This document shows positions 1 to 64,000 of a stretch of DNA of 64,000 bases, one piece after another; the stretch's first letter is position 1; the number at the start of each line of letters is the position of its first letter. Location: the NCBI GenBank assembly GCA_017429695.1, contig JAFROK010000040.1, forward strand, positions 1 to 64,000, read 5' to 3'. This DNA is from Clostridia bacterium. Lineage in GTDB: Bacteria > Bacillota > Clostridia > Christensenellales > Aristaeellaceae. Below the pieces are notes generated by a model. It worked only from the letters and a program-made list of their open reading frames with translations, did no database searches and was not told the origin of the DNA. A program made the position numbers and the translations under genes.

Positions 1-19
1 AAAGTAGTTGGCCGAAGGT

Positions 20-59
20 CCAGGGCGATCGGAAAGCCCTGGGCGCGGCCGCAGCCGCG
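20..59. repeat. Two back-to-back perfect hairpins
   Basis: Positions 20-42 form a 7-bp stem (CCAGGGC / GCCCTGG) with a 9-nt loop, and 44-59 form a 6-bp stem (CGCGGC / GCCGCG) with a 4-nt loop. They lie just after the stop codon of the minus-strand DUF362 gene, separated from it by a ribosome-site-like AAGGAG. No U-run follows on either strand, so this is not a classical terminator. It could be an mRNA 3'-end stabiliser, a palindromic repeat unit, or part of a neighbouring element outside the window. Confidence 0.45.
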
Positions 60-68
60 AAATCTCCT

Positions 69-1190
69 TTACATCCGGATCAGCTCATACACTCTGGTCC
101 CCAGCCCGATCTTTTCCGCATGCGCCAGCGTCTCCCGCCAACTCGTATTCGGATGATTGTCCATAAAATGATCATGATGATGCTCCCACCCCGGCTGCGC
201 CAGGTGATCCCCCAGCTGGCTGTTCCGGATCGGTTCCGCCTTCATGCACAGATCCACGCACGCCTGGTCCAGCGCCACCGGATCAAAGGATGCCAGCATG
301 CCGATATCCGGCAGGATCGGTGCGTCGTTCTCGCCGTGGCAGTCGCAGTTCGGGGATACATCCATAATCAGTGAAATATGGAAACAGGGTTTCCCGCTGC
401 AGATCGCTGCGGTATACTCCGCCATTTTCCGTCCCAGCATATCCGACGCGGAATCAAAGGCCGTCTGGATCGCGTCAAAAGCGCAGGCGCCGATACACCG
501 GCCGCATCCCTTACATTCGTCGGTATGGATCACCGCTTTGCCCGTATCGAAATGGATCGCATCAGATCCGCATTCCTTGGCGCATTTGCGGCAGGCACGG
601 CACAGCGACGGATCCACCGCCGGTTTTCCGTCGTTATGCTGCTGCATCTTGCCGGCCCGGCTACCGCCGCCCATACCGATATTCTTGATGGCTCCGCCGA
701 AACCGGCCACTTCATGTCCCTTGAAATGGGAAAGGGAAATCAGCACATCCGCATCGTACAGGGCCCGGCCGATATATGCTTCCCTGCAGTATTCCCCGTT
801 CGGCACCGGCACCGCGATATCATCCGTCCCCTTCAGCCCGTCGGCAATGATGATGTAGCACCCGGTTGTGATGCTGTTGAAGCCGTTCACTTCCGCGTTG
901 TACAGGTGATCCAGCGCATTCTTCCGGCTGCCTGGATACAGGGTATTGCAGTCCGTCAGGAACGGTTTCCCGCCCAGTTCCTTCACCAGGTCGGCCACCG
1001 CTTTGGCATAATTCGGCCGGAGAAACGCCAGGTTCCCCAGCTCGCCGAAATGCGTCTTGATCGCAACAAACTTTCCTTCAAACGGAATGTCCGCGATGCC
1101 GGCCCTGCGGCACAGCCGCTGTAGTTTCACCGTCAGGCTCACATCCAGCTGGGTTCTGAAATCGGTAAAAAACACTTTCGCCTTTTCCAT
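69..1190 (-). CDS. DUF362-domain protein with two 4Fe-4S motifs
   Basis: Predicted cytoplasmic iron-sulfur protein of 373 residues. The N-terminal part matches the DUF362 pattern (conserved KTHFGE, a TDCNTLYPG stretch, SHFKGHEVAGFGGAIKN). The second half carries two ferredoxin motifs, CRACRKCAKEC and CKGCGRCIGAC, each able to hold a 4Fe-4S cluster. Family members are often described as uncharacterised Fe-S or electron-transfer proteins, so the exact reaction is unknown. I chose the ATG at 1190 because a strong AAGGAGG lies 10 nt upstream; an in-frame ATG at 1223 lies before that ribosome site. The gene has its own predicted promoter (1241-1270) and is not obviously in an operon with the histidine phosphatase upstream. 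Confidence 0.85.
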   Translation of the reverse strand: MEKAKVFFTDFRTQLDVSLTVKLQRLCRRAGIADIPFEGKFVAIKTHFGELGNLAFLRPNYAKAVADLVKELGGKPFLTDCNTLYPGSRKNALDHLYNAEVNGFNSITTGCYIIIADGLKGTDDIAVPVPNGEYCREAYIGRALYDADVLISLSHFKGHEVAGFGGAIKNIGMGGGSRAGKMQQHNDGKPAVDPSLCRACRKCAKECGSDAIHFDTGKAVIHTDECKGCGRCIGACAFDAIQTAFDSASDMLGRKMAEYTAAICSGKPCFHISLIMDVSPNCDCHGENDAPILPDIGMLASFDPVALDQACVDLCMKAEPIRNSQLGDHLAQPGWEHHHDHFMDNHPNTSWRETLAHAEKIGLGTRVYELIRM

Positions 1191-1240
1191 ACAGGTGAGT
1201 CCTCCTTCATAATCGCTGTTCATTGTTTTTCTCTGCAGTT

Positions 1241-1270
1241 ACTATATCATGCCCGCAGCGGTTTGCGCAA
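1241..1270 (-). promoter_or_regulatory. Predicted sigma-A promoter of the DUF362 gene
   Basis: On the minus strand a TTGCGC -35 box (1265-1270) is separated by 18 nt from TATAGT (1241-1246), which is preceded by an extended -10 TG. It lies in the gap between the histidine phosphatase stop and the DUF362 start. Confidence 0.5.
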
Positions 1271-1273
1271 TGG

Positions 1274-1825
1274 TCACAGCAGTCTCATCAGTTTACAGTT
1301 TTCAATTCCCGCGCTCCAGAACTGCGCCCTCGGAAGATGCCGCACCTGGCAGGCAATGCTGGAATTCATCGCGCCATGGCCGACGATCAGCACATCCTTC
1401 CCTTCCGCCAGCAGCGGATCGACCCGTTCCCGGAGGAATGCGCCGGTCCGTTCAAACAGCGCGTCCAGGCTTTCCGCGCCGCCCGGCGGATCCGTGTACT
1501 GTTCCGGATGAAAAAAGAGCACGTTGATCGGGCAGTCCGGAATATCAAAGCTGTTCTCCTGCCCTTCATAGCTTCCGAAACTCATCTCCATCAGCCGGTC
1601 ATCCGTCTGAATCGGGATATCCCGGTCCCGGAGCAGGATCTCCGCGGTCTCCCTGGCCCGGATCAGCGGTGAACAGAAGCAGATATCGAAATGCACATCC
1701 CGGTATTCCTCCCGGGCATCATCCGCCATTTTGCGGCCTTCTTCATTCAGCGGGATATCGGTTCTTCCCTGCAGTTTATGGCGTTCATTCCAGTCTGTCT
1801 TCCCGTGCCTGATCAGATAGAGCAA
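1274..1825 (-). CDS. Histidine phosphatase family protein (phosphoglycerate mutase-like)
   Basis: About 183 residues, the usual length of a single-domain histidine phosphatase. The N-terminus has the catalytic signature LIRHGKTDWN, followed by the family pattern LNEEGRKMA and, near the C-terminus, VGHGAMN with the second catalytic histidine. The Glu expected after 'EMSFG' (MSFGSYEGQ) is also present. Substrate cannot be told from sequence; relatives dephosphorylate phosphoglycerate, alpha-ribazole phosphate or other small phosphates. The start is a TTG at 1825 with an AAGGAAG ribosome site just upstream. A longer reading from 1954 would run into the divergent gene, and the family normally begins right at this TTG. 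Cytoplasmic, apparently monocistronic. Confidence 0.82.
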   Translation of the reverse strand: MLYLIRHGKTDWNERHKLQGRTDIPLNEEGRKMADDAREEYRDVHFDICFCSPLIRARETAEILLRDRDIPIQTDDRLMEMSFGSYEGQENSFDIPDCPINVLFFHPEQYTDPPGGAESLDALFERTGAFLRERVDPLLAEGKDVLIVGHGAMNSSIACQVRHLPRAQFWSAGIENCKLMRLL

Positions 1826-1934
1826 TTCGCTTTCTTCCTTTCCCGATTGTTTTTTAATTTCGCTTTCTGTTTTCTGCGCAAAGTGGTATACTGTTTTCCT
1901 GAACGAATGATATGATTCCCGGGGGTGTTCTGCC

Positions 1935-3650
1935 ATGATCAGACGAATGATCACGCTGCTTGCTTGCCTGGTGTTTCTGCTGGGCCTGCTGCCGGTTTCC
2001 GCGCCTGCGGAGAGTTCGCCTTCATCCGCGTCTGCGGACGATCATGTCATTCTTGTAGGCTGGTATGAGTCGCCGTTCAACCGGACGGAGAACAAACGCC
2101 TTTCCGGCTATGCCTATGAATACCAGCAGAAGATTGCGGCATATACCGGCTGGAAATACGACTATATCAAGGGTTCCTGGTCGGAGCTCCTGGAAATGCT
2201 GATCGCAGGCGATATCGACCTGATGAGCGATGTTTCCATGTCCGATGAACGGATCGGGCAAATCCAGTATGCGGACATCCCCATGGGCTCTGAAATATAT
2301 TATCTCTACGTTTCCCCGGACAACGCCGAAATCACGGCGGACAATTATGCCTCCCTGGATGGGAAAATCATCGGTGTCACGGCCAACAGCGTCCAGAAGG
2401 GTATGTTCATGGACTGGGCCGCCAAAAACGGTATCCGCATCAGCTGGGTGGAGCCGGATCAGGCAGTCCCTGCCGGAGAAAGCCAGCCGGCCGGCGCCGG
2501 TATCACCGTCACACTGCAGGGCGTCACCTGTTCCGAGGAAGATTCCCTGAACATGCTGAAAGCCGGCAGCCTGGATGGTTTTATCACCCTGGATACCTAT
2601 GAGGACCCGGACCTGGCCGTTCCGGTATGGAAAATCGGTTCCTCGGATTTCTACTTTGCGGTCAGCAACCGGCGGGCGGACGAACTGCTCGGGCCGCTGA
2701 ACGATGCCATGAACCGGATCCAGGACGAGAACAAATTCTACAGCGAAGAGCTCTCCGCCAAATATCTCCGGACCTCCGGAAGCAACCTCCATCTCACGCC
2801 GTCGGAAAAGGAATGGCTGGAAACCCACGGCCCGATCCGCGTCGGCTACCAGGATAACTACCTGGCTTTCTGTGCTTCGGATCCTGCTTCCGGGGAACTG
2901 ACCGGCGCCCTGAAAGACTACCTGGCCTATGCCGCCGATACGCTGGAAAATACGCACCTGGCGTTCGAAGCCATCGCCTATCCCACAGCAGACGCGGTCC
3001 TCAAAGCCCTGCAAAGCGGCGAGATCGACTGCATGTTTCCCGCCAACTACACTGCTTACGACGGTGAACGGGAAGGCATTGTCATGTCGCCGGCCATCAT
3101 GCGCACAGAAATGGATGCTGTTGTCCGGAAGGAGGACAAAGCGGACTTCCTCCGGAAAACCCAGACCCGGGTCGCCGTCAACCAGGGAAATTCAAATTAT
3201 GAAATCTTCCTGCAGGAGCATTTTCCCGGCTGGACGCCGGTGCGCTATAAAGACACTCCGGCCTGCCTGGATGCGGTAGCCGCCAAGGAAGCCGACTGTA
3301 TCATCATCAGCAACTACCGCTACGGCAGCATCGCCCGTCAGTGTGAAAGGCTGAACCTGACCACTGTCTACACCGGCGTCGAAATGGACTACAGCTTTGC
3401 TGTAAAGGAAGGCAACACCGTCCTATATTCCATCCTGGCCAAAGCCATCGGCCTTGTGCCGGAATCCACCGTCAGCGCTGCGCTGAATTACTATTCCAGC
3501 ACCGGCGTCAAAACCACCTTCTGGGATTTCCTGGAAGATCACCTGGTGATCATTCTCGCCGCGGTCAGCGTCATTCTCCTGGTCGTGATCATACTCCTCT
3601 GGCGCCGCCTCCGCAGGCATAACAGACCGTCAGAATCTCATGCCGTATAG
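1935..3650 (+). CDS. Membrane-anchored tandem substrate-binding receptor without an output domain
   Basis: 571 residues. Signal peptide (1-26), two successive bacterial extracellular solute-binding family 3 domains (about 40-270 and 295-515), one transmembrane helix (about 531-555) and a short basic cytoplasmic tail. It is a clear paralogue of the sensor half of the gene at 5295-8375: both share LVGWY near the start of domain 1, GYAYEYQ, AAYTGW, GDIDL and, in domain 2, GYQDNYLAFC. In that paralogue the helix leads into GGDEF and EAL domains, whereas here the protein ends about 16 residues after the helix. It therefore looks like a ligand-binding receptor that has lost, or never had, its signalling part. 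A -10 box TATACT lies at 1887-1892 with a poor -35. It converges with the GGDEF gene, leaving 2 nt between the two stop codons. No ABC permease or ATPase is nearby, so transport is unlikely. Confidence 0.75.
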   Translation: MIRRMITLLACLVFLLGLLPVSAPAESSPSSASADDHVILVGWYESPFNRTENKRLSGYAYEYQQKIAAYTGWKYDYIKGSWSELLEMLIAGDIDLMSDVSMSDERIGQIQYADIPMGSEIYYLYVSPDNAEITADNYASLDGKIIGVTANSVQKGMFMDWAAKNGIRISWVEPDQAVPAGESQPAGAGITVTLQGVTCSEEDSLNMLKAGSLDGFITLDTYEDPDLAVPVWKIGSSDFYFAVSNRRADELLGPLNDAMNRIQDENKFYSEELSAKYLRTSGSNLHLTPSEKEWLETHGPIRVGYQDNYLAFCASDPASGELTGALKDYLAYAADTLENTHLAFEAIAYPTADAVLKALQSGEIDCMFPANYTAYDGEREGIVMSPAIMRTEMDAVVRKEDKADFLRKTQTRVAVNQGNSNYEIFLQEHFPGWTPVRYKDTPACLDAVAAKEADCIIISNYRYGSIARQCERLNLTTVYTGVEMDYSFAVKEGNTVLYSILAKAIGLVPESTVSAALNYYSSTGVKTTFWDFLEDHLVIILAAVSVILLVVIILLWRRLRRHNRPSESHAV

Positions 3651-3652
3651 TC

Positions 3653-5275
3653 TCATTTCTGGTCTTTATGCACCTTTTTGTTCGCATACATAAACTTATC
3701 CGCCCGCCGCACGGTATCAATGACTGAATGGTCCTGCCCGGGATCATACACTGCAATTCCCATTGCAACATGGATTTCTTCCCAGCGGTTCTTCGCTGCT
3801 GCGGATATTTCCCGCGCTTCTTTCTCAAACGCTGCCGCCAGCTCTTCCCGGTTCCGGAAATCATCGTTCCGCAGGATCACGGAGAATTCATCCCCGCCGA
3901 TCCGGAACACCGGGCTGTGCTGGAATATGCGGCAGATCAGCCGGCTGGCCGTCTTCAGGTAGATATCGCCCTTGTCGTGTCCATACTGGTCGTTAACCGT
4001 CTTCAGGTCGTCGCAGTCGAATACACCGATCGCATATTCGGTTTTCTCCGGTTTTTCCTTCATCTTTGACTGCATATCATCAATATAGTTTGTAAACGCG
4101 CCTTTGTTCCGCACGGAAGTCAGAGCGTCCACATTGGCCCGCTTGTTCAGGTCGCTGATGTGGGCTTTCATATGCTCCGCCATATGTTTGAAGGTGTTGG
4201 TCAGCGTACCGACCTCATCTCTTCCGTGATATTCCAGCGTGAAATCATAATGGCCCTGGTCCGCCTGCCGGGCCGCTTCTGTCAGCTGCTTCAGCGGCTT
4301 GGTAATATGCATGGTCACCACATAGGTCAGCACCACGGAAAGCACCACCACGGCCGCAGAAGCGATGATAATATACCGCACCAGCCGCTGCCAGTCGCCG
4401 TCCGTTTCGCTTTCCGGCACCGACACATACAGCCGCATTCCGTTGCTCAGTCCCTGCCACGCGGCCGTTTTTTTCGTTCCGTCAAACATATAGGTGGTAA
4501 ATGTAACGTTGCTGAGCAGGCCTTCCGGCGTTTTCGGCGTTGTTTCCGGCGTCAGATCGGCCATGTCGATCCGCGGATGGTAAATCAGCCGGCCGTCATC
4601 GTCTGTCAGAAATGCGTAGCCATTTTCATACAGCCGAATACTCCCCACCTGTTCCGCCACGGTCTTATAGTCGATTTCGATCCCGATAACGCCGACAAAC
4701 CGGTTCCGCCAGATAATCGGAACATTGTAGGAAATAACCTTCACGTTCTTCAGGCTGTCCGTATAGTAGGGCGGCAGCCAGATGGCTTCCCGCTGATATT
4801 TCGGCACCGTGAACCATACCAGCTGGGAAGTATCCTGCGTATCGTACATGGTAATATCCGTCGGCTCATGTTCCTTGAAACCGTTTTTGTCCAGGTTCGT
4901 GTACCAGAACCCTTTCACCGTGTCGGAAACATCCGGATCGATCCGGTAATAGTAGGTATATACGCCGTTCGTCCGCCCGACCACCCGGTCAAATTCACTC
5001 CGCACCTCTTCCACATGCGCCGCCAGCTGCGCTTCCTCCAGGCCTTTGATCCGGCCTTTGGTGTAGTCTGCCAGGTCCGAAACAGACTGCTCCACGCTGT
5101 TGAAATAATAGTCCAGGTTGCCTTCGCCCGTTTTGCACAGCAGAAGAAGCAGCTGCTGAGATTCCGTATACTCCTTTTTCCGGATAAACAACACGCTCGT
5201 CAGCGATGCTACGATCACCGCAATCACAACCACGCAGACCATCAGCGTGGTAATTTTTGTCCTTAACGAATGCAT
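3653..5275 (-). CDS. Diguanylate cyclase, Cache-HAMP-GGDEF membrane sensor
   Basis: 540 residues. Transmembrane helix 1 (about 9-31), an extracellular double-Cache-like sensor (about 45-285), helix 2 (about 295-317), a HAMP linker (about 318-370) and a GGDEF domain (about 385-535). The active site FRIGGDEFSV is intact (motif near residue 460), so it should make c-di-GMP from GTP. The inhibitory RxxD site normally nine to six residues before the motif is absent (FQHS there), suggesting no product feedback through that site. The start at 5275 is preceded by AAGGAAG, and the upstream SBP-GGDEF-EAL gene ends 19 nt before, so the two are probably cotranscribed. That pairs a cyclase with a phosphodiesterase. 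Confidence 0.85.
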   Translation of the reverse strand: MHSLRTKITTLMVCVVVIAVIVASLTSVLFIRKKEYTESQQLLLLLCKTGEGNLDYYFNSVEQSVSDLADYTKGRIKGLEEAQLAAHVEEVRSEFDRVVGRTNGVYTYYYRIDPDVSDTVKGFWYTNLDKNGFKEHEPTDITMYDTQDTSQLVWFTVPKYQREAIWLPPYYTDSLKNVKVISYNVPIIWRNRFVGVIGIEIDYKTVAEQVGSIRLYENGYAFLTDDDGRLIYHPRIDMADLTPETTPKTPEGLLSNVTFTTYMFDGTKKTAAWQGLSNGMRLYVSVPESETDGDWQRLVRYIIIASAAVVVLSVVLTYVVTMHITKPLKQLTEAARQADQGHYDFTLEYHGRDEVGTLTNTFKHMAEHMKAHISDLNKRANVDALTSVRNKGAFTNYIDDMQSKMKEKPEKTEYAIGVFDCDDLKTVNDQYGHDKGDIYLKTASRLICRIFQHSPVFRIGGDEFSVILRNDDFRNREELAAAFEKEAREISAAAKNRWEEIHVAMGIAVYDPGQDHSVIDTVRRADKFMYANKKVHKDQK

Positions 5276-5294
5276 GGGTTTCTTCCTTTCCTGT

Positions 5295-8200
5295 TCACTG
5301 TGCCTGTTCCGGCCCGCAGTTCTGCATATTCCGGATGACCTGTTCCTCAAATTCGGCCGCCGGCTGCGGCCGGCCGAAGTAATACCCCTGAACCAGCGAA
5401 CATCCGAGTTCACGCAGCAGCCGCACCTGTTCCTCCGTCTCTACGCCTTCGGCAACCACCGGGATCTTCAGGCTCTTCGCGATGCCGAGAATCAGACCCA
5501 CCAGGTGGGCATCCTTTTCGCTTTCGCTGATTCTCCGGATAAACGCCCGGTCCATTTTCAGCACATCCACCGGCATGGCGCTGAGCATATTCAGGGAGGA
5601 ATACCCAGTGCCGAAGTCGTCCATTTCCACCACGTATCCTTTCCTGCGCAGGCCTTCCACCACCCGGATCACCTGGTCCGCGTTGCCGGTATATGCCGAT
5701 TCCGTCACCTCGAGTTTCAGCATGCCCTGCCCCAGGCCGTTATAGGCCAGCAGCCTCTCCAGCGCGCTTTCCAGCGCCGGATCGAACACGTCCACCCGGG
5801 ACAGGTTGACGGATACCGGAATTGTCACCCCGTACAGGTCCCGCCACCGGGCAATCTGCCGGGCCGCCTCGGACCATACATACTGGTCCACTTCGCCGAT
5901 CTTCCCGTTCTGTTCAAACAGCGGAATAAAGTCATTCGGCGGGATCGTTCCGAATTCGGGATGATTCCAGCGCACCAGGGCTTCCGCGCTCACCAGTTTC
6001 GGCGGATCGCACTGGATATCAAACTGCGGCTGGTAATACACTTCAAATTCATAGGAGTTCAGTGCCCGGTGCAGGTCGTTCAGCAGCCGCTGCTCATAGT
6101 TTTCCCGTTCCTGCATCTTTTCGTCATAAACGATCAGATGCTCGCTGTAGCTGCCCCGGGCCATGCTGCAGGCGGTCCGTGCCCGGTCGAACATCTGAAC
6201 CGCATCCTGCCCCTCCGCCCACGGCATCACGCCCATCCGCAGCCGGATACCGGCCGAAGGCGCCAGCTCATTCAGTTTGTCCTGCAGCCGGTCATAAAGC
6301 GTCTGGTAATCGTCCCCATGGTGGCAGTAGATATCAAAGCGGTCCGCCTCGAATCTGCCGGCAATCCCGTTTCTCTCCTTTGCCGCCGCATGGATTTCAC
6401 TTCCCAGGGTCTGCAGCACCTGATCGCCGAAATCCCGCCCGTTCAGGGCATTCAGGGCATGGAACCGGTCAATGTTCATCACAACAGCATCCATCGGCGT
6501 TCCCGGATGCTCCCGCTGCATGCGGCCGGCATACTGCAGGAAGTAGTCCCGGTTATACAGGCCGGTCAGCGGATCCGTTTCCGTTGCGGAAATCAGTTTT
6601 GCCGCTTTCTTTTCCGCCCGCAGGCTCCGGATCATCAGAATCAGGATCAGCAGCAGCACCGCCCCGATCACCGCAAACACAAGCAGTCTGTGCGCCTCAA
6701 TGAAATCCCACAGCGTGGACTTGGCATCCTCCGCAATATAATGGGACAGCGCCGCGTTCACCGTAGATTCCGGCACCAGGTAAGTCACCTTGGTCATAAT
6801 GGAATACAGTTCCGGTTCGCGGGCTGCTACCGCAAAGCAGTAATCCAGCTGAGCCGGCGTAGCCACAGTGGTCAGGTTCAGCTGTTCACACTGGCGGGCG
6901 ATATTGTTATACCGGTAGCTGCTGATCAGCACACAGTCCGCGACGCCCTGGGATACCGCCTTCAGGCAGTCGGCCGTTGTCGGGTACGTCACGTACTGCC
7001 ATTCAGGAAAGCTGTCATACAGGCAGCTGATATAGTTCGGATTGCCTTCGTTCACCGCCGCCATCACGTAGGACCGGTCCGAGAAAATCTGCCGGTCTTT
7101 CTGGCGCACCACCGCAAAAACGTCCGTTCGCATCAGGGGCGGCGTCATGAACAGGGCGCCGCCTTTATCCTTCAGCGCTTCCCCGTCGCCGGCGCTGAGA
7201 TTGGCCGGGAACATACAGTCGATTTCGCAGTTCTGCAGCGCTCTGATGGCAGCCTCCGCCGTCGGATAGGCGGTTGCCTGGAAACGGATCTGCGCGTTGG
7301 CGATACTGCCCGCCGCATATTCCAGGTATTCCTTCAGCGCGCCGTTCACTTCGCCCGTTTCGGGATCCTCCGCGCAAAAGGCCAGGTAGTTGTCCTGATA
7401 TCCGATCCGGATGGTTCCATGGTCCTCAAGCCAGCTGATTTCTTCCGGTGTCAGCAGTGCGTTGGTGCCGGTACTGACAATATTCCTGTCCGCCAGCTGC
7501 TGGTTGTAGTTCAGGTTTTCATTCTGAATCCGGAGCATAGCACTGTTCAGTTCCCGGATCAGCTTTTCCGGATCGGTGTTCCTGCTGTTTTTGCTGACAG
7601 CGAAATAGAAATCGGAATCCGAGGGGTTGGGCGGCTCGATCCGGAAAGCCGGTACCGGCTTCGCCTGCAAATCCTGTGCATTCAGCGCAAACGAGTCCAC
7701 GGTGATATAGCCGTCCAGTTCACCGGCCGCCAGCTGCCGGATGGATTCCTCCTCCGGACAGGTCAGGCCGATCAGCGTCACCTGCGTCCCGTCTGTTTGT
7801 GCCGTTTCCGCTTCCTCCGGTTCCACCCACCGGACCGCCAGGTCCTTCCCGGCAGCCCAGCTCAGAAAATACCCCTTCTGGACGCTCCCGGCGTTGACGC
7901 CGATTTTCTTTCCTTTCAGCGTTCCGGGATCCATGGAGCTGATTTCCCGGTTCGCCTGGGAAATGAACAGGAAATATTCCTCCGTGCCCATCGGCAGATC
8001 GGAAAAAAACATATATTCTTCCCGTTCCGGCACATAGGATACGTCGCTCAGCAGATCGATGTCGCCGTTTTTCAGCATTTCCATCAGTTCCGGCCAGCTT
8101 CCGGGTACGTATTCATACTCCCAGCCGGTATACGCGGCGATTTTCATCTGGTATTCATAGGCGTAGCCGGAACGCCGCCTGTGGCTGTCCATCGAGTTGA

Positions 8201-8375
8201 AAGAGGAATCATACCATCCGACAAGAATCACAGTCCGGTCTTTCTCCGCTGTTTCCGCCGCCGAAACGTTGGCCAGCAGCGCTGCGGATAAAAGCATCAC
8301 ACACAGCAGAAAAGCAGTGAACCTTCCGGCACGGTTCCGTATGATTTCCGAAAGACACCTTAAAAAGTTCTTCAT
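5295..8375 (-). CDS. Tandem-SBP sensor c-di-GMP phosphodiesterase (degenerate GGDEF, intact EAL)
   Basis: About 1026 residues. Signal/anchor segment, two family 3 solute-binding domains outside the cell (about 40-285 and 310-540), a transmembrane helix (about 555-575), a GGDEF-like domain (about 595-750) and an EAL domain (about 765-1010). The cyclase motif is replaced by EADRF, so that domain should not make c-di-GMP. The EAL domain looks active: EALVRWNHP, a conserved Asn in VNLSR, LEVTES, MDDFGTGYSSL, LKMD and VAEGVET are all present. It should cleave c-di-GMP in response to an extracellular ligand, perhaps an amino acid as is usual for family 3 binding domains; that ligand is inference. 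I prefer the ATG at 8375; a GTG at 8390 overlaps the AAGGAG. The downstream GGDEF gene is probably in the same operon. Confidence 0.87.
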   Translation of the reverse strand: MKNFLRCLSEIIRNRAGRFTAFLLCVMLLSAALLANVSAAETAEKDRTVILVGWYDSSFNSMDSHRRRSGYAYEYQMKIAAYTGWEYEYVPGSWPELMEMLKNGDIDLLSDVSYVPEREEYMFFSDLPMGTEEYFLFISQANREISSMDPGTLKGKKIGVNAGSVQKGYFLSWAAGKDLAVRWVEPEEAETAQTDGTQVTLIGLTCPEEESIRQLAAGELDGYITVDSFALNAQDLQAKPVPAFRIEPPNPSDSDFYFAVSKNSRNTDPEKLIRELNSAMLRIQNENLNYNQQLADRNIVSTGTNALLTPEEISWLEDHGTIRIGYQDNYLAFCAEDPETGEVNGALKEYLEYAAGSIANAQIRFQATAYPTAEAAIRALQNCEIDCMFPANLSAGDGEALKDKGGALFMTPPLMRTDVFAVVRQKDRQIFSDRSYVMAAVNEGNPNYISCLYDSFPEWQYVTYPTTADCLKAVSQGVADCVLISSYRYNNIARQCEQLNLTTVATPAQLDYCFAVAAREPELYSIMTKVTYLVPESTVNAALSHYIAEDAKSTLWDFIEAHRLLVFAVIGAVLLLILILMIRSLRAEKKAAKLISATETDPLTGLYNRDYFLQYAGRMQREHPGTPMDAVVMNIDRFHALNALNGRDFGDQVLQTLGSEIHAAAKERNGIAGRFEADRFDIYCHHGDDYQTLYDRLQDKLNELAPSAGIRLRMGVMPWAEGQDAVQMFDRARTACSMARGSYSEHLIVYDEKMQERENYEQRLLNDLHRALNSYEFEVYYQPQFDIQCDPPKLVSAEALVRWNHPEFGTIPPNDFIPLFEQNGKIGEVDQYVWSEAARQIARWRDLYGVTIPVSVNLSRVDVFDPALESALERLLAYNGLGQGMLKLEVTESAYTGNADQVIRVVEGLRRKGYVVEMDDFGTGYSSLNMLSAMPVDVLKMDRAFIRRISESEKDAHLVGLILGIAKSLKIPVVAEGVETEEQVRLLRELGCSLVQGYYFGRPQPAAEFEEQVIRNMQNCGPEQAQ

Positions 8376-8433
8376 AGGTCGCTCAGGCACTCCTTGTGCA
8401 GGTCTGGTTTATCATGTTTTCCCCGGGGCTATC

Positions 8434-8462
8434 TTTATAATATTACCACAGATTTCCGTCAT
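8434..8462 (-). promoter_or_regulatory. Predicted promoter of the SBP-EAL / GGDEF operon
   Basis: ATGACG (8457-8462 read on the minus strand) and TATAAA (8434-8439) are spaced by 17 nt. Four of six -35 bases match the consensus. The start codon lies about 60 nt downstream. Confidence 0.45.
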
Positions 8463-8519
8463 ATGAAACCCTTTCCTCCAAAAACAATCTGCACCTTCCG
8501 TCAGATAGCTCCTGCCCCC

Positions 8520-8550
8520 TGACACCTGAAACCTGTCACCTGGCGCCTGG
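8520..8550. repeat. Heptameric tandem array, TGACACC type
   Basis: Four complete units with an exact 7-bp period (first unit TGACACC, second TGAAACC, two further variants ending in ACC or GCC) plus a partial fifth. It lies in the divergent intergenic region between the phosphodiesterase gene and psuK. It is the only one of the five 7-bp arrays in the window not sitting on a stop codon. Confidence 0.7.
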
Positions 8551-8557
8551 AAACCCT

Positions 8558-8587
8558 CTGGCATTTTTCCCGATAATCCGTTATAAT
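8558..8587 (+). promoter_or_regulatory. Predicted promoter of psuK-psuG-malY
   Basis: CTGGCA at 8558-8563 and a perfect TATAAT at 8582-8587, 18 nt apart, about 73 nt before the psuK start codon. It follows directly after the heptameric array. Confidence 0.6.
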
Positions 8588-8659
8588 AATCCCGATCAAA
8601 CAACCGAAATGCCGGCACCGCCGGCAAAATCATCGGTCCGGAAAGGAGCATCCGGTCAT

Positions 8660-9583
8660 ATGGCAAATCAACCGTTGGCGGTCGTTATCGGCGGCGTCAA
8701 CATCGATATCGGCGGGCGTTCTTTTGCCCCGCTGGTTCCGAAGGATTCCAACCCCGGCCGCGTCACAATGAGTCCCGGCGGCGTCGGGCGGAATATCGCC
8801 CATAACCTTCGCCTGCTGGGCGTCCAGGTCAGCCTGCTGACCGCCCTGGGAGACGATATGTACGCAAAGCATATCGCCTCCTCCTGCACAGCCCTGGGCA
8901 TTGATCTCAGCCACGCGCTTAAGATCCCCGGCGGTGCCACGTCCACTTATGTTTTCCTGAACGGGCCCGATGGCGATATGGCGCTGGCCCTCTCCGACAT
9001 GACCATCTGTGAACAGATTACTCCGGCTTATCTGTCGCAGCACCTGGACCTGATCTCCCGGGCAGATGTGATTGTTGTGGATGCCAACATCCCGGCGGAA
9101 TCCCTGGCCTGGGTCACAGAGCATGCTGCCGCTCCGGTCTTTGCGGATCCGGTATCCACCACAAAAGCCGTGAAGCTCCGCCCGTTCCTCCACCGGCTGC
9201 ACACCCTGAAGCCGAACCGCCTGGAAGCGGAACTGCTTACCGGTGTGGAAATCACGGATGATATCAGCATGTTCCGGGCCGCCCGCGCCTTGCTGGATAC
9301 CGGCCTGGAGCGCGCCGCCATCACCCTGGGCGGCCGCGGAATCCTCGCCGCCGACGCCAACACCATCGAGATTATTCCCGCCTGCCCGGCGCAGGTCCGG
9401 AACGCCACCGGCGCCGGCGATGCCTTTATGGCAGCGCTTGTCTGGTCCTGGTTGCAGCATGAGTCCCTTCCCGTTTCCTGCCGGGCAGCCGCAGCCGCTG
9501 CAGCCCTTGCGGTGGAAGGCGATGAAACCATCAACCCGGCGTTATCCCCCGAAGCGGTCCGCCGCCGGATGAAAGCTAACTGA
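8660..9583 (+). CDS. psuK: Pseudouridine kinase (PfkB family)
   Basis: 307 residues, cytoplasmic. It phosphorylates pseudouridine to pseudouridine 5'-phosphate, the substrate of the next gene. PfkB family hallmarks: an N-terminal GGVNIDI, the substrate-loop motif SPGGVGRNIAHNL (PsuK-like, resembling E. coli YeiC with its SNPG preceding it), and the C-terminal ATP/anion-hole signature NATGAGDAFMAAL with the catalytic Asp. Assignment to pseudouridine rather than another sugar rests on the N-terminal motifs and on immediate linkage to psuG. The ATG at 8660 has AAGGAG 11 nt upstream; a longer in-frame reading from 8609 lacks such a site. The stop codon lies inside a heptameric repeat. Confidence 0.9.
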   Translation: MANQPLAVVIGGVNIDIGGRSFAPLVPKDSNPGRVTMSPGGVGRNIAHNLRLLGVQVSLLTALGDDMYAKHIASSCTALGIDLSHALKIPGGATSTYVFLNGPDGDMALALSDMTICEQITPAYLSQHLDLISRADVIVVDANIPAESLAWVTEHAAAPVFADPVSTTKAVKLRPFLHRLHTLKPNRLEAELLTGVEITDDISMFRAARALLDTGLERAAITLGGRGILAADANTIEIIPACPAQVRNATGAGDAFMAALVWSWLQHESLPVSCRAAAAAAALAVEGDETINPALSPEAVRRRMKAN

Positions 9584-9607
9584 AATCTGATAACTGAAAG
9601 TTGAAAG
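9580..9607. repeat. Heptameric tandem array, CTGAAAT type, on the psuK stop codon
   Basis: Four units with exact 7-bp period, consensus CTGAAA(T/G) with one CTGATAA and one TTGAAAG variant. The psuK stop TGA (9581-9583) is in the first unit, and the last unit runs into the AAAGGAG ribosome site of psuG. Each unit carries TGA, so stops recur in all three frames. Confidence 0.7.
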
Positions 9608-9615
9608 GAGTCCCT

Positions 9616-10530
9616 ATGAACAAGTATCTTGATGTCAAACCCGAAGTTGCCGAGGCCATCGCCGCCGGAAAGCCGGTGGTTGCCCTCGAATCCACCATCA
9701 TTTCCCATGGCATGCCCTATCCCCAGAATGCGCAGACTGCGCTCAGCGTGGAGCAGATCATCCGGGACAACGGCGCCGTGCCTGCCACCATTGCCATCAT
9801 CGGCGGCCGCCTGAAGGCCGGCCTGACGCCGGAGGAAATTGAATACTTCGGCAAAAAAGGGCCGAAGATCGCCAAAGCTTCCCGCCGTGACCTGGCCATT
9901 CTCTGCGCCCGGGGCGAAGACGGGGCCACCACCGTCACCACCACCATGATGATCGCCGATATGGCAGGCATCCGCGTCTTTGCCACCGGCGGCGTCGGCG
10001 GTGTCCACCGCGGTGCGGAAACCACCATGGACATCTCCGCCGACCTGGAAGAGCTGGCATCCACGCCGGTCATGGTCGTCTGCGCGGGCTGCAAGTCCAT
10101 CCTGGATCTCGGGCTGACGCTGGAATACCTGGAAACCAACGGCGTACCGGTCATCGGCTACGGTACGGAAACCCTGCCTGCCTTCTACACGCGGGAATCC
10201 CCCTTCAGGGTCGATTACCGGATGGATACCCCGGAGGAAATTGCGAAAGCCTTCCGGATCAAGAATGAAATGGGCCTCCGGGGCGGCATGCTGGTCACCA
10301 ATCCGATTCCGGCGGAATACTCCATGGATCCCGCCGTCATCAACAAGGCCATCGATGACGCGGTGGAAGAAGCCCGGCAAAAGGGCATTCACGGCAAAGA
10401 AACCACACCTTTCCTGCTGGCCCGGATCAAGGATATCACCGGCGGGGATTCCCTGGATTCCAATATCCAGCTGGTATACAACAACGCACGCCTCGCCGCC
10501 CGGATTGCCAAAGCCTACTGTGAAGGATGA
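9616..10530 (+). CDS. psuG: Pseudouridine-5'-phosphate glycosidase
   Basis: 304 residues, close to the 312 of the E. coli enzyme. It cleaves the C-glycosidic bond of pseudouridine 5'-phosphate, giving uracil and ribose 5-phosphate. The family is recognised by VALESTIISHGMPYPQN near the N-terminus, the AIIGGRLKAGL stretch, TTVTTTMMIADMAGI, FATGGVGGVHRGAE (the metal/substrate loop) and NPIPAEYSM towards the end. The ATG at 9616 has AAAGGAG 5 nt upstream. It follows psuK by 32 nt and precedes a MalY/PatB-like lyase by 7 nt, so the three are very likely one transcript for salvage of modified nucleosides from RNA turnover. Confidence 0.94.
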   Translation: MNKYLDVKPEVAEAIAAGKPVVALESTIISHGMPYPQNAQTALSVEQIIRDNGAVPATIAIIGGRLKAGLTPEEIEYFGKKGPKIAKASRRDLAILCARGEDGATTVTTTMMIADMAGIRVFATGGVGGVHRGAETTMDISADLEELASTPVMVVCAGCKSILDLGLTLEYLETNGVPVIGYGTETLPAFYTRESPFRVDYRMDTPEEIAKAFRIKNEMGLRGGMLVTNPIPAEYSMDPAVINKAIDDAVEEARQKGIHGKETTPFLLARIKDITGGDSLDSNIQLVYNNARLAARIAKAYCEG

Positions 10531-10537
10531 TCGCCCC

Positions 10538-11740
10538 ATGAAATATGATTTTGATTTGATGCCGGACCGCCGCGGAATGGATGCCATCGCGATCGACAGC
10601 ATCGGTTCTCCCGGCGCACCGGCCGCGCCGAAAGAAGGTTTTTCCGCCATTCCGATGTGGGTGGCGGACATGAATTTTGCAGCCTGCCCTGCCATCCAGG
10701 ATGCCGTCATCCGCCGGGTGCAGCATCCGGCCTTTGGCTATTTCGACCCGTCCCGGGCATATTACGATGCGATCATCTCCTGGCAGCGGGACCGGAATGG
10801 CGTGGAAAACCTTTCTTCCCGGCATATCGGTTATGAAAACGGCGTGCTCGGCGGCGTTGTGTCGACGCTGAACGTCCTCTGCTCCCGGGGCGATACGGTT
10901 CTCCTGCAAAGCCCGACCTATATCGGCTTTACCCATGTGCTCGAAAACAATGGATACCGGATCATCATCAATCCGATGAAGCGGGACGAAGCCGGCATCT
11001 GGCGCCTGGATTACGAGGATATGGAGAAAAAGATCGTTGAGCACCATATCCATGCAACCATCTTCTGCAATCCCCACAATCCCTGCGGCCGGGTCTGGGA
11101 GCCGGAGGAAATCCGGAAAGCAATGGAGATCTTTGAACGGCACGGTGTCTGGGTCGTCTCCGATGAAATCTGGTCCGACCTGCTGCTGAACGGTGCCCGC
11201 CATACGCCGACCCAGTCCGTCTGCGATTATGCCCGATTCCACACAGCCGCCTTCTATGCCCCTTCCAAAACCTTCAACCTGGCCGGGCTTGTCGGCAGCT
11301 ACCACATTATTTACAGCGACTGGCTCCGGGACCGGCAGGCAAAGGAAGCCTCCCTCTCCGCCTACAACAGCATGAACGTGCTGTCCATGCACGCCCTCAT
11401 CGGCGCCTACGGTCCGGAGGGACGGGAGTGGGTGGATCAGCTCCGCACCGTGCTCTCCCGCAATGTAAACGATGCCTATGATTTCATCCTGCGGCATTTT
11501 GACGGGATCACCCTGATGAAACCCCAGGGAACGTATATGCTTTTCCTGCATTGTGAAGAATGGTGCCGGAAGCACAACAAAAACGTCGGCGACCTGCTGA
11601 AGGCAGGAACCGACGTCGGAGTCGCCTGGCAGGACGGGCGCATGTTCAACGATCCTTTTGGAATCCGCATGAACCTGGCCCTTCCCCACGCTGTCGTCAT
11701 GGAAGCTTTTTCACGGCTGAAGGAATACGTCTTCGCCTAA
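10538..11740 (+). CDS. MalY/PatB family PLP-dependent C-S lyase (cystathionine beta-lyase)
   Basis: 400 residues, normal for the family. Fold-type I aminotransferase-like enzyme with WVADMNF near the start, the SDEIWSDL motif with the PLP-contacting Asp, and the Schiff-base lysine in APSKTFNLAG (K244). Members split cystathionine or cysteine to pyruvate, ammonia and a thiol; some also act as regulators (MalY) or give hydrogen sulfide. The ribosome site GAAGGA lies within the end of psuG, so it is translated right behind it. Why a C-S lyase sits with pseudouridine catabolism is not evident. It ends convergently, overlapping the MATE gene stop by 4 nt. Confidence 0.88.
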   Translation: MKYDFDLMPDRRGMDAIAIDSIGSPGAPAAPKEGFSAIPMWVADMNFAACPAIQDAVIRRVQHPAFGYFDPSRAYYDAIISWQRDRNGVENLSSRHIGYENGVLGGVVSTLNVLCSRGDTVLLQSPTYIGFTHVLENNGYRIIINPMKRDEAGIWRLDYEDMEKKIVEHHIHATIFCNPHNPCGRVWEPEEIRKAMEIFERHGVWVVSDEIWSDLLLNGARHTPTQSVCDYARFHTAAFYAPSKTFNLAGLVGSYHIIYSDWLRDRQAKEASLSAYNSMNVLSMHALIGAYGPEGREWVDQLRTVLSRNVNDAYDFILRHFDGITLMKPQGTYMLFLHCEEWCRKHNKNVGDLLKAGTDVGVAWQDGRMFNDPFGIRMNLALPHAVVMEAFSRLKEYVFA

Positions 11741-13098
11741 ATCTTCAGGTCCACCCATTTTCCTTTCCGGAAACGGGTGGAAACCAGCACAAACCGGGTC
11801 GCCTGGTCCGCCAGGATGCCGATCCATACCCCGTGCAGTTTCAGGTCAAATACATAAACCAGGATCACGGTAACGGCCGTCCGGATAATGGCAATACTGA
11901 CCGTCGCCGCCATCAGCACATACCGTACGTCTCCGGCCGCCCGCAGGCAGCCGGAGAATATAATTTGCGAAATCTGCAGCAGGATAATCACCGTCATATA
12001 CCGGCAGATGATTTCCCCGGTTGCCAGCACCTCCGCGTCCGCCGAGAACAGAGAGAAATACCACCTGCCCCCGACAATCAGCAGCAGGGAAAGAATCAGC
12101 GAAATCGCCAAGCCAATCCGTTGGCAGATCGTCGCGTATTTCCGGGCCGCGTCCTTCTGCCCGGCGCCCAATGCTTCCCCGCTTAGTGCCACCGCGGCCA
12201 CCTGCATGCCGTCCGCAAAGGAGAATCCCAGTCCCAGCAGCTGCATACCGATATTGTGGGCCGCAAACAGTTTCGTTCCCAGGCGGGCAGCCACCAGCGC
12301 CGTTGCCAGGAAACCGATGCGGGCGGCAATATTTTCCAGGGAAGAATTGTACGCAATCCGCCAGATGGATTTCCATATAGCGGAAGAAAACCGGAGCTTC
12401 AATTTCCGGATCAGCGGAATACTGACATAGCTGTTGGCGCGGAACAGGGAGAAGATCGCCATTCCAGCAGACACCACAGTGCCCAGCACGGTCGCGATGG
12501 CCGCGCCTTTGATTTCCCACCGCGGAAATCCCATATTCCCTTCTATCAGCAGATAATTGAATATCACATTGACGATACTACTGGTCAGGTTCGTGGTCAT
12601 ACTCAGGCGGGTATTACCGCTACCCCGCTGGGCCGCGTTGATCACCATCGTAATCACGTTGAAGATCGTACCGGCCATAATGATCCGGAAATACTCCACC
12701 GCCTGTTCATGCGTTTCCGCGTTGCTGCCGGAGATTTCCATCATCCAGGGGGTAAACACCACAAACACCGTAGTGATCAGAATACACAGGAGCAGGGAAA
12801 CCACCCCTGCCGTCACCAGGATCCCGTTTGCCTGTTCCCGGTCCTGCTCCCCTTTGCGCCGGGCCACCAGTGCGGATACCGCCACATTGATGCCGAAGAA
12901 CAGGGTCAGTCCGATAAACTTCGGCTGCACGGTCAGGCCCACAGCTGAGATGGCCGATTCGCCCAGCGCCGAAACCATCATGGTGTCGATCATTCCGGCC
13001 AGCGTCACGAAAAGCATTTCCGCCATTGCCGGCCATGCCACGCCCAGTGCCTTCCGGACCATGGCCCCGTTATTGATTACCTGCTTTTTCTTTTCCAC
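11737..13098 (-). CDS. MATE family efflux transporter
   Basis: 453 residues with about twelve membrane helices arranged as two similar halves, as in the MATE/NorM/DinF superfamily of cation-coupled multidrug antiporters. The N-terminal region AWPAMAEMLFVTLAGMIDT and the second-half GLGFSFADGMQVAA are typical. It is the last gene of the minus-strand operon beginning with the 5'-nucleotidase C-domain gene, 36 nt after the ECF component; that gap is filled by a heptameric repeat. Substrate is unknown. Ribosome site GGAGG lies upstream of the ATG at 13098. Confidence 0.9.
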   Translation of the reverse strand: MEKKKQVINNGAMVRKALGVAWPAMAEMLFVTLAGMIDTMMVSALGESAISAVGLTVQPKFIGLTLFFGINVAVSALVARRKGEQDREQANGILVTAGVVSLLLCILITTVFVVFTPWMMEISGSNAETHEQAVEYFRIIMAGTIFNVITMVINAAQRGSGNTRLSMTTNLTSSIVNVIFNYLLIEGNMGFPRWEIKGAAIATVLGTVVSAGMAIFSLFRANSYVSIPLIRKLKLRFSSAIWKSIWRIAYNSSLENIAARIGFLATALVAARLGTKLFAAHNIGMQLLGLGFSFADGMQVAAVALSGEALGAGQKDAARKYATICQRIGLAISLILSLLLIVGGRWYFSLFSADAEVLATGEIICRYMTVIILLQISQIIFSGCLRAAGDVRYVLMAATVSIAIIRTAVTVILVYVFDLKLHGVWIGILADQATRFVLVSTRFRKGKWVDLKI

Positions 13099-13114
13099 GT
13101 TTCCTCCATCAAAT

Positions 13115-13148
13115 ACTAACCACTAACCTAACCACTAATCACTAACCA
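13115..13148. repeat. Heptameric tandem array, ACTAACC type, on the ECF gene stop codon
   Basis: Five units of ACTAACC (7-bp period, one unit shortened by 2 nt, one variant ACTAATC). Read in the direction of the minus-strand genes the unit is GGTTAGT. The last codons and the TAG stop (13135-13137) of the ECF S gene are made of this repeat, and the repeat fills most of the gap to the MATE gene. Confidence 0.8.
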
Positions 13149-13662
13149 GTCCTTCGCGCTCCATCACCAGCACCAGTACTGGAATCAGCACAATATGCAT
13201 GATGATGCCGGGAACCGCCTTGGTCACCGCGCCGGCCAGGAAAGCGGCCATCGTAAATTCGCTGTGCGTCAGGCCGGCAATCACTGCCTGTGCCAGTCCC
13301 CATACCAGCCGGCCGATGATCATCGCACTGATCAGCGCTGCGTAGACAGCCCATTTTTTCCGCGGAAGGATTCGGTACAGGATCCCGGAAACCGTGCCGT
13401 ATGCTGCCAGTTCAAACGCCATGGCCACCGCCGACGGAAACATCACCGGCATTCCGAACACGGCGGAGCGCAGCGGCGCCGCAATCAGGCCCACCGCCAG
13501 CCCCCACGGCCATCCGCACATGAACCCGCACAGCAGCACCGGAATATGCATCGGGCTCAGCATCTGTCCGATCTCCGGAATCTGCCCGGTGATCAGCGGC
13601 AGCACCATCGCGATGGCAAGAAACAGCGCCGCATAGGTCATTTTCCGGATTCTCCGGGACAT
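13135..13662 (-). CDS. ECF transporter S component (substrate unknown)
   Basis: 175 residues, almost entirely hydrophobic, five to six membrane helices, as in the small substrate-capture subunits of energy-coupling-factor vitamin/metal importers. The beginning, KMTYAALFLAIAMVLPL, resembles many S components. The EcfA/EcfT energising module is not in this window, so it presumably shares a group II module encoded elsewhere. The ATG at 13662 has AGGAAG 10 nt upstream and begins 7 nt after the DUF3842 stop. Its C-terminal residues VSD and its stop codon are encoded by a heptameric repeat, so the end of the protein may have been set by repeat insertion. Confidence 0.75.
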   Translation of the reverse strand: MSRRIRKMTYAALFLAIAMVLPLITGQIPEIGQMLSPMHIPVLLCGFMCGWPWGLAVGLIAAPLRSAVFGMPVMFPSAVAMAFELAAYGTVSGILYRILPRKKWAVYAALISAMIIGRLVWGLAQAVIAGLTHSEFTMAAFLAGAVTKAVPGIIMHIVLIPVLVLVMEREGLVSD

Positions 13663-13669
13663 ATTCTGC

Positions 13670-14092
13670 TTACTTCCTGCTGCCATGCTGAACAATCTCC
13701 CGGATATGGGCCATCGCGTCTTCCAGGATGGCGGCCGATCCCTGTGCCACGCCGGCCACATAGGTCCGGCAGAGGTTCATGGGAATCAGTACGCGATAGG
13801 CGGTGCTGGAGGCCACCGCATTCGCCATGGCTGGGGAGATTTCACCCAGCAGTGCATCCGCTGTGGCAATCCCCACCGGGCCGACAATAATATCTGCATT
13901 CCGCGCCCCGACGATGACCGCGTTTTCACCGGTTGCCAGGTGATCGGCGCAATCGCTCCGCATCATATTTTCGGTTGCCATGCTGTTGGTACCGATGGCC
14001 GTCAGGTCCGCCTCCGGAAATTCCTTCCGGACCCCTTCAACCAGTTTACGGCCCAGGCGTCCGCCCTGTCCGTCAATTACCAGGATTTTCAT
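13670..14092 (-). CDS. DUF3842 family protein
   Basis: 140 residues, cytoplasmic, a small Rossmann-like protein. It shows the family pattern MKILVIDGQGGRLG, GTNSMATENMMR, TGENAVIVGAR, DIIVGPVGI, LLGEISPAMA and IPMNLC. DUF3842 has no assigned reaction; the N-terminal glycine motif suggests nucleotide binding. I chose the ATG at 14092; a GTG at 14107 overlaps the previous stop codon and is possible. It lies between a BtuF-like lipoprotein and an ECF S component, which suggests a link to uptake of a cofactor, but that is inference. Confidence 0.85.
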   Translation of the reverse strand: MKILVIDGQGGRLGRKLVEGVRKEFPEADLTAIGTNSMATENMMRSDCADHLATGENAVIVGARNADIIVGPVGIATADALLGEISPAMANAVASSTAYRVLIPMNLCRTYVAGVAQGSAAILEDAMAHIREIVQHGSRK

Positions 14093-14103
14093 ATCGCCTG
14101 TTT

Positions 14104-15123
14104 TCACTCCCCGCCGTTATAAAAGAACACCGCTTCCGGAATTGTTCCGGTTGCTTCCTCTGTCAATGCTTTCAGGGCTTCCCGGACATCCACGTCCGGG
14201 AACAGCTCCGGATAGGCCGTTTTTGCAATCAGCAGCTCCGCCGTCAGTTTCAGGTGCGGCGCCTCCGTCATTTCCGGTGCAATCAGGATCACCCGCCCTG
14301 CCTGTACCGCGCGGATGCCGCTCCAGCCTTCCCGCTGCATCATGCCGCTGTGGATATTCTCCGCCGCAAATGTGGTAAACACGCTGCTTCCCAGCGTACC
14401 TGCCGGAGCAACCCGGATGATCACATCCGGATTCTTCCGCACCACCCATCCGGCATCCACCAGAAGCCGTTCCTCCGTCAGCCTTCCGGATACGTCATAG
14501 CAGCCGCTGTCCATGATCATCCGGTGCTCCGGAGATGTCCGGAAAACAGTCTGCCATTCGTCGGCTGTTTCCCAGTACGCGTAAAGACGCTTGCATTCCA
14601 TCAGCGTCCCCAGCCGGTCTGTCAGCAGCACCCGGTAGTAATCCGCAACGGTCTCGGCGGTTTTTGCGTCCTCGGCCACACCCATCCGGTCCGCTTCTCC
14701 CACGGAAACGATCCGGGTCGCTGATTTTTCCGCGTCCTCTCCCAGCATGCTTTCCCGGCGTTCCGCTTCCGGATTGTTCCGGGATGATGCTCCACCGGTT
14801 CCTTCGCCGGCTGCTGTATGGGAAGCGCCGGGAATGATCTCCGCGTCCGCATCCGCGTCATATTCCTTCCGGTCTGCTTCCGGGTTTTCCCGGGTACTGT
14901 CTCCTGAATCGGATATTTCCGGTTCAGCCTCCGCTGCCCAAGCCGTCCGGTCTGATGCTTCTTCCTGTCCGGGGGATGCATTGCCGGAATGGACCTGGTC
15001 CGGTACATTCCCGCCCGGGGCAGATTCCAGCGTCGTCCGTACCCGGCAACCGCCCAGAAGGATCAGCAGCATAACTGCTGCCGGCAGGAGCAGCAGCCGG
15101 TATCGTTTCTTCATTCCGTTCAT
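14104..15123 (-). CDS. Lipoprotein with BtuF/FecB-like periplasmic-binding C-terminal domain
   Basis: 339 residues. A lipoprotein signal peptide ends in the lipobox LLGGC (Cys26), so the mature protein is tethered to the outer face of the membrane. Residues about 30-125 are rich in Glu, Ala, Asp and Ser and probably disordered. The remainder resembles the metal-chelate type of ABC substrate-binding protein: NPDVIIRVAP, REGWSGIRAVQAGRVILIAP and a C-terminal helix with ELLIAKTAYPELFPD. The N-terminal lobe is poorly recognisable, so it may be divergent. No matching ABC permease is nearby; the ECF S gene two genes downstream is a possible partner. The ATG overlaps the upstream stop (ATGA), implying coupled translation. 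Confidence 0.65.
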   Translation of the reverse strand: MNGMKKRYRLLLLPAAVMLLILLGGCRVRTTLESAPGGNVPDQVHSGNASPGQEEASDRTAWAAEAEPEISDSGDSTRENPEADRKEYDADADAEIIPGASHTAAGEGTGGASSRNNPEAERRESMLGEDAEKSATRIVSVGEADRMGVAEDAKTAETVADYYRVLLTDRLGTLMECKRLYAYWETADEWQTVFRTSPEHRMIMDSGCYDVSGRLTEERLLVDAGWVVRKNPDVIIRVAPAGTLGSSVFTTFAAENIHSGMMQREGWSGIRAVQAGRVILIAPEMTEAPHLKLTAELLIAKTAYPELFPDVDVREALKALTEEATGTIPEAVFFYNGGE

Positions 15124-16295
15124 TCGTGCAGACACTCCGTATACTTCAGGCGCAGCCGCTGCCGCCATCCTGCTTCATCATAAAGCAGCCGTTCCGTTTC
15201 CGTCAGCATCTGCCGCACTTTGCCGGCCTGCGCTTCCGTCAGTTCGTGGTCACTGTAGGCAGCCTCCTCAAACAGGATACAACATTTCTGAAAAGAATCA
15301 ACATATTTTTCAGGCATTCTCCCTCGCAGTTTCTCCGGCCATTCGCAAAAAGGAATGTTTCCCGCGCCGAAGCCTGCGGCATCCAGGTACTTGGCCGCGT
15401 GCCGGAACATCGCACAGACCGCTTCATTCCGGTCCGGAGAATCAAAAGCCGCCCGCGCTTCCCTTGCCTTCCGCCGTCTACGGTTCAGTGCCGCGGCCGG
15501 GATAAACGGAAGAATCACTGCCGCAGCGGCGGCCAGCAGCAGCAGGGCAATCTTCAGGTAATCCGTCCATTCCGGCCGGGAGATTTCTTCCTCTTCAACG
15601 GTAATCAGCCGGTATTGCTGTTCCGCTTCCGCTTCCCGGTCTCCTTCGGCCAGTGACCGCGTATCCGTATGCCGGGTTTCCCGGATCATATCCGGTTCCG
15701 TGTCCGGCCAACCGCCCTCCGGAGGCTCCGCTGCGTGTTCCAGCAGGTCCCGCACATATTCCGAAGCCCTCTCTGTCGGTTCATCCACCCCCGGCCATAC
15801 GACTGCCACGATTCCGGCCAGGACCATCGCGGCCGCTGTTATGAATAATGCTTTCTTCAGGTTCATCCGGTCCATGGCCAGGATACCGCCCAGCGTAAAC
15901 ACGGCCATATTCACCGCAGCCGGCAGCGAGAGCCCAAGCCACGCCTGGATCCCGGCACAGATGATTACCGCAGCCAGGCCGGTAATCCTCCGGGCCCGGA
16001 GCACAGCCGCTCCGCCGAGGCACATGGCTGCGCCGCACAGCAGGATTCCGCCCAGCATTTCATCCGCCGGGGATGATACCGGAATCCGCCGGTAGGCATA
16101 GGCATTCACAGCCTCGCTGGCTTCCATTACACGGTTCAGCAGCGCCATCAGCCCGTTCCGCGCCGCGGGCAGCAGGAACAGCGCCGCAGCAAACAGCACC
16201 GCAGCCGGCAGCAAGCTCCGCCGAAGTATGCGCCTGTTTTTCTCCCGCAGCCGTTCCCTTTCGGGGATGATCAGCCGCAATCTGTTATCTGTCAT
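15120..16295 (-). CDS. Multi-pass membrane protein, DUF4129-like, of a MoxR-DUF58 operon
   Basis: 391 residues. One hydrophobic helix near 30-50, a cluster of three to four helices (about 80-160), an acidic extracellular stretch rich in Glu and Thr, another helix near 245-268 and a cytoplasmic C-terminal domain of about 110 residues containing FRHAAKYLDAAGF and LYDEAGW, which resembles the DUF4129 region at the end of transglutaminase-type proteins in such operons. No transglutaminase core is seen. The start has GGGGAGG 7 nt upstream, and the stop overlaps the next ATG. Function unknown; the context suggests a MoxR-assisted assembly role at the envelope. Confidence 0.6.
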   Translation of the reverse strand: MTDNRLRLIIPERERLREKNRRILRRSLLPAAVLFAAALFLLPAARNGLMALLNRVMEASEAVNAYAYRRIPVSSPADEMLGGILLCGAAMCLGGAAVLRARRITGLAAVIICAGIQAWLGLSLPAAVNMAVFTLGGILAMDRMNLKKALFITAAAMVLAGIVAVVWPGVDEPTERASEYVRDLLEHAAEPPEGGWPDTEPDMIRETRHTDTRSLAEGDREAEAEQQYRLITVEEEEISRPEWTDYLKIALLLLAAAAAVILPFIPAAALNRRRRKAREARAAFDSPDRNEAVCAMFRHAAKYLDAAGFGAGNIPFCEWPEKLRGRMPEKYVDSFQKCCILFEEAAYSDHELTEAQAGKVRQMLTETERLLYDEAGWRQRLRLKYTECLHE

Positions 16296-16310
16296 GGCCG
16301 TTCCTCCCCG

Positions 16311-17429
16311 TCATATATCAATCGCCGCATCCGCCGGATCCAGCGTCGTCACGCGGATTCCTGCCTCCGCACCGGCAAACGGAACAAACGGCGGCAGTAC
16401 CAGCGTCACCGGCTGCCGTTCCGCCGTCAAAGAAAGATCCGTACCGGGATGCGGGCTGAATACAATCACATGCCGGAAACGGATATCCTCCGTTTCCCGG
16501 CTGAACAGCGTACCGGTGCCGGTTCCCCCGACAGTGCACACAGCGGTCAGTACCTGCTGCTCTGCTTCATAAAGATCCGCATCGCTCTCCACTTCCGTGA
16601 AAACCGTTCCCGTGCCGTCTGCCGTAAACACCGCATGGGAAATGCTTTCCGCCGCCATGGCGCGGGAAACGGACAAAAGTCCCCGCGCTGCGGCATGCAT
16701 GGCTTCCGGATCGGTTTCTCCCGGAAAAACGGTTTCCAGCAGCAGTGCCGGCATATCCAGCGCTTCCGGGACAGATTCCCGGATCATCGTCCTGTCCAGT
16801 TTTTCAGAGAGCTTCCAGTGAATCCGGCGAATATCGTCGCCGAGCATATATTCCCGCAGATCGCCGGGCTCCGGATCCGCCGCCCGGCGGTGATTTCCGC
16901 CTTCCTCCCGGCTGCATGCTCCGTTGTCCGGTTCCGCTGAAAGAACCACCGGATAAAGCGCCGGCTCCACAAGCACCGAGGCTTCCGCCCGGATATCCCG
17001 TCGGATTTTTGTCAGCGCAAACCAGTCCCGTACTTCTGTGCAGCTCACCGCCAGCCGGATCAGGCCGCACTGTCTGCTTTCCACTTCAAATACGCAGTCT
17101 CCGCGGCCGTCCGGGTGGATTTCCGTTTCAAACGTTTCCCCGGTCAGCCGATTGCAGCCGGTCAGTACCCAGGCGGCCGAGCATCCGGCCGCCCATCCCG
17201 TCATATGCGCCTGTGCTTTACAGCGGATGCTTTCCCCGGCCTGTACGCTTTCCGGAGCCTGAAGGGTAACGGTCATCCGTTTCGCCGCCATTCGCGCGCA
17301 GCCCATTGAAAGAAGCGGTACCAGCAGTGAAATCAGCAGTACCGCCCGTGTCCCCGTATTGTTTTCAAAGAAATACAGCAATATCGCCGCCAGGATCCAT
17401 CCCAGCCAGGCGCAGATTTTCCGGCCCAT
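16311..17429 (-). CDS. DUF58 domain-containing protein
   Basis: 372 residues. Two N-terminal membrane helices (about 5-22 and 28-45), then a domain with the DUF58 signature EYMLGDDIRRIHWKLSEK (about residues 196-213), followed by a von Willebrand A-like region. DUF58 proteins almost always accompany MoxR AAA+ ATPases, and here the MoxR gene ends only 2 nt before this ATG, which lacks a strong ribosome site of its own, implying coupled translation. The ATG at 17429 was chosen because it begins the hydrophobic segment; longer readings cross deep into moxR. Confidence 0.87.
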   Translation of the reverse strand: MGRKICAWLGWILAAILLYFFENNTGTRAVLLISLLVPLLSMGCARMAAKRMTVTLQAPESVQAGESIRCKAQAHMTGWAAGCSAAWVLTGCNRLTGETFETEIHPDGRGDCVFEVESRQCGLIRLAVSCTEVRDWFALTKIRRDIRAEASVLVEPALYPVVLSAEPDNGACSREEGGNHRRAADPEPGDLREYMLGDDIRRIHWKLSEKLDRTMIRESVPEALDMPALLLETVFPGETDPEAMHAAARGLLSVSRAMAAESISHAVFTADGTGTVFTEVESDADLYEAEQQVLTAVCTVGGTGTGTLFSRETEDIRFRHVIVFSPHPGTDLSLTAERQPVTLVLPPFVPFAGAEAGIRVTTLDPADAAIDI

Positions 17430-17431
17430 CG

Positions 17432-18370
17432 TCAGCTTTTCAGGTCCGGCACCGGAACAGCCTTCAGCAGACTTTCCAGCACTTCGGACACTTCCGTATG
17501 GTCCGTCCGGGCGGAGCGGGACAGAATGATCCGGTGGCTGCATACATCCGGGAAAACCGCCCGGACATCGCTGCCCGTCACATAGTCCCGCCCGTCCATC
17601 CAGGCACAGGCTTTCGCCATCCGGTTCATGAACAGCACGCCCCGGGGACTGATCCCGGTCTCAATCCGCGCGTCTTCCCGGGAGGCAATGGCCAACCGGG
17701 AAATATAGTCCATCACCGCATCCTTCACGGTCACATCGCACACTGCCCGGCGCATCCGCATCAGGTCATCCAGTCCCATCACCGTCCGGATCTGTTCCAG
17801 CGGGTTTTCGGCCTGCCGGTTTCGCAGCATTTCCATCTGTGCTTCATGATCCGGGTACCCGATGCTCAGGCGAATCATGAACCGGTCCATCTGGGCATAC
17901 GGCAGCATCTGCGTTCCTGCAGCGCCGACCCGGTTCTGGGTGGCAATCACAATGAACGGCTCTGCCAGCGGATAAGTGTTTCCGTCCACGGTCACCTGCC
18001 GTTCCTCCATAGCCTCCAGCAGCGCGCTCTGCGTCTTGCCGGATGTCCGGTTGATTTCATCGCCCAGCAGCAGGTTGGTGTCCTGCAGCACGCCGGGGTG
18101 AAACACAAACCGTCCGCTCTCCCGGTCATAAACGGAAAAACCGACAATATCCGAAGGCATCACATCCGGCGTAAACTGAACGCGGCGGCAGCGGAGCTGA
18201 ACAGCTTTGCCAAGGGCAAGCGCCAGCGTGGTTTTCCCGACACCGGGTACGTCATCCAGCAGGATATGCCCGTCCGCCAGTAGGGCCGCCAGGATCTTCC
18301 CGATCACTGCGTCCTTGCCGGCCACGGCCTTCCGTATTTCCCTGACGACCCTTTCCATCTCCTGCCGCAT
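17432..18370 (-). CDS. MoxR family AAA+ ATPase
   Basis: 312 residues, cytoplasmic. Walker A DDVPGVGKTTLALAL (about 39-53), Walker B LLLGDEINR, the MoxR hallmark KTQSALLEAMEERQVT, sensor 1 VIATQNR and a C-terminal lid domain with SPRGVLF. MoxR ATPases act as chaperones for metal insertion or complex assembly, usually with DUF58/vWA proteins such as the one encoded next. AAGGAG lies 7 nt before the ATG. It follows the 5'-nucleotidase C-domain gene by 15 nt, in the same operon. Confidence 0.93.
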   Translation of the reverse strand: MRQEMERVVREIRKAVAGKDAVIGKILAALLADGHILLDDVPGVGKTTLALALGKAVQLRCRRVQFTPDVMPSDIVGFSVYDRESGRFVFHPGVLQDTNLLLGDEINRTSGKTQSALLEAMEERQVTVDGNTYPLAEPFIVIATQNRVGAAGTQMLPYAQMDRFMIRLSIGYPDHEAQMEMLRNRQAENPLEQIRTVMGLDDLMRMRRAVCDVTVKDAVMDYISRLAIASREDARIETGISPRGVLFMNRMAKACAWMDGRDYVTGSDVRAVFPDVCSHRIILSRSARTDHTEVSEVLESLLKAVPVPDLKS

Positions 18371-18385
18371 GCCGCTTCTCCTTTT

Positions 18386-19255
18386 TTATTCCCCGATGAT
18401 CGTGATCCGGCCCTGGGGTTCAGCATACCCTTCGCTGATCACATTTTCATCAGCTGCCAGGTACATCCAGACCACATCCCGCACCACAGCGGTCGTGATC
18501 GTGCTCTTTTCGTTTGTTTCCTTGGCTTCCGCAAAAATATAGGACGAATCCATGCCGTTGAAATTGGCGTTGCTTGTAATCACCGCATATGTTGCTTCCG
18601 GATCAAACGCTTCGCCGTTCACCTCGGTAATCGTCACCCGGCTGAGGGACGCCGCTTTGAACCAACTGTCCCCGTATGCCTCTCCCTTGTCATATGCCTT
18701 ACTCACGTCCACTGTGTATTTGAGGCCGGATACCTGCATCAGAGCCGCGCAGGCCGCCGCGGTGTCTTCCGTATAGGGCAGTCCCTGGCTGGCCGCTTCC
18801 AGTGCTTCCTGCAGCTGCGCGCCGGTCATATAAACCACGGCCACCTTGTTCGGATACGGCAGGACTTCCGCCAGCAGTTCCGCGCCGAATTTTCCTTCCG
18901 GAATGTCCGCCCGCAGGTTGCCGCCGTTCCACAGCGCCACCGTATGCGCGGCATCCGCGTCAATCGCGGTGATTCCCGCGGCCACGTCATCCTCTTCAAA
19001 GAATCCGTTGATTTCTTCACTTACCGCAAACCAACGCAGGGCGTCCGCCCAGAAATCCCCCAGGTTTGTTTCACCCTTCCGTGCCGCGTCTTCCGCACCG
19101 TACAGTGTGACATTGCTGTAAGCTTCCAGGGTTTCGTCCAGTTCAATCTGATTTCCGTGGGCGTCGGTAAATGTCACCGCTGCCGCATTGCCGATGAGTC
19201 CGGCGCAAAGCGCCGTTACCAGCACCAGTCCCAGGATCATCCGTACCTTTTTCAT
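18386..19255 (-). CDS. Secreted 5'-nucleotidase C-terminal domain protein lacking the phosphatase domain
   Basis: 289 residues. Signal peptide (about 1-25), then a region matching the 5'-nucleotidase C-terminal (substrate-binding) domain: TNLGDFWADALRW, ALWNGGNLRADIP, VVYMTGAQLQEALE and VSGLKYTVD. UshA-type enzymes are about 500-600 residues with a metallophosphatase domain first; that domain is absent here, so it cannot hydrolyse nucleotides by itself. It may be a secreted ligand-binding protein. It is the first gene of the eight-gene operon, with strong AAGGAGG and a good promoter at 19421-19450. The giant protein at 46882-63114 ends in what looks like the complementary phosphatase-like half. 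Confidence 0.75.
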   Translation of the reverse strand: MKKVRMILGLVLVTALCAGLIGNAAAVTFTDAHGNQIELDETLEAYSNVTLYGAEDAARKGETNLGDFWADALRWFAVSEEINGFFEEDDVAAGITAIDADAAHTVALWNGGNLRADIPEGKFGAELLAEVLPYPNKVAVVYMTGAQLQEALEAASQGLPYTEDTAAACAALMQVSGLKYTVDVSKAYDKGEAYGDSWFKAASLSRVTITEVNGEAFDPEATYAVITSNANFNGMDSSYIFAEAKETNEKSTITTAVVRDVVWMYLAADENVISEGYAEPQGRITIIGE

Positions 19256-19285
19256 GTTGTTTCCTCCTTGCTTTTCGCGTTCCGG

Positions 19286-19335
19286 ATATAAAAAGAAATG
19301 CGCCGCTTCAGCCTCCTGCAGGAAGCCTTCGGCGC
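19286..19335 (-). terminator. Terminator-like hairpin in the leader of the 5'-nucleotidase/MoxR operon
   Basis: On the minus-strand transcript a 6-bp outer stem (GCGCCG / CGGCGC, 19300-19335) closes an internal hairpin around TCCTGCAGGA and is followed by a U-rich run. It lies between the promoter (19421-19450) and the start codon (19255), so it could attenuate the operon. It could instead be a plain leader structure. Confidence 0.4.
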
Positions 19336-19420
19336 CTTCTGACACCGGAATGGTTCCGATGTTCCGATTATATCTTTTCCCCGCTTGTGCAAGGACGTAA
19401 CGGCTTGTGCCGACACGGGC

Positions 19421-19450
19421 AATATATCATGCGGCGTTTTGCTTTGTCAA
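19421..19450 (-). promoter_or_regulatory. Strong predicted promoter of the 5'-nucleotidase/MoxR/ECF/MATE operon
   Basis: A perfect TTGACA (19445-19450 on the minus strand) and TATATT (19421-19426), 18 nt apart. The leader to the start codon at 19255 is about 160 nt. The rest of the 19256-19580 gap, between 19451 and 19580, is AT-rich; it holds a 5-bp inverted repeat near 19466-19483 and nothing else I recognise. Confidence 0.75.
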
Positions 19451-19580
19451 CCGATGCAGTCCAGCACGTTAAAGTGTGCTCTAAACCCACTTTTATGAAT
19501 TGGTTTCGGATTTATTTGCGTTTATTCCCACTCTCGGTCTCATTTCTTTTTGTTTCAGTCTATTGTTTTCCACTTTTTAA

Positions 19581-21443
19581 TTACGCCACATCGTTTCCGC
19601 CAAATTTGTACATCAGCCACACAAAGCCCCCGGCCGGCAGTTTCACCGCGCCGGTGTCGTATGTTTTCCCGTCCGTCAGGTTCACATACGGCTCCTGCTC
19701 CCGGATCCAGGCGATCTGCGGCTCGTCGGAAAAATTGAACAGGGCGATCAGCTTTTCCCCGCGATAGTACCGGCCGATCCCCAGCACATGGTCATTGCCG
19801 GTATCCGTCAGCCACGTATCCGCTTCGGTATCAAAAACCGCATGTCCGGCGCGCAGCGTTTCCATTTCCTTCAGTGCAGCAAACAGTTTCCCTTCCGGCG
19901 TCGTTTTCCGGGTCCGGCGGCGTGCCTTGTCCCAGTCCATCCGGCCCCGGTGCAGGTAACGGCTGTCCTCCCTTTTCAGTGGATCGTCATGGTACCCGTA
20001 ATCATTTTCCGCCCCGATCTCATCCCCGCTGTACAGTACCGGCACCCCGCTCAGGGTGAACATGAACGCATGCAGCATTTCATCCAGGCGCAGCGCCTTG
20101 TCCATGGCCGCCTTGTCTTCGTTTTTCCGGGCGGTTTCAATGCCGCACAGGCTGGCCGTTGTGCCGCACAGGCGGGCATCCCCCAGCCTGGGATCATCGT
20201 TGTACAGTTCGCCCCGGGCAGGGCTTCCGGTCCATTTTCCGGTCAGGTAATCATTCAGGAAACGTTTATGGGGTACTTCCTCCTGGGCAAAATTCCGCAG
20301 GAAATCATAGTCCAGTCCCCAGCCGATATCATCATGGCAGCGAAGATAGTTCAGGAACGTGTATTGTTTCGGCAGGGCGAACACCTGGCCCAGCTGGTGC
20401 GCCAGCAGCCGTACGTCATGGGTGGCCACCGTGTGCCATACAGAAGCCATGGTCGTTACGTTGTACAGCAGATGGCACTCCGGCTTTTCCACCGTCCCGA
20501 AATAAGGCACCACCTTGCTGGGTTCCATGACTACCTCCCCCAGCAGAAGCGTGCCCGGGCAGACGATTTCACAGACCATCCGCATCATCCGCACCAGGGT
20601 ATGCACCTGCGGCAGGTTGCGGCATGTGGTCCAGAGCGCTTTCCAGATATAGGGCACCGCATCCAGCCGGATAATATCCACCCCGTGGTTGCACAGGTTC
20701 AGCATGTTGTCTGTCATGTCGTTGAACACGGCAGGATTGGCGTAGTTCAGATCCCACTGATAGGGATAGAATGTGGTCATAACGATTTTCTGTGCTTCGT
20801 CGCACCAGGTAAAATTGCCCGGCGCAGTGGTCGGGAAAACCTGCGGCACCGTCTGTTCATAGGCATTGGGAATGTCCCAGCTGTCGTAGAAGAAATACCG
20901 GTGTTGGAATTCCTTTTCACCGGCCCTGGCCCGGCGCGCCCATTCGTGATCCTCGCTGGTATGGTTCATCACAAAGTCCAGGCATACGGCAATTCCCCGC
21001 TTATGGCAGTCCTCCGCCAGTTCGGCCAGGTCCTCCATCGTGCCGAGTTCCGGCTGCACCTTCCGGAAATCGCTCACGGCATATCCGCCGTCGCTGCGCC
21101 CTTCCGGGCTTTCCAGCAACGGCATCAGGTGCAGGTAGTTCACCCCGCAGTCTTCGATATAATCCAGTTTTTTCCGTACGCCCTGCAGGTTGCCCGCAAA
21201 TTCGCTCACATACATCAGCATACCGACCAGGTCATGCCCTTTGTACCATTCGGGGAACGCTTCCCTGGCGCGGTCCATCATCTTCAGGGATTCGGGCCGT
21301 TCCTCCCAGCACCGGTAAAGCATTTCCGTAAAGTATTCCCAGGCACGCATATCATTGTGATACAGCTCGCAGTACAGCCATTTCAGCTCATCCGCATGGC
21401 GGCTGAAACGGTCGGCAAATTCAGTCTTCCATTCGCTGTTCAT
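19581..21443 (-). CDS. GH13 subfamily 4 enzyme, amylosucrase-like
   Basis: 620 residues, typical for amylosucrase. No signal peptide, so cytoplasmic. The N-terminal helical part and (beta/alpha)8 barrel follow Neisseria amylosucrase closely: FAGNLQGVRKKL, VNYLHLMPLL, SDGGYAVSDFR, LDFVMNHTSEDHEWA, APGNFTW and TTFYPYQWDLNY. Catalytic residues by alignment are nucleophile D261 (IIRLDAVPY), acid/base E303 (LLGEVVME) and D371 (CHDDIGW); D-to-E spacing equals that in the Neisseria enzyme. Expected reaction: transfer of glucose from sucrose to an alpha-glucan, releasing fructose. Sucrose hydrolase or isomerase activity cannot be excluded. Own promoter with extended -10, AGGAGG 8 nt before the ATG. 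Confidence 0.85.
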   Translation of the reverse strand: MNSEWKTEFADRFSRHADELKWLYCELYHNDMRAWEYFTEMLYRCWEERPESLKMMDRAREAFPEWYKGHDLVGMLMYVSEFAGNLQGVRKKLDYIEDCGVNYLHLMPLLESPEGRSDGGYAVSDFRKVQPELGTMEDLAELAEDCHKRGIAVCLDFVMNHTSEDHEWARRARAGEKEFQHRYFFYDSWDIPNAYEQTVPQVFPTTAPGNFTWCDEAQKIVMTTFYPYQWDLNYANPAVFNDMTDNMLNLCNHGVDIIRLDAVPYIWKALWTTCRNLPQVHTLVRMMRMVCEIVCPGTLLLGEVVMEPSKVVPYFGTVEKPECHLLYNVTTMASVWHTVATHDVRLLAHQLGQVFALPKQYTFLNYLRCHDDIGWGLDYDFLRNFAQEEVPHKRFLNDYLTGKWTGSPARGELYNDDPRLGDARLCGTTASLCGIETARKNEDKAAMDKALRLDEMLHAFMFTLSGVPVLYSGDEIGAENDYGYHDDPLKREDSRYLHRGRMDWDKARRRTRKTTPEGKLFAALKEMETLRAGHAVFDTEADTWLTDTGNDHVLGIGRYYRGEKLIALFNFSDEPQIAWIREQEPYVNLTDGKTYDTGAVKLPAGGFVWLMYKFGGNDVA

Positions 21444-21470
21444 ATATTCGTCCTCCTGTGTCTTTGCTTC

Positions 21471-21499
21471 ATTATATCATCCGCTGAACAGAAAAACAA
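21471..21499 (-). promoter_or_regulatory. Predicted promoter of the amylosucrase-like gene
   Basis: Perfect TATAAT (21471-21476, minus strand) preceded by an extended -10 TG; a weak -35 TTGTTT lies 17 nt upstream (21494-21499). Confidence 0.6.
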
Positions 21500-21530
21500 T
21501 AAACAGAAAAGAATATAATCCGGTCCATAC

Positions 21531-21555
21531 AAAAAAGAGGCGCAACCTGCGCCTC
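21531..21555 (-). terminator. Intrinsic terminator of the esterase gene
   Basis: A perfect 8-bp stem (GAGGCGCA / TGCGCCTC) with a 3-nt loop, followed on the minus strand by six U. It separates the esterase from the amylosucrase promoter. Confidence 0.88.
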
Positions 21556-21636
21556 CGCATTCCGCCGTTTTTACCGGAAACGGGGAAACCGTCTTCGAAG
21601 TCCTTTCCAATCCCGGCGTTTACGATTTTTTCCGGA

Positions 21637-22713
21637 TTATTGAAACAGCCTGGGCAGGAAGGACCGGATGCATCTGCGCCATACGGTCCAGTCATGGCCG
21701 CCGGGGAATGTCTCCCGGATGATTCCCAGTCCTTTGTCCTTCAGATATTCATCATCCCCGGCGAAGCTGTTCCAGTACTGGTCTTCCGTACCCATGGCAC
21801 GGTAGAACACCCGAAACGCTTCGCCGAATTTTTCAGCGTCCTCCAGCATCTTCAGATACGGCTGGGGATCGTCCGTCGGCCACGGGGCCCGCAGGAACCC
21901 GCTGAACAGTCCGGCATACCCGAACAGTTCCGGATGGGTCAGCGTCGTAATGCTCGTCTGGAAACTGCCCATGCTCAGCCCGGCCATGGCCCGGTGCCAT
22001 TTATCGGTCAGCACATTGTAACGGGATTCAATGAAGGGAATCAGGTCTTTGACCAGGATCTTCGGGAACAGCATCCGGTCGCTGGAATTTTCCGCCCTGG
22101 CCATACCGTTCCCCATGACAATGATCATTTCCGCCATCTGTCCGTCTGCCAGCAGCCGGTCGGCAATCCGGCCCACATGGCCCTGGAAGACCCAGCCGGT
22201 TTCATTCTCACCATAGCCGTGCTGCAGGTACAGCACAGGATACTTCTTCTGAGGATTATACGCCGGCGGCGTATAGACCAGGCAGATCTCATGCTTGCCG
22301 GTTACGGAGGACGGCACATAATGCCGCGTCACTGCGCCGTGTGCCACGCCGGGCAGTTTATCCCATCCGGCCATATCGTCCACCGGCACATCCACAAAGT
22401 TCATCGGACGGCAGCATCCGTATCCGATCGGCAGATACGGGCACAGTACATCCGCCCCGTCCACCTTCAGGAAGAAATACAGGAAACCGCGTCCCATATC
22501 GAACGTGCCTTCCCATGCGCCGTCTCCTGCTGGAGCCAGCGGGAATACCGTTCCGAAACGGTCAATCACAACTTCCTTCGCTTCTTTTGCAATTACCCGG
22601 AAGTGCACCCTGCCGTCCGGAAGGATTTCCGCGCCCTGGTCACCGTCCCGGCCCGATTCTCCGAAATACGGATCGAAAGATACAGTTACATCCAGCGGCC
22701 ACTGTTGATTCAT
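21637..22713 (-). CDS. Esterase family protein (enterochelin/feruloyl esterase-like) with N-terminal CBM48-like domain
   Basis: 358 residues, cytoplasmic (no signal peptide). An N-terminal immunoglobulin-like domain of about 100 residues resembles the glycogen-binding-like domain preceding many PF00756 esterases, then an alpha/beta hydrolase with the oxyanion region LYLQHGYGENETGW, the nucleophile elbow GLSMGSFQT (Ser in GxSxG) and the catalytic His in PGGHDW. Relatives deacetylate or deferuloylate plant polysaccharides or act on other esters; substrate unknown. Two adjacent ATGs (22716, 22713) follow GGGGAG; I chose the second for better spacing. Promoter, LacI-like operator and terminator indicate a single-gene, sugar-regulated unit. 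Confidence 0.82.
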   Translation of the reverse strand: MNQQWPLDVTVSFDPYFGESGRDGDQGAEILPDGRVHFRVIAKEAKEVVIDRFGTVFPLAPAGDGAWEGTFDMGRGFLYFFLKVDGADVLCPYLPIGYGCCRPMNFVDVPVDDMAGWDKLPGVAHGAVTRHYVPSSVTGKHEICLVYTPPAYNPQKKYPVLYLQHGYGENETGWVFQGHVGRIADRLLADGQMAEMIIVMGNGMARAENSSDRMLFPKILVKDLIPFIESRYNVLTDKWHRAMAGLSMGSFQTSITTLTHPELFGYAGLFSGFLRAPWPTDDPQPYLKMLEDAEKFGEAFRVFYRAMGTEDQYWNSFAGDDEYLKDKGLGIIRETFPGGHDWTVWRRCIRSFLPRLFQ

Positions 22714-22738
22714 CATCAAACTCCCCTTTCTTATTTGA

Positions 22739-22758
22739 AAATTAGTACGAACAAATTT
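22739..22758. promoter_or_regulatory. Predicted LacI-family operator at the esterase start site
   Basis: A 20-bp palindrome, AAATTNGTNCGNACNAATTT, in which eight of ten base pairs are symmetric and the centre is CG, as in LacI/GalR-family operators. It lies immediately downstream of the predicted transcription start, where a bound repressor would block elongation. No LacI-type gene is in the window. Confidence 0.6.
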
Positions 22759-22767
22759 CCTGCTCAT

Positions 22768-22796
22768 AATGTACCCGTAACCTGTGCAAATGTCAA
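22768..22796 (-). promoter_or_regulatory. Predicted promoter of the esterase gene
   Basis: Perfect TTGACA (22791-22796, minus strand), 17-nt spacer and TACATT (22768-22773). Confidence 0.7.
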
Positions 22797-22809
22797 CAGC
22801 GTTTTTTTC

Positions 22810-22838
22810 TTCTCAATCCGTCCCCGGCATGCTATAAT
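22810..22838 (+). promoter_or_regulatory. Predicted promoter of the DUF6483-like gene
   Basis: TTCTCA (22810-22815), 17-nt spacer, perfect TATAAT (22833-22838). Divergent from the esterase promoter. Confidence 0.6.
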
Positions 22839-22868
22839 TCAGATGATCTTTTTGATGGAGGTGCTGCG

Positions 22869-23261
22869 GTGTATTACTATGAGAAAGACTACATCATGCG
22901 CCTCATCCACGGCATCGCCCGCACCCTCGCCCGGATCCTCTTCGGCAAAGACGAGGAAAACGGCGAAGAAATTGCTGCGGTCATGTCCCGGGCTGTGCAT
23001 GAGAAAGACGATTATTTTCGCCGTATGATCGACGCCGGAGACATCAACAAAGCAGAAGACCGCCTGTTTGAAATGATCGAATCCTCTGCCTGGGCTGAGA
23101 AGGAAATGGCTGCCCTGGTACTTTCCTTCTATGATCACGCCAACAGCAAGCCGGATGAATTTCTGGCTGCCGCCGGATTCTCCCGGGAGGAAATTATCAG
23201 CGGATTGACCGACGCAATGAAAGCACTGGGAATGGAAATTCCGGAATACCTCAGAATTTAG
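22869..23261 (+). CDS. Small helical protein, DUF6483-like
   Basis: 130 residues, mostly alpha-helical and charged, no signal peptide or membrane segment. The N-terminus YYYEKDYIMRLIHGIARTL followed by LFGKDEE resembles the DUF6483 family of Bacillota proteins of unknown function; the match is from memory and moderate. The start is a GTG at 22869 with GGAGG 7 nt upstream. It precedes the DegV gene by 108 nt, which has a separate possible promoter. Confidence 0.65.
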   Translation: MYYYEKDYIMRLIHGIARTLARILFGKDEENGEEIAAVMSRAVHEKDDYFRRMIDAGDINKAEDRLFEMIESSAWAEKEMAALVLSFYDHANSKPDEFLAAAGFSREEIISGLTDAMKALGMEIPEYLRI

Positions 23262-23309
23262 GAAAGAACGATATTGATCACAAAACACCGTTTTCTGCCG
23301 TTAAGTGAT

Positions 23310-23338
23310 TTGCATTAATCCCCAAAACAGTGTAGAAT
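23310..23338 (+). promoter_or_regulatory. Possible promoter of degV
   Basis: TTGCAT (23310-23315) and TAGAAT (23333-23338) with a 17-nt spacer. The -35 match is only three of six. Confidence 0.4.
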
Positions 23339-23369
23339 AGCACGGTTAACGGAAGGGGGCTGCAGTTGA

Positions 23370-24203
23370 ATGTGGCACATTGTCGGAGATACCAGTTGCG
23401 ATCTGTTTACACTGGACGGAGGGGAAGGCGTTTTTGACTTCGCCACAATTCCCTTTACCATCCGGATCGGCAGCAAAGAATATATTGATGATGAAAACAT
23501 GCCCGTGGAGGAAATGCTCACGGCCAACGAAAACCACGCCGAACTGGCGCAGACCGCCTGTCCCTCCCCGGAGGACTGGCGCGAAAAGTTTGAGGCGCCC
23601 GGCCCGGTGCTGGCTTTCACCATTTCCAGCGCGCTTTCAGGCAGCTACAACAGCGCCTGCACAGCCCGGACGATGCTGCAGGAGGAAGATCCTTCCAAGC
23701 AGATAGCAATTATCGACAGCAAGGCCACCGGTCCGGAGCATGCGATGCTGATCCTGAAAGCCCGGGAACTGATTCTTGCCGGAGATCCCTTTGACGAAAT
23801 TGAAAAGGCGCTGGAACTGGAAGCCGAAAAGATTCACACCACATTTGCCCTCGCTTCCTACCGGAACCTGATCAAAGCCGGGCGTGTCAGCCGCCTGATT
23901 GGTTTCATCGCCGGCCATCTGGGTTTCTGGGGAATCGGCATCGGATCGGATGCCGGTGAAATCGCCATCCGCGGCAAAGCCCGGGGCGACAAGGCGATGA
24001 TCCGCTTCATGGTGGATGAAATCAAAAAGGTCGGCCTGGCCGGAGAAGAAATCCGCATCAGCCACTGCCAGAACCCGAAGGCCGCCGGAATGCTGAAGGA
24101 AGCGCTTGAAGCTGCCTTCACGAATATCCGTGTCATCCTGATGGAGACCCGCGGACTCGACAGCTTCTACGCCGAACGCCACGGCCTGATTGTCGGTTTC
24201 TGA
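23370..24203 (+). CDS. DegV family fatty-acid-binding protein
   Basis: 277 residues, the standard DegV length. It begins with DTSCDL, has the ligand-binding motif FTISSALSGSYNSA (about residues 78-91), the IDSKATGPEH loop and LIKAGRVSRLIGF. DegV/FakB proteins hold a fatty acid for the FakA kinase, which feeds exogenous fatty acids into phospholipid synthesis; FakA is not in this window. The ATG has a GGAAGGGGG purine tract about 10 nt upstream. The L,D-transpeptidase gene follows after 26 nt. Confidence 0.9.
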   Translation: MWHIVGDTSCDLFTLDGGEGVFDFATIPFTIRIGSKEYIDDENMPVEEMLTANENHAELAQTACPSPEDWREKFEAPGPVLAFTISSALSGSYNSACTARTMLQEEDPSKQIAIIDSKATGPEHAMLILKARELILAGDPFDEIEKALELEAEKIHTTFALASYRNLIKAGRVSRLIGFIAGHLGFWGIGIGSDAGEIAIRGKARGDKAMIRFMVDEIKKVGLAGEEIRISHCQNPKAAGMLKEALEAAFTNIRVILMETRGLDSFYAERHGLIVGF

Positions 24204-24229
24204 TCCCAATCAATTGACTGGAGGAACAA

Positions 24230-25444
24230 ATGCGTAAACTGTTATCCATATTGCTGATCCTGATCCTGTTGTGTTCCGTTGCCGGAGCAGAAGAGGAAAT
24301 CATTCTTTCTGATGATTTCCTCTTCGGTGTGGTTCCGGAATCCTCCGACATCACACCCGCATACCGTAGTGAGTATCATCCCGAAGGCCATGAAAACTGC
24401 TACTGGTGCACGCCCATGAGCCTGGCGGATGAAGAAGCCATCTGGGGCATGCTGACTTCCCCGATCACCGTCGTGGATATCGACATGAATAAGCAGACCG
24501 TGCTTTATGCACAGCCGGATGAATCCAGCGAAGCCATTGGTATGGTCACCGGCCAGAGCCAGGCGCTGCATGTCCTGGAGCAGGATGACAGCGGCTGGTC
24601 CCTGGTGGAAACCTATTCCACCAGTTTTCATGACAGCAAAGTCAAAAATTTCAACAATTTTGTCACCGGCTATATCCAGACCAAAAAGCTGAAAACGGTT
24701 AAAGTCAACCAGAATTACGGCATCATTATCGACAAGCTGACCCAGCGCCTGTATTTCTATAAGGACGGCCACCTGGAAACCTCCCTGGCCGTTTCCACCG
24801 GCAAATACAATCCGTCCGCCAAAAAGCAGCAGCCCTACAACGAAACCCGTTCCGGGGAATACCTGATTATCTATACCAAAACCGGTTCCCTGAATGATGA
24901 AGATTCCGGAATGATCTGCTCCTATGCGCTGAAATTCAATGCCGCCGATTATATTCATGAAGTGCCGCATAAGGTCAACGCGGACGGAACCAATAATTAC
25001 CGCGGCTTCGAAGAAATCCTGGGCAAACGCGCCAGTCATGGCTGCATCCGTGTCCAGGCTAAAAAGAACCCGGCCGGATACAGCATGTCCGTTCTGGCCA
25101 GCCTGATCAAAAAGCGCCAGGATAAAAACTGCGTCAAAATCGTCATCTGGGAGGATTACCAGGGCCGCCAGGTGACCATTCCTTCGGACGATACCCCGTT
25201 GTATTACAATCCGAAGGGCGGTTCAATGTATCACGCCATCGCCGACTGTCCCAGCGTCAAAAAGAAATTCCTGCCGCTGACCGCCTTCACTTTCGGCGAA
25301 TTGGACGAATCGCCTTACAGCAAGCTGACCCCCTGCCCCTACTGCCAGCCGACGCCCCGGCGGGCGGAACTGGAAGAGATCAACCAGCTTCATCTGGAAT
25401 CCTCTCCCGGAGATGTCATGAGCGTCTGGAAACCAAAAAAATAA
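24230..25444 (+). CDS. L,D-transpeptidase (YkuD) family protein
   Basis: 404 residues, secreted: signal peptide 1-20. After an SH3-like stretch (about 75-150) comes a YkuD domain (about 160-290) with the catalytic signature HEVPHKV and RASHGCIRV (Cys272). Such enzymes make 3-3 cross-links in peptidoglycan or attach proteins to it. The C-terminal 110 residues add a cysteine-containing segment, YHAIADCPS and LTPCPYCQP, which looks like a small zinc-ribbon-type module. GGAGG lies 5 nt before the ATG, and a good terminator follows. Confidence 0.88.
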   Translation: MRKLLSILLILILLCSVAGAEEEIILSDDFLFGVVPESSDITPAYRSEYHPEGHENCYWCTPMSLADEEAIWGMLTSPITVVDIDMNKQTVLYAQPDESSEAIGMVTGQSQALHVLEQDDSGWSLVETYSTSFHDSKVKNFNNFVTGYIQTKKLKTVKVNQNYGIIIDKLTQRLYFYKDGHLETSLAVSTGKYNPSAKKQQPYNETRSGEYLIIYTKTGSLNDEDSGMICSYALKFNAADYIHEVPHKVNADGTNNYRGFEEILGKRASHGCIRVQAKKNPAGYSMSVLASLIKKRQDKNCVKIVIWEDYQGRQVTIPSDDTPLYYNPKGGSMYHAIADCPSVKKKFLPLTAFTFGELDESPYSKLTPCPYCQPTPRRAELEEINQLHLESSPGDVMSVWKPKK

Positions 25445-25463
25445 CCGTTCCGGAATCGCATGC

Positions 25464-25492
25464 CGCTGCCGCCGTTTCGTGGCAGCGTTTTT
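25464..25492 (+). terminator. Intrinsic terminator after the L,D-transpeptidase gene
   Basis: A 7-bp stem CGCTGCC / GGCAGCG with a 10-nt loop, followed by five T. Confidence 0.82.
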
Positions 25493-25596
25493 GCATGATT
25501 TGATTCATATTATTCATTTTTGTCGAATTATTTCCTTTCCCATTGGCTGAAAATGAAATTTTATCTTGCAAATAATGCATTAATTTCGTTTTCTCC

Positions 25597-25625
25597 TTGC
25601 GGTATCCGCCTGTTCCCGCTATAAT
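25597..25625 (+). promoter_or_regulatory. Predicted promoter of the aspartate aminotransferase operon
   Basis: TTGCGG (25597-25602), 17-nt spacer and perfect TATAAT (25620-25625), preceded by about 100 nt of AT-rich sequence that may act as an UP element or hold a regulator site. The same TTGCGG -35 is used by the ylbF promoter. Confidence 0.6.
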
Positions 25626-25676
25626 ACCGCCATGCACGTTTTCAGGCGTGCCTCAAAGAACAAGGAGGTCCTTTGT

Positions 25677-26876
25677 ATGGCGCTGACCATTTCTCATCGT
25701 TGTCTGAATATTGCCCCTTCCCTGACGCTGCAGATCGACACCCGGGCCAAAGAGATGGCCGCTTCGGGCGTAAACGTAATCGGTTTCGGCGCGGGCGAGC
25801 CGGATTTCCCGACTCCGCCGCATATCTGCGAAGCCGCCAAGGAAGCGCTGGATCTGGGTATGACCCGGTATACGCCTGTCCCCGGCACCATGGAACTGCG
25901 CATGGCGATTACCCGGAAAATGGAACGCGACCACGGACTGACTTATTCTCCCCAGGAAATTCTGGTTTCCAACGGTGCCAAGCATTCTCTCTTCACGATT
26001 TTCCAGACGATTCTCGACCCCGGCGATGAAGTGCTGATTCCGACGCCCTGCTGGGTTTCCTATCCGGAAATGGTCCGGATGGCCGGCGGTGTGCCGGTCT
26101 TTGTTCCCACCAATGAAGAGAACCGTTTCATCCCCAGCAATAAGGACATTGCGTCAAAGGTAACCCGGCGGACCAAGGCGATTATCATCACCTCTCCGTC
26201 CAACCCGAACGGCTCTGTCTGGTCCCGGGAGCAGCTGCAGTACGTCGGCAACCTGGCTGTCACCCATCCTTTCTATATCGTTTCGGATGAAATCTATGAA
26301 AAGCTGCTCTACGATGGCCGTGAACACCTGTCCATTGCCCAGCTCGGCGAGCAGATCAAGGCCCAGACCTTTATCGTCAACGGCGTCAGCAAGGCCTATG
26401 CCATGACCGGATGGCGCATCGGCTACTGTGCCGCCCCCCGGCAGGAAATCGCCGCCATGAGTGCCTTCCAGTCCCAGGCTACCAGCAATGCCAATGCCAT
26501 GGCGCAGCATGCGGCCGCCGTCGCGCTGGATGGGGACCAGTCCTGTGTTTATGAGATGCGGGAACAGTTCCAGGCCCGCCGGGATGTCATGGTGGATCGA
26601 ATCAACGCCATTCCGGATATCAGCTGTCTCAAACCGGAAGGCGCCTTCTATGTCATGATGAACATCCGCAACCTCCTGGGCCGTGCCTATAACGGCCGCG
26701 TCCTGGAGGATTCCATGGACTTTGCGGAACTGCTCCTGGCCGAGAAACACGTCGCCGTCGTGCCGGGCATCGCCTTTGAGGCGGAAGGCTTCTGCCGCCT
26801 GTCCTATGCGATTTCCAAGGAAAAGATCAATGAAGGCCTGGATCGGATCGAGTCCTTCATCAACGAACTGAAATAA
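25677..26876 (+). CDS. Class I aspartate/aromatic aminotransferase
   Basis: 399 residues, fold-type I PLP enzyme of the AspAT subgroup Ib: GFGAGEPDFPTPPHI near the start, SPSNPNGS (the conserved Asn), YIVSDEIYEKL (Asp pairing with PLP) and the Schiff-base lysine in VNGVSKAYAMTGWRIGY (K239) with the arginine in GWR. It probably interconverts aspartate and oxaloacetate using glutamate. The next gene, 12 nt downstream, encodes a citrate-synthase-like enzyme that would use oxaloacetate, so the pair may feed the glutamate branch. Strong AAGGAGG 8 nt before the ATG. Confidence 0.9.
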   Translation: MALTISHRCLNIAPSLTLQIDTRAKEMAASGVNVIGFGAGEPDFPTPPHICEAAKEALDLGMTRYTPVPGTMELRMAITRKMERDHGLTYSPQEILVSNGAKHSLFTIFQTILDPGDEVLIPTPCWVSYPEMVRMAGGVPVFVPTNEENRFIPSNKDIASKVTRRTKAIIITSPSNPNGSVWSREQLQYVGNLAVTHPFYIVSDEIYEKLLYDGREHLSIAQLGEQIKAQTFIVNGVSKAYAMTGWRIGYCAAPRQEIAAMSAFQSQATSNANAMAQHAAAVALDGDQSCVYEMREQFQARRDVMVDRINAIPDISCLKPEGAFYVMMNIRNLLGRAYNGRVLEDSMDFAELLLAEKHVAVVPGIAFEAEGFCRLSYAISKEKINEGLDRIESFINELK

Positions 26877-26888
26877 GGAGGACCCTTC

Positions 26889-28283
26889 ATGCTGAAGTTT
26901 GACCAGACCACCAATCTGCTGATGCAGGCCAAGTACCACTACACCCTGCAGGATGTGGAAGAGCCGAACCTGTATCGCGAAATCTACGACTATGAGCACG
27001 TGCCGAAGGTGGCCTTCAACATGCGCCATGTGCCCATGCAGATGCCGGAGCATATCTGGATTACCGATACCACCTTCCGGGACGGACAGCAGTCCGTTTC
27101 ACCCTTCACACCGGAGCAGATCCTGCACCTGTTCAAGCTCATGAGCCGCCTGGGCGGCCCTCTGGGCATGGTGCGCCAGAGCGAATTTTTCCTCTATACG
27201 GAAAATGATAAAAAAGCCCTTCGCCTGTGCCAGGAAGCGGATCTTCCCTTTCCGGAAATCACCACCTGGATCCGGGCCAACGAAAAGGACTTTGAGCTGG
27301 TCAAGCAGGCTAACGTCGCGGAAACCGGCGTCCTGGTTTCCTGCAGCGACTATCACATCTTCAAGAAAATGCATCTCACCCGTTCCCAGGCGATGGACAA
27401 GTATCTGGGCATCGTCAAATCCGCCCTCAGCTACGGCATCCGGCCCCGCTGCCACTTCGAAGATATTACCCGGGCGGACTTCTATGGCTTTGTCGTTCCC
27501 TTCGCCACAGAGCTCATGAAGCTTTCCCGCGAAAGCGGCATCCCGATCAAAATCCGTGCCTGCGATACCATGGGTTACGGTGTCAGCTATCCCGGCGCCG
27601 CCCTGCCCCGCAGCGTTCCCGGCATTATCTACGGCCTGCGGCACTTCGCCGAAGTCCCCTCCGAACAGCTGGAGTGGCATGGCCATAACGACTTCTACAA
27701 GGTCGTTTCCAACGCTGCCACCGCCTGGCTTTACGGCTGCTCCAGCATCAACTGCAGCCTGCTGGGCATCGGCGAGCGCACCGGCAACTGCCCCCTGGAA
27801 GCCATGGCCATTGAATATGAATCCCTCCGCGGCAATACTGCCGAAATGGACCTCACTGCCATCACCGAGATCGCGGATTATATGGAACGGGAGATAGGTA
27901 TCGAAATCAGTCCCCGCCAACCCTTTGTCGGCCGCCATTTCAATGTTACCCGCGCCGGCATCCATGCAGACGGCATGCTGAAGGACGAGGAGATCTACAA
28001 TATCTTCGATACCTCCGCCATCCTGAACCGCCCGGCTTCCGTAGCCGTGGACAACCGCGGCGGCACCGCCTCCATCGCCCACTGGATCAACAGCTATTTC
28101 CGCCTCACCGGCGATCATACCATTGATAAGTCCGACCCGCTGGTTGTCGAAATGCGCCGCGAAGTGGACGAGCTTTATGCCAACGGCCGCAACACCGTCA
28201 TGGGCGATGAAGAGCTGGAAATCATGGTCCGCCGCTGCAACGTCGACCGCTATGAGCACCTGCTCTTCCACAAGAGCAAATAA
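26889..28283 (+). CDS. DRE-TIM metallolyase, likely (Re)-citrate synthase-like / isopropylmalate synthase family
   Basis: 464 residues. The TIM-barrel begins around residue 55 with ITDTTFRDGQQ (metal-binding Asp and catalytic Arg of Claisen-condensing DRE-TIM enzymes), and the two metal histidines are in EWHGHNDF. The 55-residue N-terminal extension and overall length fit the clade containing the (Re)-citrate synthase of Clostridium kluyveri better than homocitrate or isopropylmalate synthases, and no separate leucine-type regulatory domain is obvious. Expected reaction: acetyl-CoA condensed with a 2-oxo acid, probably oxaloacetate. Substrate assignment is inference, helped by the adjacent aspartate aminotransferase. 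Confidence 0.72.
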   Translation: MLKFDQTTNLLMQAKYHYTLQDVEEPNLYREIYDYEHVPKVAFNMRHVPMQMPEHIWITDTTFRDGQQSVSPFTPEQILHLFKLMSRLGGPLGMVRQSEFFLYTENDKKALRLCQEADLPFPEITTWIRANEKDFELVKQANVAETGVLVSCSDYHIFKKMHLTRSQAMDKYLGIVKSALSYGIRPRCHFEDITRADFYGFVVPFATELMKLSRESGIPIKIRACDTMGYGVSYPGAALPRSVPGIIYGLRHFAEVPSEQLEWHGHNDFYKVVSNAATAWLYGCSSINCSLLGIGERTGNCPLEAMAIEYESLRGNTAEMDLTAITEIADYMEREIGIEISPRQPFVGRHFNVTRAGIHADGMLKDEEIYNIFDTSAILNRPASVAVDNRGGTASIAHWINSYFRLTGDHTIDKSDPLVVEMRREVDELYANGRNTVMGDEELEIMVRRCNVDRYEHLLFHKSK

Positions 28284-28346
28284 GCCGGAAGGAAAACACG
28301 TTCCGTTTCGTTTTATGGTTATCAAACGCAAAGGAAATTTGTTGCC

Positions 28347-29324
28347 ATGAAAAAAATCACGGCTGTCCTTCTGGCCATGATCCTGGCGCTGTGCAGTTTT
28401 TCCTTCGCCCTGGCCGACGATCCGGATGAAATTCCCGGCACAGTTGAAATACCCTACGCCGGATTGACATTTGTCCCGCCGGAAGCCTACCGGAATGCGG
28501 TCGGCCAGATTGTCTATAATGGGTATGACCAGCTCGGAGCGTCCAGTTATTATGCTGCCTGGTATTACTGCGCCATGACAGAGGATGAGCTGAACGCCAT
28601 TTATGCCGGTGAAAAAGCAATCGATGAAACCACGCCGATCGCTGTCCTGTTCTATTCATTTACGCTCGGAAACGGCATTGATCTGGACAATCTGATTGAA
28701 TTAACCGGATTTGACAAACAGTATTTTCACGAAATCGGCAAAGCAGGCGATTATTCTTTCTACTTTTATATGGAACCGATACAGGAATTCATTGATGCCA
28801 TTAATTCGGTTTACAGGGATGAATATATGTCTCTGATCAATCAGCCGGATTTGGCCGTTGCGGCTTTCACCTGCTATGAACCGCTGGACAGATACGCCTC
28901 CATGATCGGCTCCAAAGTGGAATTCACCACCTCGGACCTGGACGGCAATACGGTTTCCTCCACGGATCTCTTCGCGCAGAATGAAATCACCATGGTCAAC
29001 ATCTGGGCCACCTGGTGCGGCCCGTGCGTTGGCGAACTGGCGAAACTGCAGCAGATCCATACACGCCTGCAGGAGAAAAAATGCGGTATCGTCGGCCTGC
29101 TGGATGATACGGACCTTGATTCCGCCCGTCAACTGGTCGCTGACAACGGTGTGGAATACCCGGTAATCCTTGCCCCGGATAATTTTTATACGCTTTTCCC
29201 CATCGAAGTCTACCCGACTTCCTTCTTCATCAATCAGGAAGGTCAGATCATTGCCGATCCGCTCATTGGCGCCTATGTGGATTTGTATGAACCCACCATT
29301 GAATCACTCCTGGATGTCCAGTAA
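28347..29324 (+). CDS. Secreted TlpA/ResA-like thioredoxin-fold protein
   Basis: 325 residues. Signal peptide about 1-23. A novel N-terminal part (about 30-185) is followed by a TlpA-type thioredoxin domain with NIWATWCGPC (redox cysteines at 224 and 227) and the cis-proline loop EVYPTSFF. It should reduce or shuffle disulfides on the outside of the membrane. No lipobox or membrane helix is seen other than the signal peptide. It follows the citrate-synthase-like gene by 63 nt with a fair AAAGGA ribosome site and ends at a strong terminator. Confidence 0.82.
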   Translation: MKKITAVLLAMILALCSFSFALADDPDEIPGTVEIPYAGLTFVPPEAYRNAVGQIVYNGYDQLGASSYYAAWYYCAMTEDELNAIYAGEKAIDETTPIAVLFYSFTLGNGIDLDNLIELTGFDKQYFHEIGKAGDYSFYFYMEPIQEFIDAINSVYRDEYMSLINQPDLAVAAFTCYEPLDRYASMIGSKVEFTTSDLDGNTVSSTDLFAQNEITMVNIWATWCGPCVGELAKLQQIHTRLQEKKCGIVGLLDDTDLDSARQLVADNGVEYPVILAPDNFYTLFPIEVYPTSFFINQEGQIIADPLIGAYVDLYEPTIESLLDVQ

Positions 29325-29334
29325 AAAATCGATC

Positions 29335-29368
29335 GGCCGGATCAATCGATCCGGCCTGTTTTATTTCT
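29335..29368 (+). terminator. Intrinsic terminator after the TlpA-like gene
   Basis: A 9-bp stem GGCCGGATC / GATCCGGCC, 4-nt loop, followed by a T-rich run (TGTTTTATTT). Confidence 0.82.
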
Positions 29369-29399
29369 GTCATCCTGAATGCAGTAAAGGATCTCCGCC

Positions 29400-29434
29400 C
29401 CAACTAACCACTAGCAACTAACCACTAATCACTA
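29400..29434. repeat. Heptameric tandem array, ACTAACC type, on the murG stop codon
   Basis: Four full units and a partial one with exact 7-bp period (ACTAACC, with ACTAGCA and ACTAATC variants). The murG TAG stop (29432-29434) is the first bases of the element in the gene's direction. Sequence and orientation match the arrays at 13115 and 42109. Confidence 0.8.
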
Positions 29435-30496
29435 TTTTTGGATTTCCTCAATCAATTCCAGCACCCGCTTTGTTCCGTCCGCCGGCGGAGCATTTTTCAG
29501 TGCTTCCGTCAGTTTCTCCCGGTCCTCCCATGTCTCCATTACCGCCTGGACCATGGATTCCTTCGTCATGTTTTCCTGCAGCAGCACATGGCACAGTCCC
29601 CGCTTCTGCAGGCTTTTCGCGTTCAGGATCTGGTCGCCCCGGCTGGCGCCTTTCGGATACGGAATCAGCAACATCGGCCGCCCCAGCGCCTGGAACTCGC
29701 ACAAAGCGTTCGCCCCGGCCCGGCTCATCACCAGGTCGGTGCATGCCAGCGCGTCCGGCAGTTCGGCATCCAGGAATTCCACCTGTTTGTACCCTTTCTT
29801 TCCGTCCAGTGAAGGCTCCAGGTTTCCTTTCCCGCATACATGCAGGATGTCAAATGTCCCGGTCAGCTCGTCCAGTGTCTTCCGCAGGCAGGCGTTCACG
29901 CTCTGGGCCCCGGAGGATCCGCCCATCATCAGCAGCACCGGTTTCGACCCGTCAAATCCGGCCAGTGCCAGCCCCTTTTCCCGGCTCCCCCGGAACAGTT
30001 CCGGCCGCAGCGGCGTGCCGGTCATCTCCGCCTTCTTTCCCAAAGCCTCCGCGCATTCCGGAAAAGTCGTGGCAAACCGTTTCGCGAATGGTTTGCAAAG
30101 CTTGTTAGCCAGGCCGGGTGTCAGGTCGCTTTCATGGCAGAGCACCGGAATTTTCCGCAGCCATGCGCCGAACACGACCGGCACCGCCACAAACCCGCCC
30201 TTGGAAAACACGACGTCCGGCTTGATTTTCCCCATCAGATGGGCACTCTGAAACGCCCCCGCAACCACCCGGAAGGGATCGGTAAAGTTCTGCCAGGAAA
30301 AGTATCGGCGCAGCTTTCCGCTCTTGACCGCATGATAGGTAACGCCTTCCACGGCTTTCATTTTAGGCGCTTCCATCCCGTTTTCCGTTCCCACATAGTG
30401 AATTTCATATCCGGCTTCCTTCAGGTGCGGAATCAGCGCCAGGTGCGGCGTCACATGGCCCAGGGTACCGCCGCCGGTCAGAACAATCTTTTTCAT
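29432..30496 (-). CDS. murG: UDP-N-acetylglucosamine-N-acetylmuramyl-(pentapeptide) pyrophosphoryl-undecaprenol N-acetylglucosamine transferase
   Basis: 354 residues, GT28 family, on the inner face of the membrane; it converts lipid I to lipid II. Hallmarks: the G-loop LTGGGTLGHVTPHLAL at the N-terminus, SKGGFVAVPV, the middle glycine loop MMGGSSGAQSVN, SRAGANALCEFQALG and the acceptor/donor site PKGASRGDQILNA. The ATG at 30496 has GGAGGA just upstream; a longer TTG-initiated reading would run antisense through the tRNA gene. It stands alone, with no other mur or fts gene beside it. Confidence 0.93.
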   Translation of the reverse strand: MKKIVLTGGGTLGHVTPHLALIPHLKEAGYEIHYVGTENGMEAPKMKAVEGVTYHAVKSGKLRRYFSWQNFTDPFRVVAGAFQSAHLMGKIKPDVVFSKGGFVAVPVVFGAWLRKIPVLCHESDLTPGLANKLCKPFAKRFATTFPECAEALGKKAEMTGTPLRPELFRGSREKGLALAGFDGSKPVLLMMGGSSGAQSVNACLRKTLDELTGTFDILHVCGKGNLEPSLDGKKGYKQVEFLDAELPDALACTDLVMSRAGANALCEFQALGRPMLLIPYPKGASRGDQILNAKSLQKRGLCHVLLQENMTKESMVQAVMETWEDREKLTEALKNAPPADGTKRVLELIEEIQK

Positions 30497-30516
30497 GAAG
30501 TCTCCTCCTGTATCAG

Positions 30517-30545
30517 TTGCCTTTTCCATCCGGGTATGGTATAAT
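30517..30545 (+). promoter_or_regulatory. Predicted promoter of the tRNA-Leu gene
   Basis: TTGCCT (30517-30522), 17-nt spacer, perfect TATAAT (30540-30545), ending 10 nt before the tRNA. Confidence 0.7.
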
Positions 30546-30555
30546 CCCTCCCGTC

Positions 30556-30638
<83 letters not shown>

Positions 30639-30649
30639 CATACTTCAGT

Positions 30650-30679
30650 CTTGTGAATCGTTTTTCACAGGGCTTTTTC
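30650..30679 (+). terminator. Terminator of the tRNA-Leu gene
   Basis: An 8-bp stem around TTGTGAA / TTCACAG with a 6-nt loop, followed by a short T-run (GCTTTTTC). The stretch from here to the cstA promoter (about 30680-30825) holds nothing I recognise. Confidence 0.7.
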
Positions 30680-30828
30680 ATTTCCGCTTGTGCCCATTAT
30701 GCCACAATCCATATCCCATGTCAAAACGTCCCTTATCCGGCACATCCGACTGTTGCGTCCGGTTCCGGATACCTGTTATTTCTGCATGTGACAATTCGGA
30801 ACCATATCTGGTTGCATTTTTCATTTTG

Positions 30829-30837
30829 TGCTATACT
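30829..30837 (+). promoter_or_regulatory. Extended -10 promoter of cstA
   Basis: TGCTATACT, an extended -10 (TGn plus TATACT), without a good -35. Transcription would start near 30844, leaving a leader of about 115 nt. Confidence 0.5.
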
Positions 30838-30857
30838 GATCTGTAATCTTTTCTGCC

Positions 30858-30903
30858 TGCTGCCAAGCGTTCCGTCCTGAATGGGAAACGTCAACCGGCA
30901 GCA
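30858..30903 (+). ncRNA. Structured leader stem-loop upstream of cstA
   Basis: A 7-bp outer stem TGCTGCC / GGCAGCA encloses an inner helix CGTTCC paired with GGGAAACG (one bulged A). It starts about 15 nt after the predicted transcription start. It does not match any riboswitch consensus I know. Confidence 0.4.
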
Positions 30904-30924
30904 TCATGTTCCTTTGTAATTTGA

Positions 30925-30943
30925 GGGAGCTTCCGCAGCTCCC
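30925..30943 (+). promoter_or_regulatory. Hairpin abutting the cstA ribosome site
   Basis: A perfect 7-bp stem GGGAGCT / AGCTCCC with a 5-nt loop, one base before the AGAAGGAG ribosome site. Its position suggests control of translation of cstA. Confidence 0.5.
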
Positions 30944-30959
30944 AGAAGGAGTGACTCGC

Positions 30960-32399
30960 ATGATTTCCCTGATCTTGTCCCTGGTAGTTCTCCTGGTGGG
31001 TTATCTGTTTTACAGCCGGCTGACAGAAAAGGTTTTCGGCCCGGATGACCGCGAAACCCCGGCTGTGGCCATCAACGACGGCGTGGACTGCGTGCCCATG
31101 AAGCCCTGGAAAGCTTATCTGGTACAGCTGCTGAACATTGCCGGCACCGGGCCCATCTTCGGGCCGCTGATGGGTGCGGTTTTCGGCCCGGTCGTCTTCC
31201 TGTGGATTATCCTGGGATCGATCCTCGGCGGCGCCGTACATGACTATATGAGCGGCATGATCTCCAGCCGTCACGGCGGAAGCTCCATCGCGGAACTGTC
31301 CGGCACTTACCTGGGCAGCGCCGCCAAATGGATTATGCGGGTTTTCTCCGTCGTGCTGCTGATCCTGTGCGGCGTTGTGTTTGTCACAAGTCCGGCAGGA
31401 CTGCTGGATAAGCTGACGCCGGACTGGATGAACGGCACCTTCTGGGCGGTTGTGATCCTCGCCTATTACCTGCTGGCCACACTGCTGCCCATTGACAAAG
31501 TCATCGGAAAACTCTATCCGATCTTCGGCGTGCTGTTGGTCACCATGGCTGCAGCCGTCATCGGCGGCATTATTTTCTCCGGCGGAAAATATACCATCCC
31601 GGAAATTTCATTTGCCAACCTGCATCCGGAAGGAACTCCCGTATGGCCGTATATGTTCATCACCGTGGCCTGCGGCGCCATTTCCGGTTTCCATGCCACC
31701 CAGTCCCCGATGATCGCCAAGTGCATTACCAATGAGAAACAGGGACGGAAAATCTTCTACGGCGCCATGGTCGGCGAATCGGTGATTGCCCTGGTCTGGG
31801 CAGCTGCCGGTGTTGCCTTCTACGGTGCCACCCAGGTGCTGAATGATGCCCTGAAAGCCGGCGCCTCCAATGTGGTCTACGACATTTCCAAAGGCGTTCT
31901 TGGTACTTTCGGCGGCGCCCTGGCGATTGTCGGCGTCATCGTATGCCCGATCACTTCCGGCGACACGGCTTTCCGGAGCGCACGGCTGGTTCTTGCTGAA
32001 ACCTTTGGATTGAACCAGAAACCCATTCGCAACCGGCTGCTGATTACGATTCCCCTGCTGCTCATCGGCGGCCTGCTTACCTGGTTTGCGATCTCCAACA
32101 GCAACGGCTTCCAGATTATCTGGCGCTATTTCTCCTGGTCCAACCAGACCCTGGCGATGATCTCCCTGTGGGTGGCCACCTCCTATCTGGTCAAAGTCGG
32201 AAAGAGGAAGTATGGTTCCCTGCTCACCGCGCTGCCGGCCACGTTTATGTCCGCCGTCAGCCTGACCTATATTCTCATGGCACCGGAAGGCTTCAGACTG
32301 TCCTCCGGTATCGCGTACCCTGCCGGCATCGTATTCGCCTGTGTCATGTTCGGCCTGTATCTCTGGATGTACAGCCGTTCACGTCAGCAGCTTAAGTAA
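30960..32399 (+). CDS. cstA: CstA family carbon starvation / peptide-pyruvate transporter
   Basis: 479 residues with about thirteen to fourteen membrane helices, the short CstA form. Conserved landmarks: LNIAGTGPIFGPLMGAVFGP, GGAVHDYMSGMISSRHGG, FHATQSPMIAKCI and CPITSGDTAFRSARL. CstA proteins import peptides or pyruvate, often under carbon limitation. The ATG at 30960 has AAGGAG 8 nt upstream; an in-frame ATG at 30906 would have no ribosome site and would translate the leader hairpin. It heads an operon with a HATPase-like protein, a diguanylate cyclase and a D-aminoacylase. Confidence 0.9.
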   Translation: MISLILSLVVLLVGYLFYSRLTEKVFGPDDRETPAVAINDGVDCVPMKPWKAYLVQLLNIAGTGPIFGPLMGAVFGPVVFLWIILGSILGGAVHDYMSGMISSRHGGSSIAELSGTYLGSAAKWIMRVFSVVLLILCGVVFVTSPAGLLDKLTPDWMNGTFWAVVILAYYLLATLLPIDKVIGKLYPIFGVLLVTMAAAVIGGIIFSGGKYTIPEISFANLHPEGTPVWPYMFITVACGAISGFHATQSPMIAKCITNEKQGRKIFYGAMVGESVIALVWAAAGVAFYGATQVLNDALKAGASNVVYDISKGVLGTFGGALAIVGVIVCPITSGDTAFRSARLVLAETFGLNQKPIRNRLLITIPLLLIGGLLTWFAISNSNGFQIIWRYFSWSNQTLAMISLWVATSYLVKVGKRKYGSLLTALPATFMSAVSLTYILMAPEGFRLSSGIAYPAGIVFACVMFGLYLWMYSRSRQQLK

Positions 32400-32456
32400 A
32401 TCACTTTCCCTGCCGCAATCACAATCCGTTTTTCAGAACAACCGGGAGGCTCCAGT

Positions 32457-33077
32457 ATGAAAACAGACAGGCTCTGGGTCAACGGAAATATCCGCCGGAC
32501 CAGTGAAATCAATGACATCCTGCGGGAATTTGCAGCCAATTCCGGAATCACCGGAAAAAACGTACTGCATATGACCTTGCTCGCGGAAGAAATGCTGGGC
32601 ATGGCCAATCAGCTTCTGAAGGATTTTGACGGCGAAATCTGGCTGGAAACGACCTCCGACGGATATGAAATCATCCTCGAAGCGGATGTCCGAGAAAACG
32701 AAGCAGGCGTTGCAACCGCGCCGGATGCACCTTTGGGATTCATGGCAAAAATTGCGGAAATGCTGAATTGCTCCTATATGTTTGAAGACATTTCGGAAAT
32801 GCCGGAAAACCTGGCCGCCATGCTCCCCGATTACCTGAGTTACGGTCTTCGGGAAACAGGAAGCACCCCGGTCTGGGCCGGCAAATGGTCACTGTCCTTA
32901 TATCGCAGCAATCTCCGGAAGGTTCCGGATTCCGGGCTGAATCTGGATGAACTGGAAAAATCGATCGTTGCCAGCCTGGCGGACGATGTGACAATCGGCA
33001 TTCACGGCCGCCGGCTCCGTCTTGCAATCATCAAAAAAAATCAGGTAAAGCCCTGCATAAAGCAAAGAACGGAATAG
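32457..33077 (+). CDS. HATPase-like (anti-sigma/RsbW-type) protein, divergent
   Basis: 206 residues, cytoplasmic. The stretch HMTLLAEEMLGMANQLL (about 39-55) resembles the N-box helix of GHKL ATPases of the anti-sigma factor type, and the protein has a suitable alpha/beta pattern, but the G1 and G2 ATP-lid glycine motifs are not convincing. A C-terminal segment predicted to be beta-strand (VTIGIHGRRLRLAIIKK) follows. It may be a degenerate kinase-fold regulator. GGGAGG lies 7 nt before the ATG. It sits between cstA and a GGDEF gene, so it may act in the same signalling path. Confidence 0.5.
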   Translation: MKTDRLWVNGNIRRTSEINDILREFAANSGITGKNVLHMTLLAEEMLGMANQLLKDFDGEIWLETTSDGYEIILEADVRENEAGVATAPDAPLGFMAKIAEMLNCSYMFEDISEMPENLAAMLPDYLSYGLRETGSTPVWAGKWSLSLYRSNLRKVPDSGLNLDELEKSIVASLADDVTIGIHGRRLRLAIIKKNQVKPCIKQRTE

Positions 33078-33094
33078 AGGAAGAGAGGCCTGTT

Positions 33095-34600
33095 TTGAAA
33101 GAACGTTTTTACAGAATCGGAAATGCCCTGAAGCACATCGGAATCCGGTCGCTGGTCCTTGCCCTGGTTGTCCTGCTGATCACCGCCGGACTGGCGACGT
33201 TTGTCGGCATCCGCATCAGCGCAACGGAATGGGATGCCGTGCAGAGCCAGGGGAAGCTGAACGCCAGGGAAGCGGCAATCGAATATGACCGCTGCCTGCT
33301 GACCCGGGTGAACATCGTCACGCTGGTCGGACACCAGGTTGAGCATATGCTTCAGTCCGGCACTGCCAATGATGCGATTGAGGAATACCTTTCTGAGCAG
33401 ACCCACAATATCATTGCAACGCTGGACCCCAGCACCACCGGCCTTTACGGATGGATCAACCGAGAATACCTGGACGGGGCAGGCTGGGTTCCCGATGCGG
33501 ATTATGTCCCTGTGGAACGCCCCTGGTATGTTGAAACAATGGCTTCTGATCAGGAAATCACCTTCATCGAACCATACCTGGACATGCAAACGAACACTGT
33601 CATGATGACAGTTACGGATCTCATGAGCGACGGAGAAAGCGTCGTGGCAATGGACGTCAGCCTGGAGCCGATTCAGAAAATCATTGAACAGGTGGCTTCC
33701 GGCACGGAAGGCAGCCAGGCGTTCGTATTGGATTTAAATGGCACCGTTGTCGCCCATTCGGATGTGGAGCAGCTGGGCCGCAATTACCTGAATGAGCCTG
33801 ACAGCCTCGGAGGTGCCGTCGCGCAGAAGATTCTCCGGGACAGGCAGATGCAGTTTGACCTGAAAGTGCCGGAAGGATTCTATTCCGTTTATGTGGATAA
33901 GCTCGAAGGCGGCTGGTACAGTGTCAGCATGATCAATGCCGATATCTGGTACCGCCCGCTGCGCCGGGCCATGATTATCTTCTTCGTGATCCTCTCCCTC
34001 GTCGTCATTTTCCTGGTTTCCGTTTTCCTGCGCCTGAGTGCCAAAAATCTTGCTTTGCAAAGGCTTCACACACGCATACGCCAGGAGGAAACCCGCAGGA
34101 AAGAGCTCAAGGCGCTTTCTGAAACAGACCGGATGACAGGCCTGTACGACCGTGTGAACGGTGAGCGCCAGGTGGAGGAACTGCTGGCCGAGAATGGCAT
34201 CGGCATGTTTGTTGAATTGGATATTGACGATTTCAAGGCAATCAATGATACATACGGCCATCAGGCGGGAGACCGGGCCATTCAGTTTGTGGCGGATTCC
34301 CTTCGCAGCACATTCCGCACAAACGATGTCCTGATCCGGCTCGGCGGGGATGAATTCGGCGTCTTTGCCATCGGCGTCACCACCCGGGAAATGGGCGACG
34401 CGCTGATTCACCGGCTCTTCCGGCAGCTCAGCAACAACAATATACCGGAGCTTTCAGGAAAAAAGATCAGCATCAGCGTCGGCGCCGTGATCCACAGCGG
34501 AGAAAAGGCATCCTCCTTCGGCGATCTGTACGCTGCCGCTGACAGCGCCATGTATCACAGCAAAAAGAGATCCGGAAACAGCCTGACCTTCAGCGAATAA
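33095..34600 (+). CDS. Diguanylate cyclase, Cache-GGDEF membrane sensor with I-site
   Basis: 501 residues. Transmembrane helix 1 (about 18-38), an extracellular Cache-like domain (about 45-285, with YVPVERPWYV typical of dCache), helix 2 (about 293-315), a short coiled linker and a GGDEF domain (about 345-500). The active motif IRLGGDEFGVF is intact (residues 417-421) and RTND at -9 to -6 is a canonical inhibitory RxxD site, unlike the cyclase at 3653-5275. The start is TTG at 33095 with GAGAGG about 6 nt upstream. Cotranscribed with cstA and the D-aminoacylase. Confidence 0.88.
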   Translation: MKERFYRIGNALKHIGIRSLVLALVVLLITAGLATFVGIRISATEWDAVQSQGKLNAREAAIEYDRCLLTRVNIVTLVGHQVEHMLQSGTANDAIEEYLSEQTHNIIATLDPSTTGLYGWINREYLDGAGWVPDADYVPVERPWYVETMASDQEITFIEPYLDMQTNTVMMTVTDLMSDGESVVAMDVSLEPIQKIIEQVASGTEGSQAFVLDLNGTVVAHSDVEQLGRNYLNEPDSLGGAVAQKILRDRQMQFDLKVPEGFYSVYVDKLEGGWYSVSMINADIWYRPLRRAMIIFFVILSLVVIFLVSVFLRLSAKNLALQRLHTRIRQEETRRKELKALSETDRMTGLYDRVNGERQVEELLAENGIGMFVELDIDDFKAINDTYGHQAGDRAIQFVADSLRSTFRTNDVLIRLGGDEFGVFAIGVTTREMGDALIHRLFRQLSNNNIPELSGKKISISVGAVIHSGEKASSFGDLYAAADSAMYHSKKRSGNSLTFSE

Positions 34601-34620
34601 TAAACAGAGGGGAACCCGAA

Positions 34621-36222
34621 ATGCGGCAGCTGCTGAAAAACGCGAAAATCTATGACGGAACCGGCGCGGAGCCTTATCAGGCGGATATCCTGCTGAAGGA
34701 TGACCGGATTGCGAAGATTGCCGGCAGCATCGATCTTCCGGCGGATCAGGTATATGACCTGGCCGGGAAGTCCGTTTCCTCCGGTTTTATCGATGCCCAC
34801 TCCCATAACGACTGGTTTGCCATCAAAAAGGATCCGCTTCCCTATTTCAGCCCCTTCCTGCGTCAGGGAATCACCACCTTCATCACAGGTAACTGCGGCA
34901 TTTCCGAGATCGGTTTTGAAAAGGGCAATTCCTTTACGGACAAACTGGGCGGCGGAATTTTCGGTTTCCGGGAAACCACCGGCCAATACGGCACAGCGGA
35001 AGCATACTTCCGGGCAACAGACCGGCAGATGCCCTGCAATATGGCGGTGCTGGCCGGTCACTGTTCTGTCCGTGCGGCAGCCGGAGGCGTGGAGAACAGG
35101 CCGCTGACCCCGGAAGAGGAAAAGCGGATGCTGGATCTGCTGGAACAGGCGCTGCAGCAGGGTGCCGCCGGTATTTCCCTGGGACTGATGTATCAGCCGG
35201 GCCTGTATGCCGGTACCGATGAGCTGAAAAAGGTTGCCGCCCTCTGCGTGAAATACGGCAAGCCCCTGACGGTGCATCCCCGGGCGGAATCAAAGGTTTC
35301 CATGGCCTATCCCCAGCTGTTCGGCCGTTCCCACCTGCTCCGTGCGGTGGATGAACTGGTGGAGATTGCAAAGGGCACAAACCTGAAGCTCCAGTATTCC
35401 CATGCGATCTTTGTCGGCCGGAAAACCCTGAAGGACAAGGATGAACTGCTGAAAATCTTCGCCCGGCTCCGTGCCGAAGGTGTGGATGTCATGTTCGACA
35501 TCTATAACGAGTGCCTGGGCGTGTCGGTGATTACCGTCATTCTTCCCGCCTGGTACCAGGGCATGACGGAAAAGCAGCGGTCCGGCCTGCTTACCCGTCT
35601 GAAGCTGGCCATTCTGATCAAGGCCTCCAGCATCCTACTCGGATTCGGGTTCAGGGATATCCAGATTGCCTACATTGGTCCGGGATATGAAAAATATGAA
35701 GGAAAGACGGTTCATCAGATTGCGAAAGAAGAAGGAATTTCTGACCTGAAAGCTTATCTGATGCTTTGCGAAAAGAGTGGATTCGTCGGCCGTGTCAACA
35801 TGGGGCCTTATTCCACGCCGGAGATTATCAGCGACTTTGAGCACAATGAATACTGCCTGTATATGACCGATGCATGGGTGGAGGATCATGGCGTCCAGAA
35901 TCCTGCGATATACGATTGCTACCCGAAATTCCTTCGGGATTCCCTGCGGGGCACCGGAGATACCCTGCCGAATACAATCCGGAGAATGACCGGTGCCATT
36001 GCCGACCGGTTTATGCTTCCGGACCGCGGTTACCTGAAGGAAGGTTACTATGCAGACCTGACCGTCTTTGATGAGGAAGCCCTGAAAAACGGCATTCCGG
36101 ATCAGGAAAAGCCCTTCGGCATTGAAAAAGTCTTTATCAACGGCGTTCAGGTGCTCAGCGAAAACCGGCTGGATGAAAGCGCACTGAAAAAGACCGGGCA
36201 TGCCATCCCGGTCTTCGGATAA
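34621..36222 (+). CDS. N-acyl-D-amino-acid deacylase (D-aminoacylase)
   Basis: 533 residues, amidohydrolase superfamily, cytoplasmic. Metal ligands in FIDAHSHND (H60, H62), the family's bridging cysteine in GNCGIS (C92), further histidines in TVHPRAES and QYSHAIF, and the C-terminal beta-domain with DLTVFD and VFINGVQV. It removes the acyl group from N-acyl-D-amino acids, which would salvage D-amino acids from peptidoglycan or peptides. It lies 20 nt after the GGDEF gene with GAGGGG upstream. Its 3' end overlaps the convergent NagZ-like gene by 68 nt. Confidence 0.87.
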   Translation: MRQLLKNAKIYDGTGAEPYQADILLKDDRIAKIAGSIDLPADQVYDLAGKSVSSGFIDAHSHNDWFAIKKDPLPYFSPFLRQGITTFITGNCGISEIGFEKGNSFTDKLGGGIFGFRETTGQYGTAEAYFRATDRQMPCNMAVLAGHCSVRAAAGGVENRPLTPEEEKRMLDLLEQALQQGAAGISLGLMYQPGLYAGTDELKKVAALCVKYGKPLTVHPRAESKVSMAYPQLFGRSHLLRAVDELVEIAKGTNLKLQYSHAIFVGRKTLKDKDELLKIFARLRAEGVDVMFDIYNECLGVSVITVILPAWYQGMTEKQRSGLLTRLKLAILIKASSILLGFGFRDIQIAYIGPGYEKYEGKTVHQIAKEEGISDLKAYLMLCEKSGFVGRVNMGPYSTPEIISDFEHNEYCLYMTDAWVEDHGVQNPAIYDCYPKFLRDSLRGTGDTLPNTIRRMTGAIADRFMLPDRGYLKEGYYADLTVFDEEALKNGIPDQEKPFGIEKVFINGVQVLSENRLDESALKKTGHAIPVFG

Positions 36223-38173
36223 TCAATCCAATCACGGTGCCTGTGGCCCCGCTGGCAGACTCGCCGCGGGGCCACAGGATATCTTCTGCCGGCCGATAGT
36301 TTTCATCCAGTGCTGGAATATTCACCGGCAGTGTACCACTGGGTTCTCCTTCTCCGAACGCCGCGCACAGGGCGACCGGCAGGTTGGCCGACCAGGTGGT
36401 ATCCTCCGCCGGAATCTGCCGCATCGCGCTTCCCCAGTAGCTCAGCAGGATCGCATCCGCCTCCGGGAATCGTGCGGCGTCATAAGGCAGCTGGCAGCTG
36501 ACAAGGATCACGGTCTTCCCGGCTGCATGAACCGCGTCAATCACCTTGTCAAATGTGCTGGAAGAGAAACCGTCATCCGTGGCCGGATCCATGCATGCCC
36601 AGCTGTACACCCGGTGTACCAGGACCACATGGTCCGCTTCCGTTGCCGCCTGAATGCATTCATCCTCATTGTCCCGCGTATTTTTCATCACCAGGATCTC
36701 CGCGCTTTCGGGAAGCGCGTTTTTTTCTTGCAGCAGCTGCCGGGCAAAATCCCCGGTACCCGCGCGGCTGGCGCAGGAATCCGCGAAGAGGATCAGCGTT
36801 TTCTCCCCCGCCGCCATCCGTACCGGGAAAGCATCCTGTTCGTTTTTCAGCAGCGTCAATGCCTTTTCCGCAATCTGCCATTCCGTTTCCCGGTGGGCTT
36901 CAGAACCGATCCCGCTCTTTGCGGCTGCAATCTGTTCGTCCGTAACCGAAAACTCCGTCCGGTCCAGCAGCCCGTATTTCTGCTTCATCTTCAGGATCCG
37001 GCGGACGGATTCATCAATGCGTTCCTCGCTGATTTCCCCGCGCCGCACCAGTTCCATGGCAATATTGACATAATTTTCCGTCTGGCGGAAAAGATCCGTA
37101 TCCTTGACGCACGGCAGGATCAGCAGGTCCACACCGGCCCGGATGGTCAGCCGGATCGTATCCTCCATGCTGAAGTTATCCGCAACGGCCGCCATGTCAA
37201 GCGCGTCGGAAACAATCACGCCGTCAAAGCCCATGTCGCCCCGCAGGATATCCGTCAGGATCGTCCGGCTCATGGTTGCCGGAAGGTACACCTGCTCCCC
37301 GGTGGAAACGGAAGTGTACATTTCCTGCTCAATCTGCGGATACTGGATATGGGCCGTCATCACCATGTCCGCCCCGGCTTCGATGCCCGCCCGGAACGGA
37401 ATCAGTTCACAGGCCTGCAGTTCCTCATAAGTACTGTTGATGACCGGAAAACCGGTATGGCTGTCCGTATCGGTGTTCCCGTGCCCCGGAAAATGTTTCA
37501 ATGCCACAGCCCGTCCGGTATCATGCAGGCCGCTGACAAAAGCAGTGCCGAAGGCCGCGACAGTCTGCGGATCATCGGAGAAGGAACGGATATCGATCAC
37601 CGGATTGGCCGGATTGCTGTTGATATCCACCACCGGTGCGAAATCCGCCTGGATGTCCAGCAGGCGCAGTTCATCCCCGAGGACAGCCGCCATCTTCCGG
37701 GCGTTTTCCGGATCCCCTGTGGCGCCCAAGGCCATATTGCCTGTACCCTGCATGCTGTAGCCGATCCGGTTGACTCTTCCGCCCTCATGATCCGTAAAAA
37801 TCATCTGGGGCAGCCCGCCGCCGGCCCGGTTCGTTGTCTGCAGGTCCTCAATCAGCCGGAGGGTTTGCTCCGGATCCGTAAAATTCTCGGCAAACAGCAG
37901 AATCCCGCCGAAGTGGTCCCTGCTGATCATTTCCCGGATTTCGTCGTTCAGTTCCGTAATATTGACGCCCTTGGATTCCTCCGCCGGGTTCTCTGCGCCG
38001 TCCTCCGGCACTTCCTTCCATATCCGGAAGGAAGCAATCATCATCTGGGCCACCTTATCCCGCAGGGACATCCCGGACAGAATCTGTTCCACCTCATCAT
38101 TTTCCGTCTTTTCAGCCGCCGCGCAGCCGGAAAACAGCAGTGCGAACACAAGCAACAGACTGATCAGTTTCAT
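36155..38173 (-). CDS. Glycoside hydrolase family 3 lipoprotein, beta-N-acetylhexosaminidase (NagZ-like)
   Basis: 672 residues. Lipoprotein signal ending in LLFSGC (Cys17), so it is displayed on the membrane. The GH3 barrel contains the NagZ catalytic dyad motif KHFPGHGNTDTDSH and the nucleophile in VIVSDALDMAAV; a second alpha/beta domain of about 230 residues follows. It should remove N-acetylglucosamine from muropeptides or similar sugars. The C-terminus is odd: after ILWPRG, where relatives usually end soon, some 40 extra residues are encoded across a 12-bp inverted repeat and a terminator, overlapping the convergent gene. The true stop may have been lost. Last gene of the ylbF operon, 24 nt after clostripain. 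Confidence 0.85.
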   Translation of the reverse strand: MKLISLLLVFALLFSGCAAAEKTENDEVEQILSGMSLRDKVAQMMIASFRIWKEVPEDGAENPAEESKGVNITELNDEIREMISRDHFGGILLFAENFTDPEQTLRLIEDLQTTNRAGGGLPQMIFTDHEGGRVNRIGYSMQGTGNMALGATGDPENARKMAAVLGDELRLLDIQADFAPVVDINSNPANPVIDIRSFSDDPQTVAAFGTAFVSGLHDTGRAVALKHFPGHGNTDTDSHTGFPVINSTYEELQACELIPFRAGIEAGADMVMTAHIQYPQIEQEMYTSVSTGEQVYLPATMSRTILTDILRGDMGFDGVIVSDALDMAAVADNFSMEDTIRLTIRAGVDLLILPCVKDTDLFRQTENYVNIAMELVRRGEISEERIDESVRRILKMKQKYGLLDRTEFSVTDEQIAAAKSGIGSEAHRETEWQIAEKALTLLKNEQDAFPVRMAAGEKTLILFADSCASRAGTGDFARQLLQEKNALPESAEILVMKNTRDNEDECIQAATEADHVVLVHRVYSWACMDPATDDGFSSSTFDKVIDAVHAAGKTVILVSCQLPYDAARFPEADAILLSYWGSAMRQIPAEDTTWSANLPVALCAAFGEGEPSGTLPVNIPALDENYRPAEDILWPRGESASGATGTVIGLIIRRPGWHARSFSVRFHPAGFR
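36186..36215 (-). terminator. Intrinsic terminator inside the overlapping gene ends
   Basis: A perfect 9-bp stem AAGACCGGG / CCCGGTCTT (36190-36215) with an 8-nt loop, followed on the minus strand by a run of five T. It ends NagZ-operon transcripts although it lies before the annotated nagZ stop codon and within the D-aminoacylase 3' end. Confidence 0.72.
36241..36277. repeat. 12-bp perfect inverted repeat
   Basis: CTGTGGCCCCGC and its exact reverse complement, 13 nt apart, inside the C-terminal coding end of the NagZ-like gene, just after the D-aminoacylase stop. No U-run follows on either strand. Confidence 0.8.
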
Positions 38174-38197
38174 GGTGCCATCCCTCCGTCTTTCTCT

Positions 38198-40315
38198 TTA
38201 TTGCCATTTTGCCGGGAAAGAGCCTTCCCAGGCAAAGTCCTCCGGGAACGTCATATTTTCACCATCCCAGTGAATCTCGATCCGTTCCATTCTGCATTTC
38301 CGCAGGAACAAATCTTCCAGCTCGTATTCCAGGTAATAGGTTCCGGCCGGCAGCGTGATTTCCTGAACGTCCAGCGCCCGATACATCTTTTTGCTCTCGC
38401 TGGCCATATAGGACACGGTGGTGCCGTCCGCTCCGGCAACCGGATACAGCAGCCTGTATTCCTGGCCCGCCAGCATGGCCAGCGGCGTCACATTGCGGTT
38501 CGGCATTTTGCTGTTTTCGTCATATCCTTCCCAGACACCGTAGATTTCATACGCGCTGTTCAGGTCACCATCTGTTCCGTCCTTTGAAATCGTCCGCCCG
38601 CAGCGAAGAATCGCGTTCTCCGTATTGATCTGCACCGGAATGTTGTATACTCTGGTGATATAGTCGTTCTGAACCATGTCAATGCAGCACAGGGTGCCGT
38701 CCACCGCCGGCCAATGCATGGGATCATTGGCCAGGAAAATCAGTCCGTCTTCATCAGCCATATCATAGCTGCAGCTGGTCTTTCCCAGCCGGATGATCTC
38801 ACCGGTTTCCGCGTTCAGCTGATACAGAGTGTAGTAACCGTCGCTCAGGCTAAAAATGGCCGAATCCGGAACCTTGATCCCGGGCAATCCGTTACTGGTA
38901 GCAAGCGTCCGGGTAATGGTCACTTGCATCTGCTCAATTGTGTCAATATGCGGCAGCTTCTCCACCTGTTCATATACCTCATCCGGTGCGCTCCAGCCGG
39001 ATATGGCGTCGAGGAAAGCCAGGTAGGCAGGCAGCGGAAAATTCTTTGCATAGTGATCCATTTCCTCGTTGGTAAAGCCGGCCGGATAGCAGAAGGTCAG
39101 TCCGCGCGCTTCGCTGCGCCCGGGCCCGCGGACAATATAGACAACTGCCTCCTGAAGAGCACTCATCATATTGCCAAGCTGTTCAGGGTTCGTGATGTTG
39201 TTCATCTGTACATCATAGATGATACTGCCGAAATCACGCATGTTCTGCTGTCCGTCGCCATATTGCTCCGTTTCATAGATCTGCCGTGTATATTGGCTGA
39301 TCAGCTTCACATTGCTCCGGAGAGAATCCCCCATCATGCTGAAAAACTGTTCAAATGACGCCACCAGCGGATCAATTTTGCTCAGGTCGATCACCGACCA
39401 GGTCAGTAGGGATTTATCCCGTTCTTCCTCAAGGTCGGCATACTTGATCGCGGTCATATCGCAGATGCATCTTCCCAGCCATTCGCCTCCCAGCTGAGGG
39501 CAGTTGACCAGCGCCCTCAGCCAGTCGCTGATGGCGGTACCCTTTCCGGGTACGTTTTCCTCAGAGGCCACCATCCATCTCGCGGAATCCTTCACTGCCC
39601 ATGCGGTTTCGATATTGGCCATCAGGCATGCATCAATCACCAGCGTTTCCAGCTGAACGCTGCCGCCCTTCAGTGCCTGTTTCAGTTCATCCAGATACAT
39701 GACATCGCCTTTGAAAAGCTCGTCAATAAACAGGCCGGATCCGGATCCGCCGCCATGGTCCCACAATACCAGCGCATACTTTTTCGCCGGGTAGTTTTCC
39801 GCACTCCAGCGGATAAAATCAGCCAGTGTGTTCGGATCTGCCATGCTTCGAAGCGGCAGCGTCTCCTTCAGTTCAAAGGGATACACGTTGCTCTGCAGAT
39901 GCGATTCCACAAATTCCCTGGGAAGATCCGTCGGATAATAACGGTAATACCAGCGTTGCAGGGCATCCGTTGCAATGTCCATATTCAGTTCCTGCGCATG
40001 CCATTCCGTACATCCGCCGGTTTCAATCACGATATTCACCTTCGGAGTATCCAGAATCACTTCAAACTCTTCATCCGCATTTTCCGGGGAGTCCACATCA
40101 TCCCACGAAAAACCGAACGGATAATTAACTGTGGAAATCTCTATCAAGTTGTCGGTGGCGTATTCATATTTCGATTCCAGGTCTGACCCGCAGAAATAAA
40201 ACATCACCGTCCATTCGTCCGGTTCCCGGGTTTCTTCCGCCGATGCGCCTGCCGGACTGCTCAGCATGATCAGCATAAGCGCCGCCGCCAGCAGGATCCA
40301 TCCTGTCTTCTTCAT
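38198..40315 (-). CDS. Clostripain-family (C11) cysteine peptidase, secreted
   Basis: 705 residues. Signal peptide 1-25. The C11 catalytic dyad is His187 in LVLWDHGGGSGSG and Cys230 in VIDACLMANIE; both are preceded by beta-strands as in caspase-like folds. C11 enzymes cleave after Arg/Lys and often self-process. The C-terminal 300 residues form a beta-rich region of unknown role. It sits between a VanW/G5 protein and a NagZ-like lipoprotein, consistent with envelope or extracellular protein breakdown. The ATG at 40315 has GGAAGGAG about 13 nt away, somewhat far. Confidence 0.87.
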   Translation of the reverse strand: MKKTGWILLAAALMLIMLSSPAGASAEETREPDEWTVMFYFCGSDLESKYEYATDNLIEISTVNYPFGFSWDDVDSPENADEEFEVILDTPKVNIVIETGGCTEWHAQELNMDIATDALQRWYYRYYPTDLPREFVESHLQSNVYPFELKETLPLRSMADPNTLADFIRWSAENYPAKKYALVLWDHGGGSGSGLFIDELFKGDVMYLDELKQALKGGSVQLETLVIDACLMANIETAWAVKDSARWMVASEENVPGKGTAISDWLRALVNCPQLGGEWLGRCICDMTAIKYADLEEERDKSLLTWSVIDLSKIDPLVASFEQFFSMMGDSLRSNVKLISQYTRQIYETEQYGDGQQNMRDFGSIIYDVQMNNITNPEQLGNMMSALQEAVVYIVRGPGRSEARGLTFCYPAGFTNEEMDHYAKNFPLPAYLAFLDAISGWSAPDEVYEQVEKLPHIDTIEQMQVTITRTLATSNGLPGIKVPDSAIFSLSDGYYTLYQLNAETGEIIRLGKTSCSYDMADEDGLIFLANDPMHWPAVDGTLCCIDMVQNDYITRVYNIPVQINTENAILRCGRTISKDGTDGDLNSAYEIYGVWEGYDENSKMPNRNVTPLAMLAGQEYRLLYPVAGADGTTVSYMASESKKMYRALDVQEITLPAGTYYLEYELEDLFLRKCRMERIEIHWDGENMTFPEDFAWEGSFPAKWQ

Positions 40316-40349
40316 TGATCCGATCCAGCTCCTTCCGTTTTCCGGAGTC

Positions 40350-42092
40350 TCAGCGCGGATTGTGTTCCACCGTCTCCTGGTAGGCTTTGTAGGTCGTGGT
40401 AAACAGCAGTTCCCGTCTTTCTTCCTTGTTGCCGCGGTACCAGATCTTGTATGTTTCCACCACATACCCTTCCCGGGCTTTTACCGTCGTTTTGGATTCG
40501 CCCGGCTGCAGGTCTGTATTGATGACATAATTGATACCGGTCGGTTTCGGAATGGTCTTGACCAGCTTGCTTTCCAGGTCGATTTTTACGTCTTTTCCGA
40601 GGCTGTACCCGTAAATATTCACCGTCACCTTCCGGTCGGAATATCCGGCCACAATGAATACCGGCCACTCCGTATTATTCCGGAACTTCATGTCCAGCCC
40701 GGGATAGTTCACCGTCGCGTCAAAGCCCTTTTCAATATAGCTGGACGGCCACGCGTGCGGATTCCGCTCCAGGATTTCCAGGTCCGCCCTCACCGCCGCA
40801 TTGAACAGCGTGGAGCTCGTCTGGCATACGCCGCCGCCGACCTCGTCCTTGCTCTGCCCGCCCGCAATGGCCGGTGCCTCCTTGTAGCCTTTTTCCGCTG
40901 TCCGCTCTCCGGTGGCGCCGTTGAAGGAGAAGATTTCCCCCGGCAGTACAGTAATCCCGTTGATCGCTTTCGCGCTCAGCTCAATGTTCTTGTTGCGGTT
41001 CTTGTCCTTCGTGGTCGTGGTGGTATAGGCGGAAATCAGGCCGAACCGGTTCATCAGTTCCGTCCGGGTCACATCCGCCAGCACCTTTTCGGGAATAAAC
41101 CTTACGGTGTCGGATGTTGTGCCGCCGTCCAGGATGCCGGCCAGAGTCGCGTACATATATTCCGGATCCAGTTTCGCGCCGGGCTGGTCCTCGGTAAAGG
41201 TAAACGTCTTGCTGCCGAAGTTGAAGGATTCCACCGTACTGTTCACCGGATCCCGGTTTACATAATTGGCAATGCCTTCCACCACGGTCCGCAGTGCCTT
41301 GTGGTCATAGCTCTGTTCTGTCCACAGGTACAGCGGTTCCCTTTCGAGTTCTTCATACCGGCTGATCCGTTCCTCCAGCGGCGTGCGGTTGCCGCCCAGG
41401 TCTTCCGTATTGTTTCTCCCGGTGGCCCAGGCCTTGTCCACCGTCGCGGTAATATTCCGGGTAAAAGGAACCCGCTGGTTGTTCACGTGCCACGTTTCAT
41501 TGCCCACGCTGACCACGATGTCAAAATCCGTGTCAAGTTCCTGGTGGGCTGCCCTCACAGCCGCTTTGGCCTCTTCCCGCGTCATCCCGCCGACATATAC
41601 GTTGTCAATATAGATATTGGGATAAATCCTATCCGTATAGATTTTCTTTTCCCATTCATCCAGCCATGTTTTTTTCTTTTCGTCCAGGGCCAGGATGCTG
41701 TTATTTGCAAAAGCATAATTCGGCAGCGAGTAAAAACGGATCCCCAGCACCTGCGGTGCCATAAATATCCCGGTGCCGATCAGCAGTAGCGCGCAGATCA
41801 CGCATACCACAGCCCACCCGGTCTGCTTCTTTTTCTTTTTCCGGGGAATAAACCGTGTTTCCCGCGTCTGGTTCCCGTTAAACCGGTCAAAATCATCAAA
41901 CAGCGTTGTCCCGGGTTCCCCCAGTCCGTCATCATACCGGTCATAATGACCGTTCCGCCGCTGCGGCGCCTCTGTATCCCGGGAAGCCGGCTTCAGGCAT
42001 CCCGGAAGCTGTCCCCGGCTCAGATCGGGCCGCTCCTCCGGAATCACGTCCCAGTTTCCCTCATAATACTCGTACTCTTTCTTCCTCGCCAT
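40350..42092 (-). CDS. VanW family membrane protein with G5 domain
   Basis: 580 residues. A charged cytoplasmic N-terminus (about 1-85, ending in a basic cluster RKKKKKQ), one transmembrane helix (about 88-112), a putative peptidoglycan-binding region (PG_binding_4-like, about 150-360), a VanW domain (about 370-500, with PGEIFSFNGATGERT, EVGGGVCQTSSTLFNA and NPHAWPSSY) and a C-terminal G5-like domain with PGESKTTVKAREG. Such proteins sit on the cell wall and may bind or modify peptidoglycan, but no enzymatic role is established. GGGAG lies 6 nt before the ATG at 42092. A heptameric array separates it from the upstream U32 gene. Confidence 0.87.
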   Translation of the reverse strand: MARKKEYEYYEGNWDVIPEERPDLSRGQLPGCLKPASRDTEAPQRRNGHYDRYDDGLGEPGTTLFDDFDRFNGNQTRETRFIPRKKKKKQTGWAVVCVICALLLIGTGIFMAPQVLGIRFYSLPNYAFANNSILALDEKKKTWLDEWEKKIYTDRIYPNIYIDNVYVGGMTREEAKAAVRAAHQELDTDFDIVVSVGNETWHVNNQRVPFTRNITATVDKAWATGRNNTEDLGGNRTPLEERISRYEELEREPLYLWTEQSYDHKALRTVVEGIANYVNRDPVNSTVESFNFGSKTFTFTEDQPGAKLDPEYMYATLAGILDGGTTSDTVRFIPEKVLADVTRTELMNRFGLISAYTTTTTKDKNRNKNIELSAKAINGITVLPGEIFSFNGATGERTAEKGYKEAPAIAGGQSKDEVGGGVCQTSSTLFNAAVRADLEILERNPHAWPSSYIEKGFDATVNYPGLDMKFRNNTEWPVFIVAGYSDRKVTVNIYGYSLGKDVKIDLESKLVKTIPKPTGINYVINTDLQPGESKTTVKAREGYVVETYKIWYRGNKEERRELLFTTTYKAYQETVEHNPR

Positions 42093-42108
42093 CTGAAACT
42101 CCCAGTCC

Positions 42109-42147
42109 ACCAACCACTAACCACTGACCACTAACCACTAATCACTA
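42109..42147. repeat. Heptameric tandem array, ACTAACC type, on the U32 peptidase stop codon
   Basis: About six units with exact 7-bp period (ACTAACC, with variants ACCAACC, ACTGACC and ACTAATC). The TAG stop of the U32 gene (42145-42147) is the first bases of the element read in the gene's direction, and the array fills the gap to the VanW gene. Confidence 0.85.
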
Positions 42148-43374
42148 CCTCCGGTGATTCCTCACCGGACCCCTCACAATATCCCCGGCCTCGCATCCGG
42201 GCAGATCCATCCGGATGATCTCCCCGGCCACACCCAGGGTATCCATGACTTCCCCTGTCTTCTCCCGCAAAAACGGGGTGGCGGTCACCTTCCGGATGCC
42301 TGACAGTGTCATCAATTCCAGCGTTTCCCCGGCGAAAAACCGGTTTTTCAGCAGCAGCCTTGCCGCTCCAGTCTCCTCGTCCCGGCCGATTACCCGTGCG
42401 ATAAACTCCTTCTCCTGGTGGAACCCCTCCGCCTCTCCCGGCGTTTCCGGTTTCCCCAGCAGGAACCCGGTATCGCTGTCCCGGTGGCTGGCGCTCTTCA
42501 GTTCTTCCGTCAGTTCCGGCAGCGCCTGTTCAAAGGCTTCCCGGCTCTCCGCCAGCAGGTCCAGCGCCCGGCGGTAAGCCCCGGTGACCACCGCGACATA
42601 GTATTCCGTCTTCATCCGGCCTTCAATCTTCAGGCTGGACACCCCGGCCCCGCACAGCTCCGGCAGGATCGGCATCAGGCACAGGTCCCGGGCGGAAAAC
42701 AGATAGGTCCCCCGCTCGTCTTCCTCCACCGGCATATACTCTCCCGGCCGTTTTTCTTCCATCACCGCATACTGCCACCGGCACGGCTGTGCGCATTCCC
42801 CTCGGTTGCCACTGCGCCCGGTCAGGTAGGCGCTCAGCATGCACCGCCCGGAATAGGCCATGCAGCTTGCGCCGTGAACAAATGTTTCCAGCGCGATGCT
42901 GTCCCCCACGGTTTCTTTCATCCGCCGGATCCGTTCCAGGCTCATTTCCCGGGCCAGGATCACGCGCTCACATCCCATATCCCGGTACATCGCCACCGCT
43001 TCCGTGTTCACCGTATTCGCCTGGGTACTGACATGCACCGGCAGCTCCGGTATTTCCCGCCGGAGCCTGCGGATTGCCCCAGGGTCGCTTACGATCACAG
43101 CATCCGCACCGGCATTCCTGGCTTCCCGCGCAGCCTGGACAAACCCGTCCATTTCATCGTCAAACGGGTAGATGTTCATCGTTACATAAAATTTGGCGCC
43201 GGCTTCATGCGCGCTTTGTACCGCTGCGATCAGTTCTTCCCCGTCAAAATTGCCGGCCGATGCCCGCAGTCCGTAATGCTTCATCCCGCCGTATACTGCG
43301 TCCGCACCAAAGTGCAGCGCTGCATTCAGCGATTCCATGTTGCCGGCAGGGCAAAGCAGCTCCGGTATTTTCAT
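42145..43374 (-). CDS. Peptidase U32 family protein (RlhA/TrhP-like)
   Basis: 409 residues, cytoplasmic. N-terminal PELLCPAGNMESLNAALHFGADAVYGG, then the U32 signature ETFVHGASCMAYSGRCMLS and the cysteine motif GRSGNRGECAQPCRW, likely ligating an Fe-S cluster. U32 proteins were named peptidases, but several are RNA hydroxylation enzymes (RlhA on 23S rRNA, TrhP on tRNA); the family place of this one is not certain. The ATG overlaps the mltG stop (ATGA), so translation is coupled. Confidence 0.9.
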   Translation of the reverse strand: MKIPELLCPAGNMESLNAALHFGADAVYGGMKHYGLRASAGNFDGEELIAAVQSAHEAGAKFYVTMNIYPFDDEMDGFVQAAREARNAGADAVIVSDPGAIRRLRREIPELPVHVSTQANTVNTEAVAMYRDMGCERVILAREMSLERIRRMKETVGDSIALETFVHGASCMAYSGRCMLSAYLTGRSGNRGECAQPCRWQYAVMEEKRPGEYMPVEEDERGTYLFSARDLCLMPILPELCGAGVSSLKIEGRMKTEYYVAVVTGAYRRALDLLAESREAFEQALPELTEELKSASHRDSDTGFLLGKPETPGEAEGFHQEKEFIARVIGRDEETGAARLLLKNRFFAGETLELMTLSGIRKVTATPFLREKTGEVMDTLGVAGEIIRMDLPGCEAGDIVRGPVRNHRR

Positions 43375-44552
43375 TCTCCGATCCCCCTGGAGCGGTCGTA
43401 TTCTTCCCAGTATTTTTTGTATGCCGCTACGTTGGAGTCATGTTCTTCCTTTGTCCGGGCAAACTTCAGCTTTCCACTGTTCGGCTCCATCGCGCAGAAG
43501 TACAGGATTCCGTCCGCCAGATCCACTTCGTTCGGATTCAGCGCCGCCCGGATGGCTGCCTGTGACGGGTTGCAGATCGGCCCGACCGGCAGCCCGGTTA
43601 CCCGGTAGGTATTGTACGGGCTGTTCACCGCAAGGTCCGCGTTGGTCAGCGCCATCTTGCGAACGCCCGTGGCATAGTGCACCGTAACGTCGCTTTCCAG
43701 CTTCATCCCGCGCTTCTGGCGGTTGTAGAACACCGCGCTGACCCGGTCAAATTCCTCTTCCTTGGCTTCTTTTTCAATGATGCTGGCCAGGGTCAGCACC
43801 TGGTCCACCGTCATGGCCTTCTTGGAAATTTCCGTCCGGAATTCATCAAATACCGCTTCCGTCTGGCTCAGCATCTTCCGGATGATGGTTTCTTCGTCCG
43901 TTCCGATGTAGATTTCATAGGTGTTCGGCGCCAGGTATCCTTCCAGCGCATATTTCCGGTCCGAGCGTGACCGGCTTTCCAGCACCTTGTCGACGCATTC
44001 ATATCCTTTGAAGGTTGTCCCTTCCCGGCACAAAGCCAGGAATTTCTCGTCGCTTTCCAGCACGCCGGTTCGAACCAGCTTGGCGGCAAATTCCTCAATG
44101 GTTTCGCCGGGAATCAGCGTAATATTCCGCACCCGCGGGTTGCCGTCGCCGGCGGTCAGCTGCTCCGCGATTTCTTCCATGGTCATGTTTTTCTTCAGCT
44201 GGTAGGTACCCACCTGGATTTTCTGGCCCATGCCCGCAAAGTCGCAGTAATATTTGAATACCGTTTTGCTCCGGATCAGTTCGTTTCCTTCCAGCTTGTT
44301 GGCCACGCTGTTCAGGCTCTGCCCGCTGGTAATTTCAAAGGTGTATTCTGCGTCATCGTTCGCGTCCACGGGCGCGGCAAACTCATCGTAAAGCTTATGC
44401 CATACGGTTGCCCCGATCCCGATCACCAGGATCATCACGGTCAGTGCCACCAGGATCGGCCGCAGGATCTGCCACAGTCCGCTGTACCAGAACAGCCCGT
44501 ACTGCCGCTCATCCCGCATGCTGCGATAGGTGTAGTCCTTTTCCTGTTTCAA
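43371..44552 (-). CDS. mltG: Endolytic murein transglycosylase MltG
   Basis: 393 residues. A cytoplasmic N-terminus, one membrane helix (about 28-50) and an extracellular YceG/MltG domain with the catalytic glutamate in LASIIEKEA, the substrate motif LESDVTVHYATG and SPYNTYRVTGLPVGPI plus NPSQAAI. It cuts nascent glycan strands and so ends their elongation. I chose a TTG at 44552, with GAGGGA 7 nt upstream and 4 nt after the ylbF stop; another TTG at 44567 overlaps ylbF and lacks a good site. Confidence 0.92.
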   Translation of the reverse strand: MKQEKDYTYRSMRDERQYGLFWYSGLWQILRPILVALTVMILVIGIGATVWHKLYDEFAAPVDANDDAEYTFEITSGQSLNSVANKLEGNELIRSKTVFKYYCDFAGMGQKIQVGTYQLKKNMTMEEIAEQLTAGDGNPRVRNITLIPGETIEEFAAKLVRTGVLESDEKFLALCREGTTFKGYECVDKVLESRSRSDRKYALEGYLAPNTYEIYIGTDEETIIRKMLSQTEAVFDEFRTEISKKAMTVDQVLTLASIIEKEAKEEEFDRVSAVFYNRQKRGMKLESDVTVHYATGVRKMALTNADLAVNSPYNTYRVTGLPVGPICNPSQAAIRAALNPNEVDLADGILYFCAMEPNSGKLKFARTKEEHDSNVAAYKKYWEEYDRSRGIGE

Positions 44553-44556
44553 TCGT

Positions 44557-44907
44557 TTATCCCTCAAGTCCCGGAATGCTCACGTCCACATCCGCGGCTT
44601 CCGTCACGATTTTGAAAATATCCGCCAGCGCCTGCTGCAGCCGCATCTCAGCCAGCAGGAACTGGCTCACCTCCGGTTTGGAAAACAGCAGCGTGGATAT
44701 GCCGGAAAAGCGCTGCATATCCTCGCTGTCCGCCTGCTGTCCGCTCATGGCGGTCATCTGGATCGTCATCTGCAGCTTCCGGTATTCCTTAATCAGCGCA
44801 GCGGTGGTCTCGTCCTCCATCACAGTCTTTTTCAGTTCATGGTAGGTGGTATATTCCTCGCTGTCGCGGATATCCTGCGCCAGTTTGTAAGTGGATGAAT
44901 AATCCAT
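44557..44907 (-). CDS. YlbF/YmcA family regulator
   Basis: 116 residues, all-helical, DUF964/YlbF family. In Bacillus, YlbF, YmcA and YaaT form a complex that modulates RNase Y and affects competence, biofilm and sporulation. Only this single family member is in the window; it follows an RNase J gene, so a role in RNA decay is a reasonable thought. GGGGAGG lies 8 nt before the ATG. It is the first gene of a six-gene operon. Confidence 0.8.
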   Translation of the reverse strand: MDYSSTYKLAQDIRDSEEYTTYHELKKTVMEDETTAALIKEYRKLQMTIQMTAMSGQQADSEDMQRFSGISTLLFSKPEVSQFLLAEMRLQQALADIFKIVTEAADVDVSIPGLEG

Positions 44908-44936
44908 ACGGTGTTCCTCCCCGTAAAGCGTTCAGA

Positions 44937-44977
44937 ATTAAAACGGCCGGAACTGGAAATTTCTTCCCTTCCCGGCC
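44937..44977 (-). terminator. Terminator of the RNase J gene, overlapping the ylbF transcription start
   Basis: A 6-bp outer stem GGCCGG / CCGGCC with an inner GGAA / TTTCC hairpin, followed by TTTTAATT on the minus strand. The ylbF promoter lies just upstream, so transcripts from it begin within the 5' arm and should escape this terminator. Confidence 0.65.
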
Positions 44978-44980
44978 TGT

Positions 44981-45009
44981 ATTATACCTTTTTTCTGCTG
45001 TTTCCGCAA
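44981..45009 (-). promoter_or_regulatory. Predicted promoter of the ylbF-mltG-U32-vanW operon
   Basis: TTGCGG (45004-45009, minus strand), 17-nt spacer, perfect TATAAT (44981-44986). Confidence 0.65.
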
Positions 45010-45016
45010 TTGTGCG

Positions 45017-46690
45017 TCAGATGTCGAGAATGATCGGCAGGATCATCGGATTCCGCTTGATCTTTTCAAAAATGAAGTTATGCACTTCGTCCTTGATCCG
45101 GTTCTTCAGGTCGGGCCACGCGTCTCCCGCCAGGCTGCTTTCTGCCAGGATATTGCGTACCAGTTCCTGGGTCTGGTCGATGATATCCTCGTTTTCCTTG
45201 ACGTAAATGAACCCCCGGCTCACAATATCCGGGCCGCTGAGCAGTTTTTCCTCGTCCCGGTCGATGGCCATCACAACGATCAGCAGGCCGTCCTGGCTCA
45301 GGTGCTTCCGGTCCCGAAGCACAACATTGCCCACGTCGCCCACGCCGAGGCCGTCCACCAGCACGCCGCCCACCGGTACCTGTTCGCCCAGGGCCAGCAC
45401 GTCGTGGTTCATCTCGATCACCTGGCCCAGTTCCGGAATCACGATGTTCTGGCTCGGTACGCCCATGGATTCCGCCAGGATCGCGTGTTGCCACATCATC
45501 CGGTACTCGCCGTGCACCGGGATAAAATACTGCGGCCGCACCAGGGAATGCAGCAGTTTCAGTTCTTCCTGGCAGGCGTGGCCCGATACGTGAACCTCCG
45601 CCATGGCGCTGTAAACCACCTGGGCCCCCAGCCGGTACAGCTGGTTGATCACCCGGGAAATGAACTTCTCGTTGCCGGGAATCGGCGTCGCGGAAATAAT
45701 CACCATGTCGCTCTGGCGAATCTGCAGTTTCCGGTGTTCCGCGTAGGCCATCCGGGTCAGGCCGGCCATGGGCTCGCCCTGGCTGCCGGTGGTCATCACC
45801 AGGATCTCGTTGTCCGGATACTGGTCCAGCACGTCCATGTCAATCAGCCAGCCTTCCGGAATCACCAGTTCGCCGATGCTCATAGCCACCCGGCTGACGT
45901 TGACCATGCTGCGGCCGATGAAGCATACCCGCCGGCCGTAGCGGATCGCGCTGTCGATAATCATCTGCATCCGGTGGATATTGCTGGCGAACATGGCCAC
46001 AATCACGCGGCCGCCGGCCTGGGCGAACATCTTCTCAAAGGTCTCGCCCACCTTCAGCTCGCTCATCGTATATCCCGGGCGTTCCACGTTCGTGCTTTCA
46101 CACAGCAACGCCAGCACGCCCTGCTCGCCGTAGCGGGCAAAGGTCTGCAGGTCCGTCACCTGTCCGTCAATCGGGGTATAGTCAACCTTGAAGTCGCCGC
46201 TGCAGATCACCGTTCCGGCCGGGCACGTAATTGCGATGGCGCAGGCGCCGGCAATGGAATGGCTCACGTGGATAAACTGGCAGCTGAACTGCCCCAGCTG
46301 AACCGTGTCCCGCGGCTGCACCACATGCATCGGAATGCCGTCCACCCGGTATTCCTTCAGTTTCAGGTCCACCAGCGCCAGCGTCAGCTTGGTGCCGTAA
46401 ATATGGGAAGGCGCCTGCTTCAGGATATACGGTGTCGCGCCGATATGGTCTTCGTGTCCGTGGGTAAACAGGTATCCGCGGATATGGTCCTTTTTCCCCA
46501 GCAGATATGAAATATCCGGAATCACCAGGTCAACGCCCAGCATGTCCTCCTTGGGAAACACGCTGCCGCAATCAACAATGATAATATCGTCCTCATATTC
46601 GAAAACATACATATTCTTTCCGATTTCGTCCACTCCGCCGAGTGATACGATCCGGAGCCGGGATGCTTCCTTGGGTGCCTTTGTGCTCAT
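45017..46690 (-). CDS. Ribonuclease J
   Basis: 557 residues, the usual length. Metallo-beta-lactamase/beta-CASP fold: the zinc motif THGHEDHIGA (H77, H79, D81, H82), HVSHSI and SGDFKVD; the beta-CASP region contains CESTNVERPG, MFASNIHRMQ and VMTTGSQGEP, and the C-terminal part VHVSGHACQEEL and IPVHGEYRM. It acts as 5'-3' exonuclease and endonuclease on RNA. The MSTK start has GGGGG about 6 nt upstream. It is followed by its own terminator and the ylbF operon. In 46691-46819 I see no clear promoter, only a small GGGCA hairpin near 46744. Confidence 0.94.
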   Translation of the reverse strand: MSTKAPKEASRLRIVSLGGVDEIGKNMYVFEYEDDIIIVDCGSVFPKEDMLGVDLVIPDISYLLGKKDHIRGYLFTHGHEDHIGATPYILKQAPSHIYGTKLTLALVDLKLKEYRVDGIPMHVVQPRDTVQLGQFSCQFIHVSHSIAGACAIAITCPAGTVICSGDFKVDYTPIDGQVTDLQTFARYGEQGVLALLCESTNVERPGYTMSELKVGETFEKMFAQAGGRVIVAMFASNIHRMQMIIDSAIRYGRRVCFIGRSMVNVSRVAMSIGELVIPEGWLIDMDVLDQYPDNEILVMTTGSQGEPMAGLTRMAYAEHRKLQIRQSDMVIISATPIPGNEKFISRVINQLYRLGAQVVYSAMAEVHVSGHACQEELKLLHSLVRPQYFIPVHGEYRMMWQHAILAESMGVPSQNIVIPELGQVIEMNHDVLALGEQVPVGGVLVDGLGVGDVGNVVLRDRKHLSQDGLLIVVMAIDRDEEKLLSGPDIVSRGFIYVKENEDIIDQTQELVRNILAESSLAGDAWPDLKNRIKDEVHNFIFEKIKRNPMILPIILDI

Positions 46691-46819
46691 GATGAACCCC
46701 CTTTCGTATGTACAGATTCATACAGGAGTATATATCGGGAACGGGCATTCTTTGCCCATGTCTCTTCGGTAGTGTGCTTTATGCAATTCATACCTGAGAT
46801 TACTTTACCACAGAAACAG

Positions 46820-46862
46820 AAAAAAAGCTACCCCTTATTTTTCAAAGTCCGTAGCTTTTTTT
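46820..46862 (-). terminator. Terminator of the giant surface-protein gene
   Basis: An 11-bp stem AAAAAAGCTAC / GTAGCTTTTTT with a 19-nt loop, giving an A-tract, stem and U-run. It ends 20 nt after the stop codon. It also reads as a terminator in the other direction. Confidence 0.88.
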
Positions 46863-46881
46863 CATGTAACCGGAAAATCTC

Positions 46882-49800
46882 CTATCTCAATTTCTCATTC
46901 TGTACAGCAACCTGCAGTTCCCCGGCTTTGTTTTCCGTCAGCGCAAACACCAGTCCGTCCGGTTCTTCGCCGCAGTACACCACCGGCACCTTCTTCCCGG
47001 CGCGGTCCTTCACTTCTTCCTGTCCGGGTTTTTCTGCTACTTCGCAGCCGGTCAATACCAGATGAATCCCGGCGTTCTCCTTCACCAGCGCTTCAGCCGG
47101 ACCCGTCCATTCCGCTGCTTCCGTTTCCGTCAGTCCCTCCGGCATCTCCGTCTTCCCGAAGCAGCATACCACAATCGCTTCGCAGCCGTCTTCCCGCATC
47201 TGTTCCAGATAGATCGCCGCTTCCCCGCTCAGCGTTCCTGCCGCGTTCTCCGGATGCACATACAGGAATCCGTCCGGAGCGCCTTCTCCGTTCCATTCAG
47301 TCTCCGCACTGTAACTCATCAGCCCCAGGATGCCGATCCTGTGTTCATGCCCGTTCACTGTCACGGTCTTTACCGCATAAGGCGTCAGCACATTCTCCCC
47401 GGCCGGATGTTCCCCGTCCGTTCCGTCGTAATACAGATTGGCGGCTGTCACCGGAATCCCCTGCGCTGCCAGCGCCAGGCATCCGTCAATCCACGCCACG
47501 TCAAACTCATCGGCGTCCGGAATCACGGCGTCATAATTCATTTCCTTCAGCGTCTCCGCAAGCAGTCCATGCGGATCCTGCCCGTCTTCTGCCGCCGGCA
47601 CATTTGCCGGATCCAGGCATCCGATCAGCAGCACACGATCTTTGCCGTACTTCTCCCGCAGCTTCCGGATCCGCTCGTCTGCCTGCAGCTTCTTCACCTG
47701 ACTGTTAGCCAGTGCCATCAGGCCCTCCGCCGTTCCGTCCGCTTCCGCACCGTTTATTTCAATCCGGTTCAGCACCACAGCCACCGATACCCCCGGCTTC
47801 AGGGTCTTCACCCGCACTGCCCGGGAGGGATTTCCGGCTTTCATCGTCGCGGTTTCCTTTTTTCGCGCGATAATTTCATACACCGTGTCTTCTTTCAGGC
47901 CGGTAAACCATGCGGAATCCTGCCATGTCTTTCCGCCGTCAATGCTGTATTCTTCCCCGTCGCGGGTCCGGATCTTGATGGACTTCGTGCCCCGGTTCCG
48001 GATCACCGGCGGTTCCGCGTCTTCGCCTTCCATCTTTTCCGGTTCGGGTTCCGGCGCAGGTTCTGGTTCGGGTTCCGGCTGTGGTTCCGGTTCAGGCTCT
48101 GGCGCAGGTTCCGGTTCGGGTTCAGGCGCCTCTTTCCATGTGGCCCGGATCACCAGACCCTCCTCCGGCGTCTCCGGCATGGTTGCCGGCGCTTCCGGAT
48201 CCCATCCCGCAAAGACGTAGCCTTCCTTCTTCGGATCTTCCGGCGCCGTTATCGCCGCGCCGAACACGTCCGTCACCCGGCTGATCTCCGTCTCCCCGTC
48301 CATGAAGATGATTGTATATTCCGTCGGTTCCCACAGAGCATACAGCGTAACCAGGCCGCCGTCTTCTTCACTCAGGTTCTTCACCCGGTCTTCGTCATAA
48401 TAGGGCCGTCCGGTACCGTCCGCCTTCATGTTCCACCGGAGGAATGTCGCATGGGCCCGGATGAATTCGTTTTTCGGCAGGGGGATTTCGGTGTCGTAAT
48501 AGGCTTCTGCTTCCGCCATTTTCCCGGTGCCCCCGTTGGCGTCAAAGGCAATCGTATACACGTATTTCATGAACGTTACGCCCACCGTCATATTGCTCTG
48601 TGGCATGGTGAACGTATAGTTCCCGTTCTTGTCTGGCTGGAGCATCCGGATGTTCCAGTCTGCGTCCATCAGGATAACAAATCCTGTCTTATATCCCTTC
48701 AGCGGTTCAATCTTCAGCTGTACTGTCTCCCCGGCATGCGCGGTACCGGGAATTGCTTCCGCGCTACCGCGGATTTCACCGTCCTCGCCCTTTGCGGGAA
48801 CAACGGTAAGCCGGTGCTCAGCCGGTGTCCATTGTGCAAACAGCGTGGTGAAATAGTCTTCCGTCAGGTTCTTCACTGTCTCCCTGTCGCTGTATATCGT
48901 GTCGTCTTCTTCCGCCTTCCATCCGGCAAAGACGTATCCGGCCCGTTTAAAGGTGTTGGCGGCCAGTTCCTGTTCCTCGCCGTAGATAAAGTTCTGCGGT
49001 TCCATCTTCCCGTCCGCGTCTTCCGCCCCGGGATTAAACCGCACCTCATAAGGTTTGGAGATAAATACTGCGTACAGCACAATATCGCATGCCGGCATAT
49101 TGAAGCTGTATCCGCCTTCAATCCGGTCAACCCGCTGAATACCATCCTTTCCGGTCCGGACCACAACAACCGATTCCAGCATAAATCCATGATCCGGAAT
49201 AATATCCAGTTCAATCTCATCACCATACCGGGCGGTATTCCCGCAATCGGCCGCCACCTGTCCATGTTCCGCATGAGCCGTGATGGTGTATTCCACTGCA
49301 ATCCACTGGGCGTAAAGCCGGAATATCCCCCCGTCAGCCGGTGTCAGCCGGGCAATCCGCTGGCCGTCGTAGTATGCAGTTCCGGTGCCGTCCGCCTCGG
49401 TGTTCCATCCGGCAAAATCATATCCGGCAAAGGCGTACGTGTTGGCTGCCAGCATGGAAACCTCATCATACCGCAGCGCCTGGTCCGCCATCTGTTCAGC
49501 GGTATCCTTCGCTCCTTCCGGCTTGTTGGGTAGGTACTGAATGGTATATTGATTCGGCGCAAATACCGCGCTCACCGTCACCGGCCCGTCAGGCATTATG
49601 AAAGTTTCGCCCCGGATCTCTGCTTCCTGGCCGTTCGCATCCGTGCATGTCAGGGAAACCAGATGATAGCCTTCATCCGGAACAGGCGTCAGGGTAATTC
49701 GGTCGCCGGAATACCCGCCGATGGGATTCGCGGTTACAGTGCCGTGCCGGATATTGCCGGTTGCCACAGCATATCCCCAGATCGCCCTCAGCGTCAGGTT

Positions 49801-52800
49801 CTCCGTCACGATAATCGTTTCCCCGGGTACGCCGCTCCGGTTTCCTTCGCTGCTCTCCCACTTCCATCCGATAAAGTTGTATCCGGCCGGAACAGTAAAC
49901 CCGTGGTCCGGAAGTGCCCATGCTTCTCCCCGGTTCACCCATACATCCGGCATTTCGCCGGTCACGTTGTCATGATCCGCATCAAATTGGATACGCACAA
50001 TCGCCGGCATCACATGAATCCGGCAGGCCGCCCGGAATCCGCCGTCCCGGCTCACCGCGTAGATCGTCACGTCTCCGGTCCCTACTGCCTTCACCTTGGC
50101 GGAATATACCGTTCCGTCATCCGTCACAATCACAGTTCCGGTCACCGTCGCAACCGATGCGTCGCTGCTTTCCCAGGTGATATCCTGAATCAGCGCGTCC
50201 GCCGGCACCACCGCTGCGGTCAGTGCCAGTTCATCATCCACCCGCATCGAAGCATTATCCTGGCTGATCGTAACGCCATCAACCGGCATCCGGTCAAATA
50301 CTGCCCTGACCTTCACATCAGCAGCAGGCATATCGATGGAATAATCGTATACCCCTTCCCTCAGCGGAATATTGGTCACATTCCCGCCTGCCGGCGTGTA
50401 GGTCAGCGTATAAAGACGATATCCGGGCTCCGGCGTTACAGTAAGCGTAACCGGATCTTCATATTGTGCGCTGGCTTTATCAGCCGCCACCGTTCCGTGG
50501 CCGTCCGATTCGGCAGAAATTCTGTAATCTTTCTTGGCAAACGTCGCGTAAACGGTCGCAGCCTGATCAGGCATGCTGAAGGAATACCCGGTACTGGTTA
50601 TGATGATCGTTTTACCTTCCGGGTCCCCGTATGTGTAGTGGTATTTCAGTTCAGTCAGTTCATACCCTTTGTCCGGAATGACCGTCAGATGCACCGTTTC
50701 ATTCAGCACTGCCTTCTCCCTGTCTGCAGTAACAGCACCGCCGCTGGTGGGTGCAATGATAACAGCACTTCCTGTCGGTTCAGCAGTGGACCGGAATGTG
50801 GCATAGATCACCACTGGGCCCGCAGGCATACTGAATTCGTATTCCCCCTTTTCCACTGCAATCGGAGTCGGTATGATAGAGCCGTTTTCTGAATAAACAT
50901 TCAGGCTCGCCAGCTGATAGCCCGTAAACGGAAGCGCCGTCACCGTGATGAATTCACCATATCGTCCTTCTGTCACGGAAGCTGTCACCGTACCTGCGGA
51001 AGAATCTGCAAGGGTATATATCGGATATTCAATTGGGACCCATAGTGCCCGGACAATCAGGTTTTCCGCCGGCATGGTAGCTGGCAGCGCCGGCGTCCAT
51101 CCGGCGAATTCAAATCCGGTCGCCACCGGATCCGCCGGCCGTTCAATGGGTTCCCCATAATTCCGTTCAATCCGCCCGACCAGTCCGCCGCTGCTCCGGA
51201 ATGTCACCGAATACCGGTTCACCTGCCACATGGCTTTGATCGTCATATCGCCGTCCGGCATGGTGGCCGGAACCGCTTTGTCCCATCCGATGAAGGTGTA
51301 TCCCGTCTTGGTCGGTTCTTCTGGCCGGACAACGGTGGTACCGTAGTCCTGGGTAATCGGATCGATCAGGCTGCCACCGTCGGTATCGAAGAAAATCGTA
51401 TACCGGTTCACCCGCCACAGGGCAGTTATGGTCATGTCCCCGGCCGGCATGAATTCCGGAGCCGCCTGGTCCCAGCCCAGGAAGGTATACCCCGGGCGAA
51501 CCGGTTCCGCGGGGGCCTGCACATAAGTGCCGTATTCCTGGATAATCGGATCAATCAGCGTACCGCCGGCGGTGTTAAACCGGATCGTATAGATATTCGG
51601 TACAAATGTTGCGCTGACCGTAATATCCGCCGTCGGCATCACAAGCATCGGCGTACCGTACACGGTCAGTTCCTCAATAGTGTGCTTTTTCCGCAGGTCA
51701 TACTCATAGCGCAGGGTGCTCAGCGAATAGCCCTCGTCCGGATCCGGCGTCAGCGCCACCGTGCTGTCGGCCGGTGCCTGCTCGGTGCCTGCCAGGATCC
51801 GGCCATGCTCCGCCGTGTTCACGCGGATCATATACAGCATATCCGGATTTGCGGAAACCGAAATCATGCATGAAGCCTGGAAATTGCCTTCCTGTGTGGT
51901 CACTGTAAGGGTGCATTCTCCGATGCTGACCGCTTTGAATCGGCCGTTTGCGGCATCCGTCACCTGCACCACAGAGGGATCGCTGCTTTCCCAGGTCACC
52001 GCTTTGTTATTTGCGTTAAGCGGCAGCACAATCGGGACAACGGTAAACAATGCATTCTGGATCACCGTGCCCGGAGCGGAGATCAGCATCACCGAAGTGA
52101 CCGGAACCGGCTCAAATGTCGCCGAAACAGTCACTTTTGCTGCTGGCATTACAAAGGAATATCCACCGGAAGAATCCTTCGGAATGATTGTAGTACTGCC
52201 GCCGTCAGGCTGCCAGGATACGGATGCCACCTGATAGGTATCTGCCGATTTCGGATATACCGTCACCGTATCGCCCATATGGTAGTTGGCCACATGGGTC
52301 GTGACCGTGCCGTTGGCGGAAGGCAGAATGGTAATGGCATAATCCGTCAGTTCCCATTTGGCCCGGAAAGTCCGGTCTCCTGCCGGTATCTTTTCCGGCA
52401 CCGCCGGCTCCCATCCAGTAAACTCATATCCGGTTCTTGTCATCTCAGCTGCGGTCGGTGCGGTAACATCGCTGGCATAATCGCCGGTAATCGTATGAAT
52501 TGTCTGGTTGTCAGAAATGAATGTTCCACCGTTGGCATCAAAAGTAAGCGTATAGCAGTTAATCTGCCACTGGGCTTCATAGGTCCTGTTTTCCGCCGGC
52601 ATCGTGGCGGGAAGATCAGATGTTGCGGTTGCTCCCGTCCGCAGCCATCCCTGGAATGTATATCCCTCCTTTGTCGGATTTGCCGGCGGCACAATGGTCG
52701 TTCCGTAGTTCTGGGTAATGGTATCCAGGGTGGTTTCCCCGTCCTTCAGGGTAATAGTAAATGTCTGAATCTGCCATTTTGCCAGCAGCGCCTGGTCCTT

Positions 52801-55800
52801 TTGCGGCATGGTGATCGATTCGGCATTTCCCCAGATATCCGGATCCCATCCGATAAAGGAATATCCTTCCCGGGTCGGATCGGCCGGTTTGCTCACATTG
52901 GTGCCTGACTGGGCTGTAATTGTTGCTACCGGTGTGCCGCCGGCAGAATTAAAGAAGATATAATAGTCTGTTGTATCTTTTTTCCAGCGAGCTTTGAATA
53001 CCATGTTCTTCCCGGGCATGGTATCAGGCTGTGCGGCATCCCATCCATCCATGACGAAATTCGTTTTTGTGATATTTTGCAAACTCACAACCGGAATCGC
53101 TTTTCCATATTCTGCTGTAATGGCAAAGGCAGTCCGGTCATCATTCATCACACCGCCCTCAGGCAGGGCATATTCATTCCCAAACGTTCCGCCGTTGGCG
53201 TCGAATGTCAGCGTATAGCTGTTGATCGTCCACCGGGCGGTATATGTCAGGTCATTGGCCGGCATAGTAACGGGGAACGTCGCCGTTTCATCCGATGGGC
53301 TCGGTGCCGTCTGTTTCCATCCGGCAAACGTATACCCTTCCCTCGTCGGATCATCCGGTGAAATAACAGATGATTGATATGCAGCAGTTTCCGTAATGGG
53401 ATCTGTTGATGTTCCCCATTTTCCCCCGTTCGGATCAAATGTCAGCGCATAGCTGTTGATATTCCACCGGGTAATCAGCAACACCCTGCTTCCGTGCTGC
53501 GCGGTCAGGTTGCTGACCCTGGCGCCGTCCGCAATCACACTCGTCCTGTCATCATCATCGATATATTCCCATCCGGCAAAGGTGTAGCCGTTCCGCTCAA
53601 ACTGGTTGAGGGGCAGCTGGATCTCCTCACCGTATGTCATGGATATCGGATTCATGGAGCCAGTCACCTCCGGCGAATTGCTGAAGAATACAATCGTATA
53701 GGTACTGATGGCGAAATCGAAATCAGCCGTCACGTCTTCCGCCGGCATCACGAAGAGGTAAAATTCAGCCAGGTTCAGGATATTTTCCGCTGTTCCGCCC
53801 TTCGGGGTATATGTCGCTGTACTCACATGGTATCCCGTTTTCGGCGTCACGGTCAAAATAACGACCTCGCCTTCGGAAATCCCCGCTGTCTTTTCGGCTT
53901 TCACAGTGCCCAGCTCCGGATGATGGTTCACCACCGTCACCGAATAGGTCGGAATAACCCACTGGGCATACAGCGTCACAATGCCTTCATGCTCCGTCGT
54001 CAGGTTCCGGACGCTTGCTTCATCCGCGTAGCCCGTCCCGCTGCCGTCCGCCGCGGTATTCCATCCGGTAAATGCATACCCGGCCAGTTCAAATGCGTTT
54101 TTGTTCAGCTGCTGTGCCGTGCCCCATGTGAACGGCATATTCGCCATATCGCCGCTTCCGCCGTTGGCGTCAAAAGCCACGGTAAAGCTGTTCAGTTCAA
54201 ACGCGGCGTGAACCGTCACTTCCTTGTCGGGCATGGTAAACACGCCCGTACTCACGGGAATATCCTTTCTGATATTTCCGAATGTGTAGTAAAGCACCGA
54301 TACGTGGTATCCCTCATAAGGCGCGACTGTCAGCGTAACCGTTTCATGCTGCCGGGCGTTGGAAACGCTGCTGGTCACGGTTCCGTTGGACGTCCCTGCA
54401 ATCGTAATATCATGGAGCTGGTTCACCATGGTCACCCCAACGGTCGCGGTCCCGGTATGCCGCCCGTCCTCTGTCGTAACGGTAATCACGGTCTCGCCTT
54501 CGCTCACCGGCGTCACCAGGCCGTTTTCATCCACTTTGGCCACGCTCTCCGAGCTGCTCTTCCAGGTCACTTTCCGGTTAGCCGCATTCTCCGGCACAAT
54601 CACCGCCTGCAGCTGCAGCGTCTCTTCCGAAGTGATGGCCGCCTTTTCCGGTTCAATCTTCACGCCGGTCACATGGATATATTTCGCGATCAGCACTTCC
54701 TCCGGCACTTCCCGCCGTGCCGTCAGCACCTGGCCGTATTCGGAAATACCGCCCTCCGGTAAAACGATGGACAAAGGCGAAGCAATATTCAGCTCCTGCT
54801 CATATCCCGCCTGCACTGGGGAGTAGATCGTCCCCATCGTCCGCCTGGCGCTGATCCGGGTATTTTCCCCGTCAATCGTCAAGCTGCCGTCGTTGGAAGC
54901 AAGCGGACAGAACGCGCTGGAGAGGTCAAGTGTGCTGTTATGAACGGCAATATTGCCTTCTGCCGACAGTCCGTTGTATCCCTCGGTCACGGTGATTTTA
55001 CCGCCGGATACGGTCAGGCTGCCGTCCGCCTGAATGGCCGTATTCGCACCACTCGGATTGTTCATCGTAAACGTTGCTGTCAGCTGGTTCAATGTCAGGT
55101 TGCCTTGGGTATAAATCCCGTAATCCGGTGCGGAAATCGTCCCGCTGCCGGTCACCGTCAGGTTGCCGGCCGCATAGATGCCCGCCCGGCCCATATTCGC
55201 CACGTTATATCCGGCTGTGATCGCCGCGCCGTTCAGCGTCAGCGTCCCGGTATCCGGGTTGTACTGCGCCTTCCTGTCTCCCAGGATATCCTGTTTGTTG
55301 CTGTCCCGTACCTGGATCCCGTTGACCCATACGTCGTAAGTAAGGTCTGCGTAATGGGCAACGAACCGGATATTCCCGGTGATGGAATATGCCGTTCCGG
55401 CCGGAAGCACATCTCCCGCCCCGTTCACCTGCCATCCGTCAAACGTAACGCCTGTCGGCGCGGTAAACAGGTTCCCCGGCAGGGTATAGCGAATGTTCAG
55501 CGCAACGGTTTTTTTCACCTCAGTCCCCGTGCCCCGGCCCGGCTGGAATGTAATCAGGGCGCCTTGGCCGATCACTGCTTCCCCTTCCCCGTTCAGGGTG
55601 ATAATCGTTCCGTCTTTGTCACTGGTAAAATGATTCTCGTTCCCTTTTCCGCTAAGGCCGGAGGTAACAATAACGGGCACTTCATCGGTTGATACCCCGA
55701 TCCTGGCGATATCGGACAGTTTGCCGGTAACGTGAATATTCAGTGTGTTGCTTCCGTCAGGCTTAACCGTATACAGGTTTTTCCCGGACTGACCTGCCTG

Positions 55801-58800
55801 ATTGTTCTGAACCACAGGCGCTCCCTGGATGTTCAGTACGCCCTGAGGCCGGTGGTAAATACCGCCGCCGTACCAGTTTGTGCTGCTGTTGCCGGTAATC
55901 TGTCCGCCGTAAAGGTTCAGCGTTCCTTCATTGTAGATGGCTCCGCCATCGGAGTTCGAAGAATTGCCGGTAATCGTTCCGCCGGTGATTGTAGCCGTTG
56001 CGTTGTTGTCGATATAGATGGCGCCGCCGGCCATTCCACTGTTACCGGTAACCACGCCGCCTTTCATCAGCAATTGTCCGCCTGCGCCAACATAGGCCGC
56101 GCCGCCGTAGTACGCATAGTTATCCCGGATTGTTCCGCCTTCGATTACCAGTTTCCCTGTAACGGAAAAAGCGCCGCCCTTTCCATACTTGTTGGGATTT
56201 CCGCCCCTGATGACGCCGCTGCCGATGCTGTCTTGCACTGTCAGGGAAGACCCGGTTCCGACAGTCACCACGTTGTCATAGGAACCGCTGGCAAGATTCC
56301 GGTCCATGGTGTACCCGTTCAGGTCCAGGATGATATTCCGCCCGCCGTCCACCAGAATATGGGTATCCGTCTTTTCCGCCCGGATATCCGCTGCCAGTTT
56401 CAGCACCGTTCCCTCGGGATTGGTATTAATCGCCTCCTGCAGCATTTTCCAGGTGAGAATCCGGATCTGGGTGCATGGAACAATCGTTTTCCCAGCCATA
56501 TAGGAGAAACCCGTTACCGGGCCGGAATATATAATCTCTGTTTCATTAGCCAGGTTCCGGAAGGCTCTCTCCAGCTGCACCGTCCCCATATACAGGTTGG
56601 AATATACCCGCATGGTATTGCTGCTTTGATCGTTCCATGTCAAAACAACTTTCCCGCTTCCCTGCCGGCCGCCGATTCCTGGATAGGCGCTGTTGCCGCT
56701 CTTGGCCGTGATGTTCCCGCCGCTGATCGAGATCGTCCCGGTAATGGATCCGTCCTCGCCGCAGCCAATGCCGGCCGCTGCTCCCCTGGCTTCCGCGGTA
56801 ATCGTTCCGCCGGTAATGGTAATATCCTGTGCCTTTCCGCCCCAGCCGCTGCCGATGGCAGCCGCGCCGCTGCCGGAAACCGCCTTGATCGTGCCGCCGG
56901 TAATGGTAATCGTGCCGCTGTCGCCGCCGTCGATGGTCCCTTTCCACTCTTTTCCTGCTCCGCCGCCGATGGCTGCGGCATTGTCTCCGCCGGTCGCGGT
57001 CACATTTCCGCCGTTGATCGTGATCCGGTTGCCGCTTCCGCCGCTGCTGCCGCCGATTCCGGCGCATCCGCTTCCGCCGACGGCAGTCACCGTGCCCCGG
57101 TTGATGGTAATGCTTCCCGCGTTCCATCCGCCGCTGCCGGCGCCGATTCCTGGGTTGTGTCTGCTATTATTGCCCCGGGCGTCAATCGTTCCGCCGTTGA
57201 TCGTAATCGTGCCGCAGTCCCGCCATCCGCCGATCGCCGCGTTATTGAAGTCTTCACACCGGGCGTTCAGTTTTCCACTCTGCCTGGTCTGTCCCCAGAT
57301 GGTCAGGCCGGCACCCGACCCCACCTCGATACCGTTCCGGGTCGTCAGCTCACACCCGTCGCATAGGATGAGTTCCGTCCCGGCTGCCGTATAGACCTTG
57401 TTGTTGATATTCACGCTGCCGATAACGGCATATCCGTAATTTGCGCCGGCTTGCCAGCTGGTATGGTCATCGGTAAGGATCATGCAGTTCTTCCGCTGTT
57501 CTTTTCCGGCCAAATCAATATATGGCACGGAGAAAACCGCCCGCAGGGTAATGCCCCCGGTCAGCATGGTGAGATCCTGGGTCAGGGGAATGGCGGTCCC
57601 CGGAGTCTGGATTTTTCCCTTGTTATTGACCAGCCATCCGACGAACTGGATTCCGGCTTTCAGGTTGTCAAATTCCTTGCACTCCTCCAGGATAATTGTA
57701 CTACCCTGGACAGCCTGGGTGCCTTCCTTATTGCCGACGTTCTGTCCGATGATGTAGGTAATCGGGGCAGGATAACCCAGGATAGCACCGCCGTCCGGCT
57801 TCATGCCGATGATGTAGTCTGTTTTATCGCTGAAAAAGCGGTCCTTGTCCTTGGTCTGGTAGAGTTTTGTGGTGATCTCCACCGGTGTGCTGGTACCCGG
57901 TTCCTTTTGCAAACTCACGCCGATGGATGCGCTGTCGTTCAGCGTACCGCCCATGGTAACCTGGCATCCGGTGGCAAGATACAGGTTCACCGCGCCGTTA
58001 TTCTTCACCACTGGCCTGCCGCTGACGGTCAGTTTGGCGGTGTTGTCAATCATGTGAATGCCGCCCGCGCCGCCGGTAGCCGTGGCGGTGTTGTTTGTCA
58101 CGGACACCTTGTTTTCCATCACGAAATCCGTGTTTTTGTCGATATGGATCCCGCCGCCGCCCGGCGCTTTGTTGCCGGAAACAACGATTTCATCCCCGTT
58201 CAGCGTCACTTTGGCGCCCAGCGCAAAGATGCCGCCGCCGTAAGCCTTGTCGCTGACCAGGCCGGCGGTGTTGTTCTTAATCGCTGTAGAAGAGCTGATT
58301 TCCGTTTCCGCGCCGGAAATATACAGGCCGCCGCCGTTCAGGCCGGCCTTGTTGGCATTGATATTGCAGGCGCTGATGGTGGTTTTCTTGCCATTGCCGG
58401 TGGTAAAGATCCCGCCGCCGTATCCGTCTGGAACTTCATTTTCTGCCACGTCGCAGCCATGGATCATCAGGCTGCCTTCCTCATTGGAGATCCCGCCGCC
58501 CCGGAAATATGTGATATTTTGGGTAATCCCGCATAAGTATAATACAGCTGTGCCGGTATTGTATATACCGCCGCCCTTGGAGGATCCGCTGGCAGCCTTA
58601 TTCTCCCGGATCACCACCTCCCGCATTTCCAGCGTGCCGTTGTTCAGGATGCCTCCGCCGTTTCCGGTGGTATTCCCGCCCCGGATAGCGCCTTTTACAT
58701 ATTGGCTGTTATTGCCCTTTATGGTCAGCGTACCGTTGTTGATGATCACGCTTCCGTTCTTTCGCGGTTCTTCATCGGTCAGGTTCCTGTCCAGCGTATG

Positions 58801-61800
58801 GCCATCCATATCAATGGTAACCGTCTTGCCGGCGGGGATTGTAATGGCGGTGTCATCCAACGAAGCGGTGCAGTCCGCAAGGAGCTTGACTGTTCCGCCG
58901 TCCGATGCCGCGCTGATCGAAGCCTGGAGGGATATCCAGTCATATGCGGCAATATGGGGCACCAGTGTTTCCCCGTCCGGAATCGTGCCCTGGTTCGGAA
59001 TATAGATGTTGCCATAGACAAGTCCTTTAAAGCTGGCTCCGACAACCGGCGTATGGGAATACGAACTGGCGCTTATCTCCGTGCTGCTGAAAGATTCAGG
59101 GGTCCAGTCCAGAACAATGGCGCACTGATTACTCCCGCCGGCGCCGAGGCCGATGCCCGCGCCGCCGTCACGTCCGCTGGCCGTAATGTTTCCGCCGTTG
59201 ATCATGATATATTCACGCATGAAACCGTCTTCGCCGGTGCCGATCCCGGCGCCTTTGCTCCCGCCTGCGGCGGTCACATTTCCGCCGGAGATCATGATTT
59301 CGCCGCTCAAACCGCCCGAACCGCTGCCGATCCCGGCGCCGCCGGTACCGCCGATGGCATAAACCTTCCCGCCGGAGATCGTAATATAGCTGTTTGTATG
59401 TCTGTTGTAGGATCCGCCGCCGATCCCGGCGCCGCCGTTGCCGCCCTGTGAGAAGACGTTGCCCCGGCGGATGTCGATTCTTCCGTAAGTGGTGGTGCCG
59501 CCGCCTCCGCCGCCGATGCCGGCGGACGATTCTCCCGATTCAACGTCAATCTTGCCGCCGCAGATAATCACCGTGCCGGCTCGTTTGGACGCGTCGCCGC
59601 CGATCCGCGCGCATCCTTTGTATTGGGAATCTCCTTCACTTGCCTTGCTGGAAATAGTCCCCGTCTGTTCGTGCTGCCCGTAAATCGTCAGGCTGTTGCC
59701 CTCGTTTACGCTGATGCCGTTTGGAATCACCAGTTCCGCGCCGTCCTCCAGAATCAGGTAAACAGCGCCCTTCACGCTCACCCGTCCGGAAACATAGGTG
59801 TGGCCGGAAACCATATACCAGCCGTCGGTCCATTCCTTGTCTGACCGCTCAACGATATTCACGCTGTCAACGGAAACGCATTTCGTCTCGCCTGTTTCCG
59901 TCTCATACCGGATGCCGAAGCAGGCCGTCAGCGTCACGTCCCCGTTGATTTCAATCATTTCTCCCGGCTGCTTCAGCGCCGCGCTGCCGTTGACCCGCCA
60001 TCCGGCGAATCCCAGGTTGTCCGGCGGGATAAACGTGCTGGCCGGAAGTGCCCATGGATTGCCGCTGCCGACGGCGTACACGGGCTCCATGGAACCGCTG
60101 CCGCCTTCCGAGTCGAACGTGATCTTCTTTTTCAGGCCGAAAACCAGTTCTCCTGCAGCGTTCAGGCCGATGCAGCATCTGCTGTTGTCCGATTCGAATA
60201 GCTGCGCGTTCTCCGGATTGCTCAGTTTCCCGGAAATCACATTTGGAATACTCGTAAAATATTCCTCCATAGTAATTCCGATGTACGAATCCGGCAGCAG
60301 TTCATCAATAACGTTGATTCTGTAATAATCCGATGTCTTTAAAGAAACATTATCCGCTCCGTGTTTGGTGCTTTTGTTATCGCGGATCTTAACGGATTTG
60401 CTGAGATTCAGGATCGAAGTGGACATGTAAACGCCGCCGCCGTAATGTCCTGTCTGATTACGGACGATTTCGCCGCCGGAAACAGATATTGTTCTGTTGT
60501 AAACGTAAATTCCGCCGCCGTCACTTCCCGCAACATTGTCGGTGATTGCTCCGCCGGTCATGGTAAAAGACCCGCTGCTTGATGAAAAGAGAATACCGCC
60601 GCCGTAACGCGTCGCTTCGTTGCTGGAAATTGCGCCGCCGGATATGATCACTTTTCCGCTGCTGATGATGTTGATTCCGCCGCCGTCTCTCGCGGTCTTG
60701 TTTCCGCTGATGGAGCCGCTTTCCAGGTTCAGGGCGCCGCGCACAATGATTCCGCCGCCTTCCATCGTCTGGAATCCACCGGTAATCTTTCCGTTTCCGG
60801 ATCGGCTGGTATCCCGCACGGTCAGCGTGGCCTCCTGCTGCACGTCAATCACATGACCGTTTTCCTGCGGAGCAGTCATTCCCCGGTTCAGGCTGAATCC
60901 GTTCAGATCCAGAACGATGTTCCTGCCCGTCGGAATGTTCAGCGGTCCGTCCGTGGACGTTGCTTTGAGGTCCTGGGTCAGCCGGATTTCAAATACTTCA
61001 TCCCGGTCCGCCCGGGTAATCACGCTCTGCAGTTTGGCCCAGCTGTCCAACCCCTGGTCGTCCGGAATCAGTTCTGTGTTGGCCAGCGGGGACAGCTTGG
61101 CGCCGGTATAGGTTTTGGGCCAGTAGGTGGTTTTATCGCTGCTTTTGTTGTCAATAAACGGCCTGTCCTTGGCAATCGTCACCGTTCCGCCGTAGCTGCC
61201 GGAACTGATCCGCGTATTGTTTTTGGTATTTTCGTTCCAGGTCAGGGTAATGGAGGCGGTGGTACCGTTCTGCCCGGGGCCGATGCCGCAGCCGCCGTTT
61301 CCGGCGGCGGTCACCTGTCCCCCGGCAATCCGGATGCTGCCGGTGTTGGCGTTCAGTCCGCCGCCGATGCCCGCGCCGCCGCCGGAGCCGCCTGTCGCCT
61401 TCACCGTTCCGCCGGTGATTTCAATCGTGTCGTCCTTGCTGCCGCCGGTGCTTCTGAACGCGCCGGATCCGATGCCCGCGCCCCGTGCGCCGCCGGTTGC
61501 CGTAACGGTTCCGCCGGTAATCGTAATGGTCCCCGCGTTCCGCGATGCGCCGCCGCCGATGCCTGCGCCGTCATCCTTGCCGGTGGCAGTCACCGTGCCG
61601 CCGGAAATGGTAATCGTGCCGTTGTTGATCCCGGTGCCGCCGCCGATGCCCGCGGCGCCTTTTCCGCCGGTAGCCGTAACGGTGCCGCGGTATATTTCAA
61701 TCATGCCGGCTGCGCCTAAAGCGCCGCCGATACCCGCGCCGCCTTCGCCGCCGGTGGCGTTCACCCTGCCGCCGTGAATCCGTATCCTGCCGCAGGCGCC

Positions 61801-63114
61801 GTCTCCGGTCCCGCCGATGCCGGCGTTCCCGGCCCGGACGCCGTTGATCTGCAATGTACCGCTCCCGCTGCTCTGTCCCCAGATGTTCAGCACGCTCCCG
61901 GCCGGAACCGAAATGCCCAGGGGAATGGTCAGCGTCGCACCGTCCGCCAGGATCAGGTTGATGCTGCTGTTTTCACCGATCGTCACCCGGGAAGAGATGG
62001 TCACATTGCCGGTCACGGCATACCATCCGTCGTTTTCGGATCCGTCCCATACCTTTGTGTTGGCTGTGATTTCGTTATAGCTGCCCCGCGTCTGGGAATT
62101 CCCGCTGTCGTCCGTATAGCTGATACTGCCGCCCTGCGCAAGGTAATCGGCCGCCAGGGTCTGTACCGAAGCCACCGACCGCATCATCATTTTGGGTGCG
62201 CTCTTCGGTGCCAGGTCCGTCGGCGTCGTTTCACCTTCGCTGCCGTATGTCCCTTCAGAAACAGTCTCCTGAATGATGACCGTTTCCGGTGTCATCGTGA
62301 CATTCTGCTGCTGTTCTTTATCTCCATCCTGGTTCTGCAGGGCATCTCCGCCTGCCTGTTGTTTCAGGTCCTCTTCCTGATGTTCTTCCGGGTCCCCTTC
62401 CTTGTCCAGGTTCTCTTCCTGTTGTTCTTCCGGATCCTCATTCTGTTTCGGCTCCGGCAGCCGCACAATGTATACAATGTCATAAAGGCCTGTTTTTTCC
62501 ATTCGGAATGAAATCTGGCGCTGATCCGCGTCCAGCGTTCCGCCGGCCTTTTCGGTTTTCTCCTCCGCCGTCGTTCTCTCCGGATTGCATAAAAGCACAG
62601 CGGCGCTCAGTTCTCCCGCAGGATATTCTTTCCGGAACGCTGCGATCTGCGGATCCGTTACCTTCACCTGGGCGTATCCGTTCATCTCCGCGCCGCTGAA
62701 GCGCCAGAAATGATGGTTGATCAGCAGCTCTTCAGATGCTTCAATTCCCAGAACCGTCTCCACGGCCCCGGTCAGTTCAGCCTCACCTGAAACGGAGGTA
62801 ATATCGATATGCGCGTCCGCCGCAAACACGCCCGCTTCAGCAGTAATATCAAACTGTACGTCGCCGATCTGGTCGTTCTGTTCAAATGTAGAAAGAATAT
62901 CGTCAACGCTCGGATCAATGTCCTCCGGATCCTCCGGTTCAATAGGCTCCTGGTCGGTTGCGGTCGCACTTTTCCCCTCTTCCGTAAAAGCGCTGGTTTC
63001 CACGATCACCGGCTCATTTTCCGCCGTAGCCGGGATCGGAACCTGCCCGAAAAGCAGCATCACAGAAAGAAGCGTTGCTATCCGGCGCCTCATCCTGTTC
63101 AGGCTGCTCTTCAT
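46882..63114 (-). CDS. Giant secreted repeat protein with beta-helix supermodules, InlB B-repeats and a metallophosphatase-like C-terminus
   Basis: 5410 residues (about 570 kDa), an uninterrupted frame. Signal peptide (1-31); a unique region (about 60-230) and acidic Gln/Glu linker (about 230-280); three repeated supermodules starting near 328, 1078 and 1878, each a Gly-rich beta-helix with GAGIGGG turns, a Pmp-like helix with GGGIY and SGN repeats, and a closing InlB-type repeat; a fourth beta-helix block (about 2592-2805, DVWVNGIQV). Big_2 domains lie near 2810-2890, 3670-3755 and 4277-4365 among roughly two dozen InlB B-repeats and divergent relatives (GYTFAGW-type). A Pro-Glu linker (about 4995-5025), a fibronectin-like module (to about 5105) and a 5'-nucleotidase/metallophosphatase-like domain end it. 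No LPXTG, S-layer-homology or membrane anchor is seen. Probably an adhesin or scaffold outside the cell. Own promoter and terminator. Confidence 0.88.
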   Translation of the reverse strand: MKSSLNRMRRRIATLLSVMLLFGQVPIPATAENEPVIVETSAFTEEGKSATATDQEPIEPEDPEDIDPSVDDILSTFEQNDQIGDVQFDITAEAGVFAADAHIDITSVSGEAELTGAVETVLGIEASEELLINHHFWRFSGAEMNGYAQVKVTDPQIAAFRKEYPAGELSAAVLLCNPERTTAEEKTEKAGGTLDADQRQISFRMEKTGLYDIVYIVRLPEPKQNEDPEEQQEENLDKEGDPEEHQEEDLKQQAGGDALQNQDGDKEQQQNVTMTPETVIIQETVSEGTYGSEGETTPTDLAPKSAPKMMMRSVASVQTLAADYLAQGGSISYTDDSGNSQTRGSYNEITANTKVWDGSENDGWYAVTGNVTISSRVTIGENSSINLILADGATLTIPLGISVPAGSVLNIWGQSSGSGTLQINGVRAGNAGIGGTGDGACGRIRIHGGRVNATGGEGGAGIGGALGAAGMIEIYRGTVTATGGKGAAGIGGGTGINNGTITISGGTVTATGKDDGAGIGGGASRNAGTITITGGTVTATGGARGAGIGSGAFRSTGGSKDDTIEITGGTVKATGGSGGGAGIGGGLNANTGSIRIAGGQVTAAGNGGCGIGPGQNGTTASITLTWNENTKNNTRISSGSYGGTVTIAKDRPFIDNKSSDKTTYWPKTYTGAKLSPLANTELIPDDQGLDSWAKLQSVITRADRDEVFEIRLTQDLKATSTDGPLNIPTGRNIVLDLNGFSLNRGMTAPQENGHVIDVQQEATLTVRDTSRSGNGKITGGFQTMEGGGIIVRGALNLESGSISGNKTARDGGGINIISSGKVIISGGAISSNEATRYGGGILFSSSSGSFTMTGGAITDNVAGSDGGGIYVYNRTISVSGGEIVRNQTGHYGGGVYMSTSILNLSKSVKIRDNKSTKHGADNVSLKTSDYYRINVIDELLPDSYIGITMEEYFTSIPNVISGKLSNPENAQLFESDNSRCCIGLNAAGELVFGLKKKITFDSEGGSGSMEPVYAVGSGNPWALPASTFIPPDNLGFAGWRVNGSAALKQPGEMIEINGDVTLTACFGIRYETETGETKCVSVDSVNIVERSDKEWTDGWYMVSGHTYVSGRVSVKGAVYLILEDGAELVIPNGISVNEGNSLTIYGQHEQTGTISSKASEGDSQYKGCARIGGDASKRAGTVIICGGKIDVESGESSAGIGGGGGGTTTYGRIDIRRGNVFSQGGNGGAGIGGGSYNRHTNSYITISGGKVYAIGGTGGAGIGSGSGGLSGEIMISGGNVTAAGGSKGAGIGTGEDGFMREYIMINGGNITASGRDGGAGIGLGAGGSNQCAIVLDWTPESFSSTEISASSYSHTPVVGASFKGLVYGNIYIPNQGTIPDGETLVPHIAAYDWISLQASISAASDGGTVKLLADCTASLDDTAITIPAGKTVTIDMDGHTLDRNLTDEEPRKNGSVIINNGTLTIKGNNSQYVKGAIRGGNTTGNGGGILNNGTLEMREVVIRENKAASGSSKGGGIYNTGTAVLYLCGITQNITYFRGGGISNEEGSLMIHGCDVAENEVPDGYGGGIFTTGNGKKTTISACNINANKAGLNGGGLYISGAETEISSSTAIKNNTAGLVSDKAYGGGIFALGAKVTLNGDEIVVSGNKAPGGGGIHIDKNTDFVMENKVSVTNNTATATGGAGGIHMIDNTAKLTVSGRPVVKNNGAVNLYLATGCQVTMGGTLNDSASIGVSLQKEPGTSTPVEITTKLYQTKDKDRFFSDKTDYIIGMKPDGGAILGYPAPITYIIGQNVGNKEGTQAVQGSTIILEECKEFDNLKAGIQFVGWLVNNKGKIQTPGTAIPLTQDLTMLTGGITLRAVFSVPYIDLAGKEQRKNCMILTDDHTSWQAGANYGYAVIGSVNINNKVYTAAGTELILCDGCELTTRNGIEVGSGAGLTIWGQTRQSGKLNARCEDFNNAAIGGWRDCGTITINGGTIDARGNNSRHNPGIGAGSGGWNAGSITINRGTVTAVGGSGCAGIGGSSGGSGNRITINGGNVTATGGDNAAAIGGGAGKEWKGTIDGGDSGTITITGGTIKAVSGSGAAAIGSGWGGKAQDITITGGTITAEARGAAAGIGCGEDGSITGTISISGGNITAKSGNSAYPGIGGRQGSGKVVLTWNDQSSNTMRVYSNLYMGTVQLERAFRNLANETEIIYSGPVTGFSYMAGKTIVPCTQIRILTWKMLQEAINTNPEGTVLKLAADIRAEKTDTHILVDGGRNIILDLNGYTMDRNLASGSYDNVVTVGTGSSLTVQDSIGSGVIRGGNPNKYGKGGAFSVTGKLVIEGGTIRDNYAYYGGAAYVGAGGQLLMKGGVVTGNSGMAGGAIYIDNNATATITGGTITGNSSNSDGGAIYNEGTLNLYGGQITGNSSTNWYGGGIYHRPQGVLNIQGAPVVQNNQAGQSGKNLYTVKPDGSNTLNIHVTGKLSDIARIGVSTDEVPVIVTSGLSGKGNENHFTSDKDGTIITLNGEGEAVIGQGALITFQPGRGTGTEVKKTVALNIRYTLPGNLFTAPTGVTFDGWQVNGAGDVLPAGTAYSITGNIRFVAHYADLTYDVWVNGIQVRDSNKQDILGDRKAQYNPDTGTLTLNGAAITAGYNVANMGRAGIYAAGNLTVTGSGTISAPDYGIYTQGNLTLNQLTATFTMNNPSGANTAIQADGSLTVSGGKITVTEGYNGLSAEGNIAVHNSTLDLSSAFCPLASNDGSLTIDGENTRISARRTMGTIYSPVQAGYEQELNIASPLSIVLPEGGISEYGQVLTARREVPEEVLIAKYIHVTGVKIEPEKAAITSEETLQLQAVIVPENAANRKVTWKSSSESVAKVDENGLVTPVSEGETVITVTTEDGRHTGTATVGVTMVNQLHDITIAGTSNGTVTSSVSNARQHETVTLTVAPYEGYHVSVLYYTFGNIRKDIPVSTGVFTMPDKEVTVHAAFELNSFTVAFDANGGSGDMANMPFTWGTAQQLNKNAFELAGYAFTGWNTAADGSGTGYADEASVRNLTTEHEGIVTLYAQWVIPTYSVTVVNHHPELGTVKAEKTAGISEGEVVILTVTPKTGYHVSTATYTPKGGTAENILNLAEFYLFVMPAEDVTADFDFAISTYTIVFFSNSPEVTGSMNPISMTYGEEIQLPLNQFERNGYTFAGWEYIDDDDRTSVIADGARVSNLTAQHGSRVLLITRWNINSYALTFDPNGGKWGTSTDPITETAAYQSSVISPDDPTREGYTFAGWKQTAPSPSDETATFPVTMPANDLTYTARWTINSYTLTFDANGGTFGNEYALPEGGVMNDDRTAFAITAEYGKAIPVVSLQNITKTNFVMDGWDAAQPDTMPGKNMVFKARWKKDTTDYYIFFNSAGGTPVATITAQSGTNVSKPADPTREGYSFIGWDPDIWGNAESITMPQKDQALLAKWQIQTFTITLKDGETTLDTITQNYGTTIVPPANPTKEGYTFQGWLRTGATATSDLPATMPAENRTYEAQWQINCYTLTFDANGGTFISDNQTIHTITGDYASDVTAPTAAEMTRTGYEFTGWEPAVPEKIPAGDRTFRAKWELTDYAITILPSANGTVTTHVANYHMGDTVTVYPKSADTYQVASVSWQPDGGSTTIIPKDSSGGYSFVMPAAKVTVSATFEPVPVTSVMLISAPGTVIQNALFTVVPIVLPLNANNKAVTWESSDPSVVQVTDAANGRFKAVSIGECTLTVTTQEGNFQASCMISVSANPDMLYMIRVNTAEHGRILAGTEQAPADSTVALTPDPDEGYSLSTLRYEYDLRKKHTIEELTVYGTPMLVMPTADITVSATFVPNIYTIRFNTAGGTLIDPIIQEYGTYVQAPAEPVRPGYTFLGWDQAAPEFMPAGDMTITALWRVNRYTIFFDTDGGSLIDPITQDYGTTVVRPEEPTKTGYTFIGWDKAVPATMPDGDMTIKAMWQVNRYSVTFRSSGGLVGRIERNYGEPIERPADPVATGFEFAGWTPALPATMPAENLIVRALWVPIEYPIYTLADSSAGTVTASVTEGRYGEFITVTALPFTGYQLASLNVYSENGSIIPTPIAVEKGEYEFSMPAGPVVIYATFRSTAEPTGSAVIIAPTSGGAVTADREKAVLNETVHLTVIPDKGYELTELKYHYTYGDPEGKTIIITSTGYSFSMPDQAATVYATFAKKDYRISAESDGHGTVAADKASAQYEDPVTLTVTPEPGYRLYTLTYTPAGGNVTNIPLREGVYDYSIDMPAADVKVRAVFDRMPVDGVTISQDNASMRVDDELALTAAVVPADALIQDITWESSDASVATVTGTVIVTDDGTVYSAKVKAVGTGDVTIYAVSRDGGFRAACRIHVMPAIVRIQFDADHDNVTGEMPDVWVNRGEAWALPDHGFTVPAGYNFIGWKWESSEGNRSGVPGETIIVTENLTLRAIWGYAVATGNIRHGTVTANPIGGYSGDRITLTPVPDEGYHLVSLTCTDANGQEAEIRGETFIMPDGPVTVSAVFAPNQYTIQYLPNKPEGAKDTAEQMADQALRYDEVSMLAANTYAFAGYDFAGWNTEADGTGTAYYDGQRIARLTPADGGIFRLYAQWIAVEYTITAHAEHGQVAADCGNTARYGDEIELDIIPDHGFMLESVVVVRTGKDGIQRVDRIEGGYSFNMPACDIVLYAVFISKPYEVRFNPGAEDADGKMEPQNFIYGEEQELAANTFKRAGYVFAGWKAEEDDTIYSDRETVKNLTEDYFTTLFAQWTPAEHRLTVVPAKGEDGEIRGSAEAIPGTAHAGETVQLKIEPLKGYKTGFVILMDADWNIRMLQPDKNGNYTFTMPQSNMTVGVTFMKYVYTIAFDANGGTGKMAEAEAYYDTEIPLPKNEFIRAHATFLRWNMKADGTGRPYYDEDRVKNLSEEDGGLVTLYALWEPTEYTIIFMDGETEISRVTDVFGAAITAPEDPKKEGYVFAGWDPEAPATMPETPEEGLVIRATWKEAPEPEPEPAPEPEPEPQPEPEPEPAPEPEPEKMEGEDAEPPVIRNRGTKSIKIRTRDGEEYSIDGGKTWQDSAWFTGLKEDTVYEIIARKKETATMKAGNPSRAVRVKTLKPGVSVAVVLNRIEINGAEADGTAEGLMALANSQVKKLQADERIRKLREKYGKDRVLLIGCLDPANVPAAEDGQDPHGLLAETLKEMNYDAVIPDADEFDVAWIDGCLALAAQGIPVTAANLYYDGTDGEHPAGENVLTPYAVKTVTVNGHEHRIGILGLMSYSAETEWNGEGAPDGFLYVHPENAAGTLSGEAAIYLEQMREDGCEAIVVCCFGKTEMPEGLTETEAAEWTGPAEALVKENAGIHLVLTGCEVAEKPGQEEVKDRAGKKVPVVYCGEEPDGLVFALTENKAGELQVAVQNEKLR

Positions 63115-63161
63115 CTTCTCCGCCTCTTCCGATTCTGAAATTTCATATATTGTATTATAGA

Positions 63162-63191
63162 ATTATAACAAATCCGGCAGTGAAATGACAA
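63162..63191 (-). promoter_or_regulatory. Predicted promoter of the giant surface-protein gene
   Basis: TTGTCA (63186-63191, minus strand), 18-nt spacer and a perfect TATAAT (63162-63167), giving a leader of about 40 nt. That is too short for a c-di-GMP riboswitch. Confidence 0.65.
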
Positions 63192-63238
63192 GTCTCTTGA
63201 TCGGATACCATTAACCGACTGTTCCAGGTCTTCCGCTG

Positions 63239-64000
63239 TCATTCCCGCGGTGCTTCCGGTTCATATCCGATCCCGATCAGGGAAGTAACCGTCCTCACAA
63301 ACGCCCGGTTTTTAAATACCGCCAGCTTGTTCAGCATCCGTCCCCGGAATACCAGCGCCATCGTATTGCCGCCGTCCAGGTTCAGCGCCTGGGTCACGCC
63401 CCGTTCCTGCATCATCTCCGCCACCCGCTGTAGGTTCGTTCCCTTGCTCTCCTTGTTTCTCCCCTGCACGGACAGCACCAGGTAATGGTGCGGTTCAATC
63501 ATGCCCAATGCGTGGCGCGGCTCGGTGTCCCGGTAATATCGGTAAACCAGGTCGTTGATTTCCCCGTCCCGGATCAGCAGCGGGCCGAAGCTGAATACGT
63601 TCACCGCGCCTTTTTCCAGCAGTTCCTCCGCCGTAATCTCGTTGCATGTATATACCTGCAGGCTCCCGTCCGGATACTGGGCCATCATATCCAGGTTGGG
63701 CAGGTGATGGCCGTTTTTCCGGTAGGTGTCAGTGCTGATGATCTTCCCCTCCCGGATAATAATGCCGACCGTCTCTCCGTCATCCATCCGCGCCGCGAAA
63801 AAGTCGTCTGATAATCCGAGCACCAGCCCCGCATCCGTTGCGATCACATCCGGATACTGAAAGCGTTTCCCCGGTCGTTCCGGGTCCGTCTGCACCGTGC
63901 GGAACGTTTCATCCTCCCGGGTGCGGATATCCGTTTCAAACCATACCAGGGGAATGGAATCGTCCTCATACCGGTTAATCACAATCTGCAGCTTCCGGCT
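63239..64000 (-). CDS. Phosphodiester glycosidase family protein (NAGPA-like), 5' end outside the window
   Basis: At least 253 codons; the frame is open to the window edge, so the start is missing. The NAGPA domain is recognised by YEDDSIPLVWFETDI, VIATDAGLVLGL, the FSFGPLLIRDG loop and the C-terminal LNLDGGNTMALVFRGRMLN. Mammalian NAGPA uncovers mannose 6-phosphate; bacterial members cleave N-acetylglucosamine phosphodiesters, including those in wall polymers, and are often secreted. A signal or membrane segment may lie in the missing part. A GTG at 63982 is possible as an internal start but cuts into the conserved N-terminal strand. Its stop lies 47 nt before the giant-gene promoter, with no terminator seen. 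Confidence 0.85.
   Translation of the reverse strand, partial: SRKLQIVINRYEDDSIPLVWFETDIRTREDETFRTVQTDPERPGKRFQYPDVIATDAGLVLGLSDDFFAARMDDGETVGIIIREGKIISTDTYRKNGHHLPNLDMMAQYPDGSLQVYTCNEITAEELLEKGAVNVFSFGPLLIRDGEINDLVYRYYRDTEPRHALGMIEPHHYLVLSVQGRNKESKGTNLQRVAEMMQERGVTQALNLDGGNTMALVFRGRMLNKLAVFKNRAFVRTVTSLIGIGYEPEAPRE

Follow-up and report, generated by a model that had tools for sequence, protein, structure and literature searches.

Intergenic heptamer arrays anchored at gene edges in a Clostridia bacterium and its relatives

Introduction

Records of heptamer repeats are scattered, coming from cyanobacteria, Xanthomonas, and giant sulfur bacteria. Those known as STRR in heterocystous cyanobacteria are 7-bp tandem units lying in gaps between genes, and their units are probably unlike those dealt with here. 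In Xanthomonas and Nostoc, heptamer repeats of the GGGAATC and GGGGA(C/T)T types have been described (Rehm et al. 2015, PMC4692102); in the sections of that paper drawn on here, repeats that overlap stop codons are described, and the Xanthomonas heptamers have no leading- or lagging-strand preference. TAACTGA direct repeats occur in Beggiatoaceae, Cyanobacteria, and Bacteroidetes (MacGregor 2015, PMC4679880), and the excerpted account includes eight sets in Microcystis that lie between stop codons in one chromosomal orientation and were flagged for checking. For the heptamer class of long simple sequence repeats, slippage has been proposed (Mrazek et al. 2007, cited by PMC4679880 and PMC4692102).

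Here we follow up an earlier note on a 64,000-nucleotide stretch of a Clostridia bacterium (the window, on contig JAFROK010000040.1), in which five intergenic arrays of 7-bp repeats were read as possible all-frame stop elements. The arrays are intergenic heptamer simple sequence repeats, a known class, and the note's statement that no stop-linked family was known is too strong, since stop-overlapping repeats are described in the consulted part of PMC4692102 for Xanthomonas and Nostoc.

Results

Five arrays in the window

All five arrays were found by direct reading, and Tandem Repeats Finder (TRF) returned four of them. What had been counted as three different unit sequences proved to be variants of one theme, CTRAYMM, which reads TYAGKKR on the other strand (the G-strand); the units are grouped below as F1 (ACTAACC type), F2 (CTGAYAA), and F3 (CTGAYAC). 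The first array, of F3-type CCTGACA units (8518..8542, plus strand; TRF), sits in a divergent intergenic gap and contacts no gene; a 21-bp periodicity widens its extent to 8511-8555, and it is too degenerate to be included among the 98 arrays counted genome-wide. The second (CTGAAAT CTGATAA CTGAAAG, 9580..9600, plus strand) lies between the stop of a PfkB-type kinase gene (8660-9583, plus strand; TGA at 9581-9583) and the following gene's ribosome-binding site. It is short and degenerate, was recognised through its three CTRA cores, and had no TRF row in the window run. The neighbour of the kinase gene is an Indigoidine_A gene (9616-10530), with which the label psuK given earlier to the kinase is compatible.

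The other three arrays are of type F1, on the plus strand, and were returned by TRF. That at 13115..13148, ACTAACC on the plus strand and GGTTAGT in gene direction, covers the TAG stop of an ECF S component gene (13135..13137, minus strand), which is in phase with it. The array at 29403..29434 starts from the TAG stop of a murG-like gene (29432-29434) in a convergent gap; a dispersed hairpin element of the AGATCCTT...TCAGGATGA family (29370..29394, minus strand) lies 9 bp off. The last (42107..42147, about six units) starts from the TAG stop of a peptidase U32 gene (42145..42147, minus strand). Four of the five arrays thus contact stop codons, as had been stated, and the three ACTAACC arrays do share one orientation relative to the gene contacted (protein families in the window were assigned by Pfam).

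The window samples a genome-wide set

A genome-wide search, as suggested in the earlier note, found 99 arrays in 977 kb, 98 of them intergenic, that is, outside genes called by a home-made codon-usage gene finder, whose calls were poor for some stretches (L060 and L063 among them); when the 977 kb were randomised five times, each copy gave 0 to 3 arrays. The ACTAACCACTAACC pattern with at most one mismatch had 87 genome matches and its reversed control none. These data confirmed that the observation was real and that the window arrays sample a genome-wide set, in which one unit recurs at many unrelated loci. The G-strand units are mostly TTAGTGR, TCAGTTR, and TCAGGTR, without GGG, and 21 of the 98 arrays are F2, CTGATAA units among them. 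Looser patterns gave counts less strict than the zero-control patterns, because their reversed controls also matched: 64 versus 324 true in G000 for one, and 25 versus 239 true in G000 for another, whose control matched 0 to 2 times elsewhere. The control of a third matched in several genomes with CTAATCC units, which fit both readings.

As the 977 kb include many stretches chosen for their arrays, rates were taken from 464 kb only, made up of the window and 20 preset stretches. The gaps there held 9 arrays of period 7, versus 0.3 expected from shuffles, which gave the chance expectation for such counts, and each of the remaining periods between 4 and 16 numbered at most 4 in the gaps (harmonic 14 reached 4). 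Under a stricter score applied to the whole sequence, coding regions included, period 7 gave 6 arrays (one coding-like) and period 12 gave 8; twelve is a multiple of three.

Arrays were also in excess in relatives, with 43 intergenic period-7 arrays versus 1.3 from shuffles in G175 and 15 versus 1.0 in G158, other periods numbering 0 to 4 in both save harmonic 14 (29 and 12). Stretches of G158 and G094 were picked at array sites, and those of G175, a single-contig genome with similar rules, were evenly spaced. The unit in G175 is AATTCAY, TTAGGGA units are also found among the relatives, and units vary between species of one genus. In seventeen unselected stretches from the family (249 kb), no array of period 7 passed the threshold applied, and the idea that arrays are universal in the family was rejected. 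In a scan of 398 genomes of the phylum, a 3.5-unit TYAGKKR pattern occurred in 12 and its reversed control in 10. Farther afield, 3.5 copies of TTAGTGR were found in at least 119 stretches from many phyla, against about 0.004 expected under equal base frequencies, a count made without a reversed control. In these 119 stretches, an open reading frame of at least 100 codons ended at the array in G-sense in 49/130 cases and in C-sense in 11/130, compared with 163/2600 random positions, and its stop was TAG in 31 of the 49 G-sense cases.

Many arrays lie at stop codons, mostly TAG where the G-strand is sense

Array edges fell between -15 and +6 nt from the stop at 54 of 89 gene-end sides, versus 24.2 expected by random placement, so the proposed linkage to stop codons, with a fixed orientation to the touched gene, holds as an enrichment above random. 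Genes adjacent with G-strand sense ended in TAG in 38/51 cases, versus 29/637 other genes (Fisher p 4.6e-33), and CAG or TAG occurred seven bases past the stop in 35 of 67 TAG genes, 7 of 320 TGA genes, and 6 of 313 TAA genes. Arrays were in phase with the stop in 35/50 cases. For F1 this phase-lock is partly automatic because TAG lies inside every F1 unit; F2 and F3 were in phase in 4/7 and 9/13 cases (13/20 together). The order of unit variants counted from the stop had no clear register.

Comparison of orthologous gene ends, also proposed earlier, showed that the relatives rarely use TAG at these ends. Fourteen array junctions were picked, all TAG in this genome, and 12 gave matches; at the 32 orthologous junctions in three relatives TAG occurred once and TAA or TGA 31 times, and the U32 gene ended in TAA in all four relatives compared. 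One genome per species was compared. G158, itself array-bearing, had TAG at 3/11 orthologous ends. Pre-existing TAG stops as array targets are disfavoured because TAG stood at just that one of the 32 relatives' ends. By eye, six of the 12 sets of protein tails share the final residue with at least two relatives, and in the other six some of the relatives differ, by anything from one residue to roughly a dozen. AATTCA-type arrays were seen by eye at or near the stop in four of the relatives' 32 junctions.

Polarity and strand of the arrays

The arrays are polar: the 5′ end of the G-strand lies at the gene edge and the strand runs into the gap. This was the case at 51/61 gene-end edges in this genome and not at its gene-start edges (18/35). 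Over all edges it was found at 26/30 in G094, 21/23 in G158, and 31/32 in G175 (by its own motif strand), at both gene ends and gene starts in G094 and G175. Neighbouring arrays that are inverted converge, in 14/14 cases in the G094/G158/G175 set and 4/4 in this genome. By eye, the middles of convergent pairs have no obvious common sequence, and a MITE-like element with arrays as its ends was rejected.

With GC skew as a proxy for replication direction, the G-strand lay on the skew-positive (leading) strand for 87 of 98 arrays and for 42/42 F1 arrays, on 25 contigs, arrays sharing a contig not being independent. Where both flanking genes are on the lagging strand, the G-strand followed the skew and not the gene in 17/18 cases. 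The rule also holds with other units (22/24 in G158; 14/16 unpaired arrays in G175). It was followed in 7/7 cases in a few family stretches and in 0/2 in G348. It is not absolute, since 11 of the 98 arrays are exceptions and convergent inverted pairs place a G-strand on the lagging strand. The preference was not seen in G094 (17/31), where GC skew is nearly flat, and it was not significant in the mixed-phylum stretches (39/67).

Unit order within arrays

Adjacent units in this genome alternate rather than being alike: lag-1 identity was 87/340, versus 112 +/- 6.7 in shuffles, and lag-2 identity 102/242, versus 80.7 +/- 6.1. This contradicts simple one-unit slippage, which alone is insufficient as a full account. 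Alternation was absent in G175 and G158, where lag-7 identity exceeded lag-14.

Discussion

The analysis showed that the arrays are anchored with the 5′ end of the G-strand (TYAGKKR) at a stop codon or at the ribosome-binding region of a starting gene, and that they have intergenic confinement, polarity, TAG phase-lock, a strand bias within the genus, and species-specific units. Our leading account, to which we give somewhat less than an even chance, is that they are replication-linked heptamer microsatellites nucleated at gene edges by template switching. New arrays would arise by a microhomology-mediated switch during replication, in which the leading strand, its 3′ end lying at a stop codon's T(A), re-anneals to a repeat and copies it. 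The outcome would be conversion of TAA or TGA into TAG plus an array, with the protein changed little or not at all. Slippage and exchange between arrays might later hold units alike within a species, and selection would purge arrays entering coding or ribosome-binding sequence; a cellular function would not be required.

It is unlikely, though worth weighing, that random slippage in gaps produced the arrays and that selection and deletion of spare sequence alone shaped their position and orientation. Genes are nearly array-free, arrays crowd stop codons and starts, and in most of the bacterial genomes studied heptamers rank first in frequency among long simple repeats (Mrazek 2007, cited by PMC4679880), all of which fits. 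However, such slippage would not be expected to place one unit at many unrelated loci, to lock 35 of 50 arrays in phase with the stop, or to give polarity at both gene ends and starts in G094 and G175.

Distinctly unlikely, in our estimate, are RNA-level regulatory sites, where a protein or the ribosome binds the arrays in mRNA between a stop and the next start; the excerpted text of MacGregor proposes an RNA-level binding role for TAACTGA repeats (PMC4679880). Co-directional genes flank 77 of the 98 arrays, and several C-sense arrays stop just short of the ribosome-binding site, consistent with this idea. Yet orientation is set by GC skew and not by transcription (17/18), so that mRNA would bear opposite strands at different genes; convergent gaps also hold arrays, as at 29403 in the window, and the unit differs between species in one genus.

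A broader proposal, which we consider improbable, is that in several bacterial phyla a so far unrecognised process, directed by sequence, tails gene edges on their 3′ side with heptamers that are specific to the species. Its polarity would be telomere-like, on gene-sized fragments; where gene and array join it would convert TAA or TGA into TAG, and within this genus it would act on the leading strand. Cited for it are the polarity seen in four species whose units differ and the TTAGTGR arrays in at least 119 stretches. Its odds are slightly lowered by the phylum scan, where the reversed control nearly equalled the true pattern.

The all-frame-stop role proposed at the outset, in which selection favours the arrays for shutting every frame past the gene with 7-bp units that carry a stop codon, now appears very improbable. 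ACTAACC-type arrays do lie on stops and give TAG every 7 nt in gene direction. Nevertheless, two of the three unit types have no stop in that direction: consensus F2 and F3 G-strands lack TAA, TAG, and TGA, yet 20 such arrays adjoin gene ends and were in phase with the stop as often as given above. At 25 of 35 gene-start edges, moreover, the array lies within 27 nt, its G-strand starting at the gene start and the gene running in the opposite direction, where a stop array would be useless. Units in relatives are quite different (AATTCAY in G175, or TTAGGGA), and periods 4, 5, 8, 10, and 11 would be equally suitable, yet numbered 0 to 3 in every genome scanned.

Templated addition at DNA ends by a telomerase-like reverse transcriptase of the DRT10 type is hardly credible here: the TTAG-type units and the telomere-like 5′-to-3′ polarity of the G-strand away from gene edges recall it, and bacterial enzymes making tandem repeats exist (PMC12632851), but the consulted part of that source describes their products as protein-primed cDNA, and RVT_1 was not found in array-rich G158, single-contig G175, G174, or G066, with one match in G000, at a contig end. 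Assembly artefact or chance is extremely unlikely, since, although this draft genome has 60 contigs and is 88% complete, patterns had zero-match controls, randomisations gave 0-3 arrays against 99, and single-contig G175 obeys similar rules.

With a polarity rule that four species share despite different units, a strand rule found in three species belonging to one genus, and a stop codon that differs at the junction, an old curiosity becomes open to test. The questions are by what route short repeats nucleate and spread along bacterial chromosomes, and why they have a period of seven. For annotators, TAG stops in such genomes may derive from repeats.

Comparison with known repeats

Like the arrays here, DRT10 tandem-repeat reverse transcriptases involve short tandem DNA repeats, telomerase-like, in bacteria; they differ, in the portion of PMC12632851 used, in making protein-primed cDNA for phage defence, and no reverse transcriptase domain was found in two array-rich relatives here. 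For the heptamer class of Mrazek et al., the excerpts of the citing accounts (PMC4679880, PMC4692102) give no gene-edge polarity or strand rule.

The TAACTGA repeats, as far as the excerpted account goes, share with these arrays an intergenic position, two to several copies, and a phylogenetically sporadic distribution. F2 CTGATAA is the TAACTGA heptamer rotated, whereas F1 and F3 units differ from it. TAACTGA repeats lie mostly just before starts, in forward orientation, over the ribosome-binding site; here F2 is mixed, with 9 of 21 arrays starting from gene ends and the other 12 facing gene starts, in 7 cases no more than 27 nt away, and F1 and F3 favour gene ends.

The GGGAATC-type repeats, in the sections of Rehm et al. 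considered, have the 5′ end of the G-strand nearer the open reading frame in both reading-frame directions, a polarity found here at gene ends and in three relatives. Their GGG tract is G-quadruplex-capable, whereas the units here mostly lack GGG. Those sections make no mention, for the Xanthomonas and Nostoc repeats, of the TAG phase-lock and stop-codon swap found here (PMC4692102), and strand preference, absent in the GGGAATC type, is strong in this genome (87/98).

Heptamer arrays share a theme and a period

Direct checking bore out the arrays of the window (8518-8542, 9580-9600, 13115-13148, 29403-29434 and 42107-42147). The three unit sequences that the earlier note had distinguished were not independent, however, all being variants of a single theme, CTRAYMM on the C-strand and TYAGKKR on the opposite strand, termed the G-strand. 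Family F1 has the unit CTAAYCA (ACTAACC), F2 CTGAYAA and F3 CTGAYAC. A search of the entire draft assembly (3.03 Mb in 60 contigs), allowing at most one mismatch, gave 29 forward and 58 reverse matches for ACTAACCACTAACC (reversed control, 0) and 48 and 54 for CTGAYAMCTGAYAMCTGA (control, 0).

Across the window and 20 preset stretches, 464 kb in all, nine period-7 arrays occurred in gaps versus 0.3 in shuffles, and periods other than 7 gave 0-4 arrays. The single-contig genome G175, of the same genus, had 43 intergenic period-7 arrays versus 1.3 (400 kb of evenly spaced stretches), with units including AATTCAY, AATTMAG, AATGCAY and AGGTAGG; its congener G158 had 15 versus 1.0 in 378 kb of stretches picked at array sites, with TTAGTTR and TTAGTGG units. 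Period 14 was raised as a harmonic (4 arrays in the source genome, 29 in G175 and 12 in G158), and no remaining period exceeded 4. These genomes therefore have a common period but not a common unit.

Arrays tend to abut gene ends, with a preferred polarity

With genes called by a codon-usage gene finder, 98 of 99 arrays having at least three CTRA cores in 977 kb of the source genome were intergenic; five randomised copies of this sequence held 3, 1, 1, 0 and 2 arrays. The stop-codon preference suspected in the earlier note was confirmed, as an array edge lay -15 to +6 nt from the stop at 54 of 89 gene-end sides versus 24.2 under random placement, and likewise at 13 of 48 (6.4) in G175 and 9 of 15 (3.3) in G158. 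Two stretches, L060 (C31:1-20000) and L063 (C39:1-20000), had almost no genes called (coverage 0.03 and 0.06), perhaps through very long open frames running past the stretch ends or odd composition. The window itself carries a 5410-aa open frame on the minus strand (46882-63114), perhaps a giant surface protein, with internal repeats of 24 bp and 84-87 bp at 48037-48129 and 61549-61792. A dispersed hairpin element of the AGATCCTTCGCTTCGCTCAGGATGA type (window 29370-29394; source contigs C28, C31, C39 [two], C8 and C40) lay at most 60 bp from an array in 7 of 12 cases under a strict pattern, and in relatives similar hairpins were seen by eye close to AATTCA arrays.

Overall, the 5′ end of the G-strand is closer to the gene than its 3′ end. 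This polarity held at 51/61 gene ends of the source genome, whereas gene starts showed no bias (18/35); 25 of the 35 arrays whose G-strand begins at a gene start were within 27 nt of it. Gene ends and starts gave 17/19 and 4/4 in G158, 23/23 and 8/9 in G175 (scored on the AATKMAN strand), and 13/14 and 13/16 in G094, from another genus of the family. Adjacent opposite-strand arrays converged in 14/14 cases across these three genomes and in 4/4 in the source. Convergent AATTCAY pairs in G175 (L208, L213 and L215) flank 35-162 bp of differing sequence in eight gaps, and dozens of arrays in G094 (L380-L392) have a telomere-like unit of the TTAGGGA type and share this polarity.

TAG predominates among stop codons at the junction

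Among 51 genes with an array on the 3′ side and the G-strand in sense, 38 ended in TAG, 10 in TGA and 3 in TAA, whereas TAG ended 29 of 637 other genes (Fisher p = 4.6e-33); the 13 array-touched genes with the C-strand in sense had TGA (10) or TAA (3). CAG or TAG occurred exactly seven bases past the stop in 35/67 TAG genes, 7/320 TGA genes and 6/313 TAA genes. The stop was in phase with the array in 21/28 F1, 4/7 F2, 9/13 F3 and 1/2 other cases; this is partly automatic in F1, because TAG is inside each unit, but not in F2 and F3. In the preset sample TAG terminated 15 of 280 genes, three of them at arrays, all within the window. TAG ended 5/17 array-touched genes versus 14/301 others in G158 (p = 0.0017), and 3/8 versus 14/215 in G094.

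Orthologous gene ends were then compared, as the earlier note had proposed, for 14 array-bearing ends all having TAG here, 12 being comparable with relatives. At these ends, chosen for TAG in the source, TAG occurred in 1 of 32 copies in the relatives G174, G175 and G066 and in 3 of 11 in G158. The stop thus differed, and the protein end was kept in half of the sets: by eye, the same final residue occurred in at least two relatives in 6/12 (for example NWAEAK of the DNA polymerase I homologue), and in the other six the ends of some relatives were displaced by between one and roughly a dozen residues. The clear sets, with unchanged protein end and changed stop, therefore place the junction at the stop codon. 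By eye, G158 had an array of its own unit after the stop at 4/11 of these junctions, suggesting either that sites are shared while their units turn over or that certain sites are favoured.

The G-strand follows GC skew in this genus

With GC skew, computed from retrieved DNA within 25 kb of each array, as a proxy for replication direction, the G-strand was on the positive-skew strand for 42/42 F1, 16/21 F2, 24/29 F3 and 5/6 other arrays (87/98 in total). Since leading-strand genes would yield the same bias, the test is the 18 arrays with both neighbours on the lagging strand: 17 matched the skew (F1, 7/7) and one matched the gene. Skew was matched by 22/24 G-strands in G158 (2/3 with lagging-strand neighbours) and 14/16 unpaired arrays in G175, but by 17/31 in G094, whose skew is flat, and 39/67 in a mixed-phylum set. 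Xanthomonas heptamers, in their authors' account, have no leading/lagging preference (PMC4692102). The replication-strand rule is therefore shown for this genus only.

Spread of the arrays

CTRAYMMCTRAYMMCTRAY was present in 17/150 genomes of the family and, with at most one mismatch, in 10/45 of the genus, most of the ten having fewer than 10 matches. The stricter TYAGKKR pattern occurred in 12/398 phylum genomes and its reversed control in 10/398, so the theme is no more favoured there than others. At least 119 stretches in the genome collection contained the exact string TTAGTGRTTAGTGRTTAGTGRTTAG, and their record titles name Bacteroidales, Flavobacteria, Cyanobacteria, Planctomycetes, Victivallales, Chloroflexi, Gammaproteobacteria, Clostridia and others. 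Frames open for at least 100 codons ended at the array in 34 G-sense and 6 C-sense cases in a first subset of the listed matches (86 arrays in 80 stretches; random positions, 140/1720), and in 49/130 and 11/130 over the 119 listed stretches (random, 163/2600). Stops at the 49 G-sense ends were TAG (31), TGA (9) and TAA (9).

Possible origin and comparison with known repeats

Polarity and the stop-codon junction argue against birth of arrays at random in gaps, and the alternation of unit variants in the source genome argues against lengthening by single units. The same polarity would be expected from a telomerase-like enzyme, yet two array-rich relatives gave no match to the RVT_1 domain. The sole RVT_1 reverse transcriptase match found in the source genome (G000:C41:4-480, L360) is truncated by the contig end. 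The strand rule favours a replication-fork event. In such an event, a 3′ end at the T or TA of a stop codon might switch template onto an existing repeat, which would yield TAG, polarity and strand bias jointly, and exchange between arrays could maintain a similar unit throughout a species.

Searches of open-licence papers yielded two close precedents, the TAACTGA and the GGGAATC repeats; among the titles and abstract openings listed, none described a heptamer-linked swap of stop codon to TAG or a replication-strand rule. A 2025 short tandem repeat survey reports no mean enrichment for bacteria, and its text lacks the phrase "stop codon" (PMC12699852). With Y as T, the F2 unit is a rotation of the TAACTGA heptamer published from Beggiatoaceae (PMC4679880). 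The Xanthomonas GGGAATC repeats, as described by Rehm et al. (PMC4692102), differ from the arrays of this genus in strand preference but have the same 5′-end geometry.
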